Assembly (NCBI GenBank): GCA_017622795.1
Contig: JAGAQI010000014.1
Coordinates: forward strand, 1 to 53,473
DNA: 53,473 nt
Direction of reading: 5' to 3'
Origin: Lachnospiraceae bacterium
GTDB taxonomy: Bacteria > Bacillota > Clostridia > Lachnospirales > Lachnospiraceae
A model generated the notes under the pieces. The model saw nothing but the letters and a program-made list of their open reading frames with translations. It searched no databases and was not told the DNA's origin. This document shows, piece after piece, positions 1 through 53,473 of this stretch (its first letter is position 1; every line of letters begins with the position of its first letter). The position numbers and the translations under genes are program-made.

Positions 1-203
1 GGTGTAAATAAGTTTCTCCGAATTTACTATGCACGAGTGATGGAACTCGAACAGTAAATCTATATTTATTATTATATATTTTCTTCAAATCCACAACCTG
101 TGGGTTTATTAAATTTACCCTTTTTTAGAGATTTGACCTTTTATATTTTTATCTGAAACTACTTGACATACATTAGCAAGATTTGCTTTAGTCGCAGTTG
201 CAC

Positions 204-268
204 GGTCAATAGTAAAAAAACGTCCTGCCGGAACATAAAGTTCCGCAAGACGCTTTTTACTATTGACC
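204..268 (-). terminator. Terminator-like inverted repeat reaching into the DUF2442 stop
   Basis: Arms of about 30 bases face each other around a five-base loop near 235-239. In the minus direction the hairpin starts with the last codons and stop of the DUF2442 gene, continues through a GC-rich core (GCGTCTTGCGGAAC against GTTCCGGCAGGACG) and is followed by a T-run. It is probably the terminator of the two-gene unit. The stem is unusual because it contains coding sequence. The stretch from 1 to 203 holds no gene I can support. Confidence 0.8.
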
Positions 269-517
269 TTTGCTTATTCGCGCATATTCATAAATTATAT
301 CACTTGGGAGATCAATATAATCATTCCAAAATACACAGGTTCTACTTTCATCCAATTGAACCAAGTCAAACAACCCCGGAATTTCCTTCAAAGCAGAATA
401 TCCTTCCAATGTGCGTATGTCTTCATTCATATCGTACATGCAATCTTTCCCATCATCAAAAATCACATGCAGATGATAATTTTCTGATACAGTTACACTC
501 TTTATTCTTGGAATCAT
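260..517 (-). CDS. DUF2442 family protein
   Basis: This 85-residue protein matches the DUF2442 family in length and pattern: a strand-rich N-terminus (PRIKSV then HVIFDDGK), an acidic central stretch, and a conserved end where the residues CVFWNDYIDLPSD lie. The start is the ATG at 517, which has AAGGAG just upstream; an ATG at 541 lies in frame but would place the ribosome site inside the coding region. It follows the DUF4160 gene by 24 bases on the same strand and probably shares its transcript. DUF4160 and DUF2442 genes are commonly found side by side, and such small pairs are often suspected of being toxin-antitoxin modules, but no activity can be read from the sequence. The final codons form one arm of the terminator hairpin. 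Confidence 0.85.
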   Translation of the reverse strand: MIPRIKSVTVSENYHLHVIFDDGKDCMYDMNEDIRTLEGYSALKEIPGLFDLVQLDESRTCVFWNDYIDLPSDIIYEYARISKGQ

Positions 518-541
518 ACTAAAGTCTCCTTTCTGCCACAC

Positions 542-793
542 TTATAGAGGTGGCAATTTTCTCAGTTTCTGGCTATCCCACATCTGCAACAAAGCCTGTT
601 GATTACGACTAAGCCATTCTTTTATCAGTCCTTGTGCTTTTATAGGCATGTCGCCTTCTGTCATTTCCATTGTTCTTAAATCGAAGATACCAACATACTC
701 CCCATACAACGCATGTATGTGACTTGGCTCATGTTCTTTTGGTTTAAAGAACATCTTAATGATAATTCCATAAAATCTACTAATTTCGGGCAC
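542..793 (-). CDS. DUF4160 family protein, GTG start
   Basis: This 83-residue protein has the DUF4160 signature: an N-terminal PEISRFYG followed by IIIKMFF, then HEPSHIHALYGEY, where the histidines and the glycine-tyrosine are the conserved core, and a C-terminal helix ending in WLSRNQQ and ALLQMW. I chose the GTG at 793 because GGAAAGGAG lies five bases upstream; the in-frame ATG at 814 has no ribosome site and would swallow this one. It is the first gene of a two-gene unit with the DUF2442 gene. A promoter with an 18-base spacer lies at 843-872. A role as half of a toxin-antitoxin-like pair is inference only. Confidence 0.85.
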   Translation of the reverse strand: MPEISRFYGIIIKMFFKPKEHEPSHIHALYGEYVGIFDLRTMEMTEGDMPIKAQGLIKEWLSRNQQALLQMWDSQKLRKLPPL

Positions 794-842
794 GTACTCT
801 CCTTTCCGTTGCACTTCCCGAAAGAAAACTCGTCACAGCTTT

Positions 843-872
843 ATTATATATCATATCCCTGCCTTCTGACAA
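843..872 (-). promoter_or_regulatory. Promoter of the DUF4160-DUF2442 unit
   Basis: Read on the minus strand, TTGTCA (867-872) is followed after 18 bases by TATAAT (843-848). The predicted start of transcription is about 40 bases upstream of the GTG start codon. Confidence 0.75.
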
Positions 873-904
873 TAACTTTTCGCCACATCCCATTCCTCTC
901 TATT

Positions 905-1310
905 CAGCCATACCCATCAGGAATCCTTTCCGCAAGCCATATACTACGATTTTTGCGCCCCATGTTTTCCGGGCGTTTTCTTTTAAACCCTCGCAGAAAG
1001 GCGCAGACTTTTCTCGGAGCGGCTTGCGTAGGATGTATAGATTTTCTCATATTCTGCCAAGCTTCCAGCAATTCGCAGACAAGACGTCTGCGAAAGGCAT
1101 AGCTGAGCCACGGATGGCGAATCCATGCCGGTTGCGTGGCACATAAAAACCGCCCTGCAGAATATGCAAGAAAATCATATATCCGAAGCTTGAAGCGAAG
1201 AGAAAAATCTGCACCTTTCTGCGACAATAAAAGGAAACGCCCCAGACGAATCTGGGGCGCTAAAATCCATATGTAGTTTACGCGAAAGGATTCTCAGATG
1301 GGTATGGCAG
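905..1310. repeat. Long inverted repeat copying the isomerase 3' end and terminator
   Basis: The left arm (about 905-1057) is an inverted, diverged copy of the right arm (about 1157-1310). The right arm contains the last codons of the isomerase gene, its stop codon, its terminator and about 60 further bases. Shared blocks include GCCATACCCATC, GAATCCTTTC, GCGCCCCA, TCGCAGAAAGG and CATATTCTGC, in the same order with small gaps. The centre (1060-1156) holds two further small hairpins, CGCAGAC/GTCTGCG at 1074-1092 and GCCACG/CGTGGC at about 1107-1140. This explains most of the gene-free stretch from 794 to 1277. Open frames on both strands here are by-products of the repeat. Confidence 0.85.
1226..1260 (-). 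terminator. Terminator of the isomerase gene
   Basis: In the minus direction a nine-pair stem (CGCCCCAGA against TCTGGGGCG) closes a three-base loop and is followed by a T-rich tail. It lies about 20 bases after the stop codon. A decayed copy of the same terminator lies in the opposite arm of the long inverted repeat near 956-985. Confidence 0.85.
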
Positions 1311-2762
1311 GCTCTTTGGCTGGTTGTAGCCGATTTCGTCGTAAGCCACGCCGATGTACTTAAGAACTTCGAAAATGGACTTTCCGAAGTGACCGAATGC
1401 AACTGCACCGTGGTGAGGATAATTCTTCTCAACCAGTACGTGACGGTAGAAGCGACCCATTTCCTTGATTGCAAATACACCGATAGCACCGAAGGACTTA
1501 GTTCTTACGTCAAGAACTTCACCCTCTGCAACATATGCACGAAGGATGTTATCAGAGGTGGACTGCAGACGGAAGAATGTGATATCGCCAGGAAGAATAT
1601 CGCCTTCCAACGTTCCGTTGGTAACTTCGATAGGAAGATTTCTTGCCATGATCTTCTGGTACTTCATCTCACAGAAAGCAAGCTTGCTGGAGCATGTGTT
1701 ACCGCAGTGGAAGCCCATAAAGGTATCCTTATGTGTATATGGGAACTTGCCTTCGATGGATTCCTTGTACATATCTGCAGGAACGGAGTTATTGATATCA
1801 AGTAAGGTAACTGCATCTTCACTTACGCAAGTACCGATGAACTCGGAAAGTACGCCGTAGATATCTACTTCACAGGATACAGGAATACCGCGGCCTGTGA
1901 GACGGCTGTTTACGTAACATGGTACGAAACCGAACTGAGTCTGGAATGCAGGCCAGCACTTACCGGCGATAGCAACGAACTGACGGCTGCCCTTGTTAGC
2001 TTCTACCCAGTCAAGAAGTGTGATTTCGTACTGAGCAAGCTTTTCAAGAACTTCAGGCTTCTTGTTGCCTGCGCCAAGTTCCTTAGCCATGTCTGCAGCA
2101 ACTTCCTTAATTCTTGGGTCACCTGCATGATTGTTGAACGCTTCGAACAGGTCGAGCTCGGAGTTTTCTTCGATTTCTACGCCAAGGTTGTAAAGCTGCT
2201 TGATAGGAGCGTTACATGCGAAGAAGTTCTTTGGTCTTGGACCGAAGGAGAAAATCTTTAAGTTAGCGAGGCCGTAGATTGCTCTTGCAATCGGAAGGAA
2301 CTCGTTAATCATATCTGCACATTCTTCCGCAGTACCTACAGGATACTCTGGGATGTATGCCTTTACGTTACGGAGTGCAAGGTTGTAGCTTGCGTTTAAC
2401 ATACCGCAGTATGCATCGCCACGGCCGTCAAGTAAGTCAGCCTGGGATTCTTCTGCTGCTGCCACAAACATCTTAGGACCGTCGAACTTTTCTGCGAGCA
2501 TGGTCTCGGAAATTTCAGGACCGAAGTTACCAAGGTATACGCAAAGTGCGTTACAACCTGCTGCCTTGATGTCTTCTAATGCCTGCTGCATATGTATTTC
2601 ACTTTCTACGATACAAACAGGACACTCATAAATGTCTGCTGCATCATACTTTGCAGCGTATGCTGCTACAAGTGCCTTTCTTCTGTTTACAGCCAGGGAC
2701 TCTGGGAAACAGTCACGGCTTACTGCAACGATACCGATTTTCATTTTTGGTACATTGTTCAT
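1278..2762 (-). CDS. L-fucose/L-arabinose isomerase family protein
   Basis: This 494-residue cytoplasmic protein belongs to the ketol isomerase superfamily that includes L-fucose isomerase and L-arabinose isomerase. The N-terminal Rossmann-like domain begins at MKIGIVAVSRDC, the middle domain carries ALCVYLGNFGPE, and the C-terminal active-site region has CEVDIYGVLSE, LLDINNS and HHGAVAFGHFG, which supply the glutamate, aspartate and histidine ligands for the divalent metal. The true substrate cannot be fixed by eye, so no symbol is given. The start at 2762 is supported by AAGGAGG eight bases upstream. The gene is monocistronic, with its own promoter and terminator. Its last codons are duplicated in inverted orientation at about 905-935. 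Confidence 0.85.
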   Translation of the reverse strand: MNNVPKMKIGIVAVSRDCFPESLAVNRRKALVAAYAAKYDAADIYECPVCIVESEIHMQQALEDIKAAGCNALCVYLGNFGPEISETMLAEKFDGPKMFVAAAEESQADLLDGRGDAYCGMLNASYNLALRNVKAYIPEYPVGTAEECADMINEFLPIARAIYGLANLKIFSFGPRPKNFFACNAPIKQLYNLGVEIEENSELDLFEAFNNHAGDPRIKEVAADMAKELGAGNKKPEVLEKLAQYEITLLDWVEANKGSRQFVAIAGKCWPAFQTQFGFVPCYVNSRLTGRGIPVSCEVDIYGVLSEFIGTCVSEDAVTLLDINNSVPADMYKESIEGKFPYTHKDTFMGFHCGNTCSSKLAFCEMKYQKIMARNLPIEVTNGTLEGDILPGDITFFRLQSTSDNILRAYVAEGEVLDVRTKSFGAIGVFAIKEMGRFYRHVLVEKNYPHHGAVAFGHFGKSIFEVLKYIGVAYDEIGYNQPKSLPYPSENPFA

Positions 2763-2870
2763 TGTAAAACCCTCCTTAAAATTTTTCTCATGCGAGTTTC
2801 TTTTGAGAAAATTTCTCTATAATAACTGTACTTCAAACCGGCTGAAAAAAATACCGCCTGAATTATATTA

Positions 2871-2899
2871 ATTTTATCGCGATTTTTCTACCCTGTCAA
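2871..2899 (-). promoter_or_regulatory. Promoter of the isomerase gene
   Basis: On the minus strand TTGACA (2894-2899) is separated by 17 bases from TAAAAT (2871-2876). A TCGCGA palindrome touches the upstream edge of the -10 box and might be an operator half-site. The rest of the leader holds no riboswitch that I recognise. Confidence 0.8.
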
Positions 2900-2980
2900 C
2901 GAGATAAACGGCTACTTACTTCTCAAATATTGCTATAAAAAACTTTCTAAAAAAATTTTTGTAATTTTTCCAAAAAGTAC

Positions 2981-3009
2981 TTGCAATTTTTGAATTCATG
3001 TCGTATAAT
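2981..3009 (+). promoter_or_regulatory. Promoter of tRNA-Gln
   Basis: TTGCAA (2981-2986), a 17-base spacer and TATAAT (3004-3009) lie 31 bases upstream of the tRNA. Confidence 0.8.
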
Positions 3010-3040
3010 ATCATTCGTGTCGAGGACATACTAAATACAT

Positions 3041-3112
3041 AGGGCTATCGCCAAACGGTAAGGCAACGGACTCTGACTCCGTCATCTCAAGGTTCGAATC
3101 CTTGTAGCCCTG
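3041..3112 (+). tRNA. tRNA-Gln (anticodon CUG)
   Basis: The cloverleaf is complete: a seven-pair acceptor stem (AGGGCTA with TAGCCCT), a D-arm with GGTAAGG, an anticodon arm ACGGA-CTCTGAC-TCCGT whose loop carries CTG, and a T-arm CAAGG-TTCGAAT-CCTTG. The discriminator is G and the CCA end is not encoded. It stands alone with its own promoter and terminator. Confidence 0.95.
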
Positions 3113-3117
3113 CTCTT

Positions 3118-3146
3118 AACTCAGCAGAATCTGCTGAGTTTTTTGT
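3118..3146 (+). terminator. Terminator of tRNA-Gln
   Basis: A perfect stem (AACTCAGCAG with CTGCTGAGTT) closes a three-base loop and is followed by a T-run. Confidence 0.9.
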
Positions 3147-3164
3147 TTTCTGAAATACCCTTAT

Positions 3165-3207
3165 ACAAAAACAAACAGCAGGCACGAATCACTTCATGCC
3201 CGCTGTT
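3165..3207 (-). terminator. Terminator of the oxidoreductase operon
   Basis: Read on the minus strand, AACAGC and GGCATGAA pair with ATTCGTGCC and GCTGTT, with a single bulge, followed by TTTGTTTTTG. It lies 13 bases after the oxidoreductase stop codon. Confidence 0.85.
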
Positions 3208-3220
3208 ATTTTTTTACTGT

Positions 3221-4387
3221 TTATCTTCTCCAGCTCTGATCCATCTTCGCCGTAATTTCTACCACGTTATCCTTTTTCTTGGAAGCCTGCACTCTCTTCT
3301 GAAGCTCCTCGTAATATAAATCTTCATCAAAAGGAAGCTCCACAATCTTTCCGGTAAATGCGGATAAATGCATGGCGTTGGAAAGCATAACACCGTTAAT
3401 GCCTTCTGCACCGTCTGCCACCATCGGGGTTCCTTCTAAGATTGCCTTACCCCAGGCATTGATCACACCTACATGCTGCGGATTTTCGCCGTCTGTCTCA
3501 GGGTCATATTCCTCTGTCTTCGGATAACCGAACGGAGAAGTACAGGTCTTGGTAAATTCAGGCTCTGACATTTCAAACTCCCAAACATGCAGTCTGTTGT
3601 GCTCTACCAGAAGCTTTGCCTTGTCCATCTGAACCTCAAAACGGTTGCTTCCGCAGGCATCGCCGGTGGTGGTGATAAAGGTACCGGTTGCGCCGTTTTC
3701 ATATTCCACGAAGCAGGTTACATCATCTTCTACCTCAATATCGTGCCACTGGCCAAACTTCATGTTGGCATACACCTTCTTTGGCATGCCGCAAATCCAC
3801 TGCCACATATCTAACTGGTGAGGGCTCTGGTTTAATAAAACACCGCCGCCTTCGCCTGCCCAGGTAGCTCTCCAGCTGCCGGAATCATAATATACCTGCG
3901 GACGGTACCAGTCAGTAATAATCCAGTTGGTTCTGCGGATGTTACCGTACTTACCGGACTGAACCAGTTCTCTCATCTTTCTGTATACACAGTTGGTTCT
4001 CTGATTGAACATTACACCAAACTTTACTTCCGGATGGGCAGCTGCACACTCATTCATTTCACGGATCTGCTTGGTATAAACGCCTGCCGGCTTATCAATC
4101 ATTACGTGTATGCCGCGCTTGATGCATTCGATAGCATAGTGTGGATGGTCATAGTGCGGTGTTTCTACCATGCAGGCATCTAACATACCGCTGTCTAACA
4201 TTTCTTCCGCGGTGGTAAAAATCTTTACACTTTCATTTAAATTTTCCTTTGCCCAATTCTGACGCTTTGGACTGATATCTGCTACAGCCACCAGTTCAAA
4301 GTCCGGACATTCGCCGTTTGTTACCTTGGTTGCATAATTAGAACCCATGTTACCGATACCGATAATACCTAATTTAATTTTTCCCAT
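3221..4387 (-). CDS. Gfo/Idh/MocA family oxidoreductase
   Basis: This 388-residue protein is an NAD(P)-dependent sugar or inositol dehydrogenase-like enzyme. The N-terminal Rossmann fold shows the dinucleotide motif GIIGIGNMGSNYA (residues 7-19), and the family signature lysine-proline occurs in MIDKPAG near residue 97. The central sheet domain contains GEGGGVLLNQSPHQLD, with the aspartate and histidine used in catalysis by the family, followed by a region lining the sugar site. The second gene of an operon, it follows the TIM-barrel isomerase by 23 bases and has AAAGGAG before its start. The pairing of such an oxidoreductase with a xylose-isomerase-like protein under an AraC regulator is typical of loci for oxidised or unusual sugars. 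The substrate is unknown. Confidence 0.9.
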   Translation of the reverse strand: MGKIKLGIIGIGNMGSNYATKVTNGECPDFELVAVADISPKRQNWAKENLNESVKIFTTAEEMLDSGMLDACMVETPHYDHPHYAIECIKRGIHVMIDKPAGVYTKQIREMNECAAAHPEVKFGVMFNQRTNCVYRKMRELVQSGKYGNIRRTNWIITDWYRPQVYYDSGSWRATWAGEGGGVLLNQSPHQLDMWQWICGMPKKVYANMKFGQWHDIEVEDDVTCFVEYENGATGTFITTTGDACGSNRFEVQMDKAKLLVEHNRLHVWEFEMSEPEFTKTCTSPFGYPKTEEYDPETDGENPQHVGVINAWGKAILEGTPMVADGAEGINGVMLSNAMHLSAFTGKIVELPFDEDLYYEELQKRVQASKKKDNVVEITAKMDQSWRR

Positions 4388-4410
4388 GATACTTCTCCTT
4401 TAATTATTCT

Positions 4411-5250
4411 CTATAACAGCGCCTTTAACGCATTACATGCCACATCAAATGCCGTATCCGCATCCGGATATTTATATTCCGCAACCTGCAGTTCCCTGTC
4501 CTTTGCTTCTAATTCACGAAGTCCCTCGAACACAGTAAGGTGTGGCTCGATGGTTACGTTTCTTCCACCCTGTGCATAGAACGCATCCACAATTTTCTGT
4601 AAATTTCCGATACCGGCTCCCGCAGGCACTACCATGCCGCTTGCCTTGGCATCCTTAATATGTAAGTACTTGATGTACGGATGGAGCATTTCCCATGCCT
4701 CTAAGGTATCCTGGCCGCACTGGATAAAGTTCGCCGGGTCAAAAATGCCTTTCAGCTCCGGTACCTCTTTATGAATCTCCAGGCAACGCTTTGCAACGTC
4801 ACCGTAAATATCCTTTTCGTTTTCGTGGCATAAATCAATGCCGCTGTCCTTTGCCTCCTCTACCATTGCCTTTAACCGGCGGATTACCTCGTCATGATAC
4901 TTTTCCGGTTCTTCATTGCCCGGCATAAAGAAAGAAAACAGGCGGATGTTGTTACATTCCAATACTTTGGCAACTTCTAACGTGTGTTTGAACTTTTTCA
5001 GGTGAGCTTCAAAATCATCACCGATACCGATTTTTCCGATAGGAGAACCAATGGACCAAACCTTAAGTCCTGCTGCCTCCATTTTTTCATGCACTTCCTT
5101 AGCCTTTTCCAATGTGATATCCGATACATTTGTGCCGTCTACATTACGGATTTCCAACCCCTGTAAACCATTGCGCTTCATGGCAATAATCTGCTTGTCA
5201 ATGCTTCCGGATGCTTCATCCGCAAACGCATATACATTCATAGTTTTCAT
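4411..5250 (-). CDS. Sugar phosphate isomerase/epimerase (TIM barrel)
   Basis: This 279-residue protein has the AP-endonuclease-2-like TIM barrel of sugar isomerases and epimerases. Metal ligand positions are visible as CHENEKDIYGD (glutamate after strand four), GIFDPANFIQCG (aspartate), YLHIKDA (histidine and aspartate) and TIEPHL (glutamate). It starts at 5250 with ATGAAAACTATG; the in-frame second ATG at 5241 is possible. It is the first gene of the operon with the oxidoreductase, has its own promoter at 5298-5325 and faces away from the AraC regulator gene. Together these suggest inducible breakdown of a sugar or polyol, but the compound cannot be named. Confidence 0.88.
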   Translation of the reverse strand: MKTMNVYAFADEASGSIDKQIIAMKRNGLQGLEIRNVDGTNVSDITLEKAKEVHEKMEAAGLKVWSIGSPIGKIGIGDDFEAHLKKFKHTLEVAKVLECNNIRLFSFFMPGNEEPEKYHDEVIRRLKAMVEEAKDSGIDLCHENEKDIYGDVAKRCLEIHKEVPELKGIFDPANFIQCGQDTLEAWEMLHPYIKYLHIKDAKASGMVVPAGAGIGNLQKIVDAFYAQGGRNVTIEPHLTVFEGLRELEAKDRELQVAEYKYPDADTAFDVACNALKALL

Positions 5251-5297
5251 AAATTTCCTACCTTTCCGGTGTTACCCATTCTCCTTGTGATACTTCC

Positions 5298-5325
5298 AGT
5301 ATACAATGTATATTTTTAATTACAA
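5298..5325 (-). promoter_or_regulatory. Promoter of the isomerase-oxidoreductase operon
   Basis: On the minus strand TTGTAA (5320-5325) and TATACT (5298-5303) are 16 bases apart. The spacer to the divergent AraC promoter is AT-rich, with repeated AATTACAATTACAAT that could be the AraC-protein site. Confidence 0.65.
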
Positions 5326-5348
5326 TTACAATAAAACACATATTTATA

Positions 5349-5377
5349 TTGCAAAAATAAACATTTTCGCTTATGCT
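5349..5377 (+). promoter_or_regulatory. Promoter of the AraC-family gene
   Basis: TTGCAA (5349-5354), 17 bases, TATGCT (5372-5377), followed by AAGGAGG directly before the start codon. Confidence 0.7.
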
Positions 5378-5398
5378 AAGTCTAAGGAGGACTGATTC

Positions 5399-6208
5399 AT
5401 GAATTATACTATTTCAAGTGCGCAGATGACAACCGAATCCCCGGAAATCGGCAACGCTGTCATGCACAGTCATGATGTCTACGAAATTTATCTTTTCTTA
5501 GAAGGAAAAGCGGATTATCTGGTGGAAGGAAACAAGTACCGGTTACGCAAAGGGGATGTTATGCTGATGCGCCGTGGTGAGCTTCACATTAACAGCATCC
5601 GTGGCGAAGGAACCTACCGGCGAATGTATGTAAATTTTGATATTACAGAACTGTTGGCTGAAACCGGAAACCTGGCCCTGCTGGATATGTTTGATAAGCG
5701 CTCCTTAGGAGAATACAACCACTATTCCGCCAAGGAATTTCCCGAGAACCACTGGCAGGAGCTTTTACAGGCCATCTGTAGTTCCACCGATAAGGCAGAA
5801 AAACTATGCTATCTGCTACCTTTGCTGCAGGAGTTGAATCGCAATTTCTCCGTGCTTTCCCTTTCCTCCGCCGGAAGCGGGCACAATATCGTAGCAGAAA
5901 TCTGCCGCTATATTAATGCAGACCTTTCTCAGGACCTCTCCCTGGAACACCTGGCCGACAAGTTTTATCTCAGCAAAACCCACTTAAACAGACTGTTTAA
6001 AACCAATGTGGGCACCACTGCCGGGCAATACATCCGGTTGAAGCGCCTGTATCTGGCTAAAGAATATATCCAAAAAGGGGTACAGCCTACGGAACTCTAT
6101 ACCCGTTGCGGATTCCATGACTATACCACCTTTTATCGCGCATTTAAACAACAGTTTTCCCAGTCCCCGAAAGAACTTTGGACCATTATTCATAAAACAC
6201 TTTCATAA
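5399..6208 (+). CDS. AraC family transcriptional regulator
   Basis: This 269-residue protein has an N-terminal cupin-like ligand domain (residues about 15-110, with HSHDVYEIYLFLEGKADY and RKGDVMLMRRGELH) and a C-terminal AraC double helix-turn-helix domain (about 168-266, with LEHLADKFYLSKTHLNRLFK and CGFHDYTTFYRAFKQQF). It is divergent from the isomerase-oxidoreductase operon and probably controls it in response to a sugar. The ribosome site AAGGAGG lies before the ATG at 5399. Its 3' end overlaps the last 23 bases of the convergent broken gene at 6186-6736. Confidence 0.92.
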   Translation: MNYTISSAQMTTESPEIGNAVMHSHDVYEIYLFLEGKADYLVEGNKYRLRKGDVMLMRRGELHINSIRGEGTYRRMYVNFDITELLAETGNLALLDMFDKRSLGEYNHYSAKEFPENHWQELLQAICSSTDKAEKLCYLLPLLQELNRNFSVLSLSSAGSGHNIVAEICRYINADLSQDLSLEHLADKFYLSKTHLNRLFKTNVGTTAGQYIRLKRLYLAKEYIQKGVQPTELYTRCGFHDYTTFYRAFKQQFSQSPKELWTIIHKTLS

Positions 6209-6736
6209 CAATTCCCTGAGGATAATCACCAAAGCGCTTTCCGAACAGGGTTATACCGCCTTTCGTTGCAGAATGATCCTCACAGGATATTTTAAACTTG
6301 ATAAATCCTTCTTCCTCTGCATCCTGCAGAACATCGGAAATGGTATAAGCAGACGTTTCCAGACCATTGATGCAGGTTCCTGTTTCGGTAATACTTATGT
6401 TAATCTGCTCTCCGTACTGTCCGTAATACCACCATTCCGGAGTAAACTTTCCTTTGTGCTCGGCAAATTCTCCGGGAGTTGTGTATCTGCCCAATAACCG
6501 GTCATGGTTATAAAAATCAATATCCGTCGGGAAGTCCCTTGCTATAAACGGGTCTTCTCCGGATATTTAAAATAATCCGGTACATCAAATTCAAACAGCG
6601 GCTGGTTTAAATCACACATTCCGCAGGTTGAATTGATTTTACAGCTGCTGTACTGTCCTATGTTTAATTCCAGTTGCTCATATTTTCCTATCAATGTTTT
6701 ATCTAATAAGTCAATTACTACCTTCGATTCCCCCAA
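6186..6736 (-). pseudogene. Frameshifted gene of unknown function
   Basis: Two minus-strand reading frames (6736 to 6542 and then 6494 to 6186) join if one base is restored near 6549-6553. With an extra G the sequence reads GAG AAG GAC CCG, and the second frame continues without a stop from the break through ARDFPTDIDFYNHD into GRYTTPGEF. The frame after the break has normal coding character, which argues that the gap at 6495-6541 is coding. The upstream end has only a TTG candidate start without a ribosome site, so the gene may also lack its true 5' end. The restored product would be about 180 residues with conserved-looking aromatics (FTPEWWYYGQYG). I do not recognise the family. A sequencing error could equally explain the break. 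Confidence 0.6.
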
Positions 6737-6788
6737 GGAACAAAAATAAAATTAAGAAATCTCCCCTATTCGTATACAAAGCAAAAAA

Positions 6789-6818
6789 GGCCGTGATGCT
6801 AACTACAGCATCACGGTC
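6789..6818 (-). terminator. Bidirectional terminator after deoB
   Basis: A stem of ten or more pairs (CCGTGATGCT with AGCATCACGG) has T-runs on both sides. In the minus direction it closes the phosphopentomutase gene, 15 bases after its stop. Confidence 0.88.
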
Positions 6819-6832
6819 TTTTTTATCCTTCT

Positions 6833-7999
6833 TTATCTCACAATTTCCTTCAAATAGCTTTCTCCCGCAATTTCACCGGTTACTCCTAAATATTCCATAA
6901 TGGTTTTTCCGGTATCGGAAAAGCTGTAACGGGTTCCCTTATGGCCCGGCCATACCTTTTTACCGATAACGATTACCGGCACATGCTCACGGGAATGATC
7001 CGTAGACGGAGTTCCCGGGTCACAGCCATGGTCTGCAGTAATAATCAGCAAATCATCCTTTTTCAGTTCTGCCACCAACTCCGGCAGTCTTTCATCGAAA
7101 TAGGACAACGCCTTTGCATAACCGTCCACATCGTTTCTGTGGCCATAGGTCATATCAAAATCCACCAGATTTACAAAGCACAGACCTTCAAACTCTTCCT
7201 TCATCCATTCCAGTGTCTTGTTGATACCGTCTTCATTATTTACCGTGCGGACACTTCTTGTAATGCCGCTGCCCACAAAAATATCGTTAATCTTTCCGAC
7301 GGCCCATACCTCTTTGCCCTGTTCGGAAATATAGTTTAGCATGGTCTTCTTTGGCGGAACCACGGAATAGTCGTGACGGCGGGAGGTTCTGGTATACGGA
7401 TGCTCTCCTTCAAACGGACGGGCAATGACACGGCCCACGCCATATTCTCCCACGCAAAGCTCTCTTGCAATTTCACAATAGCGGTACAGTTCCTCAATCG
7501 GCACCACCGCCTCATGCGCCGCAATCTGGAACACACTGTCCGCAGAGGTATACACAATCAGTGCACCGGTTTCCACGCTTTCCTTGCCGTAATCCTTAAT
7601 TACTTCCGTACCGGAATACGGCTTATTGCAGATAACCTTTCTTCCGGTCTTTTCTTCAAACGCCTTAATTAACTCTTCCGGAAAACCATTTGGAAAGGTC
7701 GGTAACGGACGCTCCGATTCAATACCGGAGATTTCCCAATGGCCAATGGTGGTATCCTTGCCCTTGGACGCTTCCGCCATACGGAGACAGGCCCCCCACG
7801 GTAAGGTGCAGGTCTTCTTTAAATCTCTGATTCCCTCTAACTCAAACAATCCGTAACGTTCCATATTCGGCATGGAAAAATGTACGCTTTTTGCACAGGA
7901 ACGGACGGTATTGCTGCCTGCATCCCCATATTCTGCGGAATCCGGCATTTCACCGATGCCCACACTGTCAAGTACAATCAAAAATACTCTCTTTGCCAT
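6833..7999 (-). CDS. deoB: Phosphopentomutase
   Basis: This 388-residue cytoplasmic enzyme interconverts ribose 1-phosphate (or deoxyribose 1-phosphate) and the 5-phosphate, linking nucleoside salvage to central metabolism. It is an alkaline-phosphatase-superfamily enzyme with two metal ions: the N-terminal metal motif is LDSVGIGEMPDS, the central cap domain includes TIGHWE, and the C-terminal ligands occur in ITADHGCDPGTPSTDHSREH. The start is the ATG at 7999, which has AAGGAGG eight bases upstream; an upstream in-frame ATG at 8065 lacks one. Length fits the family. It is transcribed alone and is divergent from the PAP2 gene. Confidence 0.96.
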   Translation of the reverse strand: MAKRVFLIVLDSVGIGEMPDSAEYGDAGSNTVRSCAKSVHFSMPNMERYGLFELEGIRDLKKTCTLPWGACLRMAEASKGKDTTIGHWEISGIESERPLPTFPNGFPEELIKAFEEKTGRKVICNKPYSGTEVIKDYGKESVETGALIVYTSADSVFQIAAHEAVVPIEELYRYCEIARELCVGEYGVGRVIARPFEGEHPYTRTSRRHDYSVVPPKKTMLNYISEQGKEVWAVGKINDIFVGSGITRSVRTVNNEDGINKTLEWMKEEFEGLCFVNLVDFDMTYGHRNDVDGYAKALSYFDERLPELVAELKKDDLLIITADHGCDPGTPSTDHSREHVPVIVIGKKVWPGHKGTRYSFSDTGKTIMEYLGVTGEIAGESYLKEIVR

Positions 8000-8059
8000 A
8001 GAATCTTCCTCCTTCTCTCTTTCAAACATTAATTTTTCCTTAAAAATCACGGATTCAAA

Positions 8060-8088
8060 TTGCATTTTAAAAAAATTGGTGTTATACT
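8060..8088 (+). promoter_or_regulatory. Promoter of the PAP2 gene
   Basis: TTGCAT (8060-8065), 17 bases, TATACT (8083-8088), placed 38 bases upstream of the start codon. Confidence 0.75.
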
Positions 8089-8126
8089 CCTTTCCATCGT
8101 GTTTATTGACGGAAAGGAGCTGCTTT

Positions 8127-8792
8127 ATGAAAGCATTTCTAAAAAAATATAGTCATGCCATCGCCATTTTGTATTTGCCCTTTTACTTATTTTGTTTCTT
8201 CGGGCTGGAACAAAGAGATACCAATTACCATATAATCGAATCCGAACTGGACCAATACATCCCTTTTTGCGAATGGTTCGTTATTCCTTATTTTTTGTGG
8301 TTTGCTTATGTAGCTGCCACCTTTGCCTATTTCTTTTTCACCAACAAGAGGGATTTTACCCGGTTGTGTCTGTTTTTATTTACCGGCATGACCATCTGCC
8401 TGCTGGTATATTACATTTGGCCGAACGGTCAGAATCTCCGTCCGGATTTAGCAACCCTTGGCCGGGAAAATATTTTCACCCGGATGTTGGCAGGGCTTTA
8501 CACTACGGACACGTCCACTAATGTATGCCCAAGCATTCATACCTTTAATTCCGTGGGCTGCTGCATTGCCATCTTTAAGAGTGACGCCTTACAAAACAAA
8601 AAGGTAATTCGAATAGGCGCACTGTTGCTGACAATATCCATCTGTCTCTCAACGGTATGTTTAAAACAGCACTCCATTGTTGATGTTTTCTGGGGACTGG
8701 TGCTTTCCGCCGTTATGTATCTGCCTGCGTATCTTCCGAAATTAGAGCAGATTCCGGAACAGTTCAGAAAAGCTAACAGCACCTTTTACTAA
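8127..8792 (+). CDS. PAP2 family membrane phosphatase
   Basis: This 221-residue integral membrane protein has about six hydrophobic segments and the PAP2 (phosphatidic acid phosphatase type 2) active-site motifs in its C-terminal half: CPSIHTFNS near residues 136-144 and KQHSIVDVFWG near 181-191, with the catalytic histidines and aspartate present. Family members remove phosphate from membrane lipid phosphates or undecaprenyl pyrophosphate, or exchange lipid head groups. The start at 8127 has GGAAAGGAG upstream. It is divergent from deoB, and its end overlaps the convergent glycosyltransferase gene by four bases. The substrate cannot be deduced. Confidence 0.88.
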   Translation: MKAFLKKYSHAIAILYLPFYLFCFFGLEQRDTNYHIIESELDQYIPFCEWFVIPYFLWFAYVAATFAYFFFTNKRDFTRLCLFLFTGMTICLLVYYIWPNGQNLRPDLATLGRENIFTRMLAGLYTTDTSTNVCPSIHTFNSVGCCIAIFKSDALQNKKVIRIGALLLTISICLSTVCLKQHSIVDVFWGLVLSAVMYLPAYLPKLEQIPEQFRKANSTFY

Positions 8793-9805
8793 TTAAAGTG
8801 AAACAGTTTTCTTGCAATTTCATAACCTGCTTTTACTACTTCACGGCCCGGACGGCTGTGGGTTTTCGAAGATGTACCGAGTACAGTTCTGCTGATGTCG
8901 CGGTACATCTTTTTATTTTTACTTTCCAGATAGTTCCAAAGCTCTTCCTTCTTCTGAAGCGCCTCCTCTGTACCGATTTTTATCAGAAATACAGAAGAAA
9001 TGGTCATCATAATCATCAGATACTTGGTCATGTAACTGCGCAGATGACGGTTTTTAATTTTACTGAGATCGTGTAAGTCAATGATGGTGCGGGTTACCAG
9101 AAGCTGTTGGTCAATGCGCTTCATCATATTGTTTTCATTTACGGACTGGTCCTCCCGGCCGATAAAATAACGGTAAAGGTTTAAGTCTTTATAATACATG
9201 GTCTTCACCTGCGGCAAAGGCTGATACACATAAATGTTATCCACATAAAAGGTATGTTTCGGCAACTCTAATCCACAATCCCTGAGAAGCTTTGTCCGGT
9301 AAATCACAGAGTGCATGAGAATAAACTGTCCGGTACGGAAGTGGGACACATCGTCCCAGGTAAACACACAGTCCTGCGGCATACAGTTGCGGTAGTGAAT
9401 TACCTTTTTCTTCTTTTCTCCTACCTTTTCATACACATAATTGCAAATAAACATATCCAGGTTGACACCCTCATGGATTAAGTTCTTTAACGTATCCAGC
9501 GCCTCTAAAAATGCCTCTTCCTTTACCCAGTCATCACTGTCGACTACTTTAAAGTAAAGACCGCTGGCTTCCGTTAAACCTGTATTTACAGCCCCGCCAT
9601 GTCCGGCATTTTCCTGATGTACCACCTTTACAATACCGGGATGAGCTGCTTCCAGCTCCAGCCCGATTTCATAGGTCCGGTCAGAAGAACCGTCATCTAC
9701 AATAATGATTTCAACGTCTTCGCCGCCAACCAGTAAAGTTTCTACGGCATGGCGCATATAGTTTTCCGAATTATAGCAAGGAATTGCTACCGATAATAAC
9801 TTCAT
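8789..9805 (-). CDS. Glycosyltransferase family 2
   Basis: This 338-residue protein has the GT-A fold of GT2 enzymes. SVAIPCYNSENYM opens the nucleotide-binding domain, IIVDDGSSDRTYE gives the first aspartates, and KVVDSDDWVKEE gives the DXD-like metal site near residue 92. The C-terminal third is basic and helical. The ATG at 9805 is preceded by AGGAGG; the start lies 11 bases after the stop of the large anchored protein gene, so the two are cotranscribed. It probably adds a sugar to a surface polymer or lipid carrier. The donor and acceptor are unknown. Confidence 0.9.
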   Translation of the reverse strand: MKLLSVAIPCYNSENYMRHAVETLLVGGEDVEIIIVDDGSSDRTYEIGLELEAAHPGIVKVVHQENAGHGGAVNTGLTEASGLYFKVVDSDDWVKEEAFLEALDTLKNLIHEGVNLDMFICNYVYEKVGEKKKKVIHYRNCMPQDCVFTWDDVSHFRTGQFILMHSVIYRTKLLRDCGLELPKHTFYVDNIYVYQPLPQVKTMYYKDLNLYRYFIGREDQSVNENNMMKRIDQQLLVTRTIIDLHDLSKIKNRHLRSYMTKYLMIMMTISSVFLIKIGTEEALQKKEELWNYLESKNKKMYRDISRTVLGTSSKTHSRPGREVVKAGYEIARKLFHFN

Positions 9806-9815
9806 GTCTGTCCTC

Positions 9816-12338
9816 CTAATCAATATAGCTTATGAAAATATTGCCTGCTTCTTCAAACATTTTCTCTGCATCCTTTAAAGAATACACCTTATATTTTCCG
9901 TTGGATGGCTCATAAACCGTTACGCTGCTTGCATTATAGCCCGTAATTACCACCGCATCCGTACGGCTCTTCATGGCATATACCGGTGCACCACGGAAAA
10001 CGAAGTAAAGCACTTCATCTAACGTAGCTCCGGTTAAGGCCAGCATACGCCGTCCGGTGGTTCTTTCTAAAAATTCCTTTACACCGTCGGTTTCACCAAA
10101 CCCGGATACATCAATTTCTAAGTCCAGATAAGCCGCCATCATCCGCACTGCCTCCTGGCGGCTGGTAAGTTCACTCTTTTTAATGGACTGTCCTTCCAAC
10201 TCCTTCAAGTAAAAAGCGGAATACTTTACGCCTCGTTCCCAAATTACCCGTCCGTCTTCATTGACCACTGTACCAACTATGTCGGCCCGATCCGCCAGCC
10301 GTACTGCAGAAGCACAGGAGGCACCGATGGACACAATGGAGCCGAAGGAATATACCATATATTCTTCCGCCACATTCTCTAATGCTGAAATACGTACCGT
10401 GGTATCCTCTGAAATTAAGGTATACGGTATCGTCTGCCGTACCGGGATTTCTTTCATCTCATAAGCGGACGGCAAATCAATATAATACTCTGCAAACATT
10501 TTCTCCGTAATTCTCTTATTCAGATTTACCGGACGTTTTTCAACCTCCATACTGTTTAAAATGTAATCGTCCTCTGCTTCTTCATAACCGCCTTTATCAG
10601 TTTTTTCCACGCGGCGCAGTCGGATGGAATTTGGCGTTACTTCTGCTTCTGCTACATAATAACCATCCTTCTGATACGTCTTCTTTTCCTCCAGGTTTTC
10701 ATTGAGAATTTTCACCTCGTATGCCGGATAAAGAACCGAGCCGTCACCCATAATCATGCAATCAGAAAGTAAACCATAACCGCAAATGATGTTCTCATTA
10801 ATTTTACCGAGAATACGGATAAACTCTCCCTCCGGGGCAGATAGCACCTTTTGTTCTCCTGTTTCCAGCCGGAGAAGCTTTACTTCCTCATATCCGTCCT
10901 CCTGCCAGCACACATATCCGCTGTCCTGGAAAAATGCCACCGAGTCTTCCACTGCATTGTATGCAATCACTACAAGCTCTTTGGTAATCAGGTTGTAGGA
11001 ATACATGGTGTTATATACCATAAAGAAGAACACATCTAAATCGTTCATATAGCTGAAGCTGCCCAGCTCTTCTTTTATTTTCTGATAAGTTTCTCCCACC
11101 GGCAGGTATAACTGTTCTTCAATACGCTCTTCTCCGCGGTAATAACGGTATAGTACAATTCCTGTTTTTCCTTCGTATTCGCCCTTGCCCATATAACCGT
11201 ATACCATAAAGCTGACATCGCCGCTTTCATGCAGTTTTAAAATACGGACATCGTACTGGTCATGGGATAAACCTGTTTCTGCCTCGTTTTCTGTCCGAAA
11301 GGAAAACACCTTGGACAACGTATTTTCCGCCATATTATAGTGCCACAATTCTTTATTCCGCACAAAAGCCAGCTGGCTGGCATCGGAATTGGTTAAAAGC
11401 TCTATGCCGGTGTCATTGGTTACACCAAGCTTAAACTGGTTTTGGGACAAGCTGGCAAGTTTTTCGTTAAACACCGCTTCCATGGTCCGTTCATAGTTTA
11501 ACAAATGCCTGGATGCTCCGGATGCAATTACACGGAACTTCTCCTGTACATAATACTGTTCCACACCGGTATCGGTGGTCAGTTCCACCATATAATCCAG
11601 GGTACCGACCGCAATATTGGAATAAATCTCTGAAATGGTAAGCACCGGTTCCGTCAACAGGGTTGGCTCCAAATTGCCCCAGCATACCATGAAAAAACTG
11701 TCTTTGATATCCACATAAGAGTAGGTAGCCCCCTCTCCCCGGTAGGTACTTTCCAGATAAGGAATCACCGCATTGTGATTTTTCTCCCGTGCCCAGCCGG
11801 AAATATTCCGGATGAATTCCACCTTTTCCGCGAATTCACTGTTTTCATAATATTTCACCCGGAAATAGTAATAAATTCTCCGGCTCTCGGAATCTACCAG
11901 CATCAGCTCTACTGCATATTCCTGTCCGGATTCCATTTTTCCGGAAATCTTTATTCTGGCTTTCTTCTTATCCGCGTCTTTGTCAAAGGCATTAATGGTT
12001 CCTTTTGCAATTTCTGTCTTCGTATTAACATCCTGCACCTCATAATGAAGTTTCCGCACATCGGTTTCATTTTCATCAATCAAAAGCTCAACCGTCTGCT
12101 CTCCTTCTACCGCTACCAGATGTTCCCGGACAGAAAACATATCAACGGCAGAAGTATAGCCGTGCAGCTTGTTTACAATCACGCCATCACTTCGGAGCTC
12201 TATGGTAGGAAGCTCCGCCTCTGACATTTCTGCCGTTTTCACAGAGCCAAACATCGCTTCATCCATATTGCTTCCGAAAAAATAAACGGAGCCGATGAAA
12301 ATCCCAAGTAAAATTAATATTCTAACTGTATATTTCAT
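9816..12338 (-). CDS. Membrane-anchored extracellular protein with degenerate C39-like end
   Basis: This 840-residue protein begins with an uncleaved signal anchor (residues about 5-24), so the body lies outside the membrane. The first 600 residues contain repeated strand patterns, possibly a beta-propeller-like or Ig-like fold, that I cannot assign. The last 110 residues resemble the papain-like C39 peptidase domain: QEAVRMMAAYLDLEIDV, then LDEVLYFVFRGAPVYAM, then DAVVITGYNASSVTVYEPSNG. However, the positions that normally hold the catalytic cysteine and histidine are arginine and aspartate here, so peptidase activity is unlikely. It is followed after 10 bases by the GT2 gene, suggesting a joint role in surface polymer assembly. 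This is inference. Confidence 0.7.
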   Translation of the reverse strand: MKYTVRILILLGIFIGSVYFFGSNMDEAMFGSVKTAEMSEAELPTIELRSDGVIVNKLHGYTSAVDMFSVREHLVAVEGEQTVELLIDENETDVRKLHYEVQDVNTKTEIAKGTINAFDKDADKKKARIKISGKMESGQEYAVELMLVDSESRRIYYYFRVKYYENSEFAEKVEFIRNISGWAREKNHNAVIPYLESTYRGEGATYSYVDIKDSFFMVCWGNLEPTLLTEPVLTISEIYSNIAVGTLDYMVELTTDTGVEQYYVQEKFRVIASGASRHLLNYERTMEAVFNEKLASLSQNQFKLGVTNDTGIELLTNSDASQLAFVRNKELWHYNMAENTLSKVFSFRTENEAETGLSHDQYDVRILKLHESGDVSFMVYGYMGKGEYEGKTGIVLYRYYRGEERIEEQLYLPVGETYQKIKEELGSFSYMNDLDVFFFMVYNTMYSYNLITKELVVIAYNAVEDSVAFFQDSGYVCWQEDGYEEVKLLRLETGEQKVLSAPEGEFIRILGKINENIICGYGLLSDCMIMGDGSVLYPAYEVKILNENLEEKKTYQKDGYYVAEAEVTPNSIRLRRVEKTDKGGYEEAEDDYILNSMEVEKRPVNLNKRITEKMFAEYYIDLPSAYEMKEIPVRQTIPYTLISEDTTVRISALENVAEEYMVYSFGSIVSIGASCASAVRLADRADIVGTVVNEDGRVIWERGVKYSAFYLKELEGQSIKKSELTSRQEAVRMMAAYLDLEIDVSGFGETDGVKEFLERTTGRRMLALTGATLDEVLYFVFRGAPVYAMKSRTDAVVITGYNASSVTVYEPSNGKYKVYSLKDAEKMFEEAGNIFISYID

Positions 12339-12459
12339 GCAAACTTATAGTCCTTTCAAAACAAATTACCTCATAATATATGGTATCGCATTTTTTCAAA
12401 AACTACAACTGTTTTTCCATGAAATCTTCGTGAAATCTCTCTTAACAGCAACTGAAAAC

Positions 12460-13284
12460 TTACCACGTGTCCGGCAAAATCGGAGATGCCAGATATAACG
12501 TTGTACGGTAATGCTCCTCATTCTGGCTCATGGCAATGTGAACATTAATTTTCTTATTTTCCACGGTTATATAATTGTCTATGCCGGCAGTATATCCGTA
12601 TACTGTATAGAGGTCATGCTCCCGGTATTCATATACCACCTCAGCGCCCAGGGCATCCAAAATTTCTTCGGTAAGCTCATCTCTGCGCTCCAACGGCAAA
12701 TAACCGGCATAATCCCCCACCAGCTGAATGGTAGTACTGATTTCCGTGCAGGAAAGGTCTTTTAATGTTTCTTCCAGCAGCGTTTTATATGCAAGCACCG
12801 TGTCTAGCGACCGGTTTAAGCAGATTTTTGTGTAAATATAGGTAGATGCCACAGTTTCCGCGTTCTCCGCAGCATTGATTACATCTGTATGATTCGCAGG
12901 CTGTGTCAAGGTAATAACTTTTAACTCCGTATCTGCAGCAACTGCGTCTTTAGAAAAACCGATTTCCTGACGCTGCTCTGTTTGCGTGATATCCGGCTCC
13001 GTATCCATGGTAAGACCGATAGCATCTGCCACTTCTTCCATGACCAGCACCTTGTTCTTATCCGACAAATCATTCAACGGATACTTTGCCGTAACCTCCA
13101 CTGTAGCACTGATTTCCTGCGGATTAGTTACGGAGAATGCCGCCACCAGACTCGTATTCTTCTCAAAAATAGTTCCTACCAGCAGCTTTAAAAACACAAA
13201 GAGCCAGGCCGCGGCAATTAACATCCACAATAATCTCCATTTTGCAAAATTATTTTTCTTTACTAATATATTTTGTTGATTCAT
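12460..13284 (-). CDS. YwmB-like exported protein
   Basis: This 274-residue protein has one N-terminal membrane segment (residues about 18-38) and an extracellular alpha/beta region. The pattern ATVEVTAKYPL and the paired sub-domains (LKVITLTQPAN, then YIYTKICLN, then ISTTIQLVGDYAGYLP) resemble the YwmB/TATA-box-binding-like family of Firmicutes, often found near murA and cell-envelope genes. The assignment is by pattern only. I chose the ATG at 13284, six bases after GGAGGG; the ATG three bases further upstream is equally in frame. It lies upstream of the large anchored protein gene, with about 120 bases between them, so cotranscription is possible but unproven. Confidence 0.5.
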   Translation of the reverse strand: MNQQNILVKKNNFAKWRLLWMLIAAAWLFVFLKLLVGTIFEKNTSLVAAFSVTNPQEISATVEVTAKYPLNDLSDKNKVLVMEEVADAIGLTMDTEPDITQTEQRQEIGFSKDAVAADTELKVITLTQPANHTDVINAAENAETVASTYIYTKICLNRSLDTVLAYKTLLEETLKDLSCTEISTTIQLVGDYAGYLPLERRDELTEEILDALGAEVVYEYREHDLYTVYGYTAGIDNYITVENKKINVHIAMSQNEEHYRTTLYLASPILPDTW

Positions 13285-13368
13285 CATTACCCTCCTTGCA
13301 ATTCATTGGAAATAAACTGTTGCTGTGGTTATTATTTCCATGTTTGAAAGGGGTTATACAGAAATTAC

Positions 13369-13397
13369 TTGCATTTATTTATTATACATGCTATACT
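13369..13397 (+). promoter_or_regulatory. Promoter of the preQ1 riboswitch-queT unit
   Basis: TTGCAT (13369-13374), 17 bases, TATACT (13392-13397). The predicted transcript begins about 17 bases before the riboswitch stem. Confidence 0.8.
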
Positions 13398-13420
13398 CCA
13401 ACCGTTAAAATCCCATAAAA

Positions 13421-13464
13421 CCGAGTGTTCGAGACCTTCCACTCGTAAAACAAAACTAAAGGAG
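13421..13464 (+). ncRNA. PreQ1 class I riboswitch
   Basis: The element has P1 (CGAGTG 13422-13427 with CACTCG 13440-13445), the conserved TTC at the start of the loop, and an A-rich tail ending in ACTAAAGG. The loop bases CCTT (13435-13438) can pair with AAGG (13459-13462), forming the pseudoknot P2. AAGG is also part of the ribosome site AAAGGAG of queT, so binding of preQ1 should block translation. This is the standard off-switch logic of the class and fits the transporter gene that follows. Confidence 0.92.
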
Positions 13465-13472
13465 AATTTAAT

Positions 13473-13988
13473 ATGAAAAAGAACTCTAACATCATGTCAC
13501 TGGTGACCGCAGCCATGATTGCGGCACTCTATGTTGTCTTAAGCTTTGCCAGCAACGCTTTGGGCCTGGCTTCCGGCGCCATTCAGATCCGTGTTTCCGA
13601 AGCTCTGACTATCCTTCCCTATTTTACTGCATCCGCTATACCCGGGCTTACCATCGGTTGCCTGCTATTCAATTTATTATCCGGCGCCGCCATTTTAGAT
13701 GTGATTTTCGGCACGCTGGCAACGCTGATTGGCGCGGTAGGTTCTTTACTTATCGGCAGGACTGCTAAGAAAGTTGCTGGGATGAAATACCTGGTACCTG
13801 TTCCGCCAATTTTAGCAAACGCTTTTATTGTGCCCTGGGTTCTGAAAACCGCTTACGGGCTGGCTGATGCATACTGGTATCTGGTTGTTACCGTGGGAAT
13901 CGGAGAAATTATATCCTGCGGAATACTGGGAATGATATTGATGACGGCACTGATGCCGATAAGAAATGTGTTGTTTAAACAGGAATAA
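13473..13988 (+). CDS. queT: QueT-type queuosine precursor transporter
   Basis: This 171-residue integral membrane protein has five to six membrane segments and the QueT pattern: an N-terminal MIAALYVVLSFA, then QIRVSEALTILPYF, then the GLTIGCLLFNLLSG region. QueT proteins are substrate-binding components (S-components) of energy-coupling-factor transporters that import precursors of the tRNA modification queuosine, such as preQ1. The preQ1 riboswitch directly upstream supports this. No energy-coupling module is visible in the window, so it probably uses a shared one encoded elsewhere. Confidence 0.93.
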   Translation: MKKNSNIMSLVTAAMIAALYVVLSFASNALGLASGAIQIRVSEALTILPYFTASAIPGLTIGCLLFNLLSGAAILDVIFGTLATLIGAVGSLLIGRTAKKVAGMKYLVPVPPILANAFIVPWVLKTAYGLADAYWYLVVTVGIGEIISCGILGMILMTALMPIRNVLFKQE

Positions 13989-13998
13989 TCCGTTTATC

Positions 13999-14037
13999 AA
14001 AAATGCTGCCTGACCCCCAAGGGCCAGACAGCATTTT
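13999..14037. terminator. Shared terminator between queT and the LRR gene
   Basis: AAATGCTG with CAGCATTT, extended by an inner GC-rich stem (CTGACCC against GGGCCAG), with T-runs on both sides. It serves two convergent genes. Confidence 0.88.
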
Positions 14038-14055
14038 TCTATTCTATCTTCTTTT

Positions 14056-17000
14056 TTACTGCTCTTTTACAGGTTCCGGTATTACAAGTACTACCGGAGC
14101 TACTACCAGATATTCTCCGGTGCGTAAATCTTTCAGCTTCAGGCGGATTACCACCTTACCTGCCGCATGGGCAGTTACCACGCCGCTCGGACCTACGGTT
14201 GCAATGGATTCATCTGTAGAATACCACTCATATTTATAGTTATCCTTCTTCCAATCCTTAACACCATAGAAATTCAGGTCTACGGTCTTTCCGATTTCCA
14301 AACCGCGACGAAGTTCTGCATCCTTTGCAGAACTTCCGATAAATACGTCGTACTCTGCAGCCGGTACACCCACTTCCACAGGAGCAACCTTCATTACTTC
14401 ACCGGTTTCTTTATTCACCAGTTCCAGCTTGATGATAGCAATACCCGCATCATGCATGGTTACTACACCGCTGCCGTTTACGGTTGCTATACTTTCGTCA
14501 GAAGTTGTCCAACGGTAGGTATACGCATCCTTACTCCAGTTTTTTACACCATAGAAGTTCAGGTCAATGGTCTCTCCCTTCTTAATGGTACGTCCCATAG
14601 AAGCATCCTTTGCAGAGGTTCCGATAAAAATATCGTACTGCTTGCTTTCTTCCTCATAAACCGCAGGAGCAGTCCAGGAGGTTTCCGGATTATAAACAGC
14701 CTCCGGTGTCGGCACAGGAGTTTCCGTTACCTTTGGTACTTCCGTAGGTTCCGGAGTTGGCTCCGGTGTTGGAATATATATCGGTGGATTATAAGGAGGT
14801 TCCGGCGTTACTTCCGGTGTAGGATCAGGGGTAACTTCAGGTGTTGGTTCCGGAAGTTCTTTCGCAGTTATATCAAAATTATCATAATATACACTGCACA
14901 AACCATTATCATAACCGGTAGTGAAAGTTTTCAAATAAGCCAAAGCAAAATATACCGGCGCTTCTGTCCAGGCTTCCGGAATTTCGCAAGTTACCTGATA
15001 TTTCTTCCACTCATCCGTCAGTTCGATTTCTTCCAGTTCCATAACTTTATTTAAGTCCATACCAAGAATACCCGTGGTTCCTTCACATACAATATTGGCA
15101 GGAATTGTAATGTTTTCACCGCAGGTCATCATATCAAATGTTATAGTAACTTCTCTGCCCGCATATTCGGATAAATCAATCTCATCAAAGCAATATAATA
15201 TCTTTGGATTGTTATCCGGTTCACAGTAAACTCCCTGATCCGAGGTAGATTCCTCTGATTCATTGATAAAGGAAATGCCATATACATTGACGGAATATTC
15301 GGTTGTTAATCTGGACCATCCGCCAAGACGAATTTCATCAATCACGCAGTCATCCACATTCTTTAAACCGATTTCCAACTGAATGTAGTCGTCCTCAATG
15401 ATAATGCCACCGCAAATATCGGTACGGCTCTTTACCAATTTGCCCTCAGAATACAGCTCGATGGAATACCAGTGGAAACCGCTTTCGTTATAAAAGTCTT
15501 TTTCCAGGTCTAATACCACCTTGTAATAGTCCGCAGTATTTACCGGCTCATCCAAATTCCAAACAAGCTCGTAATTACCTGCTGCACCGTCACAAACCGC
15601 AAGAAGCATTCCTGCTTCATCCACGCTGTAGGTAGCATTTTCTGCAGAAGCTACGGTTACTTCTGTAAAGTCAATAACCTTATTCGGACTAACCTCCGGA
15701 GCAATTCCAGGGCCGCCCGGAGCCGGATCATCGCCGCCCTCAGAAGTAACACCATCCACTACAACCTTATCGGCTTCTACAGAGGTTTCATTCTTGCTGA
15801 CTACATAATCCTCTGCATCTGCCAACATGGAAATATCGGAAGTAATAGTATCATTTGCAACAATCGGAATGTCATTAAATTCCACTACATTAGTAATCTC
15901 ACTGCCATCCGCTTTTTCTGTTACTTCCTCGATACTGTAGGACACGGTCCCTTCTCCGGTTGCCCTAATTTCAATGCTGTAATCAATACCATTGTCCAGA
16001 TATACTGTCTTTTTCATGTCATCTGCATAGATGGTTTCGTCATAAACCAAAACTTCTTCATTTACAACACTGGCAACTACATTACCCTCCGTGTCATAAA
16101 CGTATACGTCTACCGGACAATGAATATTCAACCGCTTATATTCCTTGGTTGGAATTACCAGGAATTCATGAGACTTCTCTATGGATTCTCCGGATGCGGT
16201 ATATGTCACATAGACATGCTCTTTCGCATACTGTTCTGCTACGGAGCCTTCATAACCGTATAATAAGATTTGACGGTTATCCAAATTATTTGGATTATAT
16301 ACATACATTGGAGATGCTTCGATCTCTTTTACGGAAGCAGGTATTAACAAGCCCTTTAAATAGTGGAAGCCCCACGCATGCCACATTATGGTTTCTACAC
16401 CATCCGGAATGATGTAAAAGCTTTCCTGTGTATTTTGCGGATAATAATATAAAATTGTTTTATCTGCACTATACAGAGCACCTCTTTCATCTGCCCAAAA
16501 CTCCGTATTGCCCTTGGCCACCGTAAAACCGGTCAGATTATCAATATAAGCTAATGCATCTTTTTCCAAGGTGCGAAGAGCGGACGGAAGATGCAGGCTT
16601 TCAATGCAGTGAGCATTATAGAAACCGCGCTCTTCAATGGTTTCCAGACCCTCATTTAAAGTAACTGCAGAAACAATGCTGCCGCAAAAAGCATCCTTAC
16701 CAATCGTCTTTAAAGTGCTTGGCAGAACTGCTGTGTAACCGGACATTGTAGCATATTCACCAAGACCCCATTTGTGAAGCATCGTCTTATCTGCATCATA
16801 CAAACCGCCCTCATAAACAACAAAGGAGGTATTTCCTTCTTCTACTTCCAGATTCTTTAAAAATTCTGCCGGAATATGGAATGCACCGGAACCAAGTTCT
16901 GTTACATTCTTTTTCACGACAGGTGCCGCCCAGCGGGTATCCTTAAAAGCACTGGAGCCGATAGAAGTAACACTGTCGGCATACTCTACCGAGCTTAAAG

Positions 17001-18444
17001 CTTCACAATAATCAAAGGCGTAGCTGCCAATATGGGTTACTCCGTCTTCAATTACAACCTTGGCAATCTTCATGCGGTTACTGTCGCTACCGTCTGCTGC
17101 CCAAAACCAAGGAGCACTGATATCCGGATTCCCATGATCGCCGTAATCCGCCATGGCACCGGTACCGGAAATTCTCAGTTCACCATTGCTGTATAATTCC
17201 CAGGCTACCAAATCATCCTCTGTTGCACTACAATCGCCGGAAGCTATCGTTTCCAGTTCTGCTGCTCCAAGAGATTCAAAGGCAAAGCCCTGTTCCTCTG
17301 CAAACAATTCCGCAGTAGAATTGGAATAGCCTTTAATAACCATATCGGCATTACTTCCGGTAAACGCATCCTGACTGATCGTGGTTACGCTGGCCGGGAT
17401 GGTAATGCTTTCTAAGTTCGCATTGTTTGCAAAGGAATAATCGTGAAGCCACTCCACACCATCCTCTAACACTACCGTAGTTAACGTCTCAATAGTAGCA
17501 AACGCATTCTGCTCTATTTTCTTTACATTTCCCGGAACAGTTACACTGGTCAGCTTCCAGCTGTTCGCAAACGCATTCTGTCCGATTCCGGTTACCGAGG
17601 ACGGAATAGTCAAAGTTGTAAACTGATTCAACCAGCAACAACCGTTACTAAAATAAGTTAAAGTGCTTGGGAAAATAACCTCATCAATATCTGCCCATAC
17701 AAAAACATTTTCTCCCAAAGAGGTGATTCCCTCCGGAATCGTATAGGTATCCACGTGTCCTATACCGCGTGGATATGCCAGCATAGTTTTCGTCTGGTTG
17801 TTGAACAGAGCTCCCTGTTCATCTGCAAAGAATAATGCACTTCCGGTGGCAACGGAATAAGCCTTTACGTTTCCACAGTCATGAAACACCTGAACACTCA
17901 TTTCCTTCAGACTTTCCGGAATATGTACATATTCAAAGCCACAACCACGAAATGCTCCCGTACCTAACGAAGTAATACCGGTTAAATCCACTTCTTCCCA
18001 GCTGTAGCAACCGTCAAACGCATAGTTACCGATTCTGGTCAGAGTATCCGGAAACTCAATGCTTGTCATAGATACACAGTGGCGGAACGCATAGTCACCG
18101 ATACTGGTTACACTGCCTTCTATAAGAACAGTTTCATACGGTGATTCTTCATTGCCGATATACCATGGCGCCGGTTCCGCCTCACTGAAGCTGTCCATGT
18201 CTCCGGCACCGGAAATATATAAGGTTGTTCCGTCCTCTGTGGTTCCCCACTGAAATCCATCGCCAAAAGTTCCTTGAATATTAATAGCAGAACCACTGGC
18301 GGTTTGTATCGTATTTGCAGCAGCCATGATGTCGTACGGCTTCGTTTCCACATGTAACGCGCCGTCATTCCACTCTATGGCAATGGTATTCGTCAGCAGC
18401 AATACCATAGTCAGCAGATACGCACAAATTCTTTTTCGAGACAT
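14056..18444 (-). CDS. Large secreted BspA-type leucine-rich repeat protein
   Basis: This 1462-residue protein has a signal peptide (residues 1 to about 24). It then has two runs of BspA-like leucine-rich repeats (about 85-370 and 450-720) built on units such as VTSIGDYAFRHC and LTRIGNYAFDGC. A beta-rich region follows (about 740-1190) that looks like a carbohydrate-binding or jelly-roll module, then a proline-threonine-glutamate linker (about 1190-1260). Two near-identical Ig-like (Big_2-type) repeats of about 95 residues close the protein, each opening with YDIFIG or YDVFIG and containing DLNFYGVK and DESIATV. No sortase signal or membrane anchor is visible. The protein probably mediates adhesion. 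AAGGAGGAG precedes the start. It is divergent from the LytTR operon. Confidence 0.88.
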   Translation of the reverse strand: MSRKRICAYLLTMVLLLTNTIAIEWNDGALHVETKPYDIMAAANTIQTASGSAINIQGTFGDGFQWGTTEDGTTLYISGAGDMDSFSEAEPAPWYIGNEESPYETVLIEGSVTSIGDYAFRHCVSMTSIEFPDTLTRIGNYAFDGCYSWEEVDLTGITSLGTGAFRGCGFEYVHIPESLKEMSVQVFHDCGNVKAYSVATGSALFFADEQGALFNNQTKTMLAYPRGIGHVDTYTIPEGITSLGENVFVWADIDEVIFPSTLTYFSNGCCWLNQFTTLTIPSSVTGIGQNAFANSWKLTSVTVPGNVKKIEQNAFATIETLTTVVLEDGVEWLHDYSFANNANLESITIPASVTTISQDAFTGSNADMVIKGYSNSTAELFAEEQGFAFESLGAAELETIASGDCSATEDDLVAWELYSNGELRISGTGAMADYGDHGNPDISAPWFWAADGSDSNRMKIAKVVIEDGVTHIGSYAFDYCEALSSVEYADSVTSIGSSAFKDTRWAAPVVKKNVTELGSGAFHIPAEFLKNLEVEEGNTSFVVYEGGLYDADKTMLHKWGLGEYATMSGYTAVLPSTLKTIGKDAFCGSIVSAVTLNEGLETIEERGFYNAHCIESLHLPSALRTLEKDALAYIDNLTGFTVAKGNTEFWADERGALYSADKTILYYYPQNTQESFYIIPDGVETIMWHAWGFHYLKGLLIPASVKEIEASPMYVYNPNNLDNRQILLYGYEGSVAEQYAKEHVYVTYTASGESIEKSHEFLVIPTKEYKRLNIHCPVDVYVYDTEGNVVASVVNEEVLVYDETIYADDMKKTVYLDNGIDYSIEIRATGEGTVSYSIEEVTEKADGSEITNVVEFNDIPIVANDTITSDISMLADAEDYVVSKNETSVEADKVVVDGVTSEGGDDPAPGGPGIAPEVSPNKVIDFTEVTVASAENATYSVDEAGMLLAVCDGAAGNYELVWNLDEPVNTADYYKVVLDLEKDFYNESGFHWYSIELYSEGKLVKSRTDICGGIIIEDDYIQLEIGLKNVDDCVIDEIRLGGWSRLTTEYSVNVYGISFINESEESTSDQGVYCEPDNNPKILYCFDEIDLSEYAGREVTITFDMMTCGENITIPANIVCEGTTGILGMDLNKVMELEEIELTDEWKKYQVTCEIPEAWTEAPVYFALAYLKTFTTGYDNGLCSVYYDNFDITAKELPEPTPEVTPDPTPEVTPEPPYNPPIYIPTPEPTPEPTEVPKVTETPVPTPEAVYNPETSWTAPAVYEEESKQYDIFIGTSAKDASMGRTIKKGETIDLNFYGVKNWSKDAYTYRWTTSDESIATVNGSGVVTMHDAGIAIIKLELVNKETGEVMKVAPVEVGVPAAEYDVFIGSSAKDAELRRGLEIGKTVDLNFYGVKDWKKDNYKYEWYSTDESIATVGPSGVVTAHAAGKVVIRLKLKDLRTGEYLVVAPVVLVIPEPVKEQ

Positions 18445-18566
18445 TTCTATCTCCTCCTTCCTTTTAATTTGCTTTGATTTTATCAGCTTATCAGCACATA
18501 ATCCACACCCGCAACAAAATCTGCCTGTTTCCCGACATAATCAGTCAATTTCCTACGGATTCTTCC

Positions 18567-18595
18567 TTGACCATTCCTTTGCTTTTTGCTACCAT
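18567..18595 (+). promoter_or_regulatory. Possible promoter of the LytTR operon
   Basis: TTGACC (18567-18572), 17 bases, TACCAT (18590-18595). The -10 is weak, which would suit an activated promoter. A second -10 candidate, CATAAT, lies three bases further on. Confidence 0.5.
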
Positions 18596-18634
18596 AATAT
18601 CAAACCATTACATAACATACGAGGAACTATGCCC

Positions 18635-19351
18635 ATGAACATTGCACTTTGTGACGACGATTCCATCGCTATCGAATATTTATCCTCTCTGTGCAGGGAG
18701 ATCTCTTTAACAAGCACCATTACTCCTTATAATTCACCGATAAACCTGCTTACAGATATTCAGGCAGGGTCTGTTTTTGATGTAATTATCATGGATATTG
18801 ACTTTGAAACAGAGAAAAACGGCATTGATTATTCCGAAGAAATATACCGGCTGGCGCCTTCTGTCCGTACCATTTATATTACCGGTCATACCGACCGCTA
18901 TATCCAAAACATTTTTTTACAGCAGTCTTCGCTTATTGGATTTATTATCAAACCGGCCCAAAAAGATATTTTAGAAAATTTGCTAAAAAAAGCACAGCAG
19001 GAATTAGACAAGGACAAGCAGAATTTTATATGTAATTTAGGAAAGGGAAATTTAGAAACTATCCCTGTCAGTAAAATTCTCTTTTTAGAAAGTAACGGTC
19101 ATAATGTACTGATTTATACCGAAGACTCCTCCGAAGCATACTCTGTTTACGGTCGCCTTTCCTCCTTGGAAAAACAGCTGCCATCCAGTTTCCGTCCATG
19201 CCATAAAAGTTATCTGATTAACATGGACAAGATTAAACGCATCGAAAAGCGGGAAGTTATTCTTATTAACGGTACTGCCATACAAATTTCAAAATCCTAC
19301 GGAACCAAAATCAAAGAAGATTATATCCGATACATGCAAAAAAATTTATAA
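18635..19351 (+). CDS. LytTR family response regulator
   Basis: This 238-residue protein has an N-terminal receiver domain (residues 1 to about 120), with the acidic pocket CDDD (6-9), the phospho-acceptor Asp54 in IIMDIDF and the conserved lysine in IIKPAQ. The LytTR DNA-binding domain follows (about 135-238), with LGKGNLETIPVSKILFLES, then a FRPCHKSYLINM core. It is the AgrA-type partner of GHKL sensor kinases. I prefer the ATG at 18635, nine bases after GAGGA; the ATG at 18629 would be too close. It is the first gene of an operon with two partial kinases and is divergent from the LRR surface protein gene, a plausible target. Confidence 0.92.
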   Translation: MNIALCDDDSIAIEYLSSLCREISLTSTITPYNSPINLLTDIQAGSVFDVIIMDIDFETEKNGIDYSEEIYRLAPSVRTIYITGHTDRYIQNIFLQQSSLIGFIIKPAQKDILENLLKKAQQELDKDKQNFICNLGKGNLETIPVSKILFLESNGHNVLIYTEDSSEAYSVYGRLSSLEKQLPSSFRPCHKSYLINMDKIKRIEKREVILINGTAIQISKSYGTKIKEDYIRYMQKNL

Positions 19352-19395
19352 AAAAGGCTTCCCAACGCAGGCAACCTTTAAGAAAGGAGCAACTT

Positions 19396-20259
19396 ATGCA
19401 AGCCCGGGCAGACAAACCTAATACGGCAAAGGAACCATCAAAATCAAAAACAATAACCATCCAGACTCTGTTTCTTTATCTGGTCTTCCCTCTCAGTCAG
19501 GTAATTACTCTTTTAGTAGGTGCTCAGGAAATCAATGCCTTGTATTCCGTCCCTGTGCCTGTTTTTTATACCATTGCCGGGGTTCTGTTGTCTCTTTTGG
19601 TTGTTCTTATTTATTTTCTTTACTCACACCGTTCGAAAAAACAAACCGAAAAAAACTATCAGGAGCTGGCTGACATGCATCAGTTCCAAAAGAAACAATA
19701 TGAAAAAATTCAAAGGCAACGTTTGGAGTTAGAGGTTCTTAAAAACTCCTTTGAGCAGCAACTAAATGAAATTTCCGTTCTTTTAGAAAAAGAACAACCG
19801 GAAAAAGCACTGGAATTATTACAGGCGTTAAGCACCACCATTGCCTCTACTAAAGAATATCCTTTCTGCCCTAATCCGGTTATCAATGCAGTACTTTGGG
19901 AAAAGGAACAGCAGTGCAGCAGTCAAAGCATTCTCTTTCAAACAGACATACAGATCGGCGACTGCACATCGGTGAATCCTTTGCATTTATGCAGTATCTT
20001 TTCCAATCTTTTAGATAATGCCATAGAAGCATGTACATCGCTTTCAGAAAACAAATTTATTCATCTGACCGCAAAGCAAAGCGGTGACTTTATACATATC
20101 AAAGTAGAAAATTCTTCGCTTATGCCATCTGCGCCAAAGCAGGGACACGGATATGGTCACCGGATATTAAACGATATTGCTGCACAGTATTCCGGCAGTT
20201 TCCGGACTACTTACAAAGATAATATCTATGAAGCCTATTTCAGTATTCAAATGCCATAA
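19396..20259 (+). CDS. GHKL ATPase-domain protein lacking the phospho-histidine
   Basis: This 287-residue protein looks like the C-terminal half of an AgrC-type kinase. It has only two membrane segments (about 23-41 and 52-76), a coiled coil (about 85-115), a dimerisation-like helix pair and an intact GHKL ATPase domain with N-box SNLLDNAIEAC (203-213) and G-box GHGYG (250-254). The usual dimerisation motif LRHDFKHHL is replaced by LKNSFEQQL (115-123), so the phospho-accepting histidine is an asparagine (117). It therefore cannot autophosphorylate at the normal site. The following gene encodes a histidine-bearing protein without an ATPase domain, suggesting that the two act together. AGAAAGGAG precedes the start. 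Confidence 0.9.
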   Translation: MQARADKPNTAKEPSKSKTITIQTLFLYLVFPLSQVITLLVGAQEINALYSVPVPVFYTIAGVLLSLLVVLIYFLYSHRSKKQTEKNYQELADMHQFQKKQYEKIQRQRLELEVLKNSFEQQLNEISVLLEKEQPEKALELLQALSTTIASTKEYPFCPNPVINAVLWEKEQQCSSQSILFQTDIQIGDCTSVNPLHLCSIFSNLLDNAIEACTSLSENKFIHLTAKQSGDFIHIKVENSSLMPSAPKQGHGYGHRILNDIAAQYSGSFRTTYKDNIYEAYFSIQMP

Positions 20260-20274
20260 AAAAGAGGTAGCATC

Positions 20275-21129
20275 ATGTACTACATTTTAAATTATCTGTT
20301 ACAAAATATGGTTAATCTGTATTGTGCTGTCAGTGTTGCTTTCTGCCTGACACCAAAATACCCCCGTTTCCGTTCCATTGCCATCTACACCATTATCAGC
20401 AGTGCTATACTTTTGGCTAAATTTACCAATTTTAACAATCAGGTTCTTGTTTCAACTACGGCCTTGCTTATGCAGCTTACTTTTTTCATGTTTACCCTTA
20501 TTTCCTTCCGGGACTCTCTTTACAAAAAGCTGATTGTATTTATCATCATTCTTTTATGCAACATCATGTCAGAGCTACTCTGCCTCCTTCATCTGAATTC
20601 CATCGCCTCTTATACACTGGCTTTGGAGCCCCACAGTAGGGAATTTACAATTGCCATACTGTTTATTCTTCCACTGGTTTTTTTACTTAATTTGATATTT
20701 ATCTTCATATGGAAATATGCAAATAGTAAAAAAAAGAATACCCTGCTACTTGTATTTTCTATACTACCGATGTTGCAGCTGCTCATCAGTGCCGGCATTT
20801 TTGCCCCTGCCTTAATTGAACCGGATTTGATAGACAACGCCTTAATATTTATCTGCTCGTTAATTGCTACCATCACCATTGTCATTCTGTTATGCCTTCT
20901 TCTGCGCCGCCAGGAAAAGCAAAGCATTCAGGCCGCATATCAGGAATTGCAGGAGTTGTATCAAGTGGAAAATGAATATTATCAGACTTTGGAAGTCCGT
21001 CACGAAGAGCTTGCTAAAATCCGCCATGACTATAACAATCAGATTGCTACACTTTATATGTTGATTTCCTCCAACAAATTAGAAGCTGCCGGGGAGTTGG
21101 CAAACTCTATGAAGCAGCAGATGAAATAA
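20275..21129 (+). CDS. Multi-pass sensor with histidine box but no ATPase domain
   Basis: This 284-residue protein has six or seven membrane segments (about residues 1-205), a coiled coil (about 210-245) and a canonical GHKL-type histidine motif, KIRHDYNNQ, with His251. It ends only 33 residues after that histidine, before any ATP-binding domain. The next gene begins 19 bases later, so no remnant of a lost domain can hide downstream. It looks like the N-terminal half of an AgrC-type sensor kinase. The preceding gene supplies exactly the missing part. Truncation by a deletion cannot be excluded, but the reading frame is intact with normal codon use and its own ribosome site. Confidence 0.85.
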   Translation: MYYILNYLLQNMVNLYCAVSVAFCLTPKYPRFRSIAIYTIISSAILLAKFTNFNNQVLVSTTALLMQLTFFMFTLISFRDSLYKKLIVFIIILLCNIMSELLCLLHLNSIASYTLALEPHSREFTIAILFILPLVFLLNLIFIFIWKYANSKKKNTLLLVFSILPMLQLLISAGIFAPALIEPDLIDNALIFICSLIATITIVILLCLLLRRQEKQSIQAAYQELQELYQVENEYYQTLEVRHEELAKIRHDYNNQIATLYMLISSNKLEAAGELANSMKQQMK

Positions 21130-21148
21130 ACCAAAAGGAGCCTTTATC

Positions 21149-22306
21149 ATGCGAAAATTATTTTACGAAAATATTAACCTTACCGACTTTACTGCCACCG
21201 TAGTCTCCTGCGAACCAACTACCGATGGCAAGCAATACCGGGTGGTTCTGGATGCCACTTCCTTTTTTCCGGAAGAAGGCGGACAGTCTGCTGACAAGGG
21301 CACATTAAACGGTCTGCCTGTTTTAGATGTACAAATCAAGGATGATTTGATTTACCACTATCTGGAACAGCCCCTGGAACCGGGCACTTCTGTTACGGGA
21401 CACGTGGACTGGGAGCAGCGTTTTGACTTTATGCAGCAGCACTCCGGTGAGCATATTGTATCCGGACTGGTGCATAACCGCTTTGGCTACAATAATGTCG
21501 GGTTTCACTTAAGCAACAACGAAGTCACCTTAGATTTTAATGGTGAACTTACTCCTGCCCAGGTGCGGGAAATCGAGCTTCGTGCCAACGAAATCATTTA
21601 CAAAAATCTGCCGGTAGAAATTACGTACCCTTCCAAAGAAGAACTGGCGGCACTTTCCTACCGCAGTAAAATTGAAATTGAGGGGCAGGTCCGCATTGTC
21701 ACCATCCCCGGCGTGGATGTTTGCGCCTGCTGTGCCCCGCATGTGGCACATACCGGAGAAATCGGCATGATTAAAATAACAAACTGCCAAAGCCACCGGG
21801 GCGGAGTCCGTTTAAACATTCTCTGCGGCGCCAGAGCCCTTGCAGACTATAACAAAAAGCAGGACAGCGTTGCCGCCGTTTCCGTGGCACTTTCCGCAAA
21901 GCAGGATTTAATTGCAGATGCCGTGCTTAAATTAAAAGACGATATGCTCCGCCAGCAGGAACGTATCAACAACCTGCAGGCAGAATACTTAAAATTAAGC
22001 ATCTCCACTCTGCCTTCCCCTGAAGAAAGCGAGCACGCTATCCTCTTTGTAGATAAAATGGATACCATCGCCATCCGCAACACCGTAAATTCCTTGGTTG
22101 AAAAGTACTCCGGCTACTGCGCTGTATTCTCCGGCGACGAAGAAACCGGCTATTCCTTTATTGTGGGAAGTAAGAATAAAGACTGTAAAGAACTTGCCCA
22201 AATTCTCAGAACGGAGCTGGGCGCAAAGTGCGGAGGCAATACCCCGATGATTCAGGGAAGCGTAACCGCAATAAAAGAAAAGATACAAACTTTCTTTTCC
22301 CTATAA
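21149..22306 (+). CDS. AlaX-type alanyl-tRNA editing protein
   Basis: This 385-residue protein resembles the C-terminal part of alanyl-tRNA synthetase and hydrolyses mischarged seryl- or glycyl-tRNA(Ala). The N-terminal half has FFPEEGGQSADKG, then the zinc/editing motifs HSGEH (in QQHSGEHIVS) and CACCAPHVAHTG. The C-terminal part has a coiled coil and a DHHA1-like end with GAKCGGNTPMIQGS. This corresponds to the long AlaX-L type. The ribosome site AAAAGGAG precedes the start, which lies 19 bases after the sensor gene, so it may be cotranscribed with the signalling genes. Its stop codon is four bases from the giant hairpin shared with asnS. Confidence 0.92.
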   Translation: MRKLFYENINLTDFTATVVSCEPTTDGKQYRVVLDATSFFPEEGGQSADKGTLNGLPVLDVQIKDDLIYHYLEQPLEPGTSVTGHVDWEQRFDFMQQHSGEHIVSGLVHNRFGYNNVGFHLSNNEVTLDFNGELTPAQVREIELRANEIIYKNLPVEITYPSKEELAALSYRSKIEIEGQVRIVTIPGVDVCACCAPHVAHTGEIGMIKITNCQSHRGGVRLNILCGARALADYNKKQDSVAAVSVALSAKQDLIADAVLKLKDDMLRQQERINNLQAEYLKLSISTLPSPEESEHAILFVDKMDTIAIRNTVNSLVEKYSGYCAVFSGDEETGYSFIVGSKNKDCKELAQILRTELGAKCGGNTPMIQGSVTAIKEKIQTFFSL

Positions 22307-22310
22307 AATT

Positions 22311-22606
22311 ACTTCCGCTCCTAAGAACTTATATTAACTGCGACTTAATAACAATGTAACGCAAAAGAGGCTGTGATATAAAAAAATTTTTAAGCACTAC
22401 ATTATCCAAGTGTCTGACCTCTCAGCTGACAGATGTTCAAACAGGATGGACAAACGTGCTTTTCGTTTGTTCCAGCTTGGATGAACGGCTGTCAGAGGAG
22501 GCAGGCAGACACGGATAACGTAGTCTCAAAAATTCCTTATATCACAGCCTCTTTTATGTTCTTGTTATTATAAATCGCAGTTGTTAACAGTTCTTGGGAA
22601 CGGAAG
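22311..22606. repeat. Giant inverted repeat carrying a copy of the asnS 3' end
   Basis: The left arm (about 22311-22437) is an inverted, diverged copy of the right arm (about 22480-22606). The right arm includes the last twelve or so codons of asnS. Shared blocks in order are CTTCCG, AAGAACT, AACTGCGA, ATAACAA, a perfect AAAAGAGGCTGTGATATAA, ATTTTT, ACTAC, TTATCC, GTGTCTG, TGACAG and GTTCA. An inner hairpin, ACAAACG with CGTTTGT, caps the structure at about 22450-22470. AlaX and asnS converge on it, so it is probably their shared terminator, though far longer than a normal one. Confidence 0.88.
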
Positions 22607-23959
22607 AACGTCACGGATGTTGCCCATACCGGTAAGGTACATTACACAACGCTCTAAACCTAAACCAAAGCCCGCATGTCTTGCGGAACCGTACTTTCTA
22701 AGGTCAAGGTAGAAGTCATAGTCCTCCTTCTTAAGTCCAAGCTCATCCATTCTCTTGGTAAGCTTTTCGTAATCGTCTTCTCTCTGGCTGCCGCCGATGA
22801 TTTCACCGATACCAGGCACTAAGCAGTCCATAGCGGCAACGGTCTTGCCATCTTCGTTTAACTTCATGTAAAAGGCCTTGATATCCTTTGGATAATCGGT
22901 TACGAATACCGGCTTTTTAAATACCTGCTCGGTTAAGTAGCGCTCATGCTCGGTCTGAAGGTCACAGCCCCAGAATACCTTGTAGTCGAACTGGTCATTG
23001 TTCTTTTCCAAAATTTCAATAGCTTCTGTATAAGTAACATGGCCAAACTCGGAGTTAAGCACGTTGTTCAGTCTGTCAAGTAATCCCTTATCCACGAAGG
23101 AATTGAAGAAGTTCATTTCTTCCGGAGCGTTTTCTAACACATAGCGTATGATATACTTAATCATGCTTTCTGCCAGAACCATATCGTCCTTTAAGTCGGC
23201 AAATGCAATTTCCGGCTCTACCATCCAGAACTCAGCCGCATGGCGGGTGGTGTTGGAGTTTTCTGCACGGAAGGTTGGTCCGAAGGTGTAAATATTGCGG
23301 AATGCCATAGCATAGGTTTCACCGTTTAACTGGCCGCTTACGGTAAGGTTGGTTGGCTTGTTGAAGAAATCCTGTGTAAAATCTACCTTGCCATCCTCTG
23401 TCATTGGCACATTGCTTAAATCCATGGTGGTTACCTGGAACATTTCGCCGGCACCCTCACAGTCACTGCCTGTGATAAGTGGGGTGTGAACGTATACGAA
23501 ATCTCTTTCCTGGAAGAACTTATGAATTGCATAAGAAACCAGAGAGCGTACACGGAACACTGCCTGGAAGGTGTTGGTTCTTGGACGCAGATGAGTCATG
23601 GTTCTTAAAAATTCTAAAGTATGTCTCTTCTTCTGTAATGGGTAATCCGGTGTAGATGCACCTTCTACAACAACTTCCTCTGCCTGAATTTCGAATGGCT
23701 GCTTAGCCTCCGGTGTAGCTACCAGCTTACCGGATACGATAATTGCGGAGCCTACGTTTAACTTACTGATTTCATTGAAATTATTTAAATTATCGCTGTA
23801 AACAATCTGTAATGTTTCAAAAAATGTACCGTCGTTCAACACGATAAATCCAAAAGTCTTGGAATCTCTGACGCTGCGCACCCAGCCGCCAACGGTGATG
23901 TTCTTGTCTAAATAGTTTTCTTTGTTGCGGTATAATTCGCGAATTGTGATTAAATCCAT
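22568..23959 (-). CDS. asnS: Asparagine-tRNA ligase
   Basis: This 463-residue class II synthetase charges tRNA-Asn with asparagine. It has an N-terminal OB-fold anticodon-binding domain (about 1-115, with [12 protein letters not shown]) and a catalytic core with motif 2 ([20 protein letters not shown]) and motif 3 ([15 protein letters not shown]). The presence of the HAAEFWMVE sequence and the length fit AsnS rather than AspS. The start is supported by AGGAAAGGACGGGAG, and a promoter lies at 23999-24027. No T-box leader is present. Its last codons form one arm of the giant inverted repeat. Confidence 0.97.
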
Positions 23960-23998
23960 TGGAACTCCCGTCCTTTCCTAATTTTTCTCTATCTACTG

Positions 23999-24027
23999 AG
24001 TATATATGTATTTTTCTCAAAAGTCAA
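23999..24027 (-). promoter_or_regulatory. Promoter of asnS
   Basis: On the minus strand TTGACT (24022-24027), 17 bases, TATACT (23999-24004). The -35 box directly abuts the tail of the upstream operon's terminator. Confidence 0.82.
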
Positions 24028-24067
24028 ACAAAAATCCGGGAAACCGTTAAATTTCAGGTTTCCCGGA
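24027..24067 (-). terminator. Terminator of the GGDEF-EAL operon
   Basis: An eleven-pair stem, TCCGGGAAACC with GGTTTCCCGGA, closes an 11-base loop and is followed by a T-run in the minus direction. Confidence 0.9.
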
Positions 24068-24074
24068 GATTTTT

Positions 24075-26906
24075 TTACTTAAAATACAATTTTTCAAACT
24101 CTGCCACCGGAATCGGGCGGGAGAAATAGAAGCCCTGACCTACATCACAACCGGCTTTTGCAAGAAAATCTGCCTGCTCACTGATTTCCACGCCTTCACA
24201 GACAACATCCATACGGTTGTCTTTAATCAGGCGGATAACGTTATTTAACATACCCTTTGATACTTCCGAATCGCTGTGCTTTAAAAATTCTTTATCCAGC
24301 TTTACAATGTCTGCCGGAAGTTCTGTTAACATGCTGAGAGAAGAATATCCGGTACCAAAATCATCTATGGAAACAAGGAATCCTCTTCGTTTAATTTCTT
24401 TCATCAGCTCGATTAATGCTGCCTGGTCTTCAATGAAGGCACTTTCCGTAATTTCGATTTCTATCAGACTGCTGTCAATTCCATATACTTCCAGTAAGCC
24501 CACCAGCTTATCTACCAGTTGCTCATCCTTAATGTGATGTCTGGACAAATTCACAGAAATCGGAACCACGGGATATTCTTCCGCAAGCCACTTTCTCTGC
24601 TGGCGAAGCACTGTTTCATACATATAGAAATCCAGCTGAACAATTTTACCGCTCTTTTCCAACGCCGGAATAAAGTCGCCCGGCATAACAATTTCGCCGT
24701 TTGGTTTTTGCCAGCGGGACAAACCTTCCGCACCAACCAGCTTACCAGTCTCCAGGGAAAACTTTGGTTGCAGATACAGACAAAATTCGCTGTTATCAAT
24801 TGCTTCCTCCATCATATGAAGAATTGCCAGCTCTTTCATGCGGTTTACACGCATGGATGGTTCAAACATCAGAACTCCGGTGTCGCCCTTTTCTTTCAAC
24901 AATTTTCTCGCTGTATTGGCATTATCCAGCGCCTGCACAATGCCAGCTTCCGGATTTTCTATAATATATGCTCCGCTGCAAAGCTCCAGCTTACTATCCA
25001 TATATCTGGCATTTTGGTTGGACATAAACGCTTTATTATAATTACTGATATTATTCATCAGGGTTTCGGCATCTTTCACCGTTACCATAATTAAAAAGTT
25101 GTCCGCATAGTCACGGCAGGCAGCCACTGCTCTCGGATTATGCTTTGCCACGAGGCTGGCAAAATCCTTCAGGACCTCGTCACCGCTCCGAAAACCATAA
25201 ACCTCATTAAAATATTTAAAATGGGCAAAGTCCGTAGAAACAATCGCATATTTCACATTGGAACCGTTTTGATTTAACAGGGACTGGGCTACCTCTTTAA
25301 ATTTATCATACTTTAAAAGACCGGTTACCTCATCCATGCTCTTCATCAATTCAATTTTTTTGGCAATTTTTTCATAAGCAAGCTCTCTTGCCAGATAATT
25401 GCTGACAATCCGGGAAATTAAAGAGAAGGACTGCTTCTCGATTTCCGTCCATTCCCTTGGTCTGCTATCGGCATAAGTAATGTAGCCGAACACTTGCCCT
25501 TCACTGATAAACGGACACTGATATACTGCCTGAAGATTTACTCCTGTATATAATTGGTATAATCCGCTTTGCTTTGGCAATGCATTTATATCGGCAATTT
25601 CTAAGATTTGATTTTTACGGAAATCCTCCCGGATACGTCGTCTTTCTTCCAGCGAAATATAATTGGTTGGTTGCTTTGTCGGAGGTTCCATAGAACTCCA
25701 AAGGAAAGAAAGCTCCGGAATATCTTTGTTACTATATTCCCGGATAGACACCGCGGATAACCGGAAACGCTTACCGATTCTCATCAGAAGCATGTTCATG
25801 GCACTCTTTAAGTCTTTACTTCCCTCTAATAATTCCAGGGCAAATTCCGTAATTTCTGCAGAAATATGGCGTTCTTCATCTTTTGGTTCTTCCGAAAGAA
25901 CCTGTTCCGACCCTTCCGCAAATTTCTTCTTAATAATCTCTGTACAAATGGCATAGCCGTCTCTGCCATTTTCTTTTATGTAATACAGTGCACTGTCCGC
26001 ACTTTTTAGCATTTCATCCAAGGTAGTACCATCTACTCCGTAACGGGACGCGCCAACACTGCAGGTAACCTTATGTCCGTCTTCTGTTTCCGCAATATCC
26101 CGCGCATACGTCTCGCGGAGTTCCAGGATTTTATCCTCCAGCGAATTTTTATCCGCGTCCAAAAGAAATACCGTAAACTCATCTCCGCCGAATCTTCCTA
26201 TGGCTGCATCTTCTCCAAATACAGTCCGCAGGGCATCTGCCATGGAAACAATTACCGTATCTCCGTATAAATGTCCGTAATGATCGTTTATTTGCTTAAA
26301 TTTATCAATATCAACAATCAGCAGAGCCGGCATTTTACCCTCCAGCTCTGTTGACAGCTTTAATAATTCTTCTGCTTGTTCCTGGAAAGATGCACGGTTT
26401 AACAGCCCTGTCATGGAGTCTTGTCTTGCCTGAGCCTGTAGCCGGAGTTCTTCCTTTTTTTGCTCATTGATATCGGAAATTTTTCCGATTACCGATACAA
26501 TTTCACCTGCCCGGTTCCGTAGCACCCTGGTTGTAAGAGAAATCCAGCGGTATTCATCATCTACCATAATTCTGGCTTCCATATACCCCGATGTTTTGCT
26601 GTCATACACACCACGGCAGCATTCTATAAAAGCCGCTTTATCTTCCGGATGAAGATCATCCAGCATAATAAATTTCTGCTCGGCCGTAACCTTCTTTTTT
26701 GTATAATGTAAGCTGCTGCCGCTGATGGTAGTAACCTTACGGTCCTTCACATTATATTCATAAATCCAGTCATTATACAGCGAAGATATGATTTCCTTTT
26801 TTTCTTTTTCCAGCTCCAGCTCTTCCTGCAAAAGTTCCACCTGTTCCGGTGAATTCTCCCGTCTGTCTTTCTCTAACTGGCTTTGCGTTTTCTGAATGCT
26901 CAGCAT
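24075..26906 (-). CDS. Cyclic di-GMP protein: PAS-GGDEF-GAF-degenerate GGDEF-EAL
   Basis: This 943-residue cytoplasmic protein has an N-terminal coiled coil and a PAS domain (about 35-155). A GGDEF diguanylate cyclase domain (about 165-325) follows, with an intact GRFGGDEF and no visible inhibitory RxxD site. Next come a GAF-like domain (about 345-505), a second GGDEF-like domain (about 515-680) in which the signature is degenerate (DYADNF), and a C-terminal EAL domain (about 690-940). The EAL domain has AEGLSRWQ in place of EAL, plus intact NLSRHH, EITES, DDFGTGYSS and KLDKEF. It probably synthesises and may degrade cyclic di-GMP. It follows the response regulator gene by 58 bases on the same strand. 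Start supported by GGGGAG. Confidence 0.92.
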   Translation of the reverse strand: MLSIQKTQSQLEKDRRENSPEQVELLQEELELEKEKKEIISSLYNDWIYEYNVKDRKVTTISGSSLHYTKKKVTAEQKFIMLDDLHPEDKAAFIECCRGVYDSKTSGYMEARIMVDDEYRWISLTTRVLRNRAGEIVSVIGKISDINEQKKEELRLQAQARQDSMTGLLNRASFQEQAEELLKLSTELEGKMPALLIVDIDKFKQINDHYGHLYGDTVIVSMADALRTVFGEDAAIGRFGGDEFTVFLLDADKNSLEDKILELRETYARDIAETEDGHKVTCSVGASRYGVDGTTLDEMLKSADSALYYIKENGRDGYAICTEIIKKKFAEGSEQVLSEEPKDEERHISAEITEFALELLEGSKDLKSAMNMLLMRIGKRFRLSAVSIREYSNKDIPELSFLWSSMEPPTKQPTNYISLEERRRIREDFRKNQILEIADINALPKQSGLYQLYTGVNLQAVYQCPFISEGQVFGYITYADSRPREWTEIEKQSFSLISRIVSNYLARELAYEKIAKKIELMKSMDEVTGLLKYDKFKEVAQSLLNQNGSNVKYAIVSTDFAHFKYFNEVYGFRSGDEVLKDFASLVAKHNPRAVAACRDYADNFLIMVTVKDAETLMNNISNYNKAFMSNQNARYMDSKLELCSGAYIIENPEAGIVQALDNANTARKLLKEKGDTGVLMFEPSMRVNRMKELAILHMMEEAIDNSEFCLYLQPKFSLETGKLVGAEGLSRWQKPNGEIVMPGDFIPALEKSGKIVQLDFYMYETVLRQQRKWLAEEYPVVPISVNLSRHHIKDEQLVDKLVGLLEVYGIDSSLIEIEITESAFIEDQAALIELMKEIKRRGFLVSIDDFGTGYSSLSMLTELPADIVKLDKEFLKHSDSEVSKGMLNNVIRLIKDNRMDVVCEGVEISEQADFLAKAGCDVGQGFYFSRPIPVAEFEKLYFK

Positions 26907-26964
26907 ACGTCTGCTCTCCCCATTTGTGCAAATCCTTTTCGGATTTATTTACTCCCGGCTCCTG

Positions 26965-27654
26965 TTATACTTTAAAACGATATCCCTTGCCCCAAATTGT
27001 TTCGATGTACTGTGGTTTGGCCGCATCCTCTTCAATTTTTTCGCGAATCTTTTTAATATGCACCGTAACGGTAGCAATATCCCCAAAGGATTCCATGTCC
27101 CAAATTTCACGGAATAATTCATCCTTAGTAAACACTCTGTCCGGATGTCCTGCCAAAAAACTTAATAAATCAAATTCCTTTGTTGTTAAAATTTTCTCTT
27201 CCTCATTAACATAAACCCTGCGGGCAGTTTTGTCAATCTTCATGCCCCGGATTTCAATCACCTCATTGACTTTGTCATGGTTCTTCACCAAACGCTCATA
27301 TCTTGCCAAATGCGCTTTTACACGGGCAACCAGTTCACTTGGGCTGAAAGGCTTCGTCATATAGTCATCCGCACCAAGACCCAGTCCCCGGATTTTATCA
27401 ATATCTTCTTTCTTTGCAGACACCATCAATATCGGTATATCCTTCTCTTCCCGGACCTGGCGGCAAATTTCAAAACCATCCAGTCCCGGCAGCATGAGAT
27501 CCAGAATAATCAGCTGATAATCGCCGGCCATTGCTTCTAAAAGTCCCTTCTGACCATCATTCACCATGGTAACCTGAAACCCTGCCAACTCTAAATAGTC
27601 CTTCTCCAGCTCCGCAATCGAAATTTCATCTTCAATGATTAATATATTTGCCAT
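26965..27654 (-). CDS. OmpR/PhoB family response regulator
   Basis: This 229-residue protein has a receiver domain (1 to about 120), with IIEDE, the phospho-acceptor in LIILDLMLPGLDG near residue 52 and lysine in MTKPFSPSE, and a winged-helix DNA-binding domain (about 130-229) ending in ETIWGKGYRFKV. It starts three bases after the histidine kinase stop, with the ribosome site inside the kinase's last codons, so translation is coupled. The cognate kinase is the neighbour upstream. Confidence 0.96.
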   Translation of the reverse strand: MANILIIEDEISIAELEKDYLELAGFQVTMVNDGQKGLLEAMAGDYQLIILDLMLPGLDGFEICRQVREEKDIPILMVSAKKEDIDKIRGLGLGADDYMTKPFSPSELVARVKAHLARYERLVKNHDKVNEVIEIRGMKIDKTARRVYVNEEEKILTTKEFDLLSFLAGHPDRVFTKDELFREIWDMESFGDIATVTVHIKKIREKIEEDAAKPQYIETIWGKGYRFKV

Positions 27655-27657
27655 TGG

Positions 27658-29160
27658 TTATTCCCCTTTCTGTTCGGCAACCTCAATTTTCCGTAATGTA
27701 AAAATTATTTTTGTTCCCACGCCGGCTTCACTTTCTGCCCGGATAGTACCTCCATGCTCCTCAATAATCCGCTTTGCAATAGCCAGCCCGAGCCCGCTTC
27801 CGCCCTGTTTGGAATTTCGTGAGGCGTCCGCCCGGTAAAACCGTTCAAATACATAGGGCAATGCCTGTTCGGAGATACCCTGGCCATTATCCTCAACTTC
27901 CACATATACCAGAGCATCCTCCTCTCTCAGACGTACGGTAATGCTTCCCCGCTCTTTATCTCCACGGTATTTTACCGCATTTCCGATGAGGTTATTCATT
28001 ACTCGCCGCAGCTGCTCCCTGTCACCTAATACCTGCGTTTCATTTTTTACATCGCTTTCAAAGCACAATTCTACGCCCACAATTTCCAATTCCGGTTTGT
28101 TGTCTTCCACACAGTCCCCGAAATAGTCGTTTACTCTTACTTTCTCAAAGTGATACGGAATATTATTGGTATCGATTTTTGTATAAAAAGACAGTTCATC
28201 TACCAGTGTTGTCATATCACTTGCTTTTGCAAATATGGTTTTTAAATATTTTTCCCGGCGCTCCGGCGTGTCCGCCACACCATCCAGCAGACCCTCTGCA
28301 TATCCTTTAATTGCAGTCAACGGTGTTTTAATATCATGGGAGATATTACTAATCAGTTCCTTTAGATCCTGCTCATATTGAATCCGCACTTCTATCTCAT
28401 TTTTCAGGTGCATTCTCATTTCCTCAAAGTCCGCACATAACTGACCGATTTCATCGTCTGAAATATTATCCTTCAGAGAGTAATCCAGATTTCCCTCCTG
28501 CAGCTGTTTTGTTGCCCGTTTTAACGCATTTAACGGCAGTAAAATCCCCTGATAGAGCCACACCACAAGAATACCTGCAGTAAAAACAATGGTCAGGATA
28601 CTGCCGAAAATTACAATGGTTGCAGCGCTTTTTAACCGCAGCACCATGGCATTTACGTCGGTAATGATATAAAAGCTTCCCGATTCTCCGTCTTCAAACT
28701 CAAAATTCTGTTGCTTTACTAAAAAAGGAACTTCTCCTCCTATATATACGCCTCCGTCATATGCCACTTCAAAACCGCCCACGTCCGGAATCTGCTTTTG
28801 GATACTGTTATAATGGGTTTTATTCCCGATAAATATCATATCCTCATTCTTCTCCACCAAAAGGTAGGAATAGCTTTCCAGCAGCCCCTCGTTAATGGAA
28901 GCAACCCTCTGATTATCCCGGAACCGTTCCGGGTAGCGAAGTGCCATGGTACTAAGCTCGTTAAACGCAGACCGGGTCATACGATTTAATATCTGGACCG
29001 GTTCCGTAACTACCTCCCAGCCGTCCGTCTCCACCCGGTAGGTTTCCTCCATAGTACTTACCTGCTGAGTAAGTATTACCGAGCCAATAGTACCAATCAT
29101 GCTGCAGGGTAACAATATGATAATGAAAAAAGCGGCAAACAGCCTGTTTTTTAACTTCAT
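27658..29160 (-). CDS. Membrane sensor histidine kinase with HAMP domain
   Basis: This 500-residue kinase has a membrane segment at about 8-30 and an extracellular sensor loop of about 150 residues. A second membrane segment lies at about 180-205, then a HAMP domain (about 205-258), a dimerisation domain with the H-box ISNISHDIKTPLTA near residue 273, and an ATPase domain with NLIGNAVKYRG, DNGQG, FERFYR and GSGLGLAIAKR. The ATG at 29160 has GGAGG nine bases upstream. It is the first gene of an operon with the response regulator and the GGDEF-EAL protein. A TATACT -10 with a TGTGA extension lies at about 29182-29187. Confidence 0.94.
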   Translation of the reverse strand: MKLKNRLFAAFFIIILLPCSMIGTIGSVILTQQVSTMEETYRVETDGWEVVTEPVQILNRMTRSAFNELSTMALRYPERFRDNQRVASINEGLLESYSYLLVEKNEDMIFIGNKTHYNSIQKQIPDVGGFEVAYDGGVYIGGEVPFLVKQQNFEFEDGESGSFYIITDVNAMVLRLKSAATIVIFGSILTIVFTAGILVVWLYQGILLPLNALKRATKQLQEGNLDYSLKDNISDDEIGQLCADFEEMRMHLKNEIEVRIQYEQDLKELISNISHDIKTPLTAIKGYAEGLLDGVADTPERREKYLKTIFAKASDMTTLVDELSFYTKIDTNNIPYHFEKVRVNDYFGDCVEDNKPELEIVGVELCFESDVKNETQVLGDREQLRRVMNNLIGNAVKYRGDKERGSITVRLREEDALVYVEVEDNGQGISEQALPYVFERFYRADASRNSKQGGSGLGLAIAKRIIEEHGGTIRAESEAGVGTKIIFTLRKIEVAEQKGE

Positions 29161-29271
29161 AACCATCTTCCTCCGATTGTAAGTATATCACACTTTTTAT
29201 TCTCTTTTCATCAGTAATTTATAACTATTTCCTAAACTTTTCATAAACCGCCTCCAAAATCTACTTTTCAC

Positions 29272-29300
29272 TTGACAAAAATCGAAAAAAAGTGCATACT
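29272..29300 (+). promoter_or_regulatory. Promoter of the SAM riboswitch-metK unit
   Basis: TTGACA (29272-29277), 17 bases, CATACT (29295-29300), placed just upstream of the riboswitch. Confidence 0.85.
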
Positions 29301-29325
29301 CAAACTACAGAAAAGTTAGCATAAA

Positions 29326-29437
29326 CTCTTATTCAGAGTGACGGAGAGTAAAGACTCAGTGAAGTCACGGCAACCCCCGGAAGGAAAGGTGCCAAGTTGA
29401 GCGAGTATACTGCCCCTGGCAGTTCGAACAATAAGAG
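29326..29437 (+). ncRNA. SAM riboswitch (SAM-I clan)
   Basis: P1 is CTCTTATT (29326-29333) with AATAAGAG (29430-29437). The core shows CAGAGTGACGGAG, GTGAAGTCACGGCAACC and AAGGTGCCAAGTTG, which are the hallmark SAM-I clan segments, although the P3 helix (AGAGT with ACTC) differs from the common GGACTGGCCC type and may indicate a SAM-I/IV variant. The 3' strand of P1 contains AATAAG, which can pair instead with CTTATT in the loop of the downstream terminator (29465-29470). This gives a simple antiterminator switch controlling metK. Confidence 0.9.
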
Positions 29438-29458
29438 GATTTGGTTTACAGACGTTCC

Positions 29459-29485
29459 AGGTCCGCTTATTGCGGACTTTTCTTG
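29459..29485 (+). terminator. Riboswitch-controlled terminator before metK
   Basis: GTCCGC (29461-29466) pairs with GCGGAC (29472-29477), followed by TTTTCTTG and TTTTT. Its loop region CTTATT repeats the 5' strand of riboswitch P1, so P1 formation frees the terminator and lack of SAM favours read-through. Confidence 0.88.
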
Positions 29486-29544
29486 TTTTTATAGTTACTT
29501 TTAACCCGTGCCTGACGGCACACCACCAAGAAAGGAATTAAGTT

Positions 29545-30732
29545 ATGAGCAAAAGATTATTTACATCTGAATCCGTAACCGAGGGACATCCGGATAAAAT
29601 CTGTGATGCCATCTCCGACTCCATCCTGGACGCATTACTGGAACAGGATCCAATGAGCCGCGTGGCCTGCGAAACCGCCTGCACCACAGGTTTGGTTCTG
29701 GTTATGGGCGAAATTACCACCAAAGCAAACGTAGATTTCCAGAAAATCGTCCGTGAAACTATTTGTGAAATTGGCTACAACAATGGCGATTATGGCTTTG
29801 ACGGCAACACCTGCGGCGTTATGATTGCATTGGACAAGCAGTCCACCGACATTGCCATGGGCGTTGACAAGGCTCTGGAAGCAAAGGAAAACAAAATGAC
29901 CGATGCAGACATCGATGCCATCGGTGCCGGTGACCAGGGTATGATGTTCGGTTATGCTACTGACGAAACCGAGGAATATATGCCATATCCGATTTCCCTT
30001 GCCCACAAGCTTACCAGACAGCTTACCAGGGTCCGTAAAGACGGTACCCTTCCTTACCTTCGTCCGGACGGAAAATCCCAGGTAACCGTAGAATATGACG
30101 AAGAGGGCAAGCCGGTTCATATCAATGCTGTTGTATTATCCACCCAGCATGCACCGGAAATTCCGCAGGAACAGATTCATTCCGATATTCAAAAGTATGT
30201 ATTTGAACCTGTCCTTCCTGCAGAGCTCATTGATAATAACACAAAATTCTACATCAATCCTACCGGTCGTTTTGTTATCGGCGGACCAAACGGTGACTCC
30301 GGTCTCACCGGACGTAAAATTATTGTAGACACTTACGGCGGCTATGCAAGACACGGCGGCGGTGCTTTCTCCGGTAAGGACTGCACCAAAGTAGACCGTT
30401 CTGCCTGCTATGCAGCACGTTACGTTGCAAAGAACCTGGTTGCTGCAGGCCTTGCAAAGCGTTGTGAAATCCAGTTGTCCTATGCTATCGGCGTAGCACA
30501 GCCAACTTCTGTTATGGTAGATACCTTCGGTACCGGCGTAAAGTCTGAAGCCGAATTAGAAGCTATCATCCGCGAAAACTTTGACTTACGTCCGGCTGGC
30601 ATTATCAAAATGCTGGATTTAAGAAGACCGATTTACAAGCAGACCTCGTCCTACGGACATTTCGGAAGAAATGACCTTGATCTTCCTTGGGAAGCTTTGG
30701 ATAAAGTAGATGTATTAAAGAAGTATTTATAA
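29545..30732 (+). CDS. metK: S-adenosylmethionine synthase
   Basis: This 395-residue enzyme makes S-adenosylmethionine from methionine and ATP. Visible signatures are EGHPDKICD near residue 12, [11 protein letters not shown] near 126, the phosphate loop GGGAFSGKD near 270, and DTFGTG near 330. Length is typical. AAGGAATTAAGTT precedes the start. It is preceded by a SAM riboswitch that provides feedback control and followed after 29 bases by the HD-GYP gene with no terminator between them. Confidence 0.98.
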
Positions 30733-30761
30733 AAATTCCCCGCACATACGGAGGCGACACC

Positions 30762-31880
30762 ATGAAGGAATTAATGAAAATCAAAACATCATTTGCAGAG
30801 CCGGGCATGACCATCGGTAAAGATGTCTATTCTTCTTCCGACTATCTGATTGCCGGCGAAGGCGCCGTTTTAACCGACCGTATGATTACCCGATTGAAAT
30901 TCTATTCCGTCGAGGAAATCATCATCGTTACGCCGGCAAACCTGCGCAAAAAAGAGAAAAAACCGGTTTATAAAAACAAACCGGTTATTATTCCGGAAGC
31001 CTCCTCCTATGTCGGCCGGATTAAAGCCAGTCCGGAATACCGTACTTTTACAACCACCTTCTATAGCTCCTTTGTTTCCTACAAAGAGCAGTTAAATGAG
31101 GTAGTCCAAAACAAGGCACCGTTAAACACAGAAAGCATGCTGGCAGATGTATCCAAAATTTTTGCCGCCTGCAAAAATCCGAATTCCCTGTTGGATATGA
31201 TGATGGCGATTCGTAACCTGGATGATGCCACCTATGTCCACAGCATGAATGTTGCATTAATCTGTAATCTGTTTGCACACTGGTTAAAATACGACGAGGA
31301 AGAAACAGAAGCATTAACTCTTGCAGGTCTGCTGCACGACATCGGAAAAATGATGATTCCTTCTTCCATCATCAAAAAACCGGGAAAACTGACAGATGAT
31401 GAATACCGCATTATTCAGGAGCACCCGGCTCTCGGATACAGTATTTTAAAGGATCAGAAGGTCGACCCTCGCATTGCAAAAGCAGCCCTGCAGCATCACG
31501 AGCGCTGTGACGGAAAAGGTTATCCGAATAAGCTGACGGCAAGTGAAATTGAGCCTTTTGCAAAAATCGTTGCCATTGCCGATGTATATGATGCTTTAAC
31601 TGCCAACCGTGTTTACCGCGGTCCTATCTGTCCATTGGAAGTTATCGGCATTTTCCAAACGGAAGGGCTTACTACTTATGACCCGGGGTATTTAATGACT
31701 TTCCTGGATCAGATTATGTACTCCTATTTAAATTATACCGTAAAATTAAGCAATGGCGAAACCGGACGTATTATCATGATGCAGCGCAATCAGCTGGACA
31801 AACCGGTCATCGCCCTTTCCGGAGACCGATACATTGATTTAAGGGATTATCCGGGGCTCACCATTACCGGCATAGTATAA
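30762..31880 (+). CDS. HD-GYP domain phosphodiesterase
   Basis: This 372-residue protein has an N-terminal domain of about 135 residues that I cannot name and a C-terminal HD-GYP domain (about 150-310). The motif set is complete: HSMNVA, LLHDIGK, the linker HPALGYSIL, HHERCDGKGYP and IADVYDALTANR, so the metal site and the GYP triad are intact. Family members hydrolyse cyclic di-GMP to GMP. GGAGG lies seven bases before the ATG. It is downstream of metK on the same strand without a terminator, so the SAM riboswitch may also control it, an unusual link. The transcript ends at the strong hairpin at 31892-31949. Confidence 0.93.
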   Translation: MKELMKIKTSFAEPGMTIGKDVYSSSDYLIAGEGAVLTDRMITRLKFYSVEEIIIVTPANLRKKEKKPVYKNKPVIIPEASSYVGRIKASPEYRTFTTTFYSSFVSYKEQLNEVVQNKAPLNTESMLADVSKIFAACKNPNSLLDMMMAIRNLDDATYVHSMNVALICNLFAHWLKYDEEETEALTLAGLLHDIGKMMIPSSIIKKPGKLTDDEYRIIQEHPALGYSILKDQKVDPRIAKAALQHHERCDGKGYPNKLTASEIEPFAKIVAIADVYDALTANRVYRGPICPLEVIGIFQTEGLTTYDPGYLMTFLDQIMYSYLNYTVKLSNGETGRIIMMQRNQLDKPVIALSGDRYIDLRDYPGLTITGIV

Positions 31881-31891
31881 ACAAAAGAACA

Positions 31892-31949
31892 AAAAGAGGT
31901 TTTTCTCTGTTCCCTTTTGGGGAAAGAACTGAGAAAAACCTCTTTTTTA
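31892..31949. terminator. Shared terminator between the HD-GYP gene and murA
   Basis: AAAAAGAGGTTTTTCTC pairs with GAGAAAAACCTCTTTTT, with a short inner stem GTTC and GAAC. T-runs lie on both sides, serving two convergent genes. Confidence 0.88.
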
Positions 31950-31961
31950 TGCGTTGTGAGA

Positions 31962-33260
31962 TTAGCTCACTTTCAATTTAAATTTCTGTACTGCTCTGTC
32001 GTCTTCGGAATCCATTTTTTCAATGTGGGCACCTAATCCGCAAAGCTTTCCTTCGAAATTCTCATATCCGCGCTCTACGAATTCAATATGCTCTACTACG
32101 GTAAAGCCCTCTGCTACCAGTCCGGCAATTACCAATGCGGCTCCGGCACGTAAATCCGGTGCACTGACGGTTGCTCCGGTGACACCTGCAACACCATCAA
32201 TAATGGCGGTATTACCTTCTACCTTAATGGACGCACCCATACGCACCAATTCATCCACATATTTAAAACGGCTTTCAAACATGCTCTCTGTCACAATACT
32301 GGTACCCTCGGAAAGAGCCAGCAGAGTAGTAATTTGCGCCTGCATATCGGTTGGAAAACCAGGATACGGTAAAGTTTTTACATGGGTATGACCAAGACGT
32401 TTTGTTGCTACTACACGAACTGCATCGTCAAATTCTTCTACAAAGGCCCCGATTTCTTCCAGCTTAGCAGAGATTGCCTCTAAATGCTTTGGAATGACAT
32501 TACGGATGGTAACATCACCTCTGGTTGCCGCTGCTGCCAGCATGAAGGTTCCTGCCTCAATTTGGTCAGGAATAATGGAATAGGTGCTGCCATGAAGCTT
32601 ATCAACACCGGTAATACGGATAACATCGGTACCGGCACCCTTGATGTTTGCACCCATACTGTTTAAGAAATTGGCAACATCCACTACATGAGGTTCCTTT
32701 GCCGAATTTTCCAAAATAGTCTGCCCCTTAGCAAGACAGGCTGCCAGCATAATATTAATGGTTGCACCCACGCTGGCAATATCTAAATAAATATGATTTC
32801 CTTCTAATTCTTTGGCTTCCGCAATTACCATGCCGTGCTGGATAGCTACGTTAGCACCCAGGGCTTCAAAGCCCTTGATGTGCTGGTCGATTGGACGGTT
32901 GCCGATATTACAGCCACCAGGTAAAACAACCTGAGTCTTTTTGAAACGGCCAAGCAAAGCGCCGATTAAATAGTAAGACGCTCTGATTTTTCTGATATAT
33001 TCATCATCCACTGCCATCGGATGTACATTTGCACTGTTAATAATTACCGTATGGGCATCCACACGTTCAATGCGGGCACCAATACCTTCGATTGCCTGCA
33101 GCAGAACATTAATATCCCGAATGTCCGGCAGATTTTTAATGCAGACTTCTTCTTCCGTTAAAACTGCTGCTGCCAAAATACCTAATGCAGAATTTTTTGC
33201 TCCACTGATTACTACTTCTCCGGCAAGCGCTGTGCCGCCTTTGATTATATATTGATCCAT
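31962..33260 (-). CDS. murA: UDP-N-acetylglucosamine 1-carboxyvinyltransferase
   Basis: This 432-residue enzyme transfers enolpyruvate to UDP-N-acetylglucosamine, the first committed step of peptidoglycan synthesis. The EPSP-synthase fold shows IKGGTALAGEVVISGAKNS at the N-terminus, the catalytic cysteine in LPGGCNIGNRP near residue 117, and PDLRAGAAL near residue 365. The cysteine is present, so fosfomycin sensitivity is expected. The ribosome site is GAGGTG, and a promoter lies at 33298-33326. Length matches the family. Confidence 0.97.
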   Translation of the reverse strand: MDQYIIKGGTALAGEVVISGAKNSALGILAAAVLTEEEVCIKNLPDIRDINVLLQAIEGIGARIERVDAHTVIINSANVHPMAVDDEYIRKIRASYYLIGALLGRFKKTQVVLPGGCNIGNRPIDQHIKGFEALGANVAIQHGMVIAEAKELEGNHIYLDIASVGATINIMLAACLAKGQTILENSAKEPHVVDVANFLNSMGANIKGAGTDVIRITGVDKLHGSTYSIIPDQIEAGTFMLAAAATRGDVTIRNVIPKHLEAISAKLEEIGAFVEEFDDAVRVVATKRLGHTHVKTLPYPGFPTDMQAQITTLLALSEGTSIVTESMFESRFKYVDELVRMGASIKVEGNTAIIDGVAGVTGATVSAPDLRAGAALVIAGLVAEGFTVVEHIEFVERGYENFEGKLCGLGAHIEKMDSEDDRAVQKFKLKVS

Positions 33261-33297
33261 ATTACACCTCGGTTACATTCCAAATACTAACTAAGTA

Positions 33298-33326
33298 ACT
33301 ATACTCGATTCTGCCCCATTTGTAAA
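33298..33326 (-). promoter_or_regulatory. Promoter of murA
   Basis: On the minus strand TTTACA (33321-33326), 17 bases, TATAGT (33298-33303). Confidence 0.75.
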
Positions 33327-33348
33327 GTCTTTTTTCATTTTTTGCGGA

Positions 33349-33864
33349 TTATTTCCTTATTTTTGCTCTTACAGCCTCTAGTGTTTCCCCTATTTTCTTT
33401 CCGTCGCACTCCACAATATGATCTGCATATCTCTCATAAAGAGGGCAACGTTCTTTATAAAGTGCTTTCAGTGATTGCCCCGGCCGGAACACCACACCTC
33501 GTTTTGTCAGGTCGCCCAAACGCCTTGCCACACTACGGTAACTTAATTTTAAGTATACCACTTCTCCGATTTCCCGGAAGTGCTCCATGGCTTCTTTTCC
33601 GTAAATTACACTGCCCCCGGGGGCAATAACAGAATTTTCTGCCACAACCGCTGCATTTACCCGGTTTTCAATCTCAATGAATTTTTCCAAACCCTCCTGA
33701 CTGATTATTTCACTTAAGAGTTTGCCTTCCTGCTCCTGTATCAGCAAATCGGTATCTACAAACCTCTTGCCCAACCGTTTCGCCAGTAAAACTCCCACGG
33801 TGCTTTTCCCTGAACCGGGCATACCCAACAGCACAATATTCGTTTTCTTTTCCATTTGAGTCAT
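33349..33864 (-). CDS. aroK: Shikimate kinase
   Basis: This 171-residue P-loop kinase phosphorylates shikimate in aromatic amino acid synthesis. The Walker A motif GMPGSGKST lies near residue 15, the shikimate-binding aspartate is in FVDTDLLIQ, and the GGS motif is in IAPGGSVIYG. The lid region contains GVVFRPGQS. It lies upstream of murA on the same strand with an 88-base gap holding the murA promoter. Start uncertain: 33864 or the second methionine at 33855. Confidence 0.93.
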   Translation of the reverse strand: MTQMEKKTNIVLLGMPGSGKSTVGVLLAKRLGKRFVDTDLLIQEQEGKLLSEIISQEGLEKFIEIENRVNAAVVAENSVIAPGGSVIYGKEAMEHFREIGEVVYLKLSYRSVARRLGDLTKRGVVFRPGQSLKALYKERCPLYERYADHIVECDGKKIGETLEAVRAKIRK

Positions 33865-33937
33865 TTTCCTCTCTGTTCAAAATCGAAAGATTGTGATACA
33901 CTATAGGTAGCATACACAAGTAGGGAGGTCCCGTCGC

Positions 33938-34273
33938 ATGAACTTCATTAGTTTTGAATCCATTCCGGACAATATGGAAGGTAAGGTAAAGCAGAATTTA
34001 AAATTTAAAACCGGCAAATTTGTTTGGCGGGTTAAATTTTCTGCCCCTTTAGATCCTGCCACAATAAATAATATGAATTTATACGTGACAGATACTTCCA
34101 ATGTTCCGTTAAAAACAGCAATTCATTATAATTCCGATACAAACGAAATCGAGGTAGAACCGCTGGAAGCTTACGCAAAGGATTCCTCTTACATATTACA
34201 TATCTCAAAGAGAGTCCGCTCTGTGGGTGGTCAGTATTTGAAATCTGACATCTCTCTTCAATTCAAGGTGTAA
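33938..34273 (+). CDS. Small Ig-like domain protein
   Basis: This 111-residue protein is a single beta-sandwich-like domain. The pattern VWRVKFSAPLDPATINNMNLYV, split near the proline, followed by IHYNSDTNEIEVEP and YILHISKRVRSVGGQYLKS matches the SbsA/Big_5-type Ig-like fold in which the APLDPATI segment is diagnostic. It has no signal peptide, so the location is unclear. GGGAGG lies nine bases before the ATG. It converges on the TPR/P-loop gene with a 14-base gap. Function unknown. Confidence 0.7.
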   Translation: MNFISFESIPDNMEGKVKQNLKFKTGKFVWRVKFSAPLDPATINNMNLYVTDTSNVPLKTAIHYNSDTNEIEVEPLEAYAKDSSYILHISKRVRSVGGQYLKSDISLQFKV

Positions 34274-34287
34274 TTTTATTTGTTACT

Positions 34288-36102
34288 TTAACCCGTAACA
34301 TCCTCTAAAATAATTACCAGGTAATTCCCTTGCTGAATCTTTCCTTCCACTGCCATGGAAAGAATCAACTCACCGGCACGTTTTTCCGCTCTGGCAACTA
34401 CTACTTCCACCAGCTTTAAGGTGCGGATCAGCCGCTGGTCATTACTGTAATCTTTGACAATTTCATCAATTTTATCCCGGAGGACCTGAGCAGCCATCTT
34501 GTCGATGCCATAGTCCTCTTTTTTTATGTAGTCATAGGCAAAGCCAAGCAAATCATCCGTATTATATTTTCCAAGATGAATCCGGTTATTAAATAAACTG
34601 TTCAGTTCTTCTCTTGCCCGCAGGAATTTATTGATGTCCCGCACTGTATCTTCTAAAATAACGCAGGTTTTTCCCTTACTTCCCTTAGAAAAGCGTAACA
34701 ATCCATCGATGGACTCTTTTGTCATTCCACCGGCATTTTCAATAATTAAATTGCAATTTTTCAATTCTTCCCCGTAATCTTCGATGGATACCTGGTTTAA
34801 CTGCACCGCATCAATCGTTGCGGTACGGTCATACTTTACAATATCCAGTTCAAACAGCAGACGAACCATGGAAAGTGCCAGTGTGGTTTTTCCCGTCTGA
34901 GACTCTCCTGTAATAACAAAATATGCCTTTTCCCTATCGTTGATTGCCAATTCCAGGCTTTTTACCACCTGCTTTTGGATACGGTCGATACGGCCGAAAT
35001 TTTTTAAAATATCCGGAATAGAAATATTCTTTTTCTTCAGCAGCTCTGCCAGCCTTTCATTGGAAGTTTCCGGATTTTCCGCATACGGAACATAAAGCTC
35101 CTCTTCCCTGCGGGAATTTTCCTGCAGTTCCTCTTCCTGGTCCGGAAGTCTTTGCGGTTCTTCTGCTTCTTCGAAGGAAATATCGGACATATCAATTTCC
35201 GGCATAATAAATTCAGCTTCTGCTTCTTCCGGCTGCTCATTAAAAGCCGGTTCCGGTTCTGCTGTTTCTTCCTGATAGCCTTGAAATTCCGGTTCTTCCT
35301 GTACTTCTTCATACACCGGTTGTTCATATGTTGCTTCTTCGTACACAGGTTCTTCCCGGACCGGCTCTTCTGTCACCGCTGCTTCCGCCTCCGGCTGTTG
35401 TACCGGACTATATTCCTGTTCTTCCGGTTCCTGTACCTGTTCTGCCTTTTGTTCTTCTCTCCATCTGCGTTCCTGTTCTGCCTGATATTTTGCCCCTGCA
35501 GATTTAATATCTTCTAAACTGATTTCCCCTTTATAATATGCAAGAAGGGTCTTGGCACGTTCCACCGTAGGACCGAATCCGAACCATAAAATAATGTCCT
35601 CACATTCCCGCATGCATTCTTCCGCCATGCCGGCCTTATGATACTGTTTTGCAAGCTCATACGCAAACTCTTCAATATATTCTAACGCCTTTAATTCTTC
35701 CAGAATCATAACCAGGAGTCGGCGTTCCCGGCCTTTTCTCTTTTCGATGCGGTAACGGTATTTATACTGTGTTACTTTATCTTCCGGCGCCACCTTATGA
35801 TACTCATCAAAATATTTTTCCGCACCATCTAAATCCTTTGCTTCCAGGCAGCAGTCCATAATATCAATAATAACCGGTCTGGAACAACGCATCTCATAAG
35901 AACGCTCAAACGCATCCCTCGCCTGAAGAAAATCTCCGTTGCACTTGTACGCTTTTCCGATCAGATTCAGCTCATAGGCAGACTTTACCCTTTTTACCGG
36001 AATATCGTCAGCCACAAGTGCTGCCTGTTCGAAATTCTGCTCCTCCATCAGTTGCTTCATTTCTTCTATTTTCTTTTTGTATCCTAAACCGAATAATGCC
36101 AT
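34288..36102 (-). CDS. TPR and P-loop NTPase protein of unknown function
   Basis: This 604-residue protein has an N-terminal helical TPR-like region (about 1-230, with NLIGKAYKCNGDFLQARDAF), a glutamate- and proline-rich linker (about 230-350) and a C-terminal P-loop domain (about 360-604). The Walker A motif GESQTGKTTLAL lies near residue 398, and the Walker B-like strand ends in NLIIENAGG, with asparagine where AAA proteins have aspartate or glutamate. It overlaps the ABC ATPase stop by one base (TAATG), so translation is coupled. The layout resembles AAA proteins of the CbbX/SpoVK kind, but I cannot assign a role. Confidence 0.75.
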   Translation of the reverse strand: MALFGLGYKKKIEEMKQLMEEQNFEQAALVADDIPVKRVKSAYELNLIGKAYKCNGDFLQARDAFERSYEMRCSRPVIIDIMDCCLEAKDLDGAEKYFDEYHKVAPEDKVTQYKYRYRIEKRKGRERRLLVMILEELKALEYIEEFAYELAKQYHKAGMAEECMRECEDIILWFGFGPTVERAKTLLAYYKGEISLEDIKSAGAKYQAEQERRWREEQKAEQVQEPEEQEYSPVQQPEAEAAVTEEPVREEPVYEEATYEQPVYEEVQEEPEFQGYQEETAEPEPAFNEQPEEAEAEFIMPEIDMSDISFEEAEEPQRLPDQEEELQENSRREEELYVPYAENPETSNERLAELLKKKNISIPDILKNFGRIDRIQKQVVKSLELAINDREKAYFVITGESQTGKTTLALSMVRLLFELDIVKYDRTATIDAVQLNQVSIEDYGEELKNCNLIIENAGGMTKESIDGLLRFSKGSKGKTCVILEDTVRDINKFLRAREELNSLFNNRIHLGKYNTDDLLGFAYDYIKKEDYGIDKMAAQVLRDKIDEIVKDYSNDQRLIRTLKLVEVVVARAEKRAGELILSMAVEGKIQQGNYLVIILEDVTG

Positions 36103-36761
36103 TATTTACTCCTTATTACCTTTCCGTTTTTAATAAAACAGAGTTCATCACAGAACTGTTCCATTTTTTCTAATTGATGTCCTACATAGACAATGGCTGT
36201 GCCCTGTTCCGCCAACAATTTTAAAGCGGTCAGAACCTGCTCCTCTGAAGCAGTATCCAGATTTGCCACCGGCTCATCTAACAGAAGCAGCTCCGGCCGG
36301 TGAAGAAGCGCTGCTCCGATATTGATTTTTCTTTTCATTCCCCCGGAATACTCACGGACAGGACGCTTTAACTCTGTTTCCGGAAAGCCTGTGATATCGC
36401 ATACTTCCCGGATACGCTCTGCAATCACCTTACCTGATACATGACTGGCTTTTCCGAAAAATTTTAGATTATCCCAGCCGCTTAATTCTTCAAACAATGC
36501 AATTTCCTGCGGGACATAACCTATGTTCTGTTTATACTGACGTTTATTCTTTGCAATATCCTTACCATCAAAATAAATAACGCCTGTTTTTAAAGTCTGT
36601 ATGCCTGCAAGGGCTGATAACAGTGTAGACTTTCCGGCACCGTTCTCGCCCGCGATTCCCAGAATCTCACCCGAATTCAGCGTAAAGGAAACATCTTGCA
36701 GTATACTGCGTTTTCCATATGACATTCCAAGCCCGTTCACCTGCAGAAGCGTTTCTCCCAT
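36102..36761 (-). CDS. ABC transporter-type ATPase without permease
   Basis: This 219-residue ABC ATPase has Walker A GENGAGKST (near residue 40), the Q-loop near YVPQEIALFEE, the signature EYSGGMKRK, Walker B LLLLDEPVANLD and a switch histidine in YVGHQ. The signature is SGGM rather than SGGQ, as in many multidrug- and lantibiotic-type ATPases. No permease gene is next to it: its neighbours are a cyclic-nucleotide-type sensor protein upstream (13-base gap) and a TPR/P-loop protein downstream (one-base overlap). It may act with a permease encoded elsewhere or in a non-transport role. Confidence 0.9.
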   Translation of the reverse strand: MGETLLQVNGLGMSYGKRSILQDVSFTLNSGEILGIAGENGAGKSTLLSALAGIQTLKTGVIYFDGKDIAKNKRQYKQNIGYVPQEIALFEELSGWDNLKFFGKASHVSGKVIAERIREVCDITGFPETELKRPVREYSGGMKRKINIGAALLHRPELLLLDEPVANLDTASEEQVLTALKLLAEQGTAIVYVGHQLEKMEQFCDELCFIKNGKVIRSK

Positions 36762-36774
36762 GAACTATTCCTTT

Positions 36775-39108
36775 CTATTTGTCCTTGTAGAAGGATAAAT
36801 TATGAAGCAGCTCCTGTGTCAGGGCAATACCCTGTTTTGATGTATACGTATGATACTTAAGCTCCAGTTCACGGACTTTTTTCATCCGGTCTCTCTTAAA
36901 CCGGGCAATCGGGTCGGCAAAAGCCGGCTGGGTTTCCACTGCTTCTCTGATTTCTTTATTAAACGGACAGTACATGGCAAGAATTTCTCTGGCAACCTTG
37001 TTTAAACGCATGGCGCCCAGCGCCTCTGATTTAATCCAAAGTTCGTAATCCTGCACAAAAATTTCTCTTGTACTGTTTTTACCCTTCATGATTTGCTGTT
37101 TTACTTTTTCCTTACGTTCTTCGGAAAGTTCTTTATTCTTTTTATAGAATTGGATATAATCTGCATATTCCGAAGTAAGGGACTTATACTGGATGTTATT
37201 CCAGGAACTGCCCTGCATGGTGCGGCAAAGTTCCCAACGGAACCGTCCGAAGGTTTTGATAATCAGGTCATCAATATTTCCTTCCGCCATAATCGGGAAT
37301 AAAAACCTGCCGGCAGAATCTCTGCGTTTACAGCTTAATTCCTGCCACATGCTGGCATTTTGTCCATATGCCGGGAATAAAACAATATCCGGCACCACTT
37401 CTTTCATAATTAATTCCTTTTCAATACCGGAAGCCGCATCTGCAAAATTCAGCTCACGATAAAAAACGGAATAATCGATTTCGCGGTATTTTTCAATCAG
37501 CTGACCCATGCGGTCTTTTGTAATGGCTGCCTTAGAAGGACTGCTCATCATCTGTTCACTGCAGAGCACCGGAACAAACACACTTGGCTGTCCGTTTACA
37601 ATACGGTGATTGTAACGGAACATATTCTGCATTTCATATTCCAGCTTCTTCATCTGGTCATTTGCCAGCTTTTTCTCTTCTTCTGCGTTGATTTCGCCCA
37701 TTTTTTTCTGCTCACGCAGCGTTTCTATATATTCCATATCGAACTCATTCTTGGATGGTTCCCGCTTGCCGCTGTAAACAGCGCGCAGCCACTCAGGAAT
37801 AGTAAACATGGTACAATGATATTTATTTTGTGTAGAAACATTGATTCTGCATAATTCCAAAACCTGTTCCTTGGTAAGCAGTCGTTCATCGGTAAATCCA
37901 TAGTTTAAAAACAGTTCTACCGGTTTTGGCAGACTCTTTTCCTCTTTCAACGTCTTTAAGAAGATAGCACGGTATAAGGTATAAAAACCATCCGCAATTT
38001 GACGGCGAAGGGAACGGAACTCATCCTCGGTTGACATACGGTCTTTCGCCCGTACAAAAACACCCATGGCATCTGTAAAGGTTTTTAACTGTTCTTTTGG
38101 AATGCCGGAAAATTCAATCAGCTGGGAAAGTGTATTCTTTAAGCTGCGGTAGAGTTCCTCATCGGATGCTCCGGAAGTTACTTCCGCTGCCTCTTCGATT
38201 CCTTCACCCATTAAAACAGCCGTATACATTTTTTCTAACCGCTGTCTGTTTGCCATCTGCGGCATTCCCATATACCGTTCCAGAATTTCTTCCATACGGT
38301 TAAATTCATCTAACATTTTATCAAGCAAGCCCTGAAGCCCCTGTACCGGCCTGCTCTTTTTTCCGGTTTCATGGGATAACTTCATTAAGCCCAGAAGAAG
38401 ATTCTGCGCTCCGTCATTATATAAACAGGAAAAATATTCTTTTATGTATGAGCAAACTTCTCTTGTGTCGATAATCAGATTGCTTATGATTCCGGAAAGT
38501 TCTTTGATATGAAACATGGTTAATTCAACACCACAGCCGAAAAAACTTTTTTGGACATCTGCCGGAACTTTTGCCAAATCCTCATAATAGGAAAAACTAT
38601 TACGCTCCATTGGCGTTTCGTCCTGATATGCCTTCATCTGCTCTAACGCAGGTAACTGAATTACCCCTTCGCCGGCATCCCTGCAAAAACCTTTATATTT
38701 TGCATAGGCATCGGTTAATAATTCATACAGTTCTCCTGCCATTTTATGAAATTCTGTATTGATTTTGGATAACTCATAGAAATATTTGGTAAGAGAATTA
38801 ACCATAAGACCACGATAGTCCTTGTTTGTAGATGTCAGCATAGCCCGCAACATTTTTTTATCACGGATAGGAAAGGCATACAGCATACTGTCTTCCGTTG
38901 CGATATAATCGGATACATAGTGGCCTACCGACAAATCGAACACACCAAGAAAACTTCCGGACGGAAGTGAAATTTTTACCGATTCTGTTCTTGCAAGCAC
39001 GCGGCCTCTGATAACAACGCATACGTACGCTGCAGGTTCATTTTCCAAAAAAATTTCCGTTCCTTTTGGAATCTGATTTACCGCATTTGCTTTCATTTCA
39101 AATCCCAT
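36775..39108 (-). CDS. Protein with N-terminal cyclic-nucleotide-binding-like domain
   Basis: This 777-residue cytoplasmic protein starts with a CRP-like beta-barrel (about 1-115): QIPKGTEIFLENEPAAYVCV, then GRVLARTESVKISLPSGSFLG. The phosphate-binding cassette lacks the usual arginine, so cyclic nucleotide binding is doubtful. The remaining 650 residues are mainly helical, without any domain I recognise and without a DNA-binding region. I prefer the ATG at 39108, nine bases after GGGGGT; the ATG at 39132 lies too close to the promoter. It is the first gene of an operon with the ABC ATPase and the TPR/P-loop protein. Confidence 0.75.
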   Translation of the reverse strand: MGFEMKANAVNQIPKGTEIFLENEPAAYVCVVIRGRVLARTESVKISLPSGSFLGVFDLSVGHYVSDYIATEDSMLYAFPIRDKKMLRAMLTSTNKDYRGLMVNSLTKYFYELSKINTEFHKMAGELYELLTDAYAKYKGFCRDAGEGVIQLPALEQMKAYQDETPMERNSFSYYEDLAKVPADVQKSFFGCGVELTMFHIKELSGIISNLIIDTREVCSYIKEYFSCLYNDGAQNLLLGLMKLSHETGKKSRPVQGLQGLLDKMLDEFNRMEEILERYMGMPQMANRQRLEKMYTAVLMGEGIEEAAEVTSGASDEELYRSLKNTLSQLIEFSGIPKEQLKTFTDAMGVFVRAKDRMSTEDEFRSLRRQIADGFYTLYRAIFLKTLKEEKSLPKPVELFLNYGFTDERLLTKEQVLELCRINVSTQNKYHCTMFTIPEWLRAVYSGKREPSKNEFDMEYIETLREQKKMGEINAEEEKKLANDQMKKLEYEMQNMFRYNHRIVNGQPSVFVPVLCSEQMMSSPSKAAITKDRMGQLIEKYREIDYSVFYRELNFADAASGIEKELIMKEVVPDIVLFPAYGQNASMWQELSCKRRDSAGRFLFPIMAEGNIDDLIIKTFGRFRWELCRTMQGSSWNNIQYKSLTSEYADYIQFYKKNKELSEERKEKVKQQIMKGKNSTREIFVQDYELWIKSEALGAMRLNKVAREILAMYCPFNKEIREAVETQPAFADPIARFKRDRMKKVRELELKYHTYTSKQGIALTQELLHNLSFYKDK

Positions 39109-39146
39109 AATGCTATACCCCCGTAAAAACATAATACCTTACTCTT

Positions 39147-39175
39147 AGTATACCACCATTTTCCCAGTAATTCAA
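39147..39175 (-). promoter_or_regulatory. Promoter of the sensor-ABC-TPR operon
   Basis: On the minus strand TTGAAT (39170-39175), 17 bases, TATACT (39147-39152). It begins only five bases after the tadA stop codon. Confidence 0.75.
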
Positions 39176-39180
39176 ACCTT

Positions 39181-39678
39181 TTACGCATTCTTTCCCAGTG
39201 CTTTTGTCCTACGAAGCTCTTTAAAGAAGTCACTGAGCATAGCGGAACACTCTTCTTCCAAAACCCCTTCGGTCAGTTCCACCTGATGATTGAACCGCTC
39301 CTCCTGCAACAGATTGAGCACCGACCCTGCGCAGCCCGCCTTGGCATTTCTGCTTCCGATAACCACCCTCTTCATTCTGGCCTGGACAATCGCTCCGGCA
39401 CACATCTGACACGGCTCAAGAGTAATATACATGGTACAGTCTTCCAGCCGCCAGTCATTGATTACTTTTCCTGCCTTTGCAATAGCAATAATTTCCGCAT
39501 GTGCCAAGGTTGTTTTTTTCAAATTCCGCTTATTATAACCTCTGGCAATAATTTTATCCTGATACACAATCACGCAGCCAATCGGCACTTCCATCAATTT
39601 TTCTGCTTTTTTTGCCTGACGGATTGCTTCTTTCATATAAAGTTCATCCTGGGTCAGTTCTCTTTTTTTTCCTGCCAT
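39181..39678 (-). CDS. tadA: tRNA adenosine(34) deaminase
   Basis: This 165-residue zinc enzyme converts adenosine to inosine at the wobble position of tRNA-Arg. The deaminase core shows HAEIIAI (zinc histidine and catalytic glutamate) near residue 60 and LEPCQMCAGA (two zinc cysteines) near 91-100. Length and motifs fit TadA better than a cytidine deaminase. It is the last gene of a unit tatD-rsmA-GNAT-tadA with gaps of 11 to 29 bases. Confidence 0.94.
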   Translation of the reverse strand: MAGKKRELTQDELYMKEAIRQAKKAEKLMEVPIGCVIVYQDKIIARGYNKRNLKKTTLAHAEIIAIAKAGKVINDWRLEDCTMYITLEPCQMCAGAIVQARMKRVVIGSRNAKAGCAGSVLNLLQEERFNHQVELTEGVLEEECSAMLSDFFKELRRTKALGKNA

Positions 39679-39700
39679 ATTTTTCCTTTCCGGGGATTCT

Positions 39701-40408
39701 TTATTCCTCTTCCGCTAAAGCATAGTAACGTAGTTCTTCGGAAATATAAAAGCCCAGTTTTTCATACAAATGCACTGCCGGCTCGTTATAGGAGCCAACC
39801 TGCAAGTAAACCGTAACCGCCGACTGCTCCGAAAGCTTATCAAACAATGCGTTTAAACAGGCTGTGGCAATTCCCCGGTTTCGCTTCGAAGCGTCAACTT
39901 CTACCTCGTACAAGTAAAAACTTTTATCCTGCCCTTCTGTTTTTTCGTGCTCCAGCAATTTGCAGAAGAAAGTTCCTTCCTCATTTTTACATACATATCC
40001 GTCTTCGCTTTTTGTCAGACAAAGGGGCGGCAAACCACAATCTGTAGATTTTTGTCGGGAAAAATCCCGCTTCATCATATATTCCTTATACGCCAGGCAT
40101 ACTACCTCTGTAGAATCCAGTATTTCTGCCAAATTCGTCTCTTTTGGTTCCACCAGGATAGTCTCCTCGAATCCTTCTTCCCACAACAGTCGAAAAGATT
40201 CCAAAATGCACTTTGTCATTTTGCAAATGAGTTTTTTCGATAAGTTCTTATTTTTATTGTCGTTCTTGAGAAACACAACATCTTGTATCCGAAGCTCTGC
40301 CTCTTCTTCCCCCACCGGAAACACCTGCACGGTCATAAAAGGCTCTCCACCATCCAAAAACGTAATGCTGCCTTCGTCCTCTGACAGCCACTCCAAGCGA
40401 TACTTCAT
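39701..40408 (-). CDS. GNAT family acetyltransferase
   Basis: This 235-residue protein has a C-terminal GNAT acetyl-CoA domain (about 145-228), with YEVEVDASKRNRGIATACL (the acetyl-CoA loop RNRGIA) and VGSYNEPAVHLYEKLGFYI. The N-terminal half is a second alpha/beta region, perhaps a degenerate GNAT domain. The ribosome site is GAGGCG. It lies between rsmA and tadA in the same operon, which suggests an RNA- or ribosome-related substrate, but this is guesswork. Confidence 0.88.
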   Translation of the reverse strand: MKYRLEWLSEDEGSITFLDGGEPFMTVQVFPVGEEEAELRIQDVVFLKNDNKNKNLSKKLICKMTKCILESFRLLWEEGFEETILVEPKETNLAEILDSTEVVCLAYKEYMMKRDFSRQKSTDCGLPPLCLTKSEDGYVCKNEEGTFFCKLLEHEKTEGQDKSFYLYEVEVDASKRNRGIATACLNALFDKLSEQSAVTVYLQVGSYNEPAVHLYEKLGFYISEELRYYALAEEE

Positions 40409-40419
40409 ACACGCCTCTG

Positions 40420-41280
40420 TTATACCAGTAAATTGGCAAGCTCTGCAAACTGTTCCAATGTCAAGGCTTCCCCTCGAATAGTCGCAGATAATCCCATCTG
40501 TTCCAGTGCTGCCTGCACCTGTTCTTTGGAAAGATTCAATTCTGCCGCATTGGTCAGACCATTCACCAATGTTTTTCTTCTTTGGTTAAAGGACGCCCGG
40601 ATTAACGCAAACATAAACTTTTCATCCTTTACCTGTACCGGAGGCTCTTCATGTAAGGTCAGACGGATAACCGCAGAACCAACATTCGGCCGTGGCATAA
40701 AGCAGTTTTGCGGTACGTTGGCCGCAATATACGGTGTGGCATAGTACTGTACCGCCAGTGACAATGCACCATAATCCTTACTGCCCGGACCCGCCTGCAT
40801 ACGGTCTGCCACTTCTTTTTGTACCATAACCGTAATATTTTGAAGCGGTACATGGGATTCAAATAAGCCCATAATAATCGGAGTTGTAATGTAATACGGA
40901 AGATTTGCCACTACCTTAATGCGTTTTCCCCCGTTTCTTTCCTGCACCAGTGCATTTAAATCCAACTTTAGAATATCCTCGTTGATAATAGTAACATTGT
41001 CATATTCTGCCAAGGTATCGTTGGTAAGAATCGGAATCAGGTTTTTGTCGATTTCTACCGCAATAACTTCTCTGGCATTTTCGCAAAGATACTGGGTCAT
41101 CGTACCAATACCGGGACCGATTTCCAAAACCAAATCCTCCTTTGTGATTTCCGCAGATTTGATAATCTTTTTCAACACATGGGTATCAATTAAAAAATTC
41201 TGTCCAAACCGTTTTTGGAACATAAAATCATATTTCTTTAATATTTCAATGGTGTTTTGAGGATTGCCTAAGGTTGCCAT
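40420..41280 (-). CDS. rsmA: 16S rRNA dimethyladenosine transferase
   Basis: This 286-residue enzyme dimethylates two adjacent adenines near the 3' end of 16S rRNA in a late step of 30S assembly. It has QKRFGQNFLID near residue 20, the SAM motif LEIGPGIGTMTQYL near 50, the acidic motif EIDKNL, the catalytic NLPYYITTP near 125 and the C-terminal FNQRRKTL near 240. The start at 41280 has AAAGGAATTCAC upstream; an in-frame ATG at 41337 overlaps the tatD gene and lacks such a site. Confidence 0.96.
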   Translation of the reverse strand: MATLGNPQNTIEILKKYDFMFQKRFGQNFLIDTHVLKKIIKSAEITKEDLVLEIGPGIGTMTQYLCENAREVIAVEIDKNLIPILTNDTLAEYDNVTIINEDILKLDLNALVQERNGGKRIKVVANLPYYITTPIIMGLFESHVPLQNITVMVQKEVADRMQAGPGSKDYGALSLAVQYYATPYIAANVPQNCFMPRPNVGSAVIRLTLHEEPPVQVKDEKFMFALIRASFNQRRKTLVNGLTNAAELNLSKEQVQAALEQMGLSATIRGEALTLEQFAELANLLV

Positions 41281-41309
41281 GTGAATTCCTTTCTTTTCAT
41301 CGATACATT

Positions 41310-42089
41310 TTAAAGTGTCAAACGGTATAAGTTGCATGCATTTTCCCAGGTGATGCGTTCTACCTCTTCTTCGGAAATGCCTTTCAGTTCTGCGATTGCC
41401 GCTACTACATAGGAAAGCAGCTGTGAGCTGTTTCTTTTTCCTCTAAACGGCACCGGTGCCAGGTACGGGCAGTCCGTTTCCAGTACAATTCTTTCTATCG
41501 GAGTGTCTTCAATTACTTCCTTTAATTTCCGTCCGTTTTTAAAGGTTGCCACGCCACCCACGCCAAGATAAAATCCCATTTTGACATATTCCCTGGCCAT
41601 TTCCGTTTCATACGAGAAACAGTGAATTACTCCCGTAAGCTTCTTGCCGGACTGCTGATAGGCTTCCTTCATAATTTCCAGTGTGTCTGCTGCTGCATCC
41701 CGGCTGTGAATCACCACCGGAAGCTTCAGCTCCTGTGCCAGGGCAAGCTGCCGTTTAAACCAATACTTCTGGTCTTCCCTCTCCGTGGAATCCCAATAAT
41801 AGTCTAATCCTATTTCTCCGATGGCAACTACCTTTTCTTCTGCTGCCAGGACTTTTAACACTTCAAATTCTTCTTCATTTAATTCCTTAGCATGGTCCGG
41901 ATGAATTCCTACCGCCGCATAAACAAAAGGATATTTTTTCGCCAATTCAACGCTGTCCCTTGCTCCCCGCATGGAAGCTCCCATATTGGCAACAGCGCCT
42001 ACGCCCTGTTCTGCGAGAGAGCAAAGCAAAGCGTCTCTGTCATCATCAAACTGCTCGTCATCATAATGTGTATGTGTATCAAAAATCAT
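41310..42089 (-). CDS. TatD family metal-dependent hydrolase
   Basis: This 259-residue TIM-barrel hydrolase has the metal motif FDTHTHYDD at the N-terminus, GIHPDHAKEL, IGEIGLDYYW, VVIHSRDA, GVIHCFSYE and LETDCPYLAP, which together define the TatD DNase family. Members are exonucleases or related phosphodiesterases. The start at 42089 has AAAGG nine bases upstream; the ATG at 42095 is too near. It is the first gene of the operon with rsmA, as is common in Firmicutes, and its promoter lies at 42143-42171 within the hairpin that terminates the SRP RNA. Confidence 0.94.
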   Translation of the reverse strand: MIFDTHTHYDDEQFDDDRDALLCSLAEQGVGAVANMGASMRGARDSVELAKKYPFVYAAVGIHPDHAKELNEEEFEVLKVLAAEEKVVAIGEIGLDYYWDSTEREDQKYWFKRQLALAQELKLPVVIHSRDAAADTLEIMKEAYQQSGKKLTGVIHCFSYETEMAREYVKMGFYLGVGGVATFKNGRKLKEVIEDTPIERIVLETDCPYLAPVPFRGKRNSSQLLSYVVAAIAELKGISEEEVERITWENACNLYRLTL

Positions 42090-42112
42090 AGTCATTTACC
42101 TTTCTAAAACAT

Positions 42113-42190
42113 AAAAAGCCGGATGCTTACACACCCGACTCTATCATAACACTTTTTTAGTTTTTTTTCAATCCGTGCATCCGGCTTTGA
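42113..42190 (-). terminator. Long-loop hairpin after the SRP RNA
   Basis: AAAGCCGGATGC (42179-42190) pairs perfectly with GCATCCGGCTTT (about 42115-42126), followed by a T-run. The loop of about 50 bases contains the promoter of the tatD operon (42143-42171). This is the only hairpin with a T-run after the SRP RNA, so it probably ends that transcript. Confidence 0.65.
42143..42171 (-). promoter_or_regulatory. Promoter of the tatD operon
   Basis: On the minus strand TTGAAA (42166-42171), 17 bases, TATGAT (42143-42148). Confidence 0.75.
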
Positions 42191-42436
42191 ACACGACTCA
42201 TAAACGGTACCATCACAGTTAGCTCCTCCCCGGCACCCTTACGGCACACGGAACTTTTCGCTTAGTGCTGCTCCATTCCTGACCTGACACGGTTCACGAA
42301 CATCCGTTGCGCAAGACCAGAGTATCAACACCACTTATGATGGGCGGCTTTACAAGAACCTGCCCGAGGCCGGATATCACCCCTGCTGGAGCGGATTGCA
42401 GGTACAGGGCACCGCTAACTCCCCGGCTGCACGGCA
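42180..42436 (-). ncRNA. ffs: Signal recognition particle RNA, large bacterial type
   Basis: The minus strand carries the Alu-domain segment GCCGTGCAGCCGGGGAG and AGTTAGCGGTGCCCTGTACC near the 5' end, and the S-domain segment GTGTCAGGTCAGGAATGG and AGCAGCAC at 42265-42290. The S-domain tetraloop is GGAA with an A-U closing pair instead of the usual C-G. The RNA binds Ffh and directs ribosomes to the membrane. The 5' end is set by the promoter (about 42436); the 3' end is approximate. Confidence 0.93.
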
Positions 42437-42442
42437 GATTTC

Positions 42443-42471
42443 AGTATAACGGCTTTTTTCCGAACTGTCAA
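42443..42471 (-). promoter_or_regulatory. Promoter of the SRP RNA
   Basis: On the minus strand TTGACA (42466-42471), 17 bases, TATACT (42443-42448). Confidence 0.88.
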
Positions 42472-42481
42472 GGGAAAACTA

Positions 42482-42510
42482 TTGAATAACCATCGGTTTT
42501 TCTTTATAAT
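42482..42510 (+). promoter_or_regulatory. Promoter of the pectinesterase-esterase operon
   Basis: TTGAAT (42482-42487), 17 bases, TATAAT (42505-42510). Its -35 box is only about 10 bases from that of the divergent SRP RNA promoter. Confidence 0.82.
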
Positions 42511-42573
42511 AAGAAAAGAATACAAAAATAGGGCTGAGCTTTGTTTCTGCCCGTTAATTAAAAGGAGATTTCC

Positions 42574-43554
42574 ATGGAAACCATCACCATTTATGTAAAT
42601 CCAAACGGCACTAAAGATGCTGCTACCATAAGCGAAGCCTTTACCCTGGCTATGGCAGCTCCTGCAGAATCTGCTGTAGAAATACACCTCGCTGCCGGAA
42701 CCTATAAAGAAAAGTTGGACTTAGAGCGGGATCATATCTCCCTTATCGGCGAAGATGCGGAGCATACTATTATCACCTTTGATGACTATGCCCTGTTTAT
42801 GATGCCGGACAATCTCAAGCGGGGAACCTTCCGTTCCTATACTATTTTTATCCACGGCAATCATTTTACCGCCAAAAACCTCACCTTCGCCAACACCGCA
42901 GGTTATGGTGCAAAAATAGGTCAGGCCGTAGCGGTTTATGCAGACGGCGATTGCATGACCTTTGAAAACTGCCGTTTCCTCGGTCGCCAGGATACCCTGT
43001 TTACCGCTCCGTTGCCGCCAACGGTTATCGAATGGGGCGGATTCCGTGGTCCAAGAGAACATGCACCAAGAGACAACGGCACCCATTACTATAAAAACTG
43101 CTACATCGAAGGAGACGTGGATTTCATCTTTGGCGGCGCAACCGCGTATTTTGAAGAGTGTGAAATTTTCTCCATGGCCCGTGGCGGTGACCCGGAAGGC
43201 TACGTTACTGCAGCCTCCACGCCGGAAGGAAAACCTTACGGTTATGTGTTTGACAGATGCCGTTTCACCTCTGACTGTGCGCCGGAAACCGTATATCTGG
43301 GACGTCCGTGGCGCAACTTTGCAAAAACCGTTATTCTCCGCTCCGAACTTGGAGCCCACATAAAAAAAGAAGGCTGGCACGACTGGAACAAAGAAGAAGC
43401 AAGAGAACAAAGCTTTTATGCCGAATATGAAAACTACGGTCCCGGCGCTTCCCCGGAAACCAGAGTATCCTGGAGTCATCAACTGACCGCCGAAGAAGCT
43501 GCCCGCTATACAAAGGAGAACATCCTATGGAACAACGCAGATTTCCAAAAATAG
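42574..43554 (+). CDS. Pectinesterase family protein, cytoplasmic
   Basis: This 326-residue right-handed beta-helix protein has the CE8 pectin methylesterase motifs: GQAVAVYADGD, GRQDTLF, GDVDFIFGGATAYFEEC and YLGRPWR, containing the catalytic aspartates and the substrate arginine. It has no signal peptide, so it acts inside the cell, probably on imported oligogalacturonides that still carry methyl esters. AAAGGAG precedes the start. It overlaps the following esterase gene by 28 bases, so the two are translated together. Confidence 0.92.
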   Translation: METITIYVNPNGTKDAATISEAFTLAMAAPAESAVEIHLAAGTYKEKLDLERDHISLIGEDAEHTIITFDDYALFMMPDNLKRGTFRSYTIFIHGNHFTAKNLTFANTAGYGAKIGQAVAVYADGDCMTFENCRFLGRQDTLFTAPLPPTVIEWGGFRGPREHAPRDNGTHYYKNCYIEGDVDFIFGGATAYFEECEIFSMARGGDPEGYVTAASTPEGKPYGYVFDRCRFTSDCAPETVYLGRPWRNFAKTVILRSELGAHIKKEGWHDWNKEEAREQSFYAEYENYGPGASPETRVSWSHQLTAEEAARYTKENILWNNADFQK

Positions 43555-44612
43555 AAACCTATTACAGCACTCTGCAGGCCATGCAGGCCCGCTTTGAAGA
43601 AGAGGAACGGTCTGACCGCCTTCAGGCAGAAACTGTGGAAGAATATATTACCTGGAAGCGCCAAACCAGAAAGCTTTTGGCGGACCTTATCGGGCTTCCG
43701 AAAATGCAATCCTGTGACCCGGCTCCAAATACGCTGGAGGTTGTAGCGCTTGCCGGCGGCATCACCAGGGAAAAAGTAGTCATTCAGGTGGAACCCGGTA
43801 TTTATATGCCAATGTATATTTTGATTCCGGAAAAGCTCCGTCAAGGCGATGTGCAATGCTTTATTGCCCTTCCCGGCCACCAGGGAGCAGGTAAATATTC
43901 CGTAGCGGGCTGTTATGATATCCCTGCCGCTATGGACTGTATTGAAAAATTCCACTATGACTACGGTATGCAACTGGCAAAAGAAGGTTTTGTCACCTTT
44001 TGCCCGGATTGCCGAGGCTTTGGAGAACGAAGGGAAGCTGCCATGCAAAATGACGAAGAAGCTCATTTTAAAAACGGCAGCTGTTATCAGATTTCCCACA
44101 TGGCAGAACCACTGGGCATGACCTTAGTGGGAATGAATACCTGGGATATTTTCCGCTTAATTGACTATATCAAAACCCGTACCGAATGGAACACCGCACA
44201 AGTCGGCTGCCTCGGTTTTTCCGGCGGCGGCATGCAGACCCTTTGGGCTGCTGCGTTGGACGACCGTATCAGCGTGGCTGTAATCAGTGGATATTTATAC
44301 GGCTATAAAGAAGCACTGCTCACCCGGAACGGCAATTGCAACTGCAATTATGTGCCGCACCTTTGGGAGCATGTGGACATGGGCGATATTGCCGCACTGC
44401 TGGCACCTCGTCCTGTCTGGGTACAAAGCTGCGCAGAAGACCACTTAAACGGCGCTCGCGGGCTCCAAAATGTGGAAGAGCAGATAGATATCATGCGAAA
44501 TGCATACCGTCTCTATCAATCGGAGGACCGCATTTTCCATGAAATCTGCCCCGGTGGTCATCAATGGCACGAAGAAAACCTAAAAGAATATTTACAGAAA
44601 CTTGGTGTGTAA
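43527..44612 (+). CDS. Alpha/beta hydrolase, acetyl esterase-like
   Basis: This 361-residue protein is an alpha/beta hydrolase of the dienelactone hydrolase/acetylxylan esterase (Abhydrolase_7 or CE7-like) kind. The nucleophile elbow is GFSGGGMQT near residue 233, the oxyanion region LPGHQGAGKY lies near 115, the acid is expected in QSCAEDHLNG near 297, and the histidine is in PGGHQWHEE near the end. There is no signal peptide. AAAGGAGAAC lies upstream of the start inside the pectinesterase gene. The pair would remove methyl and acetyl esters from pectin fragments in the cytoplasm. Confidence 0.85.
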   Translation: MEQRRFPKIETYYSTLQAMQARFEEEERSDRLQAETVEEYITWKRQTRKLLADLIGLPKMQSCDPAPNTLEVVALAGGITREKVVIQVEPGIYMPMYILIPEKLRQGDVQCFIALPGHQGAGKYSVAGCYDIPAAMDCIEKFHYDYGMQLAKEGFVTFCPDCRGFGERREAAMQNDEEAHFKNGSCYQISHMAEPLGMTLVGMNTWDIFRLIDYIKTRTEWNTAQVGCLGFSGGGMQTLWAAALDDRISVAVISGYLYGYKEALLTRNGNCNCNYVPHLWEHVDMGDIAALLAPRPVWVQSCAEDHLNGARGLQNVEEQIDIMRNAYRLYQSEDRIFHEICPGGHQWHEENLKEYLQKLGV

Positions 44613-44648
44613 GATCTAGTCTCTGTTACCAAAGTGAAAGGATTTATT

Positions 44649-45392
44649 ATGCAGTTACATGGACTTAGCAAATTAACCTTACTGGATTTTCCGGGACATC
44701 TTGCCTGTACCGCATTCACCGGCACCTGCAATTTCCGGTGTCCTTATTGTCATAATGCACCGTTGGTACTGGCACCCGGTTCTTGTCCTGTCATTACGGA
44801 AGAGGAGTTCTTTGAGTTCCTTGCATCCCGCAAGGGCAAGCTGGATGGTGTCTGCATCACCGGCGGAGAGCCGACCCTGCAGCCGGATTTATCGGAATTT
44901 ATCTCCAAAATCAAAGCAATGGGGCTTTTGGTTAAACTGGACACTAACGGTTATCAACCGGAGGTATTAAAAAAACTGTTAGACGCCCAACTGCTGGATA
45001 TGGTAGCCATGGATATCAAAAATTCCAGGGATTTTTATGCTTCCACAGCCGGAGTGCACGAAGCCTCCTTTGAGCTGGAACGTATTGAAAAAAGCATTTC
45101 CCTGCTGTTGCAATCCGGAATCCGCCATGAGTTCCGCACAACCGTCACAAAGGAACTCCACAGCACGGAAAAAATGCAGCATATCGGCGCATGGCTGTCA
45201 GGGTTGGGCGGAAAGATATTTCACACCAGCACCCTGCCTTCCGTTTACTATATACAAAATTTCAAAGATTCCGGAAATTTGGTCTGCGGCGATACATCCC
45301 GCTTCCATCCCGTAGAAGATGAGGTTCTTCAGGAATTTATTTCTGTTTTACAACCATATATTCCAAATACAAAACTCCGGGGACAAGGATAA
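44649..45392 (+). CDS. nrdG: Anaerobic ribonucleotide reductase activating protein-like radical SAM enzyme
   Basis: This 247-residue radical SAM protein has the cluster motif CNFRCPYCHN near residue 26 and CITGGEPTL, matching the NrdG-type activases of anaerobic class III ribonucleotide reductase (the longer form, as in TIGR02495-like proteins). No nrdD gene is in the window, so the partner is elsewhere and the symbol is provisional. The ATG at 44649 has GAAAGGA upstream. Its final codons form the 5' arm of the terminator. Confidence 0.8.
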   Translation: MQLHGLSKLTLLDFPGHLACTAFTGTCNFRCPYCHNAPLVLAPGSCPVITEEEFFEFLASRKGKLDGVCITGGEPTLQPDLSEFISKIKAMGLLVKLDTNGYQPEVLKKLLDAQLLDMVAMDIKNSRDFYASTAGVHEASFELERIEKSISLLLQSGIRHEFRTTVTKELHSTEKMQHIGAWLSGLGGKIFHTSTLPSVYYIQNFKDSGNLVCGDTSRFHPVEDEVLQEFISVLQPYIPNTKLRGQG

Positions 45393-45410
45393 ACTTACCT
45401 TGTCCTTGCG
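45379..45410 (+). terminator. Terminator overlapping the end of nrdG
   Basis: GGGACAAGG, which encodes the last residues, pairs with CCTTGTCC after a nine-base loop containing the stop codon. The tail is TTGCGTTTATT, a weak T-run. Confidence 0.7.
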
Positions 45411-45434
45411 TTTATTACAAAAAACTGGTACGAT
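45406..45434 (+). promoter_or_regulatory. Possible promoter of the ABC-F gene
   Basis: TTGCGT (45406-45411), 17 bases, TACGAT (45429-45434), set in the tail of the nrdG terminator. Confidence 0.5.
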
Positions 45435-45466
45435 AATACAGAATAATCCACACGGAAGGAAATGCT

Positions 45467-47323
45467 ATGAATCTCTTAACCCTAGAAAATGTAAGTAAAA
45501 GCTTCACGGAACGTATGCTCTTTGACCATATCAGCTTAGGAATAAATGAAGGGGACAAAATCGGCGTCATCGGTATTAACGGCACCGGTAAGTCCACCCT
45601 GCTTAAAATCATTGCTGGTTTGGAAGATACGGATGAAGGAAAGCGCACCTGCGGTAACAAGCTGCGCATCGCATACCTGCCGCAGACTCCGGTGTTTGAC
45701 GACACCAAATCCATTCTTGCCAATGTATGCGAAGGACAGACTGCAAAAGAAAGCTACCGTAACATCACCGGCGAAGCCCGTTCCATGCTTTTAAAGTTTG
45801 GTATTAACAATCCAGAAGGCAGTGCTTCCACTCTGTCCGGCGGCCAGAAAAAACGCGCTGCTCTGGTCCGCACCCTGCTTACCGAATCCGATTTACTTGT
45901 TTTGGACGAGCCGACCAACCACTTGGACAGCGACATGACCGAATGGCTGGAGGAGTACTTAAACAAGTGGAAGGGCGCCTTTATCATGATTACCCATGAC
46001 CGGTATTTCCTTGACCGCGTCACCAATAAAATCGTGGAACTTGACAAAGGAAAGCTCTACTCCTATCAAACCAACTATTCCGGCTTCATTGCCTTAAAAG
46101 CAGAACGGGAAGAAATGGCTCTTGCTACCGAAAGAAAAGCAAAAACCCTGTTTAAAACCGAGCTTGCCTGGATGCAGCGTGGCGCCAGAGCCCGCTCCAC
46201 CAAACAGAAAGCGCATATTCAGCGGTTTGAAGCCCTCCGGGACCGTGAAAAAATTGTAGAGGACGGTTCCGTAGAAATCAACGCCCTCTCCTCCCGTATG
46301 GGCAAAAAAACCATCGAGCTTTATGATATCTGCAAAAGCTATAACGGTGTCACCCTCTTTGAGCCCTTCCGCTACATTTTGCTCTCCACCGACCGCATCG
46401 GTATTGTGGGACACAACGGCTGCGGCAAATCCACCCTGCTGAATATCATCACCGGAAAAATTGAGCCGGACACCGGCTATGTGGACATGGGCACCACCAT
46501 GAAAATCGGTTACTTCTCCCAGGAGAACGAAGCCCTGGACCCAAATCTAACAGTATTACAATATGTCCGCGACACCGCCGAATACATCGAAACCAAGGAA
46601 GGCACCATGTCCGCTTCCGCCATGTGCGAGCAGTTCCTCTTTGACGGTTCCATGCAGTATACCCGTATCGAAAAATTATCCGGTGGCGAAAAGCGCCGTC
46701 TGTACCTACTAAAGGTGCTGATGGAAGCACCGAATGTTCTGATTTTGGACGAGCCAACCAACGATTTGGACATCCAGACCTTAACTATTTTGGAAAGCTA
46801 TTTAGAAGATTATCCCGGTATCGTGGTTACCGTTTCCCATGACCGCTATTTTCTTGATAAAATTGCTACACGTATCTTTTCCTTCGAGAACGGTAAAATT
46901 GCCCGTTATGAAGGAAATTACAGCGATTTTAAGGAGGCTCAGAAGGAACGGGGCATCGTAGCCGCAAACTCCGCGCCAAAGAATAGCATAAAGAACGGCG
47001 GCAATACATCCGGTGCTGCAAATTCTGCCACGGATAACCCAGATTCCGCCGACTCCAAATCCACCTGGAAGCAGAGGGACAGTAAACTTAAATTCTCCTA
47101 TAAAGAGCAGAAAGAATACGAAACCATTGATGCCGACATTGCCGCTTTGGAAGAAAAAATCGCCAATTTAGAAATGGAAATTGCCGGAGCCGCAACCCAG
47201 TATTCCCGGCTCACCGAACTGATGACAGAAAAAGAACAGGCCGAAACTGCCCTGGAAGAAAAAATGGACCGATGGGTTTATTTAAATGATTTGGCAGAGC
47301 AGATTGAGGCCGCAAAAAAATAA
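45467..47323 (+). CDS. ABC-F family ribosome-associated ATPase
   Basis: This 618-residue cytoplasmic protein has two ABC domains and no membrane segments. Domain one has GINGTGKST, LSGGQKKRAAL and LLVLDEPTNHLD. The interdomain linker (about 225-300) is the arm that reaches the peptidyl-transferase centre. Domain two has GHNGCGKST, LSGGEKRRLYLL and VLILDEPTNDLD. A basic, Ser/Ala-rich linker leads to a C-terminal coiled coil (about 545-618). Members either rescue stalled ribosomes or protect against antibiotics; which applies cannot be told from the sequence. The ribosome site is GGAAGGAAA. Confidence 0.93.
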   Translation: MNLLTLENVSKSFTERMLFDHISLGINEGDKIGVIGINGTGKSTLLKIIAGLEDTDEGKRTCGNKLRIAYLPQTPVFDDTKSILANVCEGQTAKESYRNITGEARSMLLKFGINNPEGSASTLSGGQKKRAALVRTLLTESDLLVLDEPTNHLDSDMTEWLEEYLNKWKGAFIMITHDRYFLDRVTNKIVELDKGKLYSYQTNYSGFIALKAEREEMALATERKAKTLFKTELAWMQRGARARSTKQKAHIQRFEALRDREKIVEDGSVEINALSSRMGKKTIELYDICKSYNGVTLFEPFRYILLSTDRIGIVGHNGCGKSTLLNIITGKIEPDTGYVDMGTTMKIGYFSQENEALDPNLTVLQYVRDTAEYIETKEGTMSASAMCEQFLFDGSMQYTRIEKLSGGEKRRLYLLKVLMEAPNVLILDEPTNDLDIQTLTILESYLEDYPGIVVTVSHDRYFLDKIATRIFSFENGKIARYEGNYSDFKEAQKERGIVAANSAPKNSIKNGGNTSGAANSATDNPDSADSKSTWKQRDSKLKFSYKEQKEYETIDADIAALEEKIANLEMEIAGAATQYSRLTELMTEKEQAETALEEKMDRWVYLNDLAEQIEAAKK

Positions 47324-47329
47324 AGAAAA

Positions 47330-47385
47330 AAGGCTGCACAGGTTCTTCTTATTAAAGTGTACCTGCTTGCAGCCTTACTTTTATT
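47330..47385. terminator. Shared terminator between the ABC-F and AI-2E genes
   Basis: AAGGCTGCACAGGT (47330-47343) pairs with ACCTGCTTGCAGCCTT (47361-47376), with a two-base bulge. A-runs and T-runs on both sides serve convergent genes. Confidence 0.85.
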
Positions 47386-48436
47386 CTTCCGTTATACTAC
47401 TGACTTTCCATATACTCTTAATTAAAACCAATCCAAAGGGTCCCAGAAACAGTCCCGGCACACCAAATAACTCATATCCTATATATACTGCCATAAGACT
47501 CTGTACCGGGCGGATACCCATTTTACCCCCCAGAAGCTTGGGCTCCAGGTACTCCCTGATAAACTGACACACACCAAACAAAGTGAGCAATACCGCTCCC
47601 GCAAATGCCTTGCCCCTGATAAAGCTAACTATCGACCAGGGCACTAAAATCAGACCGCTGCCAAGTACCGGAAAAGCATCAAACAGCCCAATAGCCAAAC
47701 CAAATAACATTGCATAGGAATTTCTGATCAAAAGCAATCCCAAGGTACATACGGTACTGACCAGAAGAATCAAGACTATCTGGGTTTTTACATAAGCAAT
47801 CCCGGCTCCCGAAAGCTCATGCCTTACCTGATGCCATTCCTTCTCCATGAAGGATAACATTCCTGTTTCCTTTTTTTCTTCTTTTTTGTACTGTTCCCCT
47901 ATTGTATCCGCAAGAAACAGCAGAACCGCCACAAAAACAATAATAACTGCTGCTACCAGTTCCGTAACCGAAAGCGCCGCTTTTAAAGAATTTTTCGTTA
48001 AAAACGGTATCAGTTCCTCCCGAAAAAAGAGCACAATTCCATCCAAACCGTCACTGAGTACGGTAAAAGTTCTTCCCTTTTCCAAACGAAGCAGCGAATC
48101 AAAATACCCGCAGGCACCTTCCATGTACCCGCCCCATTCCTCTGCGTACATGTCATAATTTCCTACAAATTCCGCAAACTGACCAAGTAAAAGCTTTACT
48201 GCATAAGCAATTCCTCCGCCGACAGTACCTAAAAAGACAATTAAAAGAAACGCTCCCGCAATAGCCGGTTTTATTTTGAAACGTCTCCACAAAAAACGTA
48301 CCGGTTTTCGCAGTACCGCTGCGATAAAATATGCTAAAATAAATGGGAAAAACAAAGGCAGGAGAAATCGGAATCCTAAATATACAATTCCAATAATTAC
48401 TGCCAGTCTCACCAGTTTCTTATATTTCTCCCGCAT
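47381..48436 (-). CDS. AI-2E family transporter-like membrane protein
   Basis: This 351-residue integral membrane protein has about eight membrane segments, an N-terminal basic start, a periplasm-facing loop of about 100 residues and the conserved C-terminal pattern of the family: AIGLFDAFPVLGSGLILVPW, then FIREYLEPKLLGGKMG and YELFGVPGLFLGPF. The family includes TqsA and sporulation-associated YtvI-like proteins. Despite the name, many members do not move autoinducer-2, and the substrate here is unknown. Confidence 0.9.
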   Translation of the reverse strand: MREKYKKLVRLAVIIGIVYLGFRFLLPLFFPFILAYFIAAVLRKPVRFLWRRFKIKPAIAGAFLLIVFLGTVGGGIAYAVKLLLGQFAEFVGNYDMYAEEWGGYMEGACGYFDSLLRLEKGRTFTVLSDGLDGIVLFFREELIPFLTKNSLKAALSVTELVAAVIIVFVAVLLFLADTIGEQYKKEEKKETGMLSFMEKEWHQVRHELSGAGIAYVKTQIVLILLVSTVCTLGLLLIRNSYAMLFGLAIGLFDAFPVLGSGLILVPWSIVSFIRGKAFAGAVLLTLFGVCQFIREYLEPKLLGGKMGIRPVQSLMAVYIGYELFGVPGLFLGPFGLVLIKSIWKVSSITEE

Positions 48437-48483
48437 TCCTCTTTCCTCCGGCGCCGTAGTATTATTGTTATTGTGGCAAAAAA

Positions 48484-48508
48484 AGAAACGGCTTATTCAG
48501 CCGTTTCT
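48484..48508 (-). terminator. Terminator of the lipoprotein gene
   Basis: AGAAACGGCT pairs with AGCCGTTTCT around a five-base loop, followed by TTTTTTT in the minus direction. Confidence 0.9.
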
Positions 48509-48515
48509 AAAATTA

Positions 48516-49856
48516 CTAATATTCACTAAATATATTTAATGCTTTGGCAAGCTCTTCATCAAAGCCTTCCGCATAGGAAAAAATAATAGCTATATAATAT
48601 CCATCCTGGATTCTGACACAGTAATCCTGATAAACAACGATTCCGTCCGCGGTTGTTGCTTCCATATATAAATCCAGATATTCCTGACCGCCGATTTCCA
48701 CCGTATACAGATTTTCATCAAAGGAATAAGTTAAGCCCTGCAACTCTCCTAACCATACAAAAGCTTCCTTCATCATTGCAATATGGGATTCTGCCGTTTC
48801 ATCTTCCTCGGTTACAGGTTCTGCTAAAAGCTGCACTACCGGAACGCCATACGGCCATGCAAACTCCAAGGAAAGGGCTGTTGCTGTACTTTCATTTACT
48901 ACGTTTACTCCTTCCGGTAATGTAACACGCATATTCAGCCACTCATTTTCGTATCCGGTTTCCGTCACAATACCTGCTTGGAACACAGTTGCTGTTGGCT
49001 CCAGCTCTATTTCCGGTAAATAAACCGGCTCGGAATCATATGCACCAAAAGAAAGAATCAGATTCTCGGCATTTTTTTCCGATGCTTCAGTATAAGTGAT
49101 GCAGATAACAATCATTCGGGACTCTTTTTTTCTGGCAATATAGTCCTGATAAACCTTCTGACCGATTCCGTAATCTACGGCCACGGATAGTCCAATATAT
49201 TCCTCGCCTCCGATTTGGCCAATATAAAAGTTCTCAGCAGTTTCCACCGTTGGCTTTGTTGCACTGTTTCTAAGATTTTCCACCACAGTTGCAAGATAAC
49301 TCTCCACTGACATGGAAAGATACAGCAGCGGCAGACGTTCTGTCTGAACAATGACATTTGCACCGTCGGCATACTGTGCCATCATTTCTGTTACGGTAGT
49401 CAATGCTGTATAATTCAACATTTCTTCTGCCTTTTCGCCATACATAAGTACTGCATTCTGGCGCATAAGTTCATCCAGCTCGTCTTGTGTTTTCATGATA
49501 ACACCCGGCTGGCAGGTAAACCGCAGGTTCATCCATTCACTGGCAAATCCTTCCTCAGTTACCGTCCCCTTAGCATAGGTGTCCTCGATTAATGGCTCCG
49601 GTGTTGGCGTTGCTGTCGGTTCCGGCGTTGGTGTTGGCGTTGCTGTCGGTTCCGGCGTTGGCGTTGCTGTTGGTTCCGGTGTCGGCGTTGCTGTCGGTTC
49701 CGGTGTTGGTGTTGCTGTCGGTTCCGGTGTCGGTGTAGACGTTGCTGTTGGTTCTACGGTTGGTGTCGGTGTCTCTTCACTGCTTTTGCTTCCGCATGCT
49801 GTCATCAAGCATGCCAGCAAAAATACGCCCAGCAGTACCTTTAGTATCTTTTTCAT
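48516..49856 (-). CDS. Lipoprotein with Pro-Thr repeats and two related domains
   Basis: This 446-residue protein has a lipobox, LMTAC, at residues 17-21, so it is lipidated and tethered outside the membrane. A Pro-Thr-Glu-Ala repeat (about 30-90), based on the eight-residue unit EPTATPTP, acts as a stalk. Two related domains follow (about 98-280 and 290-446), each opening with a matching segment ([10 protein letters not shown] and [10 protein letters not shown]) and ending in a tyrosine-rich strand pattern such as [10 protein letters not shown] do not recognise the family. Start supported by GGAGAAAAATT. The length of the repeat may vary between strains. Confidence 0.8.
49594..49755. repeat. 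24-base tandem repeat in the lipoprotein stalk
   Basis: About six or seven imperfect copies of a 24-base unit beginning GGTTCCGGTGTTGGCGTTGC on the plus strand encode the Pro-Thr stalk in the minus direction. Unit length is a multiple of three, so copy-number change keeps the frame. Confidence 0.85.
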
Positions 49857-49883
49857 AATTTTTCTCCTTTTTCCCTTTAAAAA

Positions 49884-50579
49884 TTATTTTAAAGTAATTA
49901 CGGTAAATTCATGACCGTAAAAGCTTTCTTTGGTTACTTCACCGATCTCTTTTTCTTTTGCAAAATCTTCTTCCGGACGGTTTAAGGAAAGGATCAATCG
50001 GGAATAACCTCCCTTGCCTTCCGCATCTGCTTTTTCATATGCGGCAGCCTCGTCCTTTAAAATTTTTGCTAAAATGTCCGGAGCGCAATCGGTGGAATCC
50101 AGCACCAGATTATAGTTGGACATATTAAAATATTCGATATTATAAAGCTCTTTGTAGCGAGTATCTTCTGTTTCTGCGCGTTTCTTTAAATTGGCCTTCG
50201 CATCCTCTAAAGATGCATAATGCTCTACTTCTCCGCGGGTTGCATCTCCTGCTACACGCTTTGCAGCCACATCCAGGCTGACAGATAAAAATACCTTAAA
50301 GGACTTGTCCACAAAATGCCAGGCCAGGCGGGAATCAAATAAAATACTCTTATCCGGATTTTCCCTGGAGATTCTTGCAGTCGTATCATCAATTTCATGA
50401 TCATACTTTGGATCTTTATTCATCAGCTCATTCATTTCCAACACGCTGAGCCCATGCTCTTCTGCAATTTTACGGATTACCTTTCCGGTGGAAAAAATTT
50501 CATATCCGTATTCTGCTTCTAATATTTTACTTAATGTGGACTTACCACTTCCTAAATTACCTGTTAATGTAATATGCAT
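49884..50579 (-). CDS. Cytidylate kinase-like P-loop protein
   Basis: This 231-residue protein has Walker A GNLGSGKST at residues 7-15 and an AAA_17/cytidylate-kinase-like core, with GYEIFSTGKVIRKIAEEHG, the aspartate in FDSRLAWHF and the lid region RVAGDATRGEVEHY. The C-terminal 50 residues are an extra segment not seen in ordinary CMP kinases. The family often includes shikimate- or cytidylate-kinase-like proteins of uncertain substrate. It is upstream of the lipoprotein gene by 27 bases on the same strand. Confidence 0.8.
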   Translation of the reverse strand: MHITLTGNLGSGKSTLSKILEAEYGYEIFSTGKVIRKIAEEHGLSVLEMNELMNKDPKYDHEIDDTTARISRENPDKSILFDSRLAWHFVDKSFKVFLSVSLDVAAKRVAGDATRGEVEHYASLEDAKANLKKRAETEDTRYKELYNIEYFNMSNYNLVLDSTDCAPDILAKILKDEAAAYEKADAEGKGGYSRLILSLNRPEEDFAKEKEIGEVTKESFYGHEFTVITLK

Positions 50580-50655
50580 GTTTATGTACCGACCTTTCTT
50601 TGGTAGTTTTATTAAAATATTGTAACAAAAAAAACAAAGGCTGTCTACGCATTGT

Positions 50656-50684
50656 TTGCAAAAGTTTTTATTGCATGGTATAGT
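50656..50684 (+). promoter_or_regulatory. Promoter of the VanZ gene
   Basis: TTGCAA (50656-50661), 17 bases, TATAGT (50679-50684), divergent from the kinase-like gene. Confidence 0.8.
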
Positions 50685-50738
50685 ATGTTTGTTATTTGTT
50701 TACACTTTTTTAGACTAATAAAAGGAGTTTTTCTTTCC

Positions 50739-51257
50739 ATGAAAATAAATCACACAAATAAACCTGTTGTCACTCTGTTGTTGAAAATAGGATCTTTTCT
50801 TCCTACCTTGCTTTTACTGTTCCTGATTTTTGGATTTTCCGCTCAGGATGGCGAGTCCTCCGGTTCGCTGAGTTTTGAAATCAGTCTCTTTCTTGTAAAG
50901 CTGAGCTCTCCTCTTCTTCCGGCAGCCATGTCCGAGGAAGTTCTTTTTGAGCGGGCAGAACTGATTCACTATTTTGTAAGAAAAGCAGCCCACATGACTG
51001 AATATTTTTTACTTGCGCTTTCCTTACAACTACCGCTTACTGCCTGGCTGTCAAAAATTCTTTTCTGGAAACACCGCATTTTTATCGGTTTTGCTACTAC
51101 CGTATTGTTTGCTGCTTTCGATGAATTTCATCAGACCTTCGTTCCCGGAAGAAGCGGAAATTTCACCGATGTATGCATTGACTCCACCGGAGCACTTGCC
51201 GCCTCTTTATGTTTATTATTGTTTTATTCCATACGTCAAAAAAAGCTTGCCCGGTAA
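50739..51257 (+). CDS. VanZ family membrane protein
   Basis: This 172-residue protein has four membrane segments and the VanZ-like motifs FGFSAQDGESS, RKAAHMTEYFLLALSL and the end AAFDEFHQTFVPGRSGNFTDV with the aspartate-glutamate pair. VanZ-like proteins are often envelope-related; the original member gives low-level teicoplanin resistance, but most homologues have no known role. AAAGGAG precedes the ATG at 50739. The last codons (Lys-Leu-Ala) are the 5' arm of the terminator at 51240-51276. Confidence 0.9.
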   Translation: MKINHTNKPVVTLLLKIGSFLPTLLLLFLIFGFSAQDGESSGSLSFEISLFLVKLSSPLLPAAMSEEVLFERAELIHYFVRKAAHMTEYFLLALSLQLPLTAWLSKILFWKHRIFIGFATTVLFAAFDEFHQTFVPGRSGNFTDVCIDSTGALAASLCLLLFYSIRQKKLAR

Positions 51258-51276
51258 CAGGCAAGCTTTTTCTTTA
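51240..51276. terminator. Terminator overlapping the VanZ stop
   Basis: AAAAGCTTGCC pairs with GGCAAGCTTTT around an eight-base loop that contains the VanZ stop codon, with T-runs in both directions. It also ends the convergent Na/Pi symporter gene. Confidence 0.9.
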
Positions 51277-51280
51277 TACT

Positions 51281-53080
51281 TTACGCTTCTTTTTTCACAA
51301 TTTTATACTTAGCAGAATATTCACGGTAGAGTTTGTCAAATTCGCCCTCTTCCTTTAAATGATGCTTATATTCATGAATGTCTAAGTCTTCGTGTTCAAC
51401 CATCTCAATAATACAGCTTGCCACGTTGGAGCAGTGGTCAGATACACGCTCTAAGTTGGTAAGAATATCAGAAAGGACAAAACCATGCTCCATAGTACAT
51501 TCTTCTTTTTGGAGACGTTTGATGTGACGCACGCGGATTTGTTCCTTTAAATCGTCCACAACCTGCTCTAAAGGTTCTACCGTGTAAGCTTTCTTTTCAT
51601 CCTGAGAAATAAAGGCCTCTTCGGTTATTTGCATAATCTCGTTGATAGCATTATACATTACACTAAGTTCATCCACTGCCTTTTCAGAGAACTGTAAGCC
51701 CTTGTCCTTTATTTCATCTGCCGAATCTACAATGTTTACCGCATGGTCAGAAATACGCTCAAAGTCACCAATCATATAGAGAAGTTTTGTAACTTCCTGA
51801 CTGTCGATTTCTGTCATACTTCTGGCAGAAAGCTTCATCAAATAAGAACCAAGAACATCTTCGTAAACATCCACCTTGTCTTCCGCGTCATGCACTTCCT
51901 GCGCAACTTTATCATCATAGGTATTCAGCAAGGTAATGGACTGCTGGATTGCCTTGGAAGAAAGCTTTGCCATCTGGTCGGCCACTTCATAACAACGCTC
52001 GATTGCAACAGAAGGGGTTTCCAATAAACGTTCATCTAACATATCGGTATAGCTGTCGCCCTTGGTATCGGTACCCTTGATGGTAGCCATAGCAAGTTTT
52101 TCCAATAAATTGGACACAGGCATAAGTAAAGCAACAGAGAAAATCTTAAAAATAGTATGAACCGCTGCAATGCCCCACATGTCGATAACTGTGCCCTCTG
52201 CCCAGGCAAATAATCCAAATACACCGGTACTGGTTAAAATCCAGCCAATAAGATAATATGCACCCATCCACAGTGCTACACCAATAATATTAAAATACAA
52301 ATGCACTAACGCTGCTCTCTTACCATTCTTATTGGCACTGATGGAGGAAAGCATTGCCGTTACACAGGTACCGATATTCTGACCCATAACGATTGGCATT
52401 GCTGCCGCATAAGAAATAGCTCCGGTAGTAGATAACGCCTGTAAAATACCAACAGAAGCAGAAGAAGACTGCACTACAGCAGTAAGCACTGTACCTGCTA
52501 AAATGCCAAGAATCGGATTCTTAAACAACAACAGAATCTGCTGGAATTCCGCACTTTCTTTTAAACCGCTTACCGCACCGGACATTAAGTCCATACCTAC
52601 CATCAGCACTGCAAAGCCCATAAGAATTGCACCGAAGTCTTTCTTCTTTTCTCTCTTAGCAAACATAATCAGGCAAATACCGATTAATGCTAAGATAGGC
52701 ATCCATGCATCCGGCTTTAACCACTTTAACCATTCGGTTGCTTCTGCAGCGCTGCCACCAATACCATTTAACGCCGTTAACCAGGCTGTTACCGCCGTAC
52801 CTACGTTGGCACCCATAATAACTCCGATTGCCTGGGACAGCAACATGGTTCCGGAGTTTACGAAACCTACTACCATTACGGTTGTTGCGGAAGAAGACTG
52901 AATTACCGCCGTTACACCAAGGCCAAGTAAAAATCCTTTCCACTTACTGGAGGTTAAATTACCAAGAATAGTTTTTAACTTTCTGCCCGCACTCTTTTTC
53001 AGGGCATCGCCCATGACATCCATACCGTAAAGGAATAATGCCAGGCCGCAAATTAGGGTTAACACATCAAATAAGTCCAT
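51281..53080 (-). CDS. Na/Pi symporter family protein with PhoU-like domain
   Basis: This 599-residue protein has an N-terminal membrane domain (about 1-330) with the paired NaPi-cotransporter motifs VIQSSSATTVM near residue 60 and VVQSSSASVGIL near 202, and a C-terminal PhoU-like helical domain (about 350-560). Family members carry inorganic phosphate with sodium (NptA type) or phosphate-like anions. The ribosome site before the ATG at 53080 reads AGGAG followed by ACTACAA. A promoter lies at 53167-53195. Confidence 0.94.
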   Translation of the reverse strand: MDLFDVLTLICGLALFLYGMDVMGDALKKSAGRKLKTILGNLTSSKWKGFLLGLGVTAVIQSSSATTVMVVGFVNSGTMLLSQAIGVIMGANVGTAVTAWLTALNGIGGSAAEATEWLKWLKPDAWMPILALIGICLIMFAKREKKKDFGAILMGFAVLMVGMDLMSGAVSGLKESAEFQQILLLFKNPILGILAGTVLTAVVQSSSASVGILQALSTTGAISYAAAMPIVMGQNIGTCVTAMLSSISANKNGKRAALVHLYFNIIGVALWMGAYYLIGWILTSTGVFGLFAWAEGTVIDMWGIAAVHTIFKIFSVALLMPVSNLLEKLAMATIKGTDTKGDSYTDMLDERLLETPSVAIERCYEVADQMAKLSSKAIQQSITLLNTYDDKVAQEVHDAEDKVDVYEDVLGSYLMKLSARSMTEIDSQEVTKLLYMIGDFERISDHAVNIVDSADEIKDKGLQFSEKAVDELSVMYNAINEIMQITEEAFISQDEKKAYTVEPLEQVVDDLKEQIRVRHIKRLQKEECTMEHGFVLSDILTNLERVSDHCSNVASCIIEMVEHEDLDIHEYKHHLKEEGEFDKLYREYSAKYKIVKKEA

Positions 53081-53166
53081 TTGTAGTCTCCTGTCTCTTT
53101 CGTTGTTTTACACTTGTGTTACTTTAAAATTACATCAAAATTACTTCCATTTTACAATACAGATAT

Positions 53167-53195
53167 AGTATACAACAAAAGTTCACAATATACAA
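53167..53195 (-). promoter_or_regulatory. Promoter of the Na/Pi symporter gene
   Basis: On the minus strand TTGTAT (53190-53195), 17 bases, TATACT (53167-53172). Confidence 0.7.
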
Positions 53196-53240
53196 AGGGA
53201 TTTTTCCAGAAAAAGAAGATTTTACATAGATTTTACTTTT

Positions 53241-53300
53241 AGGCGGGTTCAAATCTGCATGGCGACAACCAGATGTTGAATAAGTTCAAATCTGGAGTCT
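53241..53300. repeat. Partial copies of the tRNA-Cys 3' end in alternating orientation
   Basis: AGTTCAAATCTGG (53283-53295) is an exact inverted copy of 13 bases of the tRNA-Cys T-arm. GGCGACAACCAGAT (53261-53274) is an exact copy of 14 bases of the tRNA 3' end in the tRNA's own orientation. GTTCAAATCTG (53247-53257) is a second inverted copy. They lie beyond the tRNA terminator. Confidence 0.8.
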
Positions 53301-53307
53301 TCTAAGT

Positions 53308-53353
53308 AAACGAAAAAGACTGCACACATTTGAGTATGCAGTCTTTTTCGTTT
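53308..53353 (-). terminator. Terminator of the tRNA-Cys unit
   Basis: AAACGAAAAAGACTGCA (53308-53324) is perfectly complementary to TGCAGTCTTTTTCGTTT (53337-53353) around a 12-base loop. In the minus direction it follows the tRNA by one base and ends in a T-run inside the stem. Confidence 0.88.
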
Positions 53354-53354
53354 A

Positions 53355-53425
53355 AGGCGACAACCAGATTTGAACTGGTGATGACGGTGTTGCAGACCGG
53401 AGCCTTACCACTTGGCTATGTCGCC
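53355..53425 (-). tRNA. tRNA-Cys (anticodon GCA)
   Basis: The cloverleaf is complete: acceptor GGCGACA with TGTCGCC, D-arm with GCCAAGTGGTAAGGC, anticodon arm CGGT-CTGCAAC-ACCG and T-arm CCAG-TTCAAAT-CTGG. The discriminator is U, as expected for cysteine. The CCA end is not encoded. It is probably cotranscribed with the partial tRNA upstream. Confidence 0.94.
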
Positions 53426-53447
53426 ATATTTAATTTTGTAAAGCAAG

Positions 53448-53473
53448 CTCCCCGAGTTGGGCTCGAACCAACA
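53448..53473 (-). tRNA. 3' part of a tRNA cut by the window edge
   Basis: A T-arm (GTTGG-TTCGAGC-CCAAC), an acceptor 3' strand TCGGGGA and discriminator G are present, without encoded CCA. The anticodon lies outside the window, so identity is unknown; the acceptor would begin TCCCCGA, which is compatible with tRNA-Asn among others. Confidence 0.7.

Follow-up and report, generated by a model that had tools for sequence, protein, structure and literature searches.

Inverted copies of a gene's own 3′ end go with long palindromes, many of them tipped by dispersed structured cores that belong either to a family referred to here as family 1 or to the TwoAYGGAY RNA. Fold-back copying, a form of template switching, is probably what lengthens and edits the hairpins at these gene ends. 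The window analyzed is a contig of 53,473 nucleotides from a Lachnospiraceae bacterium (genome G000), which was compared with sister genomes (G001, G002 and G003) and with two further genomes (G007 and G031). An earlier note on the window had claimed four gene tails mirrored across their own terminators. This observation is partly confirmed: the tails of asnS and of an isomerase-like gene are mirrored (Table 1), and it is long palindromes that carry the pattern, not terminators generally.

Table 1. Coordinates of hairpins, cores and tail copies in the window.
Feature	Position	Strand	Detail
DUF2442 terminator hairpin	204..268	-	Outer arms pair perfectly over 15 nt and include 9 coding nt of ORF 260-541
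Long palindrome, 3′ end of isomerase-like gene 1278-2762	907..1308	-	193 pairs, folding z -14
Inverted copy of isomerase tail	907..933	+	Inverted-repeat match
TwoAYGGAY RNA (RF01731), tip of isomerase palindrome	1024..1191	+	108.6 bits (gathering 43)
Last coding nt of isomerase-like gene in gene-side arm	1278..1308 (about 30 coding nt)	-	Palindrome arm
Long palindrome, asnS 3′ end	22312..22606	-	Outer arms are asnS tail and inverted copy
Inverted asnS-tail copy past terminator	22312..22350 (inner end approximate)	+	Begins 5 nt after convergent gene 21149-22306
Terminator-like inner stem AAAAGAGGCTGTGATAT..ATATCACAGCCTCTTTT around core	22363..22555	-	Sequence pairing
Family-1 core, structured hairpin tip dispersed in genome	22401..22516	-	Model match 22387-22530 minus flanks, 147 bits
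Last 39 nt of asnS in gene-side arm	22568..22606	-	Asparagine--tRNA ligase, gene 22568-23959, TIGR00457 637.8 bits
Second inverted fragment (53247-53264) overlapping direct copy of tRNA-Cys 3′ end (53261-53274)	53247..53274	.	Fragment is that of the earlier note
Inverted copy of tRNA-Cys T-arm region past terminator	53283..53295	+	Inside palindrome 53283-53376
tRNA-Cys terminator hairpin	53307..53354	-	21-nt arms

Palindromes and Their Cores

The asnS palindrome comprises 141 pairs (folding z -19) and holds 38-39 nt of coding sequence within one arm. In the own-tail test, in which a gene's own tail is scored on the downstream side against 648 gene tails, the tail of asnS beat nearly all others (p 0.0046), and the isomerase-like gene, which carries an L-fucose isomerase C-terminal domain (PF02952, 112.1 bits), also gave p 0.0046. 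The copies had been described as gene-specific and as no dispersed mobile repeat. This holds for the outer arms but not for the hairpin centers, since that of asnS belongs to a dispersed repeat family and that of the isomerase-like gene is a TwoAYGGAY RNA.

TwoAYGGAY (RF01731) is a catalogued structured RNA (PMC2864571), and the external stem of its model is described as poorly conserved (PMC4333381). The isomerase core scores above the gathering threshold and is a member of this family, on the Rfam strand opposite to the gene. Of 30 TwoAYGGAY loci returned in a search of other genomes, 25 were examined, one of them G000's own (L320-L324 were left out, strand not noted). A palindrome of 213-552 nt was anchored on the core in 20 of the 25, in mixed orientation, and in only 1 of these 20 did an arm hold at least 10 coding nt of the gene running in. 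Unlike TwoAYGGAY as described, the outer stem here is local, and at the isomerase-like gene it holds that gene's own tail.

The family-1 core, present at 25 places in this genome, is dispersed, structured and without an Rfam match: in 16 loci there was no RF01731 match even at E ≤ 1, and the only overlapping matches were to two microRNA models far below gathering. Across 21 sequences, two-sided pair-keeping changes were found at 33 of 44 predicted pairs, as in a structured RNA family, though the outer pairs belong to the arm and template copying could also cause such changes. Most cores lie in a single orientation relative to the gene. Outside the core, the arms are local and differ between non-orthologous loci, which rules out one mobile repeat with common arms, and the family-1 loci do not share the terminal inverted repeats of a MITE or transposon derivative. 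A conserved-box pattern search of the named genomes gave 54 stretches, of which 7 lay in the MAG Lachnospiraceae RGIG8982. When these stretches and 4 viral matches were searched with the model, only the 7 in that MAG were confirmed, and the 51 others are therefore taken as chance. The range of the core in these searches was one Lachnospiraceae lineage and, weakly, one other genome.

Own-Tail Copies Across Gene Ends

Set against chance and against other bacteria, tail copies were in no excess at ordinary gene ends and in clear excess at family-1 loci. The copying is not a property of terminators at large, as none of 156 ordinary gene ends tested in 373 kb of G000 reached p<0.01 (1.6 expected); the corresponding counts were 1/136 in G002 (1.4 expected), 0/179 in G007 (1.8) and 3/132 in G031 (1.3). 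By contrast, family-1 loci with a gene running in reached p<0.01 at 14 of 39 (0.4 expected) and p<0.05 at 18 of 39 (2 expected). The 39 loci are a batch of 30, which includes five orthologous pairs, and a batch of 9, and the combined p of 7e-15 refers to the 30 alone.

Several candidates were set aside. The uxuA locus (L008) appeared by eye to be a clean case, but its arm holds only 13 coding nt (p 0.32). Four of the seven high-scoring G000 gene ends in a first count came from contig C8 (265,006 bases), which is self-mirrored about its midpoint, with paired genes in L172 and core matches at 4035-4177 and 260830-260972 whose coordinates sum to its length plus one; only its first half was used in the palindrome survey and only its first 120 kb in the own-tail test. 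At L216 in G007, outside the genus (score 48), the hairpin was seen by eye to be absent between the copies.

Comparison With Sister Species

In the fold-back copying that we propose, an intrinsic terminator hairpin, in many cases tipped by one of the dispersed structured cores, would stall DNA synthesis; the new strand would then fold on itself, its end pairing with the gene-side arm, and extension along that arm would copy the gene tail backwards before the strand returned to its normal template. The outcome would be an inverted copy of the same gene's tail inserted just past the old arm, and the same process may also use one arm as template for the other and turn the tip around. Selection would then appear to maintain the hairpin in the RNA transcribed from that gene. 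We infer that the copying takes place in replication, not in repair or by reverse transcription, and that it is promoted by the cores; the importance of the hairpin for the mRNA and the manner in which the cores spread are likewise inferences.

Fold-back synthesis, as the earlier note had suggested, is supported because the copy is missing in sisters that lack the long hairpin, because a 69-nt insertion in one species carries the copy at a purC-like gene, and because one core is flipped between species. At asnS, own-tail p was 0.005 in G000 and 0.003 in G001 as against 0.53 in G003 and 0.80 in G002, which have plain terminators. At leuS the values were 0.05 and 0.0015 as against 0.98 and 0.47 in the sister genomes without the long hairpin, at the isomerase-like gene 0.005 as against 0.49 in G003, and at rnpB 0.006 and 0.0015 as against 0.92 in G003. 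The purC-like gene has the core in both G000 and G001 and the tail copy in G000 alone (p 0.0015 vs. 0.79), where the inverted tail forms most of the insertion, which separates the end of the arm from the flank, both of them common to the two species; such a templated inverted insertion at an inverted repeat is a feature of quasipalindrome template switching. G003 and G002 have no such core at this gene and no significant copy (p 0.07 and 0.78). The copy could instead have been lost in G001, which would weaken the case for fold-back copying, but gain in G000 is the likelier direction.

Both arms changed in blocks at three of seven orthologous pairs, with concerted changes in 6 (asnS), 11 (purC-like gene) and 6 (rnpB) gap-free columns. 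For all seven pairs, the concerted columns number 6, 0, 0, 1, 11, 6, and 0 and the split columns 7, 8, 3, 13, 6, 0, and 9. The inner stem of asnS differs as a block, in both arms, in G001, and the inverted core scores 109 antisense and 33 sense. On the other side, four of the seven pairs have 0 or 1 concerted columns, arm differences that are old and common to both species are frequent, and the tail copy was not significant at 21 of the 39 family-1 loci tested, all of which count against fold-back copying.

Copying could alternatively be coupled to insertion, if the cores were mobile hairpins whose free end turns back onto the severed end of the gene and is extended along it, leaving an inverted target duplication. 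Dispersed cores with locus-specific arms, the single orientation to the gene at most family-1 loci, and the joint absence of element and copy at asnS and leuS in G003 and G002 would all fit. We nevertheless consider this unlikely, as core and copy come apart: like the purC-like gene, the L026 gene has the core in both species but the copy in one (p 0.0015 in G000, where the core is truncated, and p 0.98 in G001, where it is full), rnpB in G002 has a tail copy without a family-1 core (p 0.0015), and yajC has copies (p 0.003 and 0.02) in the two species beside different cores. In G001 the L023 gene has a tail copy and has lost the core (p 0.003), and a G000 copy of the L037/L134 gene beside a different core was not significant (p 0.20).

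Strand Tests

Counted on the gene's sense strand at 37 loci, G-U exceeded A-C in the arms, at 46:17 in the coding part and 97:46 in the rest, and the family-1 core showed no G-U excess (68:93). The ratio was weaker for all gene-end palindromes of the samples (G000, 86:63, p 0.07; G002, 63:37, p 0.01). The excess in the arms points to selection as a further force maintaining the hairpin at the RNA level, although strand-biased mutation may be another cause. Selection for mRNAs whose end pairs with a self-antisense tail, the other explanation offered at the outset, thus finds some support as maintenance. As the sole origin, with point mutations building the pairing of tail and downstream sequence for the sake of a long 3′ hairpin that shields the mRNA or ends it, selection is hardly credible: it would accommodate the G-U excess and the strong folding, but tens of matching coding bases, a 69-nt insertion and two-arm block changes are not point-by-point events.

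By GC skew, 12 of 14 strong-copy loci and 18 of 22 loci in all lie on the leading strand, compared with a background of 281 of 371 genes (p 0.30 and 0.35), and of the two lagging strong-copy loci one is the G000 purC-like locus. A strong leading-strand preference of template switching in E. coli is cited in PMC8794818, and the strong-copy loci, being no more often leading than background, would count against fold-back copying to that extent. A further point against it is that the copied tail is mostly that of the gene reading into the core in one orientation; a DNA mechanism that is symmetric would not by itself lead one to expect this.

These strand patterns could also arise by an RNA route, in which the transcript 3′ end at the hairpin acts as primer for reverse transcription of the transcript's own tail and recombination then brings the product into the chromosome. 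Such a route would account for copies that go with the transcribed gene on either replication strand, and it agrees with the presence of copies on leading and lagging genes alike, with the G-U excess on the sense strand and with the prevailing core orientation. It seems quite unlikely, as the group II intron piece near one locus is weak, and a DNA template switch yields the same products with known enzymes. In a broader, rather unlikely reading, dispersed tips take up positions at gene ends, oriented with the transcript, and bring about self-primed copying of the 3′ end of their host transcript, a transcription-linked and possibly reverse-transcribed process acting genus-wide; if true, each copy would grow gene-specific double-stranded arms and an antisense tail, remodelling 3′ ends and neighboring C-termini.

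Relation to Known Systems

Fold-back copying as proposed here is a known mechanism in a new setting, the gene 3′ ends of one genus of gut bacteria. In E. coli quasipalindrome mutagenesis (PMC7202029), the new strand templates itself at an imperfect inverted repeat, the arms grow more alike and the changes are templated. Self-templating and templated changes are proposed here as well, and the arms may likewise grow more alike at some loci. What differs is that the copies often span tens of bases of a gene tail, that they occur at many gene ends within a single genus, and that the leading-strand share did not differ significantly from background. Template switching has also been described as creating and maintaining RNA hairpins, with rRNA and microRNA covered in the Discussion of PMC8794818. 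One-step stem origin, paired block changes, loop inversion, and stem extension by insertion are common to those hairpins and ours. Gene 3′ ends with coding tails and dispersed tips set ours apart from the hairpins in the text of that source, and the words 'terminator,' 'untranslated' and 'protein-coding' are not present in its main text.

Copies of the usual dispersed stem-loop repeats or MITEs share their arms. In the loci studied here, unlike such repeats, the tip alone is common and the arms are local. Repeats of that kind are reported from bacteria as short structured sequences scattered between genes (PMC2267715, PMC3049150, PMC10969869). Long inverted repeats with coding sequence are also reported from Nematomorpha mitochondria, where the palindromes are described as perfect and embedded in genes (PMC6649704), while ours are imperfect and straddle bacterial gene ends. 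A literature search for inverted gene-tail copies at bacterial terminators, covering titles and abstract openings and mostly journals outside subscription, found no description of them among the papers listed.

The sister species would provide a natural setting for following hairpin-primed copying stepwise, since their cores are seen with and without a copy, flipped or swapped, and copies are also seen without a core. Long 3′ hairpins could have originated by fold-back copying, and so could the outer stem of TwoAYGGAY RNA, which is poorly conserved; a single event could rewrite the end of a gene and, perhaps, the C-terminus encoded by a convergent neighbor.

Other Loci in the Window

The two remaining loci of the earlier note fared less well. 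At DUF2442, whose Pfam match is just over its cut-off, the arms contain the 9 coding bases and an A/T tract only, and the own-tail p of 0.003 refers to a segment picked after inspection. At tRNA-Cys, the inverted pieces gave p 0.006 and the direct copy of the 3′ end p 0.0015. For this locus only, we lean towards reading the repeated tails as integration-site remnants of mobile elements, unconnected with fold-back copying. Such remnants explain it at least as well, because a direct tail copy adjoins the inverted ones and the last 43 nt of tRNA-Cys recur 9.6 kb away in G001; comparable repeats were seen by eye in G002. Against this, the inverted copies lie past the terminator, as at the other loci.

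Elsewhere in the window, a palindrome at 47273-47430 (52 Watson-Crick of 74 pairs) takes in both convergent tails; it is weak and AT-rich, and we make no claim for it. The gene end of 50652-51257 (+) gave an own-tail p of 0.009.

Inverted Gene Tails in the Window

According to the earlier note, four minus-strand loci carry, beyond the terminator, the gene's own 3′ end copied in inverted orientation; this held for asnS and the isomerase-like gene. The asnS palindrome is the longest inverted repeat among those listed in a search of the window (79-nt arms at 75%, reaching 22312-22606 once gaps are allowed) and the isomerase locus is the third; their arms take in approximately 39 and 30 coding nt, and folded as RNA they gave z-scores of −19.2 and −14.1, respectively, against 100 shuffles. 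The other two loci fared differently. DUF2442 has perfect 15-nt arms, but only 9 nt of them are coding. Past its terminator, the tRNA-Cys gene has part of the T-arm region in inverted form, and its 3′ end is additionally present as a direct copy. In the sister genome G001, the last 43 nt of tRNA-Cys are repeated at a distance of 9.6 kb, the second copy being followed by the same terminator and inverted pieces. We read the tRNA-Cys repeats as a probable tRNA integration site, with a spacing as for an integrated element.

Dispersed Hairpin Cores

The further claim that each copy is specific to its neighboring gene and is not one dispersed mobile repeat was correct for the arms, but not for the hairpin centers. 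A search with the asnS palindrome of the genome that the window comes from (G000, an assembly of 147 contigs totaling 3.23 Mb, with 86.6% completeness) showed that the palindrome's center recurs elsewhere. A covariance model (R1) built from 21 copies placed this core, here referred to as family 1, at no fewer than 25 distinct places in G000 and at least 13, 11, and 8 in G001, G002, and G003, all of one genus (150 candidates scored per genome, many matches being present on both strands). Two of the G000 places are mirror images of each other. A survey of the family with one genome for each genus (150 in all) gave matches in G000 and, weakly, in one other genome (43 and 41 bits). No credible Rfam match to family 1 was obtained, even at E ≤ 1. 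Two-sided changes keep pairing in 33 of the 44 predicted pairs. Outside the core, copies at different genes differ, each pairing with itself.

The center of the isomerase hairpin is a TwoAYGGAY RNA (RF01731, 108.6 bits), which 21 of these 150 genomes contain; with at most 17 candidates scored per genome, its copy numbers there are minimum values. TwoAYGGAY hairpins of two loci from other Lachnospiraceae genera (L314, L319) reach 552 and 507 nt, the Rfam model being only 168 nt long. Another, in L010 of G000, is flanked by a T-box leader on one side and a glycine--tRNA-ligase-like start on the other; the orthologous regions of G001 and G003 (L143, L164) have the T-box and no RF01731 match. A third dispersed core, approximately 100 nt long and marked by a CATCGAAACG / CGTTTCGATG box, occurs at G000 gene ends; the copy of the gene's own tail is significant at yajC and the L168 gene (both p 0.003) and non-significant at L134, the L183 locus. 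Very long palindromes in G002 have a further dispersed core with GCGTCC..GGACGC boxes.

Coordinates of palindromes, cores and other features
Sequence	Position	Feature	Observation
Window	22312-22606	asnS palindrome	
Window	50652-51257 (+)	Further gene end	Tail matches downstream side inverted, p 0.009
Window	42173-42434	Large SRP RNA	Rfam; ordinary
Window	29326-29437	SAM riboswitch	Rfam; ordinary
G001, contig C44	601-10239	Stretch between two tRNA-Cys 3′-end copies	Ends in L146, L147
G000, L010	1414-1758	TwoAYGGAY hairpin	
G000, L168	17145-17438	Third core	
G000, L181	2780-3005	Third core	
G000, L183	744-993	Third core	
G000, L131		Third core	At yajC
G002, L194	2350-2786	GCGTCC..GGACGC core	Inverted coding-tail copy, score 28
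G002, L194	6163-6304	GCGTCC..GGACGC core	
G002, L198	3345-3632	GCGTCC..GGACGC core	

Copies of the Gene's Own Tail

Family-1 cores have a preferred orientation to genes. Leaving out the mirror image, 56 of 57 places were examined (44 and 12), a few of them partial or at contig ends. At 40 (30 and 10), the core has a run-in protein gene within 70 nt on one fixed side; at two more the usual-side gene is RNase P RNA (rnpB), and at L037 it is a short gene missed by the ORF rule. On the opposite side, a run-in gene lies within 70 nt at 12 of the 56. Loci with a gene on one side only have it on the usual side in 31 cases and on the other in three, one of these an rnpB locus. The arm spans at least 10 coding nt of the run-in gene at 24 of 40.

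The last 36 coding nt of each gene were matched inverted to the 220 nt past the core, against 648 tails of G000 and G002 genes, a pool that contains the own tail where the gene was sampled. Among the 39 family-1 run-in loci with enough sequence, 14 had p < 0.01 (12/30 and 2/9; 0.4 expected) and 18 had p < 0.05 (14/30 and 4/9; 2 expected), while 21 showed no significant tail copy. The combined p of the first 30, which include five orthologous pairs, was 7e-15.

With 300 nt downstream, p < 0.01 was found for gene ends by a long palindrome at 2/18 in G000, 3/12 in G002, and 0/4 and 0/5 in G007 and G031, both from outside the genus; for other gene ends the counts were 0/156, 1/136, 0/179, and 3/132. 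Four of seven high scores in a first count of G000 were dropped as coming from a mirrored contig. Palindromes between genes with at least 30 Watson-Crick pairs were counted in five genomes; in parentheses are those at a gene 3′ end and those that take in at least 10 coding nt. The 386 kb searched in G000 held 15 (12 and 10), 400 kb each of G002 and G007 held 11 (10 and 5) and 17 (6 and 1), 280 kb of G031 held 11 (5 and 2), and 100 kb of G040, also from outside the genus, held 4 (2 and 1). Long palindromes are thus no rarer in these three genomes from outside the genus; what sets the genus apart is their position on gene ends and their reach into genes. The phenomenon is uncommon and tied to long hairpins, often to dispersed tips.

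History in Sister Species

Tail-test p values at orthologous loci
Gene	G000	G001	G003	G002
asnS	0.005	0.003	0.53, plain terminator, no copy	0.80, plain terminator, no copy
leuS	0.05	0.0015	0.98	0.47
Isomerase-like	0.005		0.49	Contig stops at stop codon
rnpB	0.006, with core	0.0015, with core	0.92, plain terminator	0.0015, plain long stem, no family-1 core, tail copied inverted twice
yajC	0.003, different core	0.02, family 1	0.48	0.39
L037/L134	0.20, different core	0.0015		
L023	0.0015	0.003, core lost	0.72	
L026	0.0015, truncated core	0.98, full core	0.54	0.09
purC-like	0.0015	0.79	0.07	0.78
uxuA (L008)	0.32, element present	Element absent	Element absent	Element absent

Elements without a significant coding copy were also seen at the L025, L044, and L045 genes and at the aspartokinase-like gene of L011, where, by eye, an inverted copy of the old terminator lies on the side of the TwoAYGGAY core away from the gene; that terminator is intact in G001. 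At L110 (G001 contig C27), the arms and gene-tail copy are kept and the core is gone with both its ends left, a route by which core-less long hairpins can arise.

Two snapshots decide most. For the purC-like gene (SAICAR synthetase), the alignment of G000 with G001 runs from the gene via the core into the far flank and shows a single large difference: where the far arm ends, G000 has an insertion of 69 nt, mostly an inverted and diverged copy of the gene's tail. At L340 (G000) and L162 (G001), the gene-tail arm is present in both species and the core orientation is opposite (the antisense strand scored 109, the sense strand 33). Such arm growth and loop inversion are predicted by template switching; inverted loops, stems created by insertion, and block changes in pairs are among the events reported for RNA genes (PMC8794818). 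The fold-back synthesis suggested in the earlier note is the best explanation, and hairpin-primed template switching at gene ends describes the copies best. The process is known; no description of this gene-end setting was found among the titles and abstract openings listed in the literature searches.

Seven orthologous pairs had 6, 0, 0, 1, 11, 6, and 0 gap-free columns of concerted two-arm change, and 7, 8, 3, 13, 6, 0, and 9 columns of old arm differences common to both species, so editing between arms probably happens, but not everywhere. At L096 (G001 contig C55, ~33.9 kb), one palindrome is common to two convergent genes. The last ~14 codons of one, a 275-aa gene, fall within the inverted copy of its neighbor's tail, and its C-terminus may thus derive from the copy.

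Palindromes could also stem from assembly, and mirror artefacts may exist in G000, one contig of which is a mirror image. However, the asnS palindrome has imperfect arms and is shared by two separate assemblies, which show independent changes in it; we think that assembly is not the source. The mirrored contig (C8; L166-L175, L155, L156) has 265,006 bases, self-mirrored around a midpoint near 132,503 with paired genes and paired core hits, and is either an artefact of assembly or a genuine inverted duplication of large size.

Strand Preference and the RNA Level

Several observations sit poorly with fold-back copying, the 21 of 39 loci without a significant tail copy among them. Template switching in E. 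coli has a leading-strand preference (cited in PMC8794818). Under replication alone with a similar preference, copies should favor leading-strand genes beyond background. Judged by GC skew, the leading strand carries 12 of the 14 strong loci and, as background, 281 of 371 genes; the purC-like locus lies on the lagging strand. At most loci the copy tracks the gene reading into the core, whichever its strand. A transcription-linked or RNA route to the copies is thus conceivable and is our boldest reading.

On the gene's sense strand at 37 family-1 loci (second orthologues left out), G-U pairs and A-C mismatches in the arms stood at 46:17 in the coding part and 97:46 in the rest, with more G-U at 25 loci, more A-C at 4, and ties at 8; the core had 68:93. 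The excess is moderate evidence that the transcript hairpin is kept by selection, and strand-biased mutation could also have produced it. All gene-end palindromes of the samples gave 86:63 in G000 (p 0.07) and 63:37 in G002 (p 0.01), and three TwoAYGGAY arms gave 17:10.
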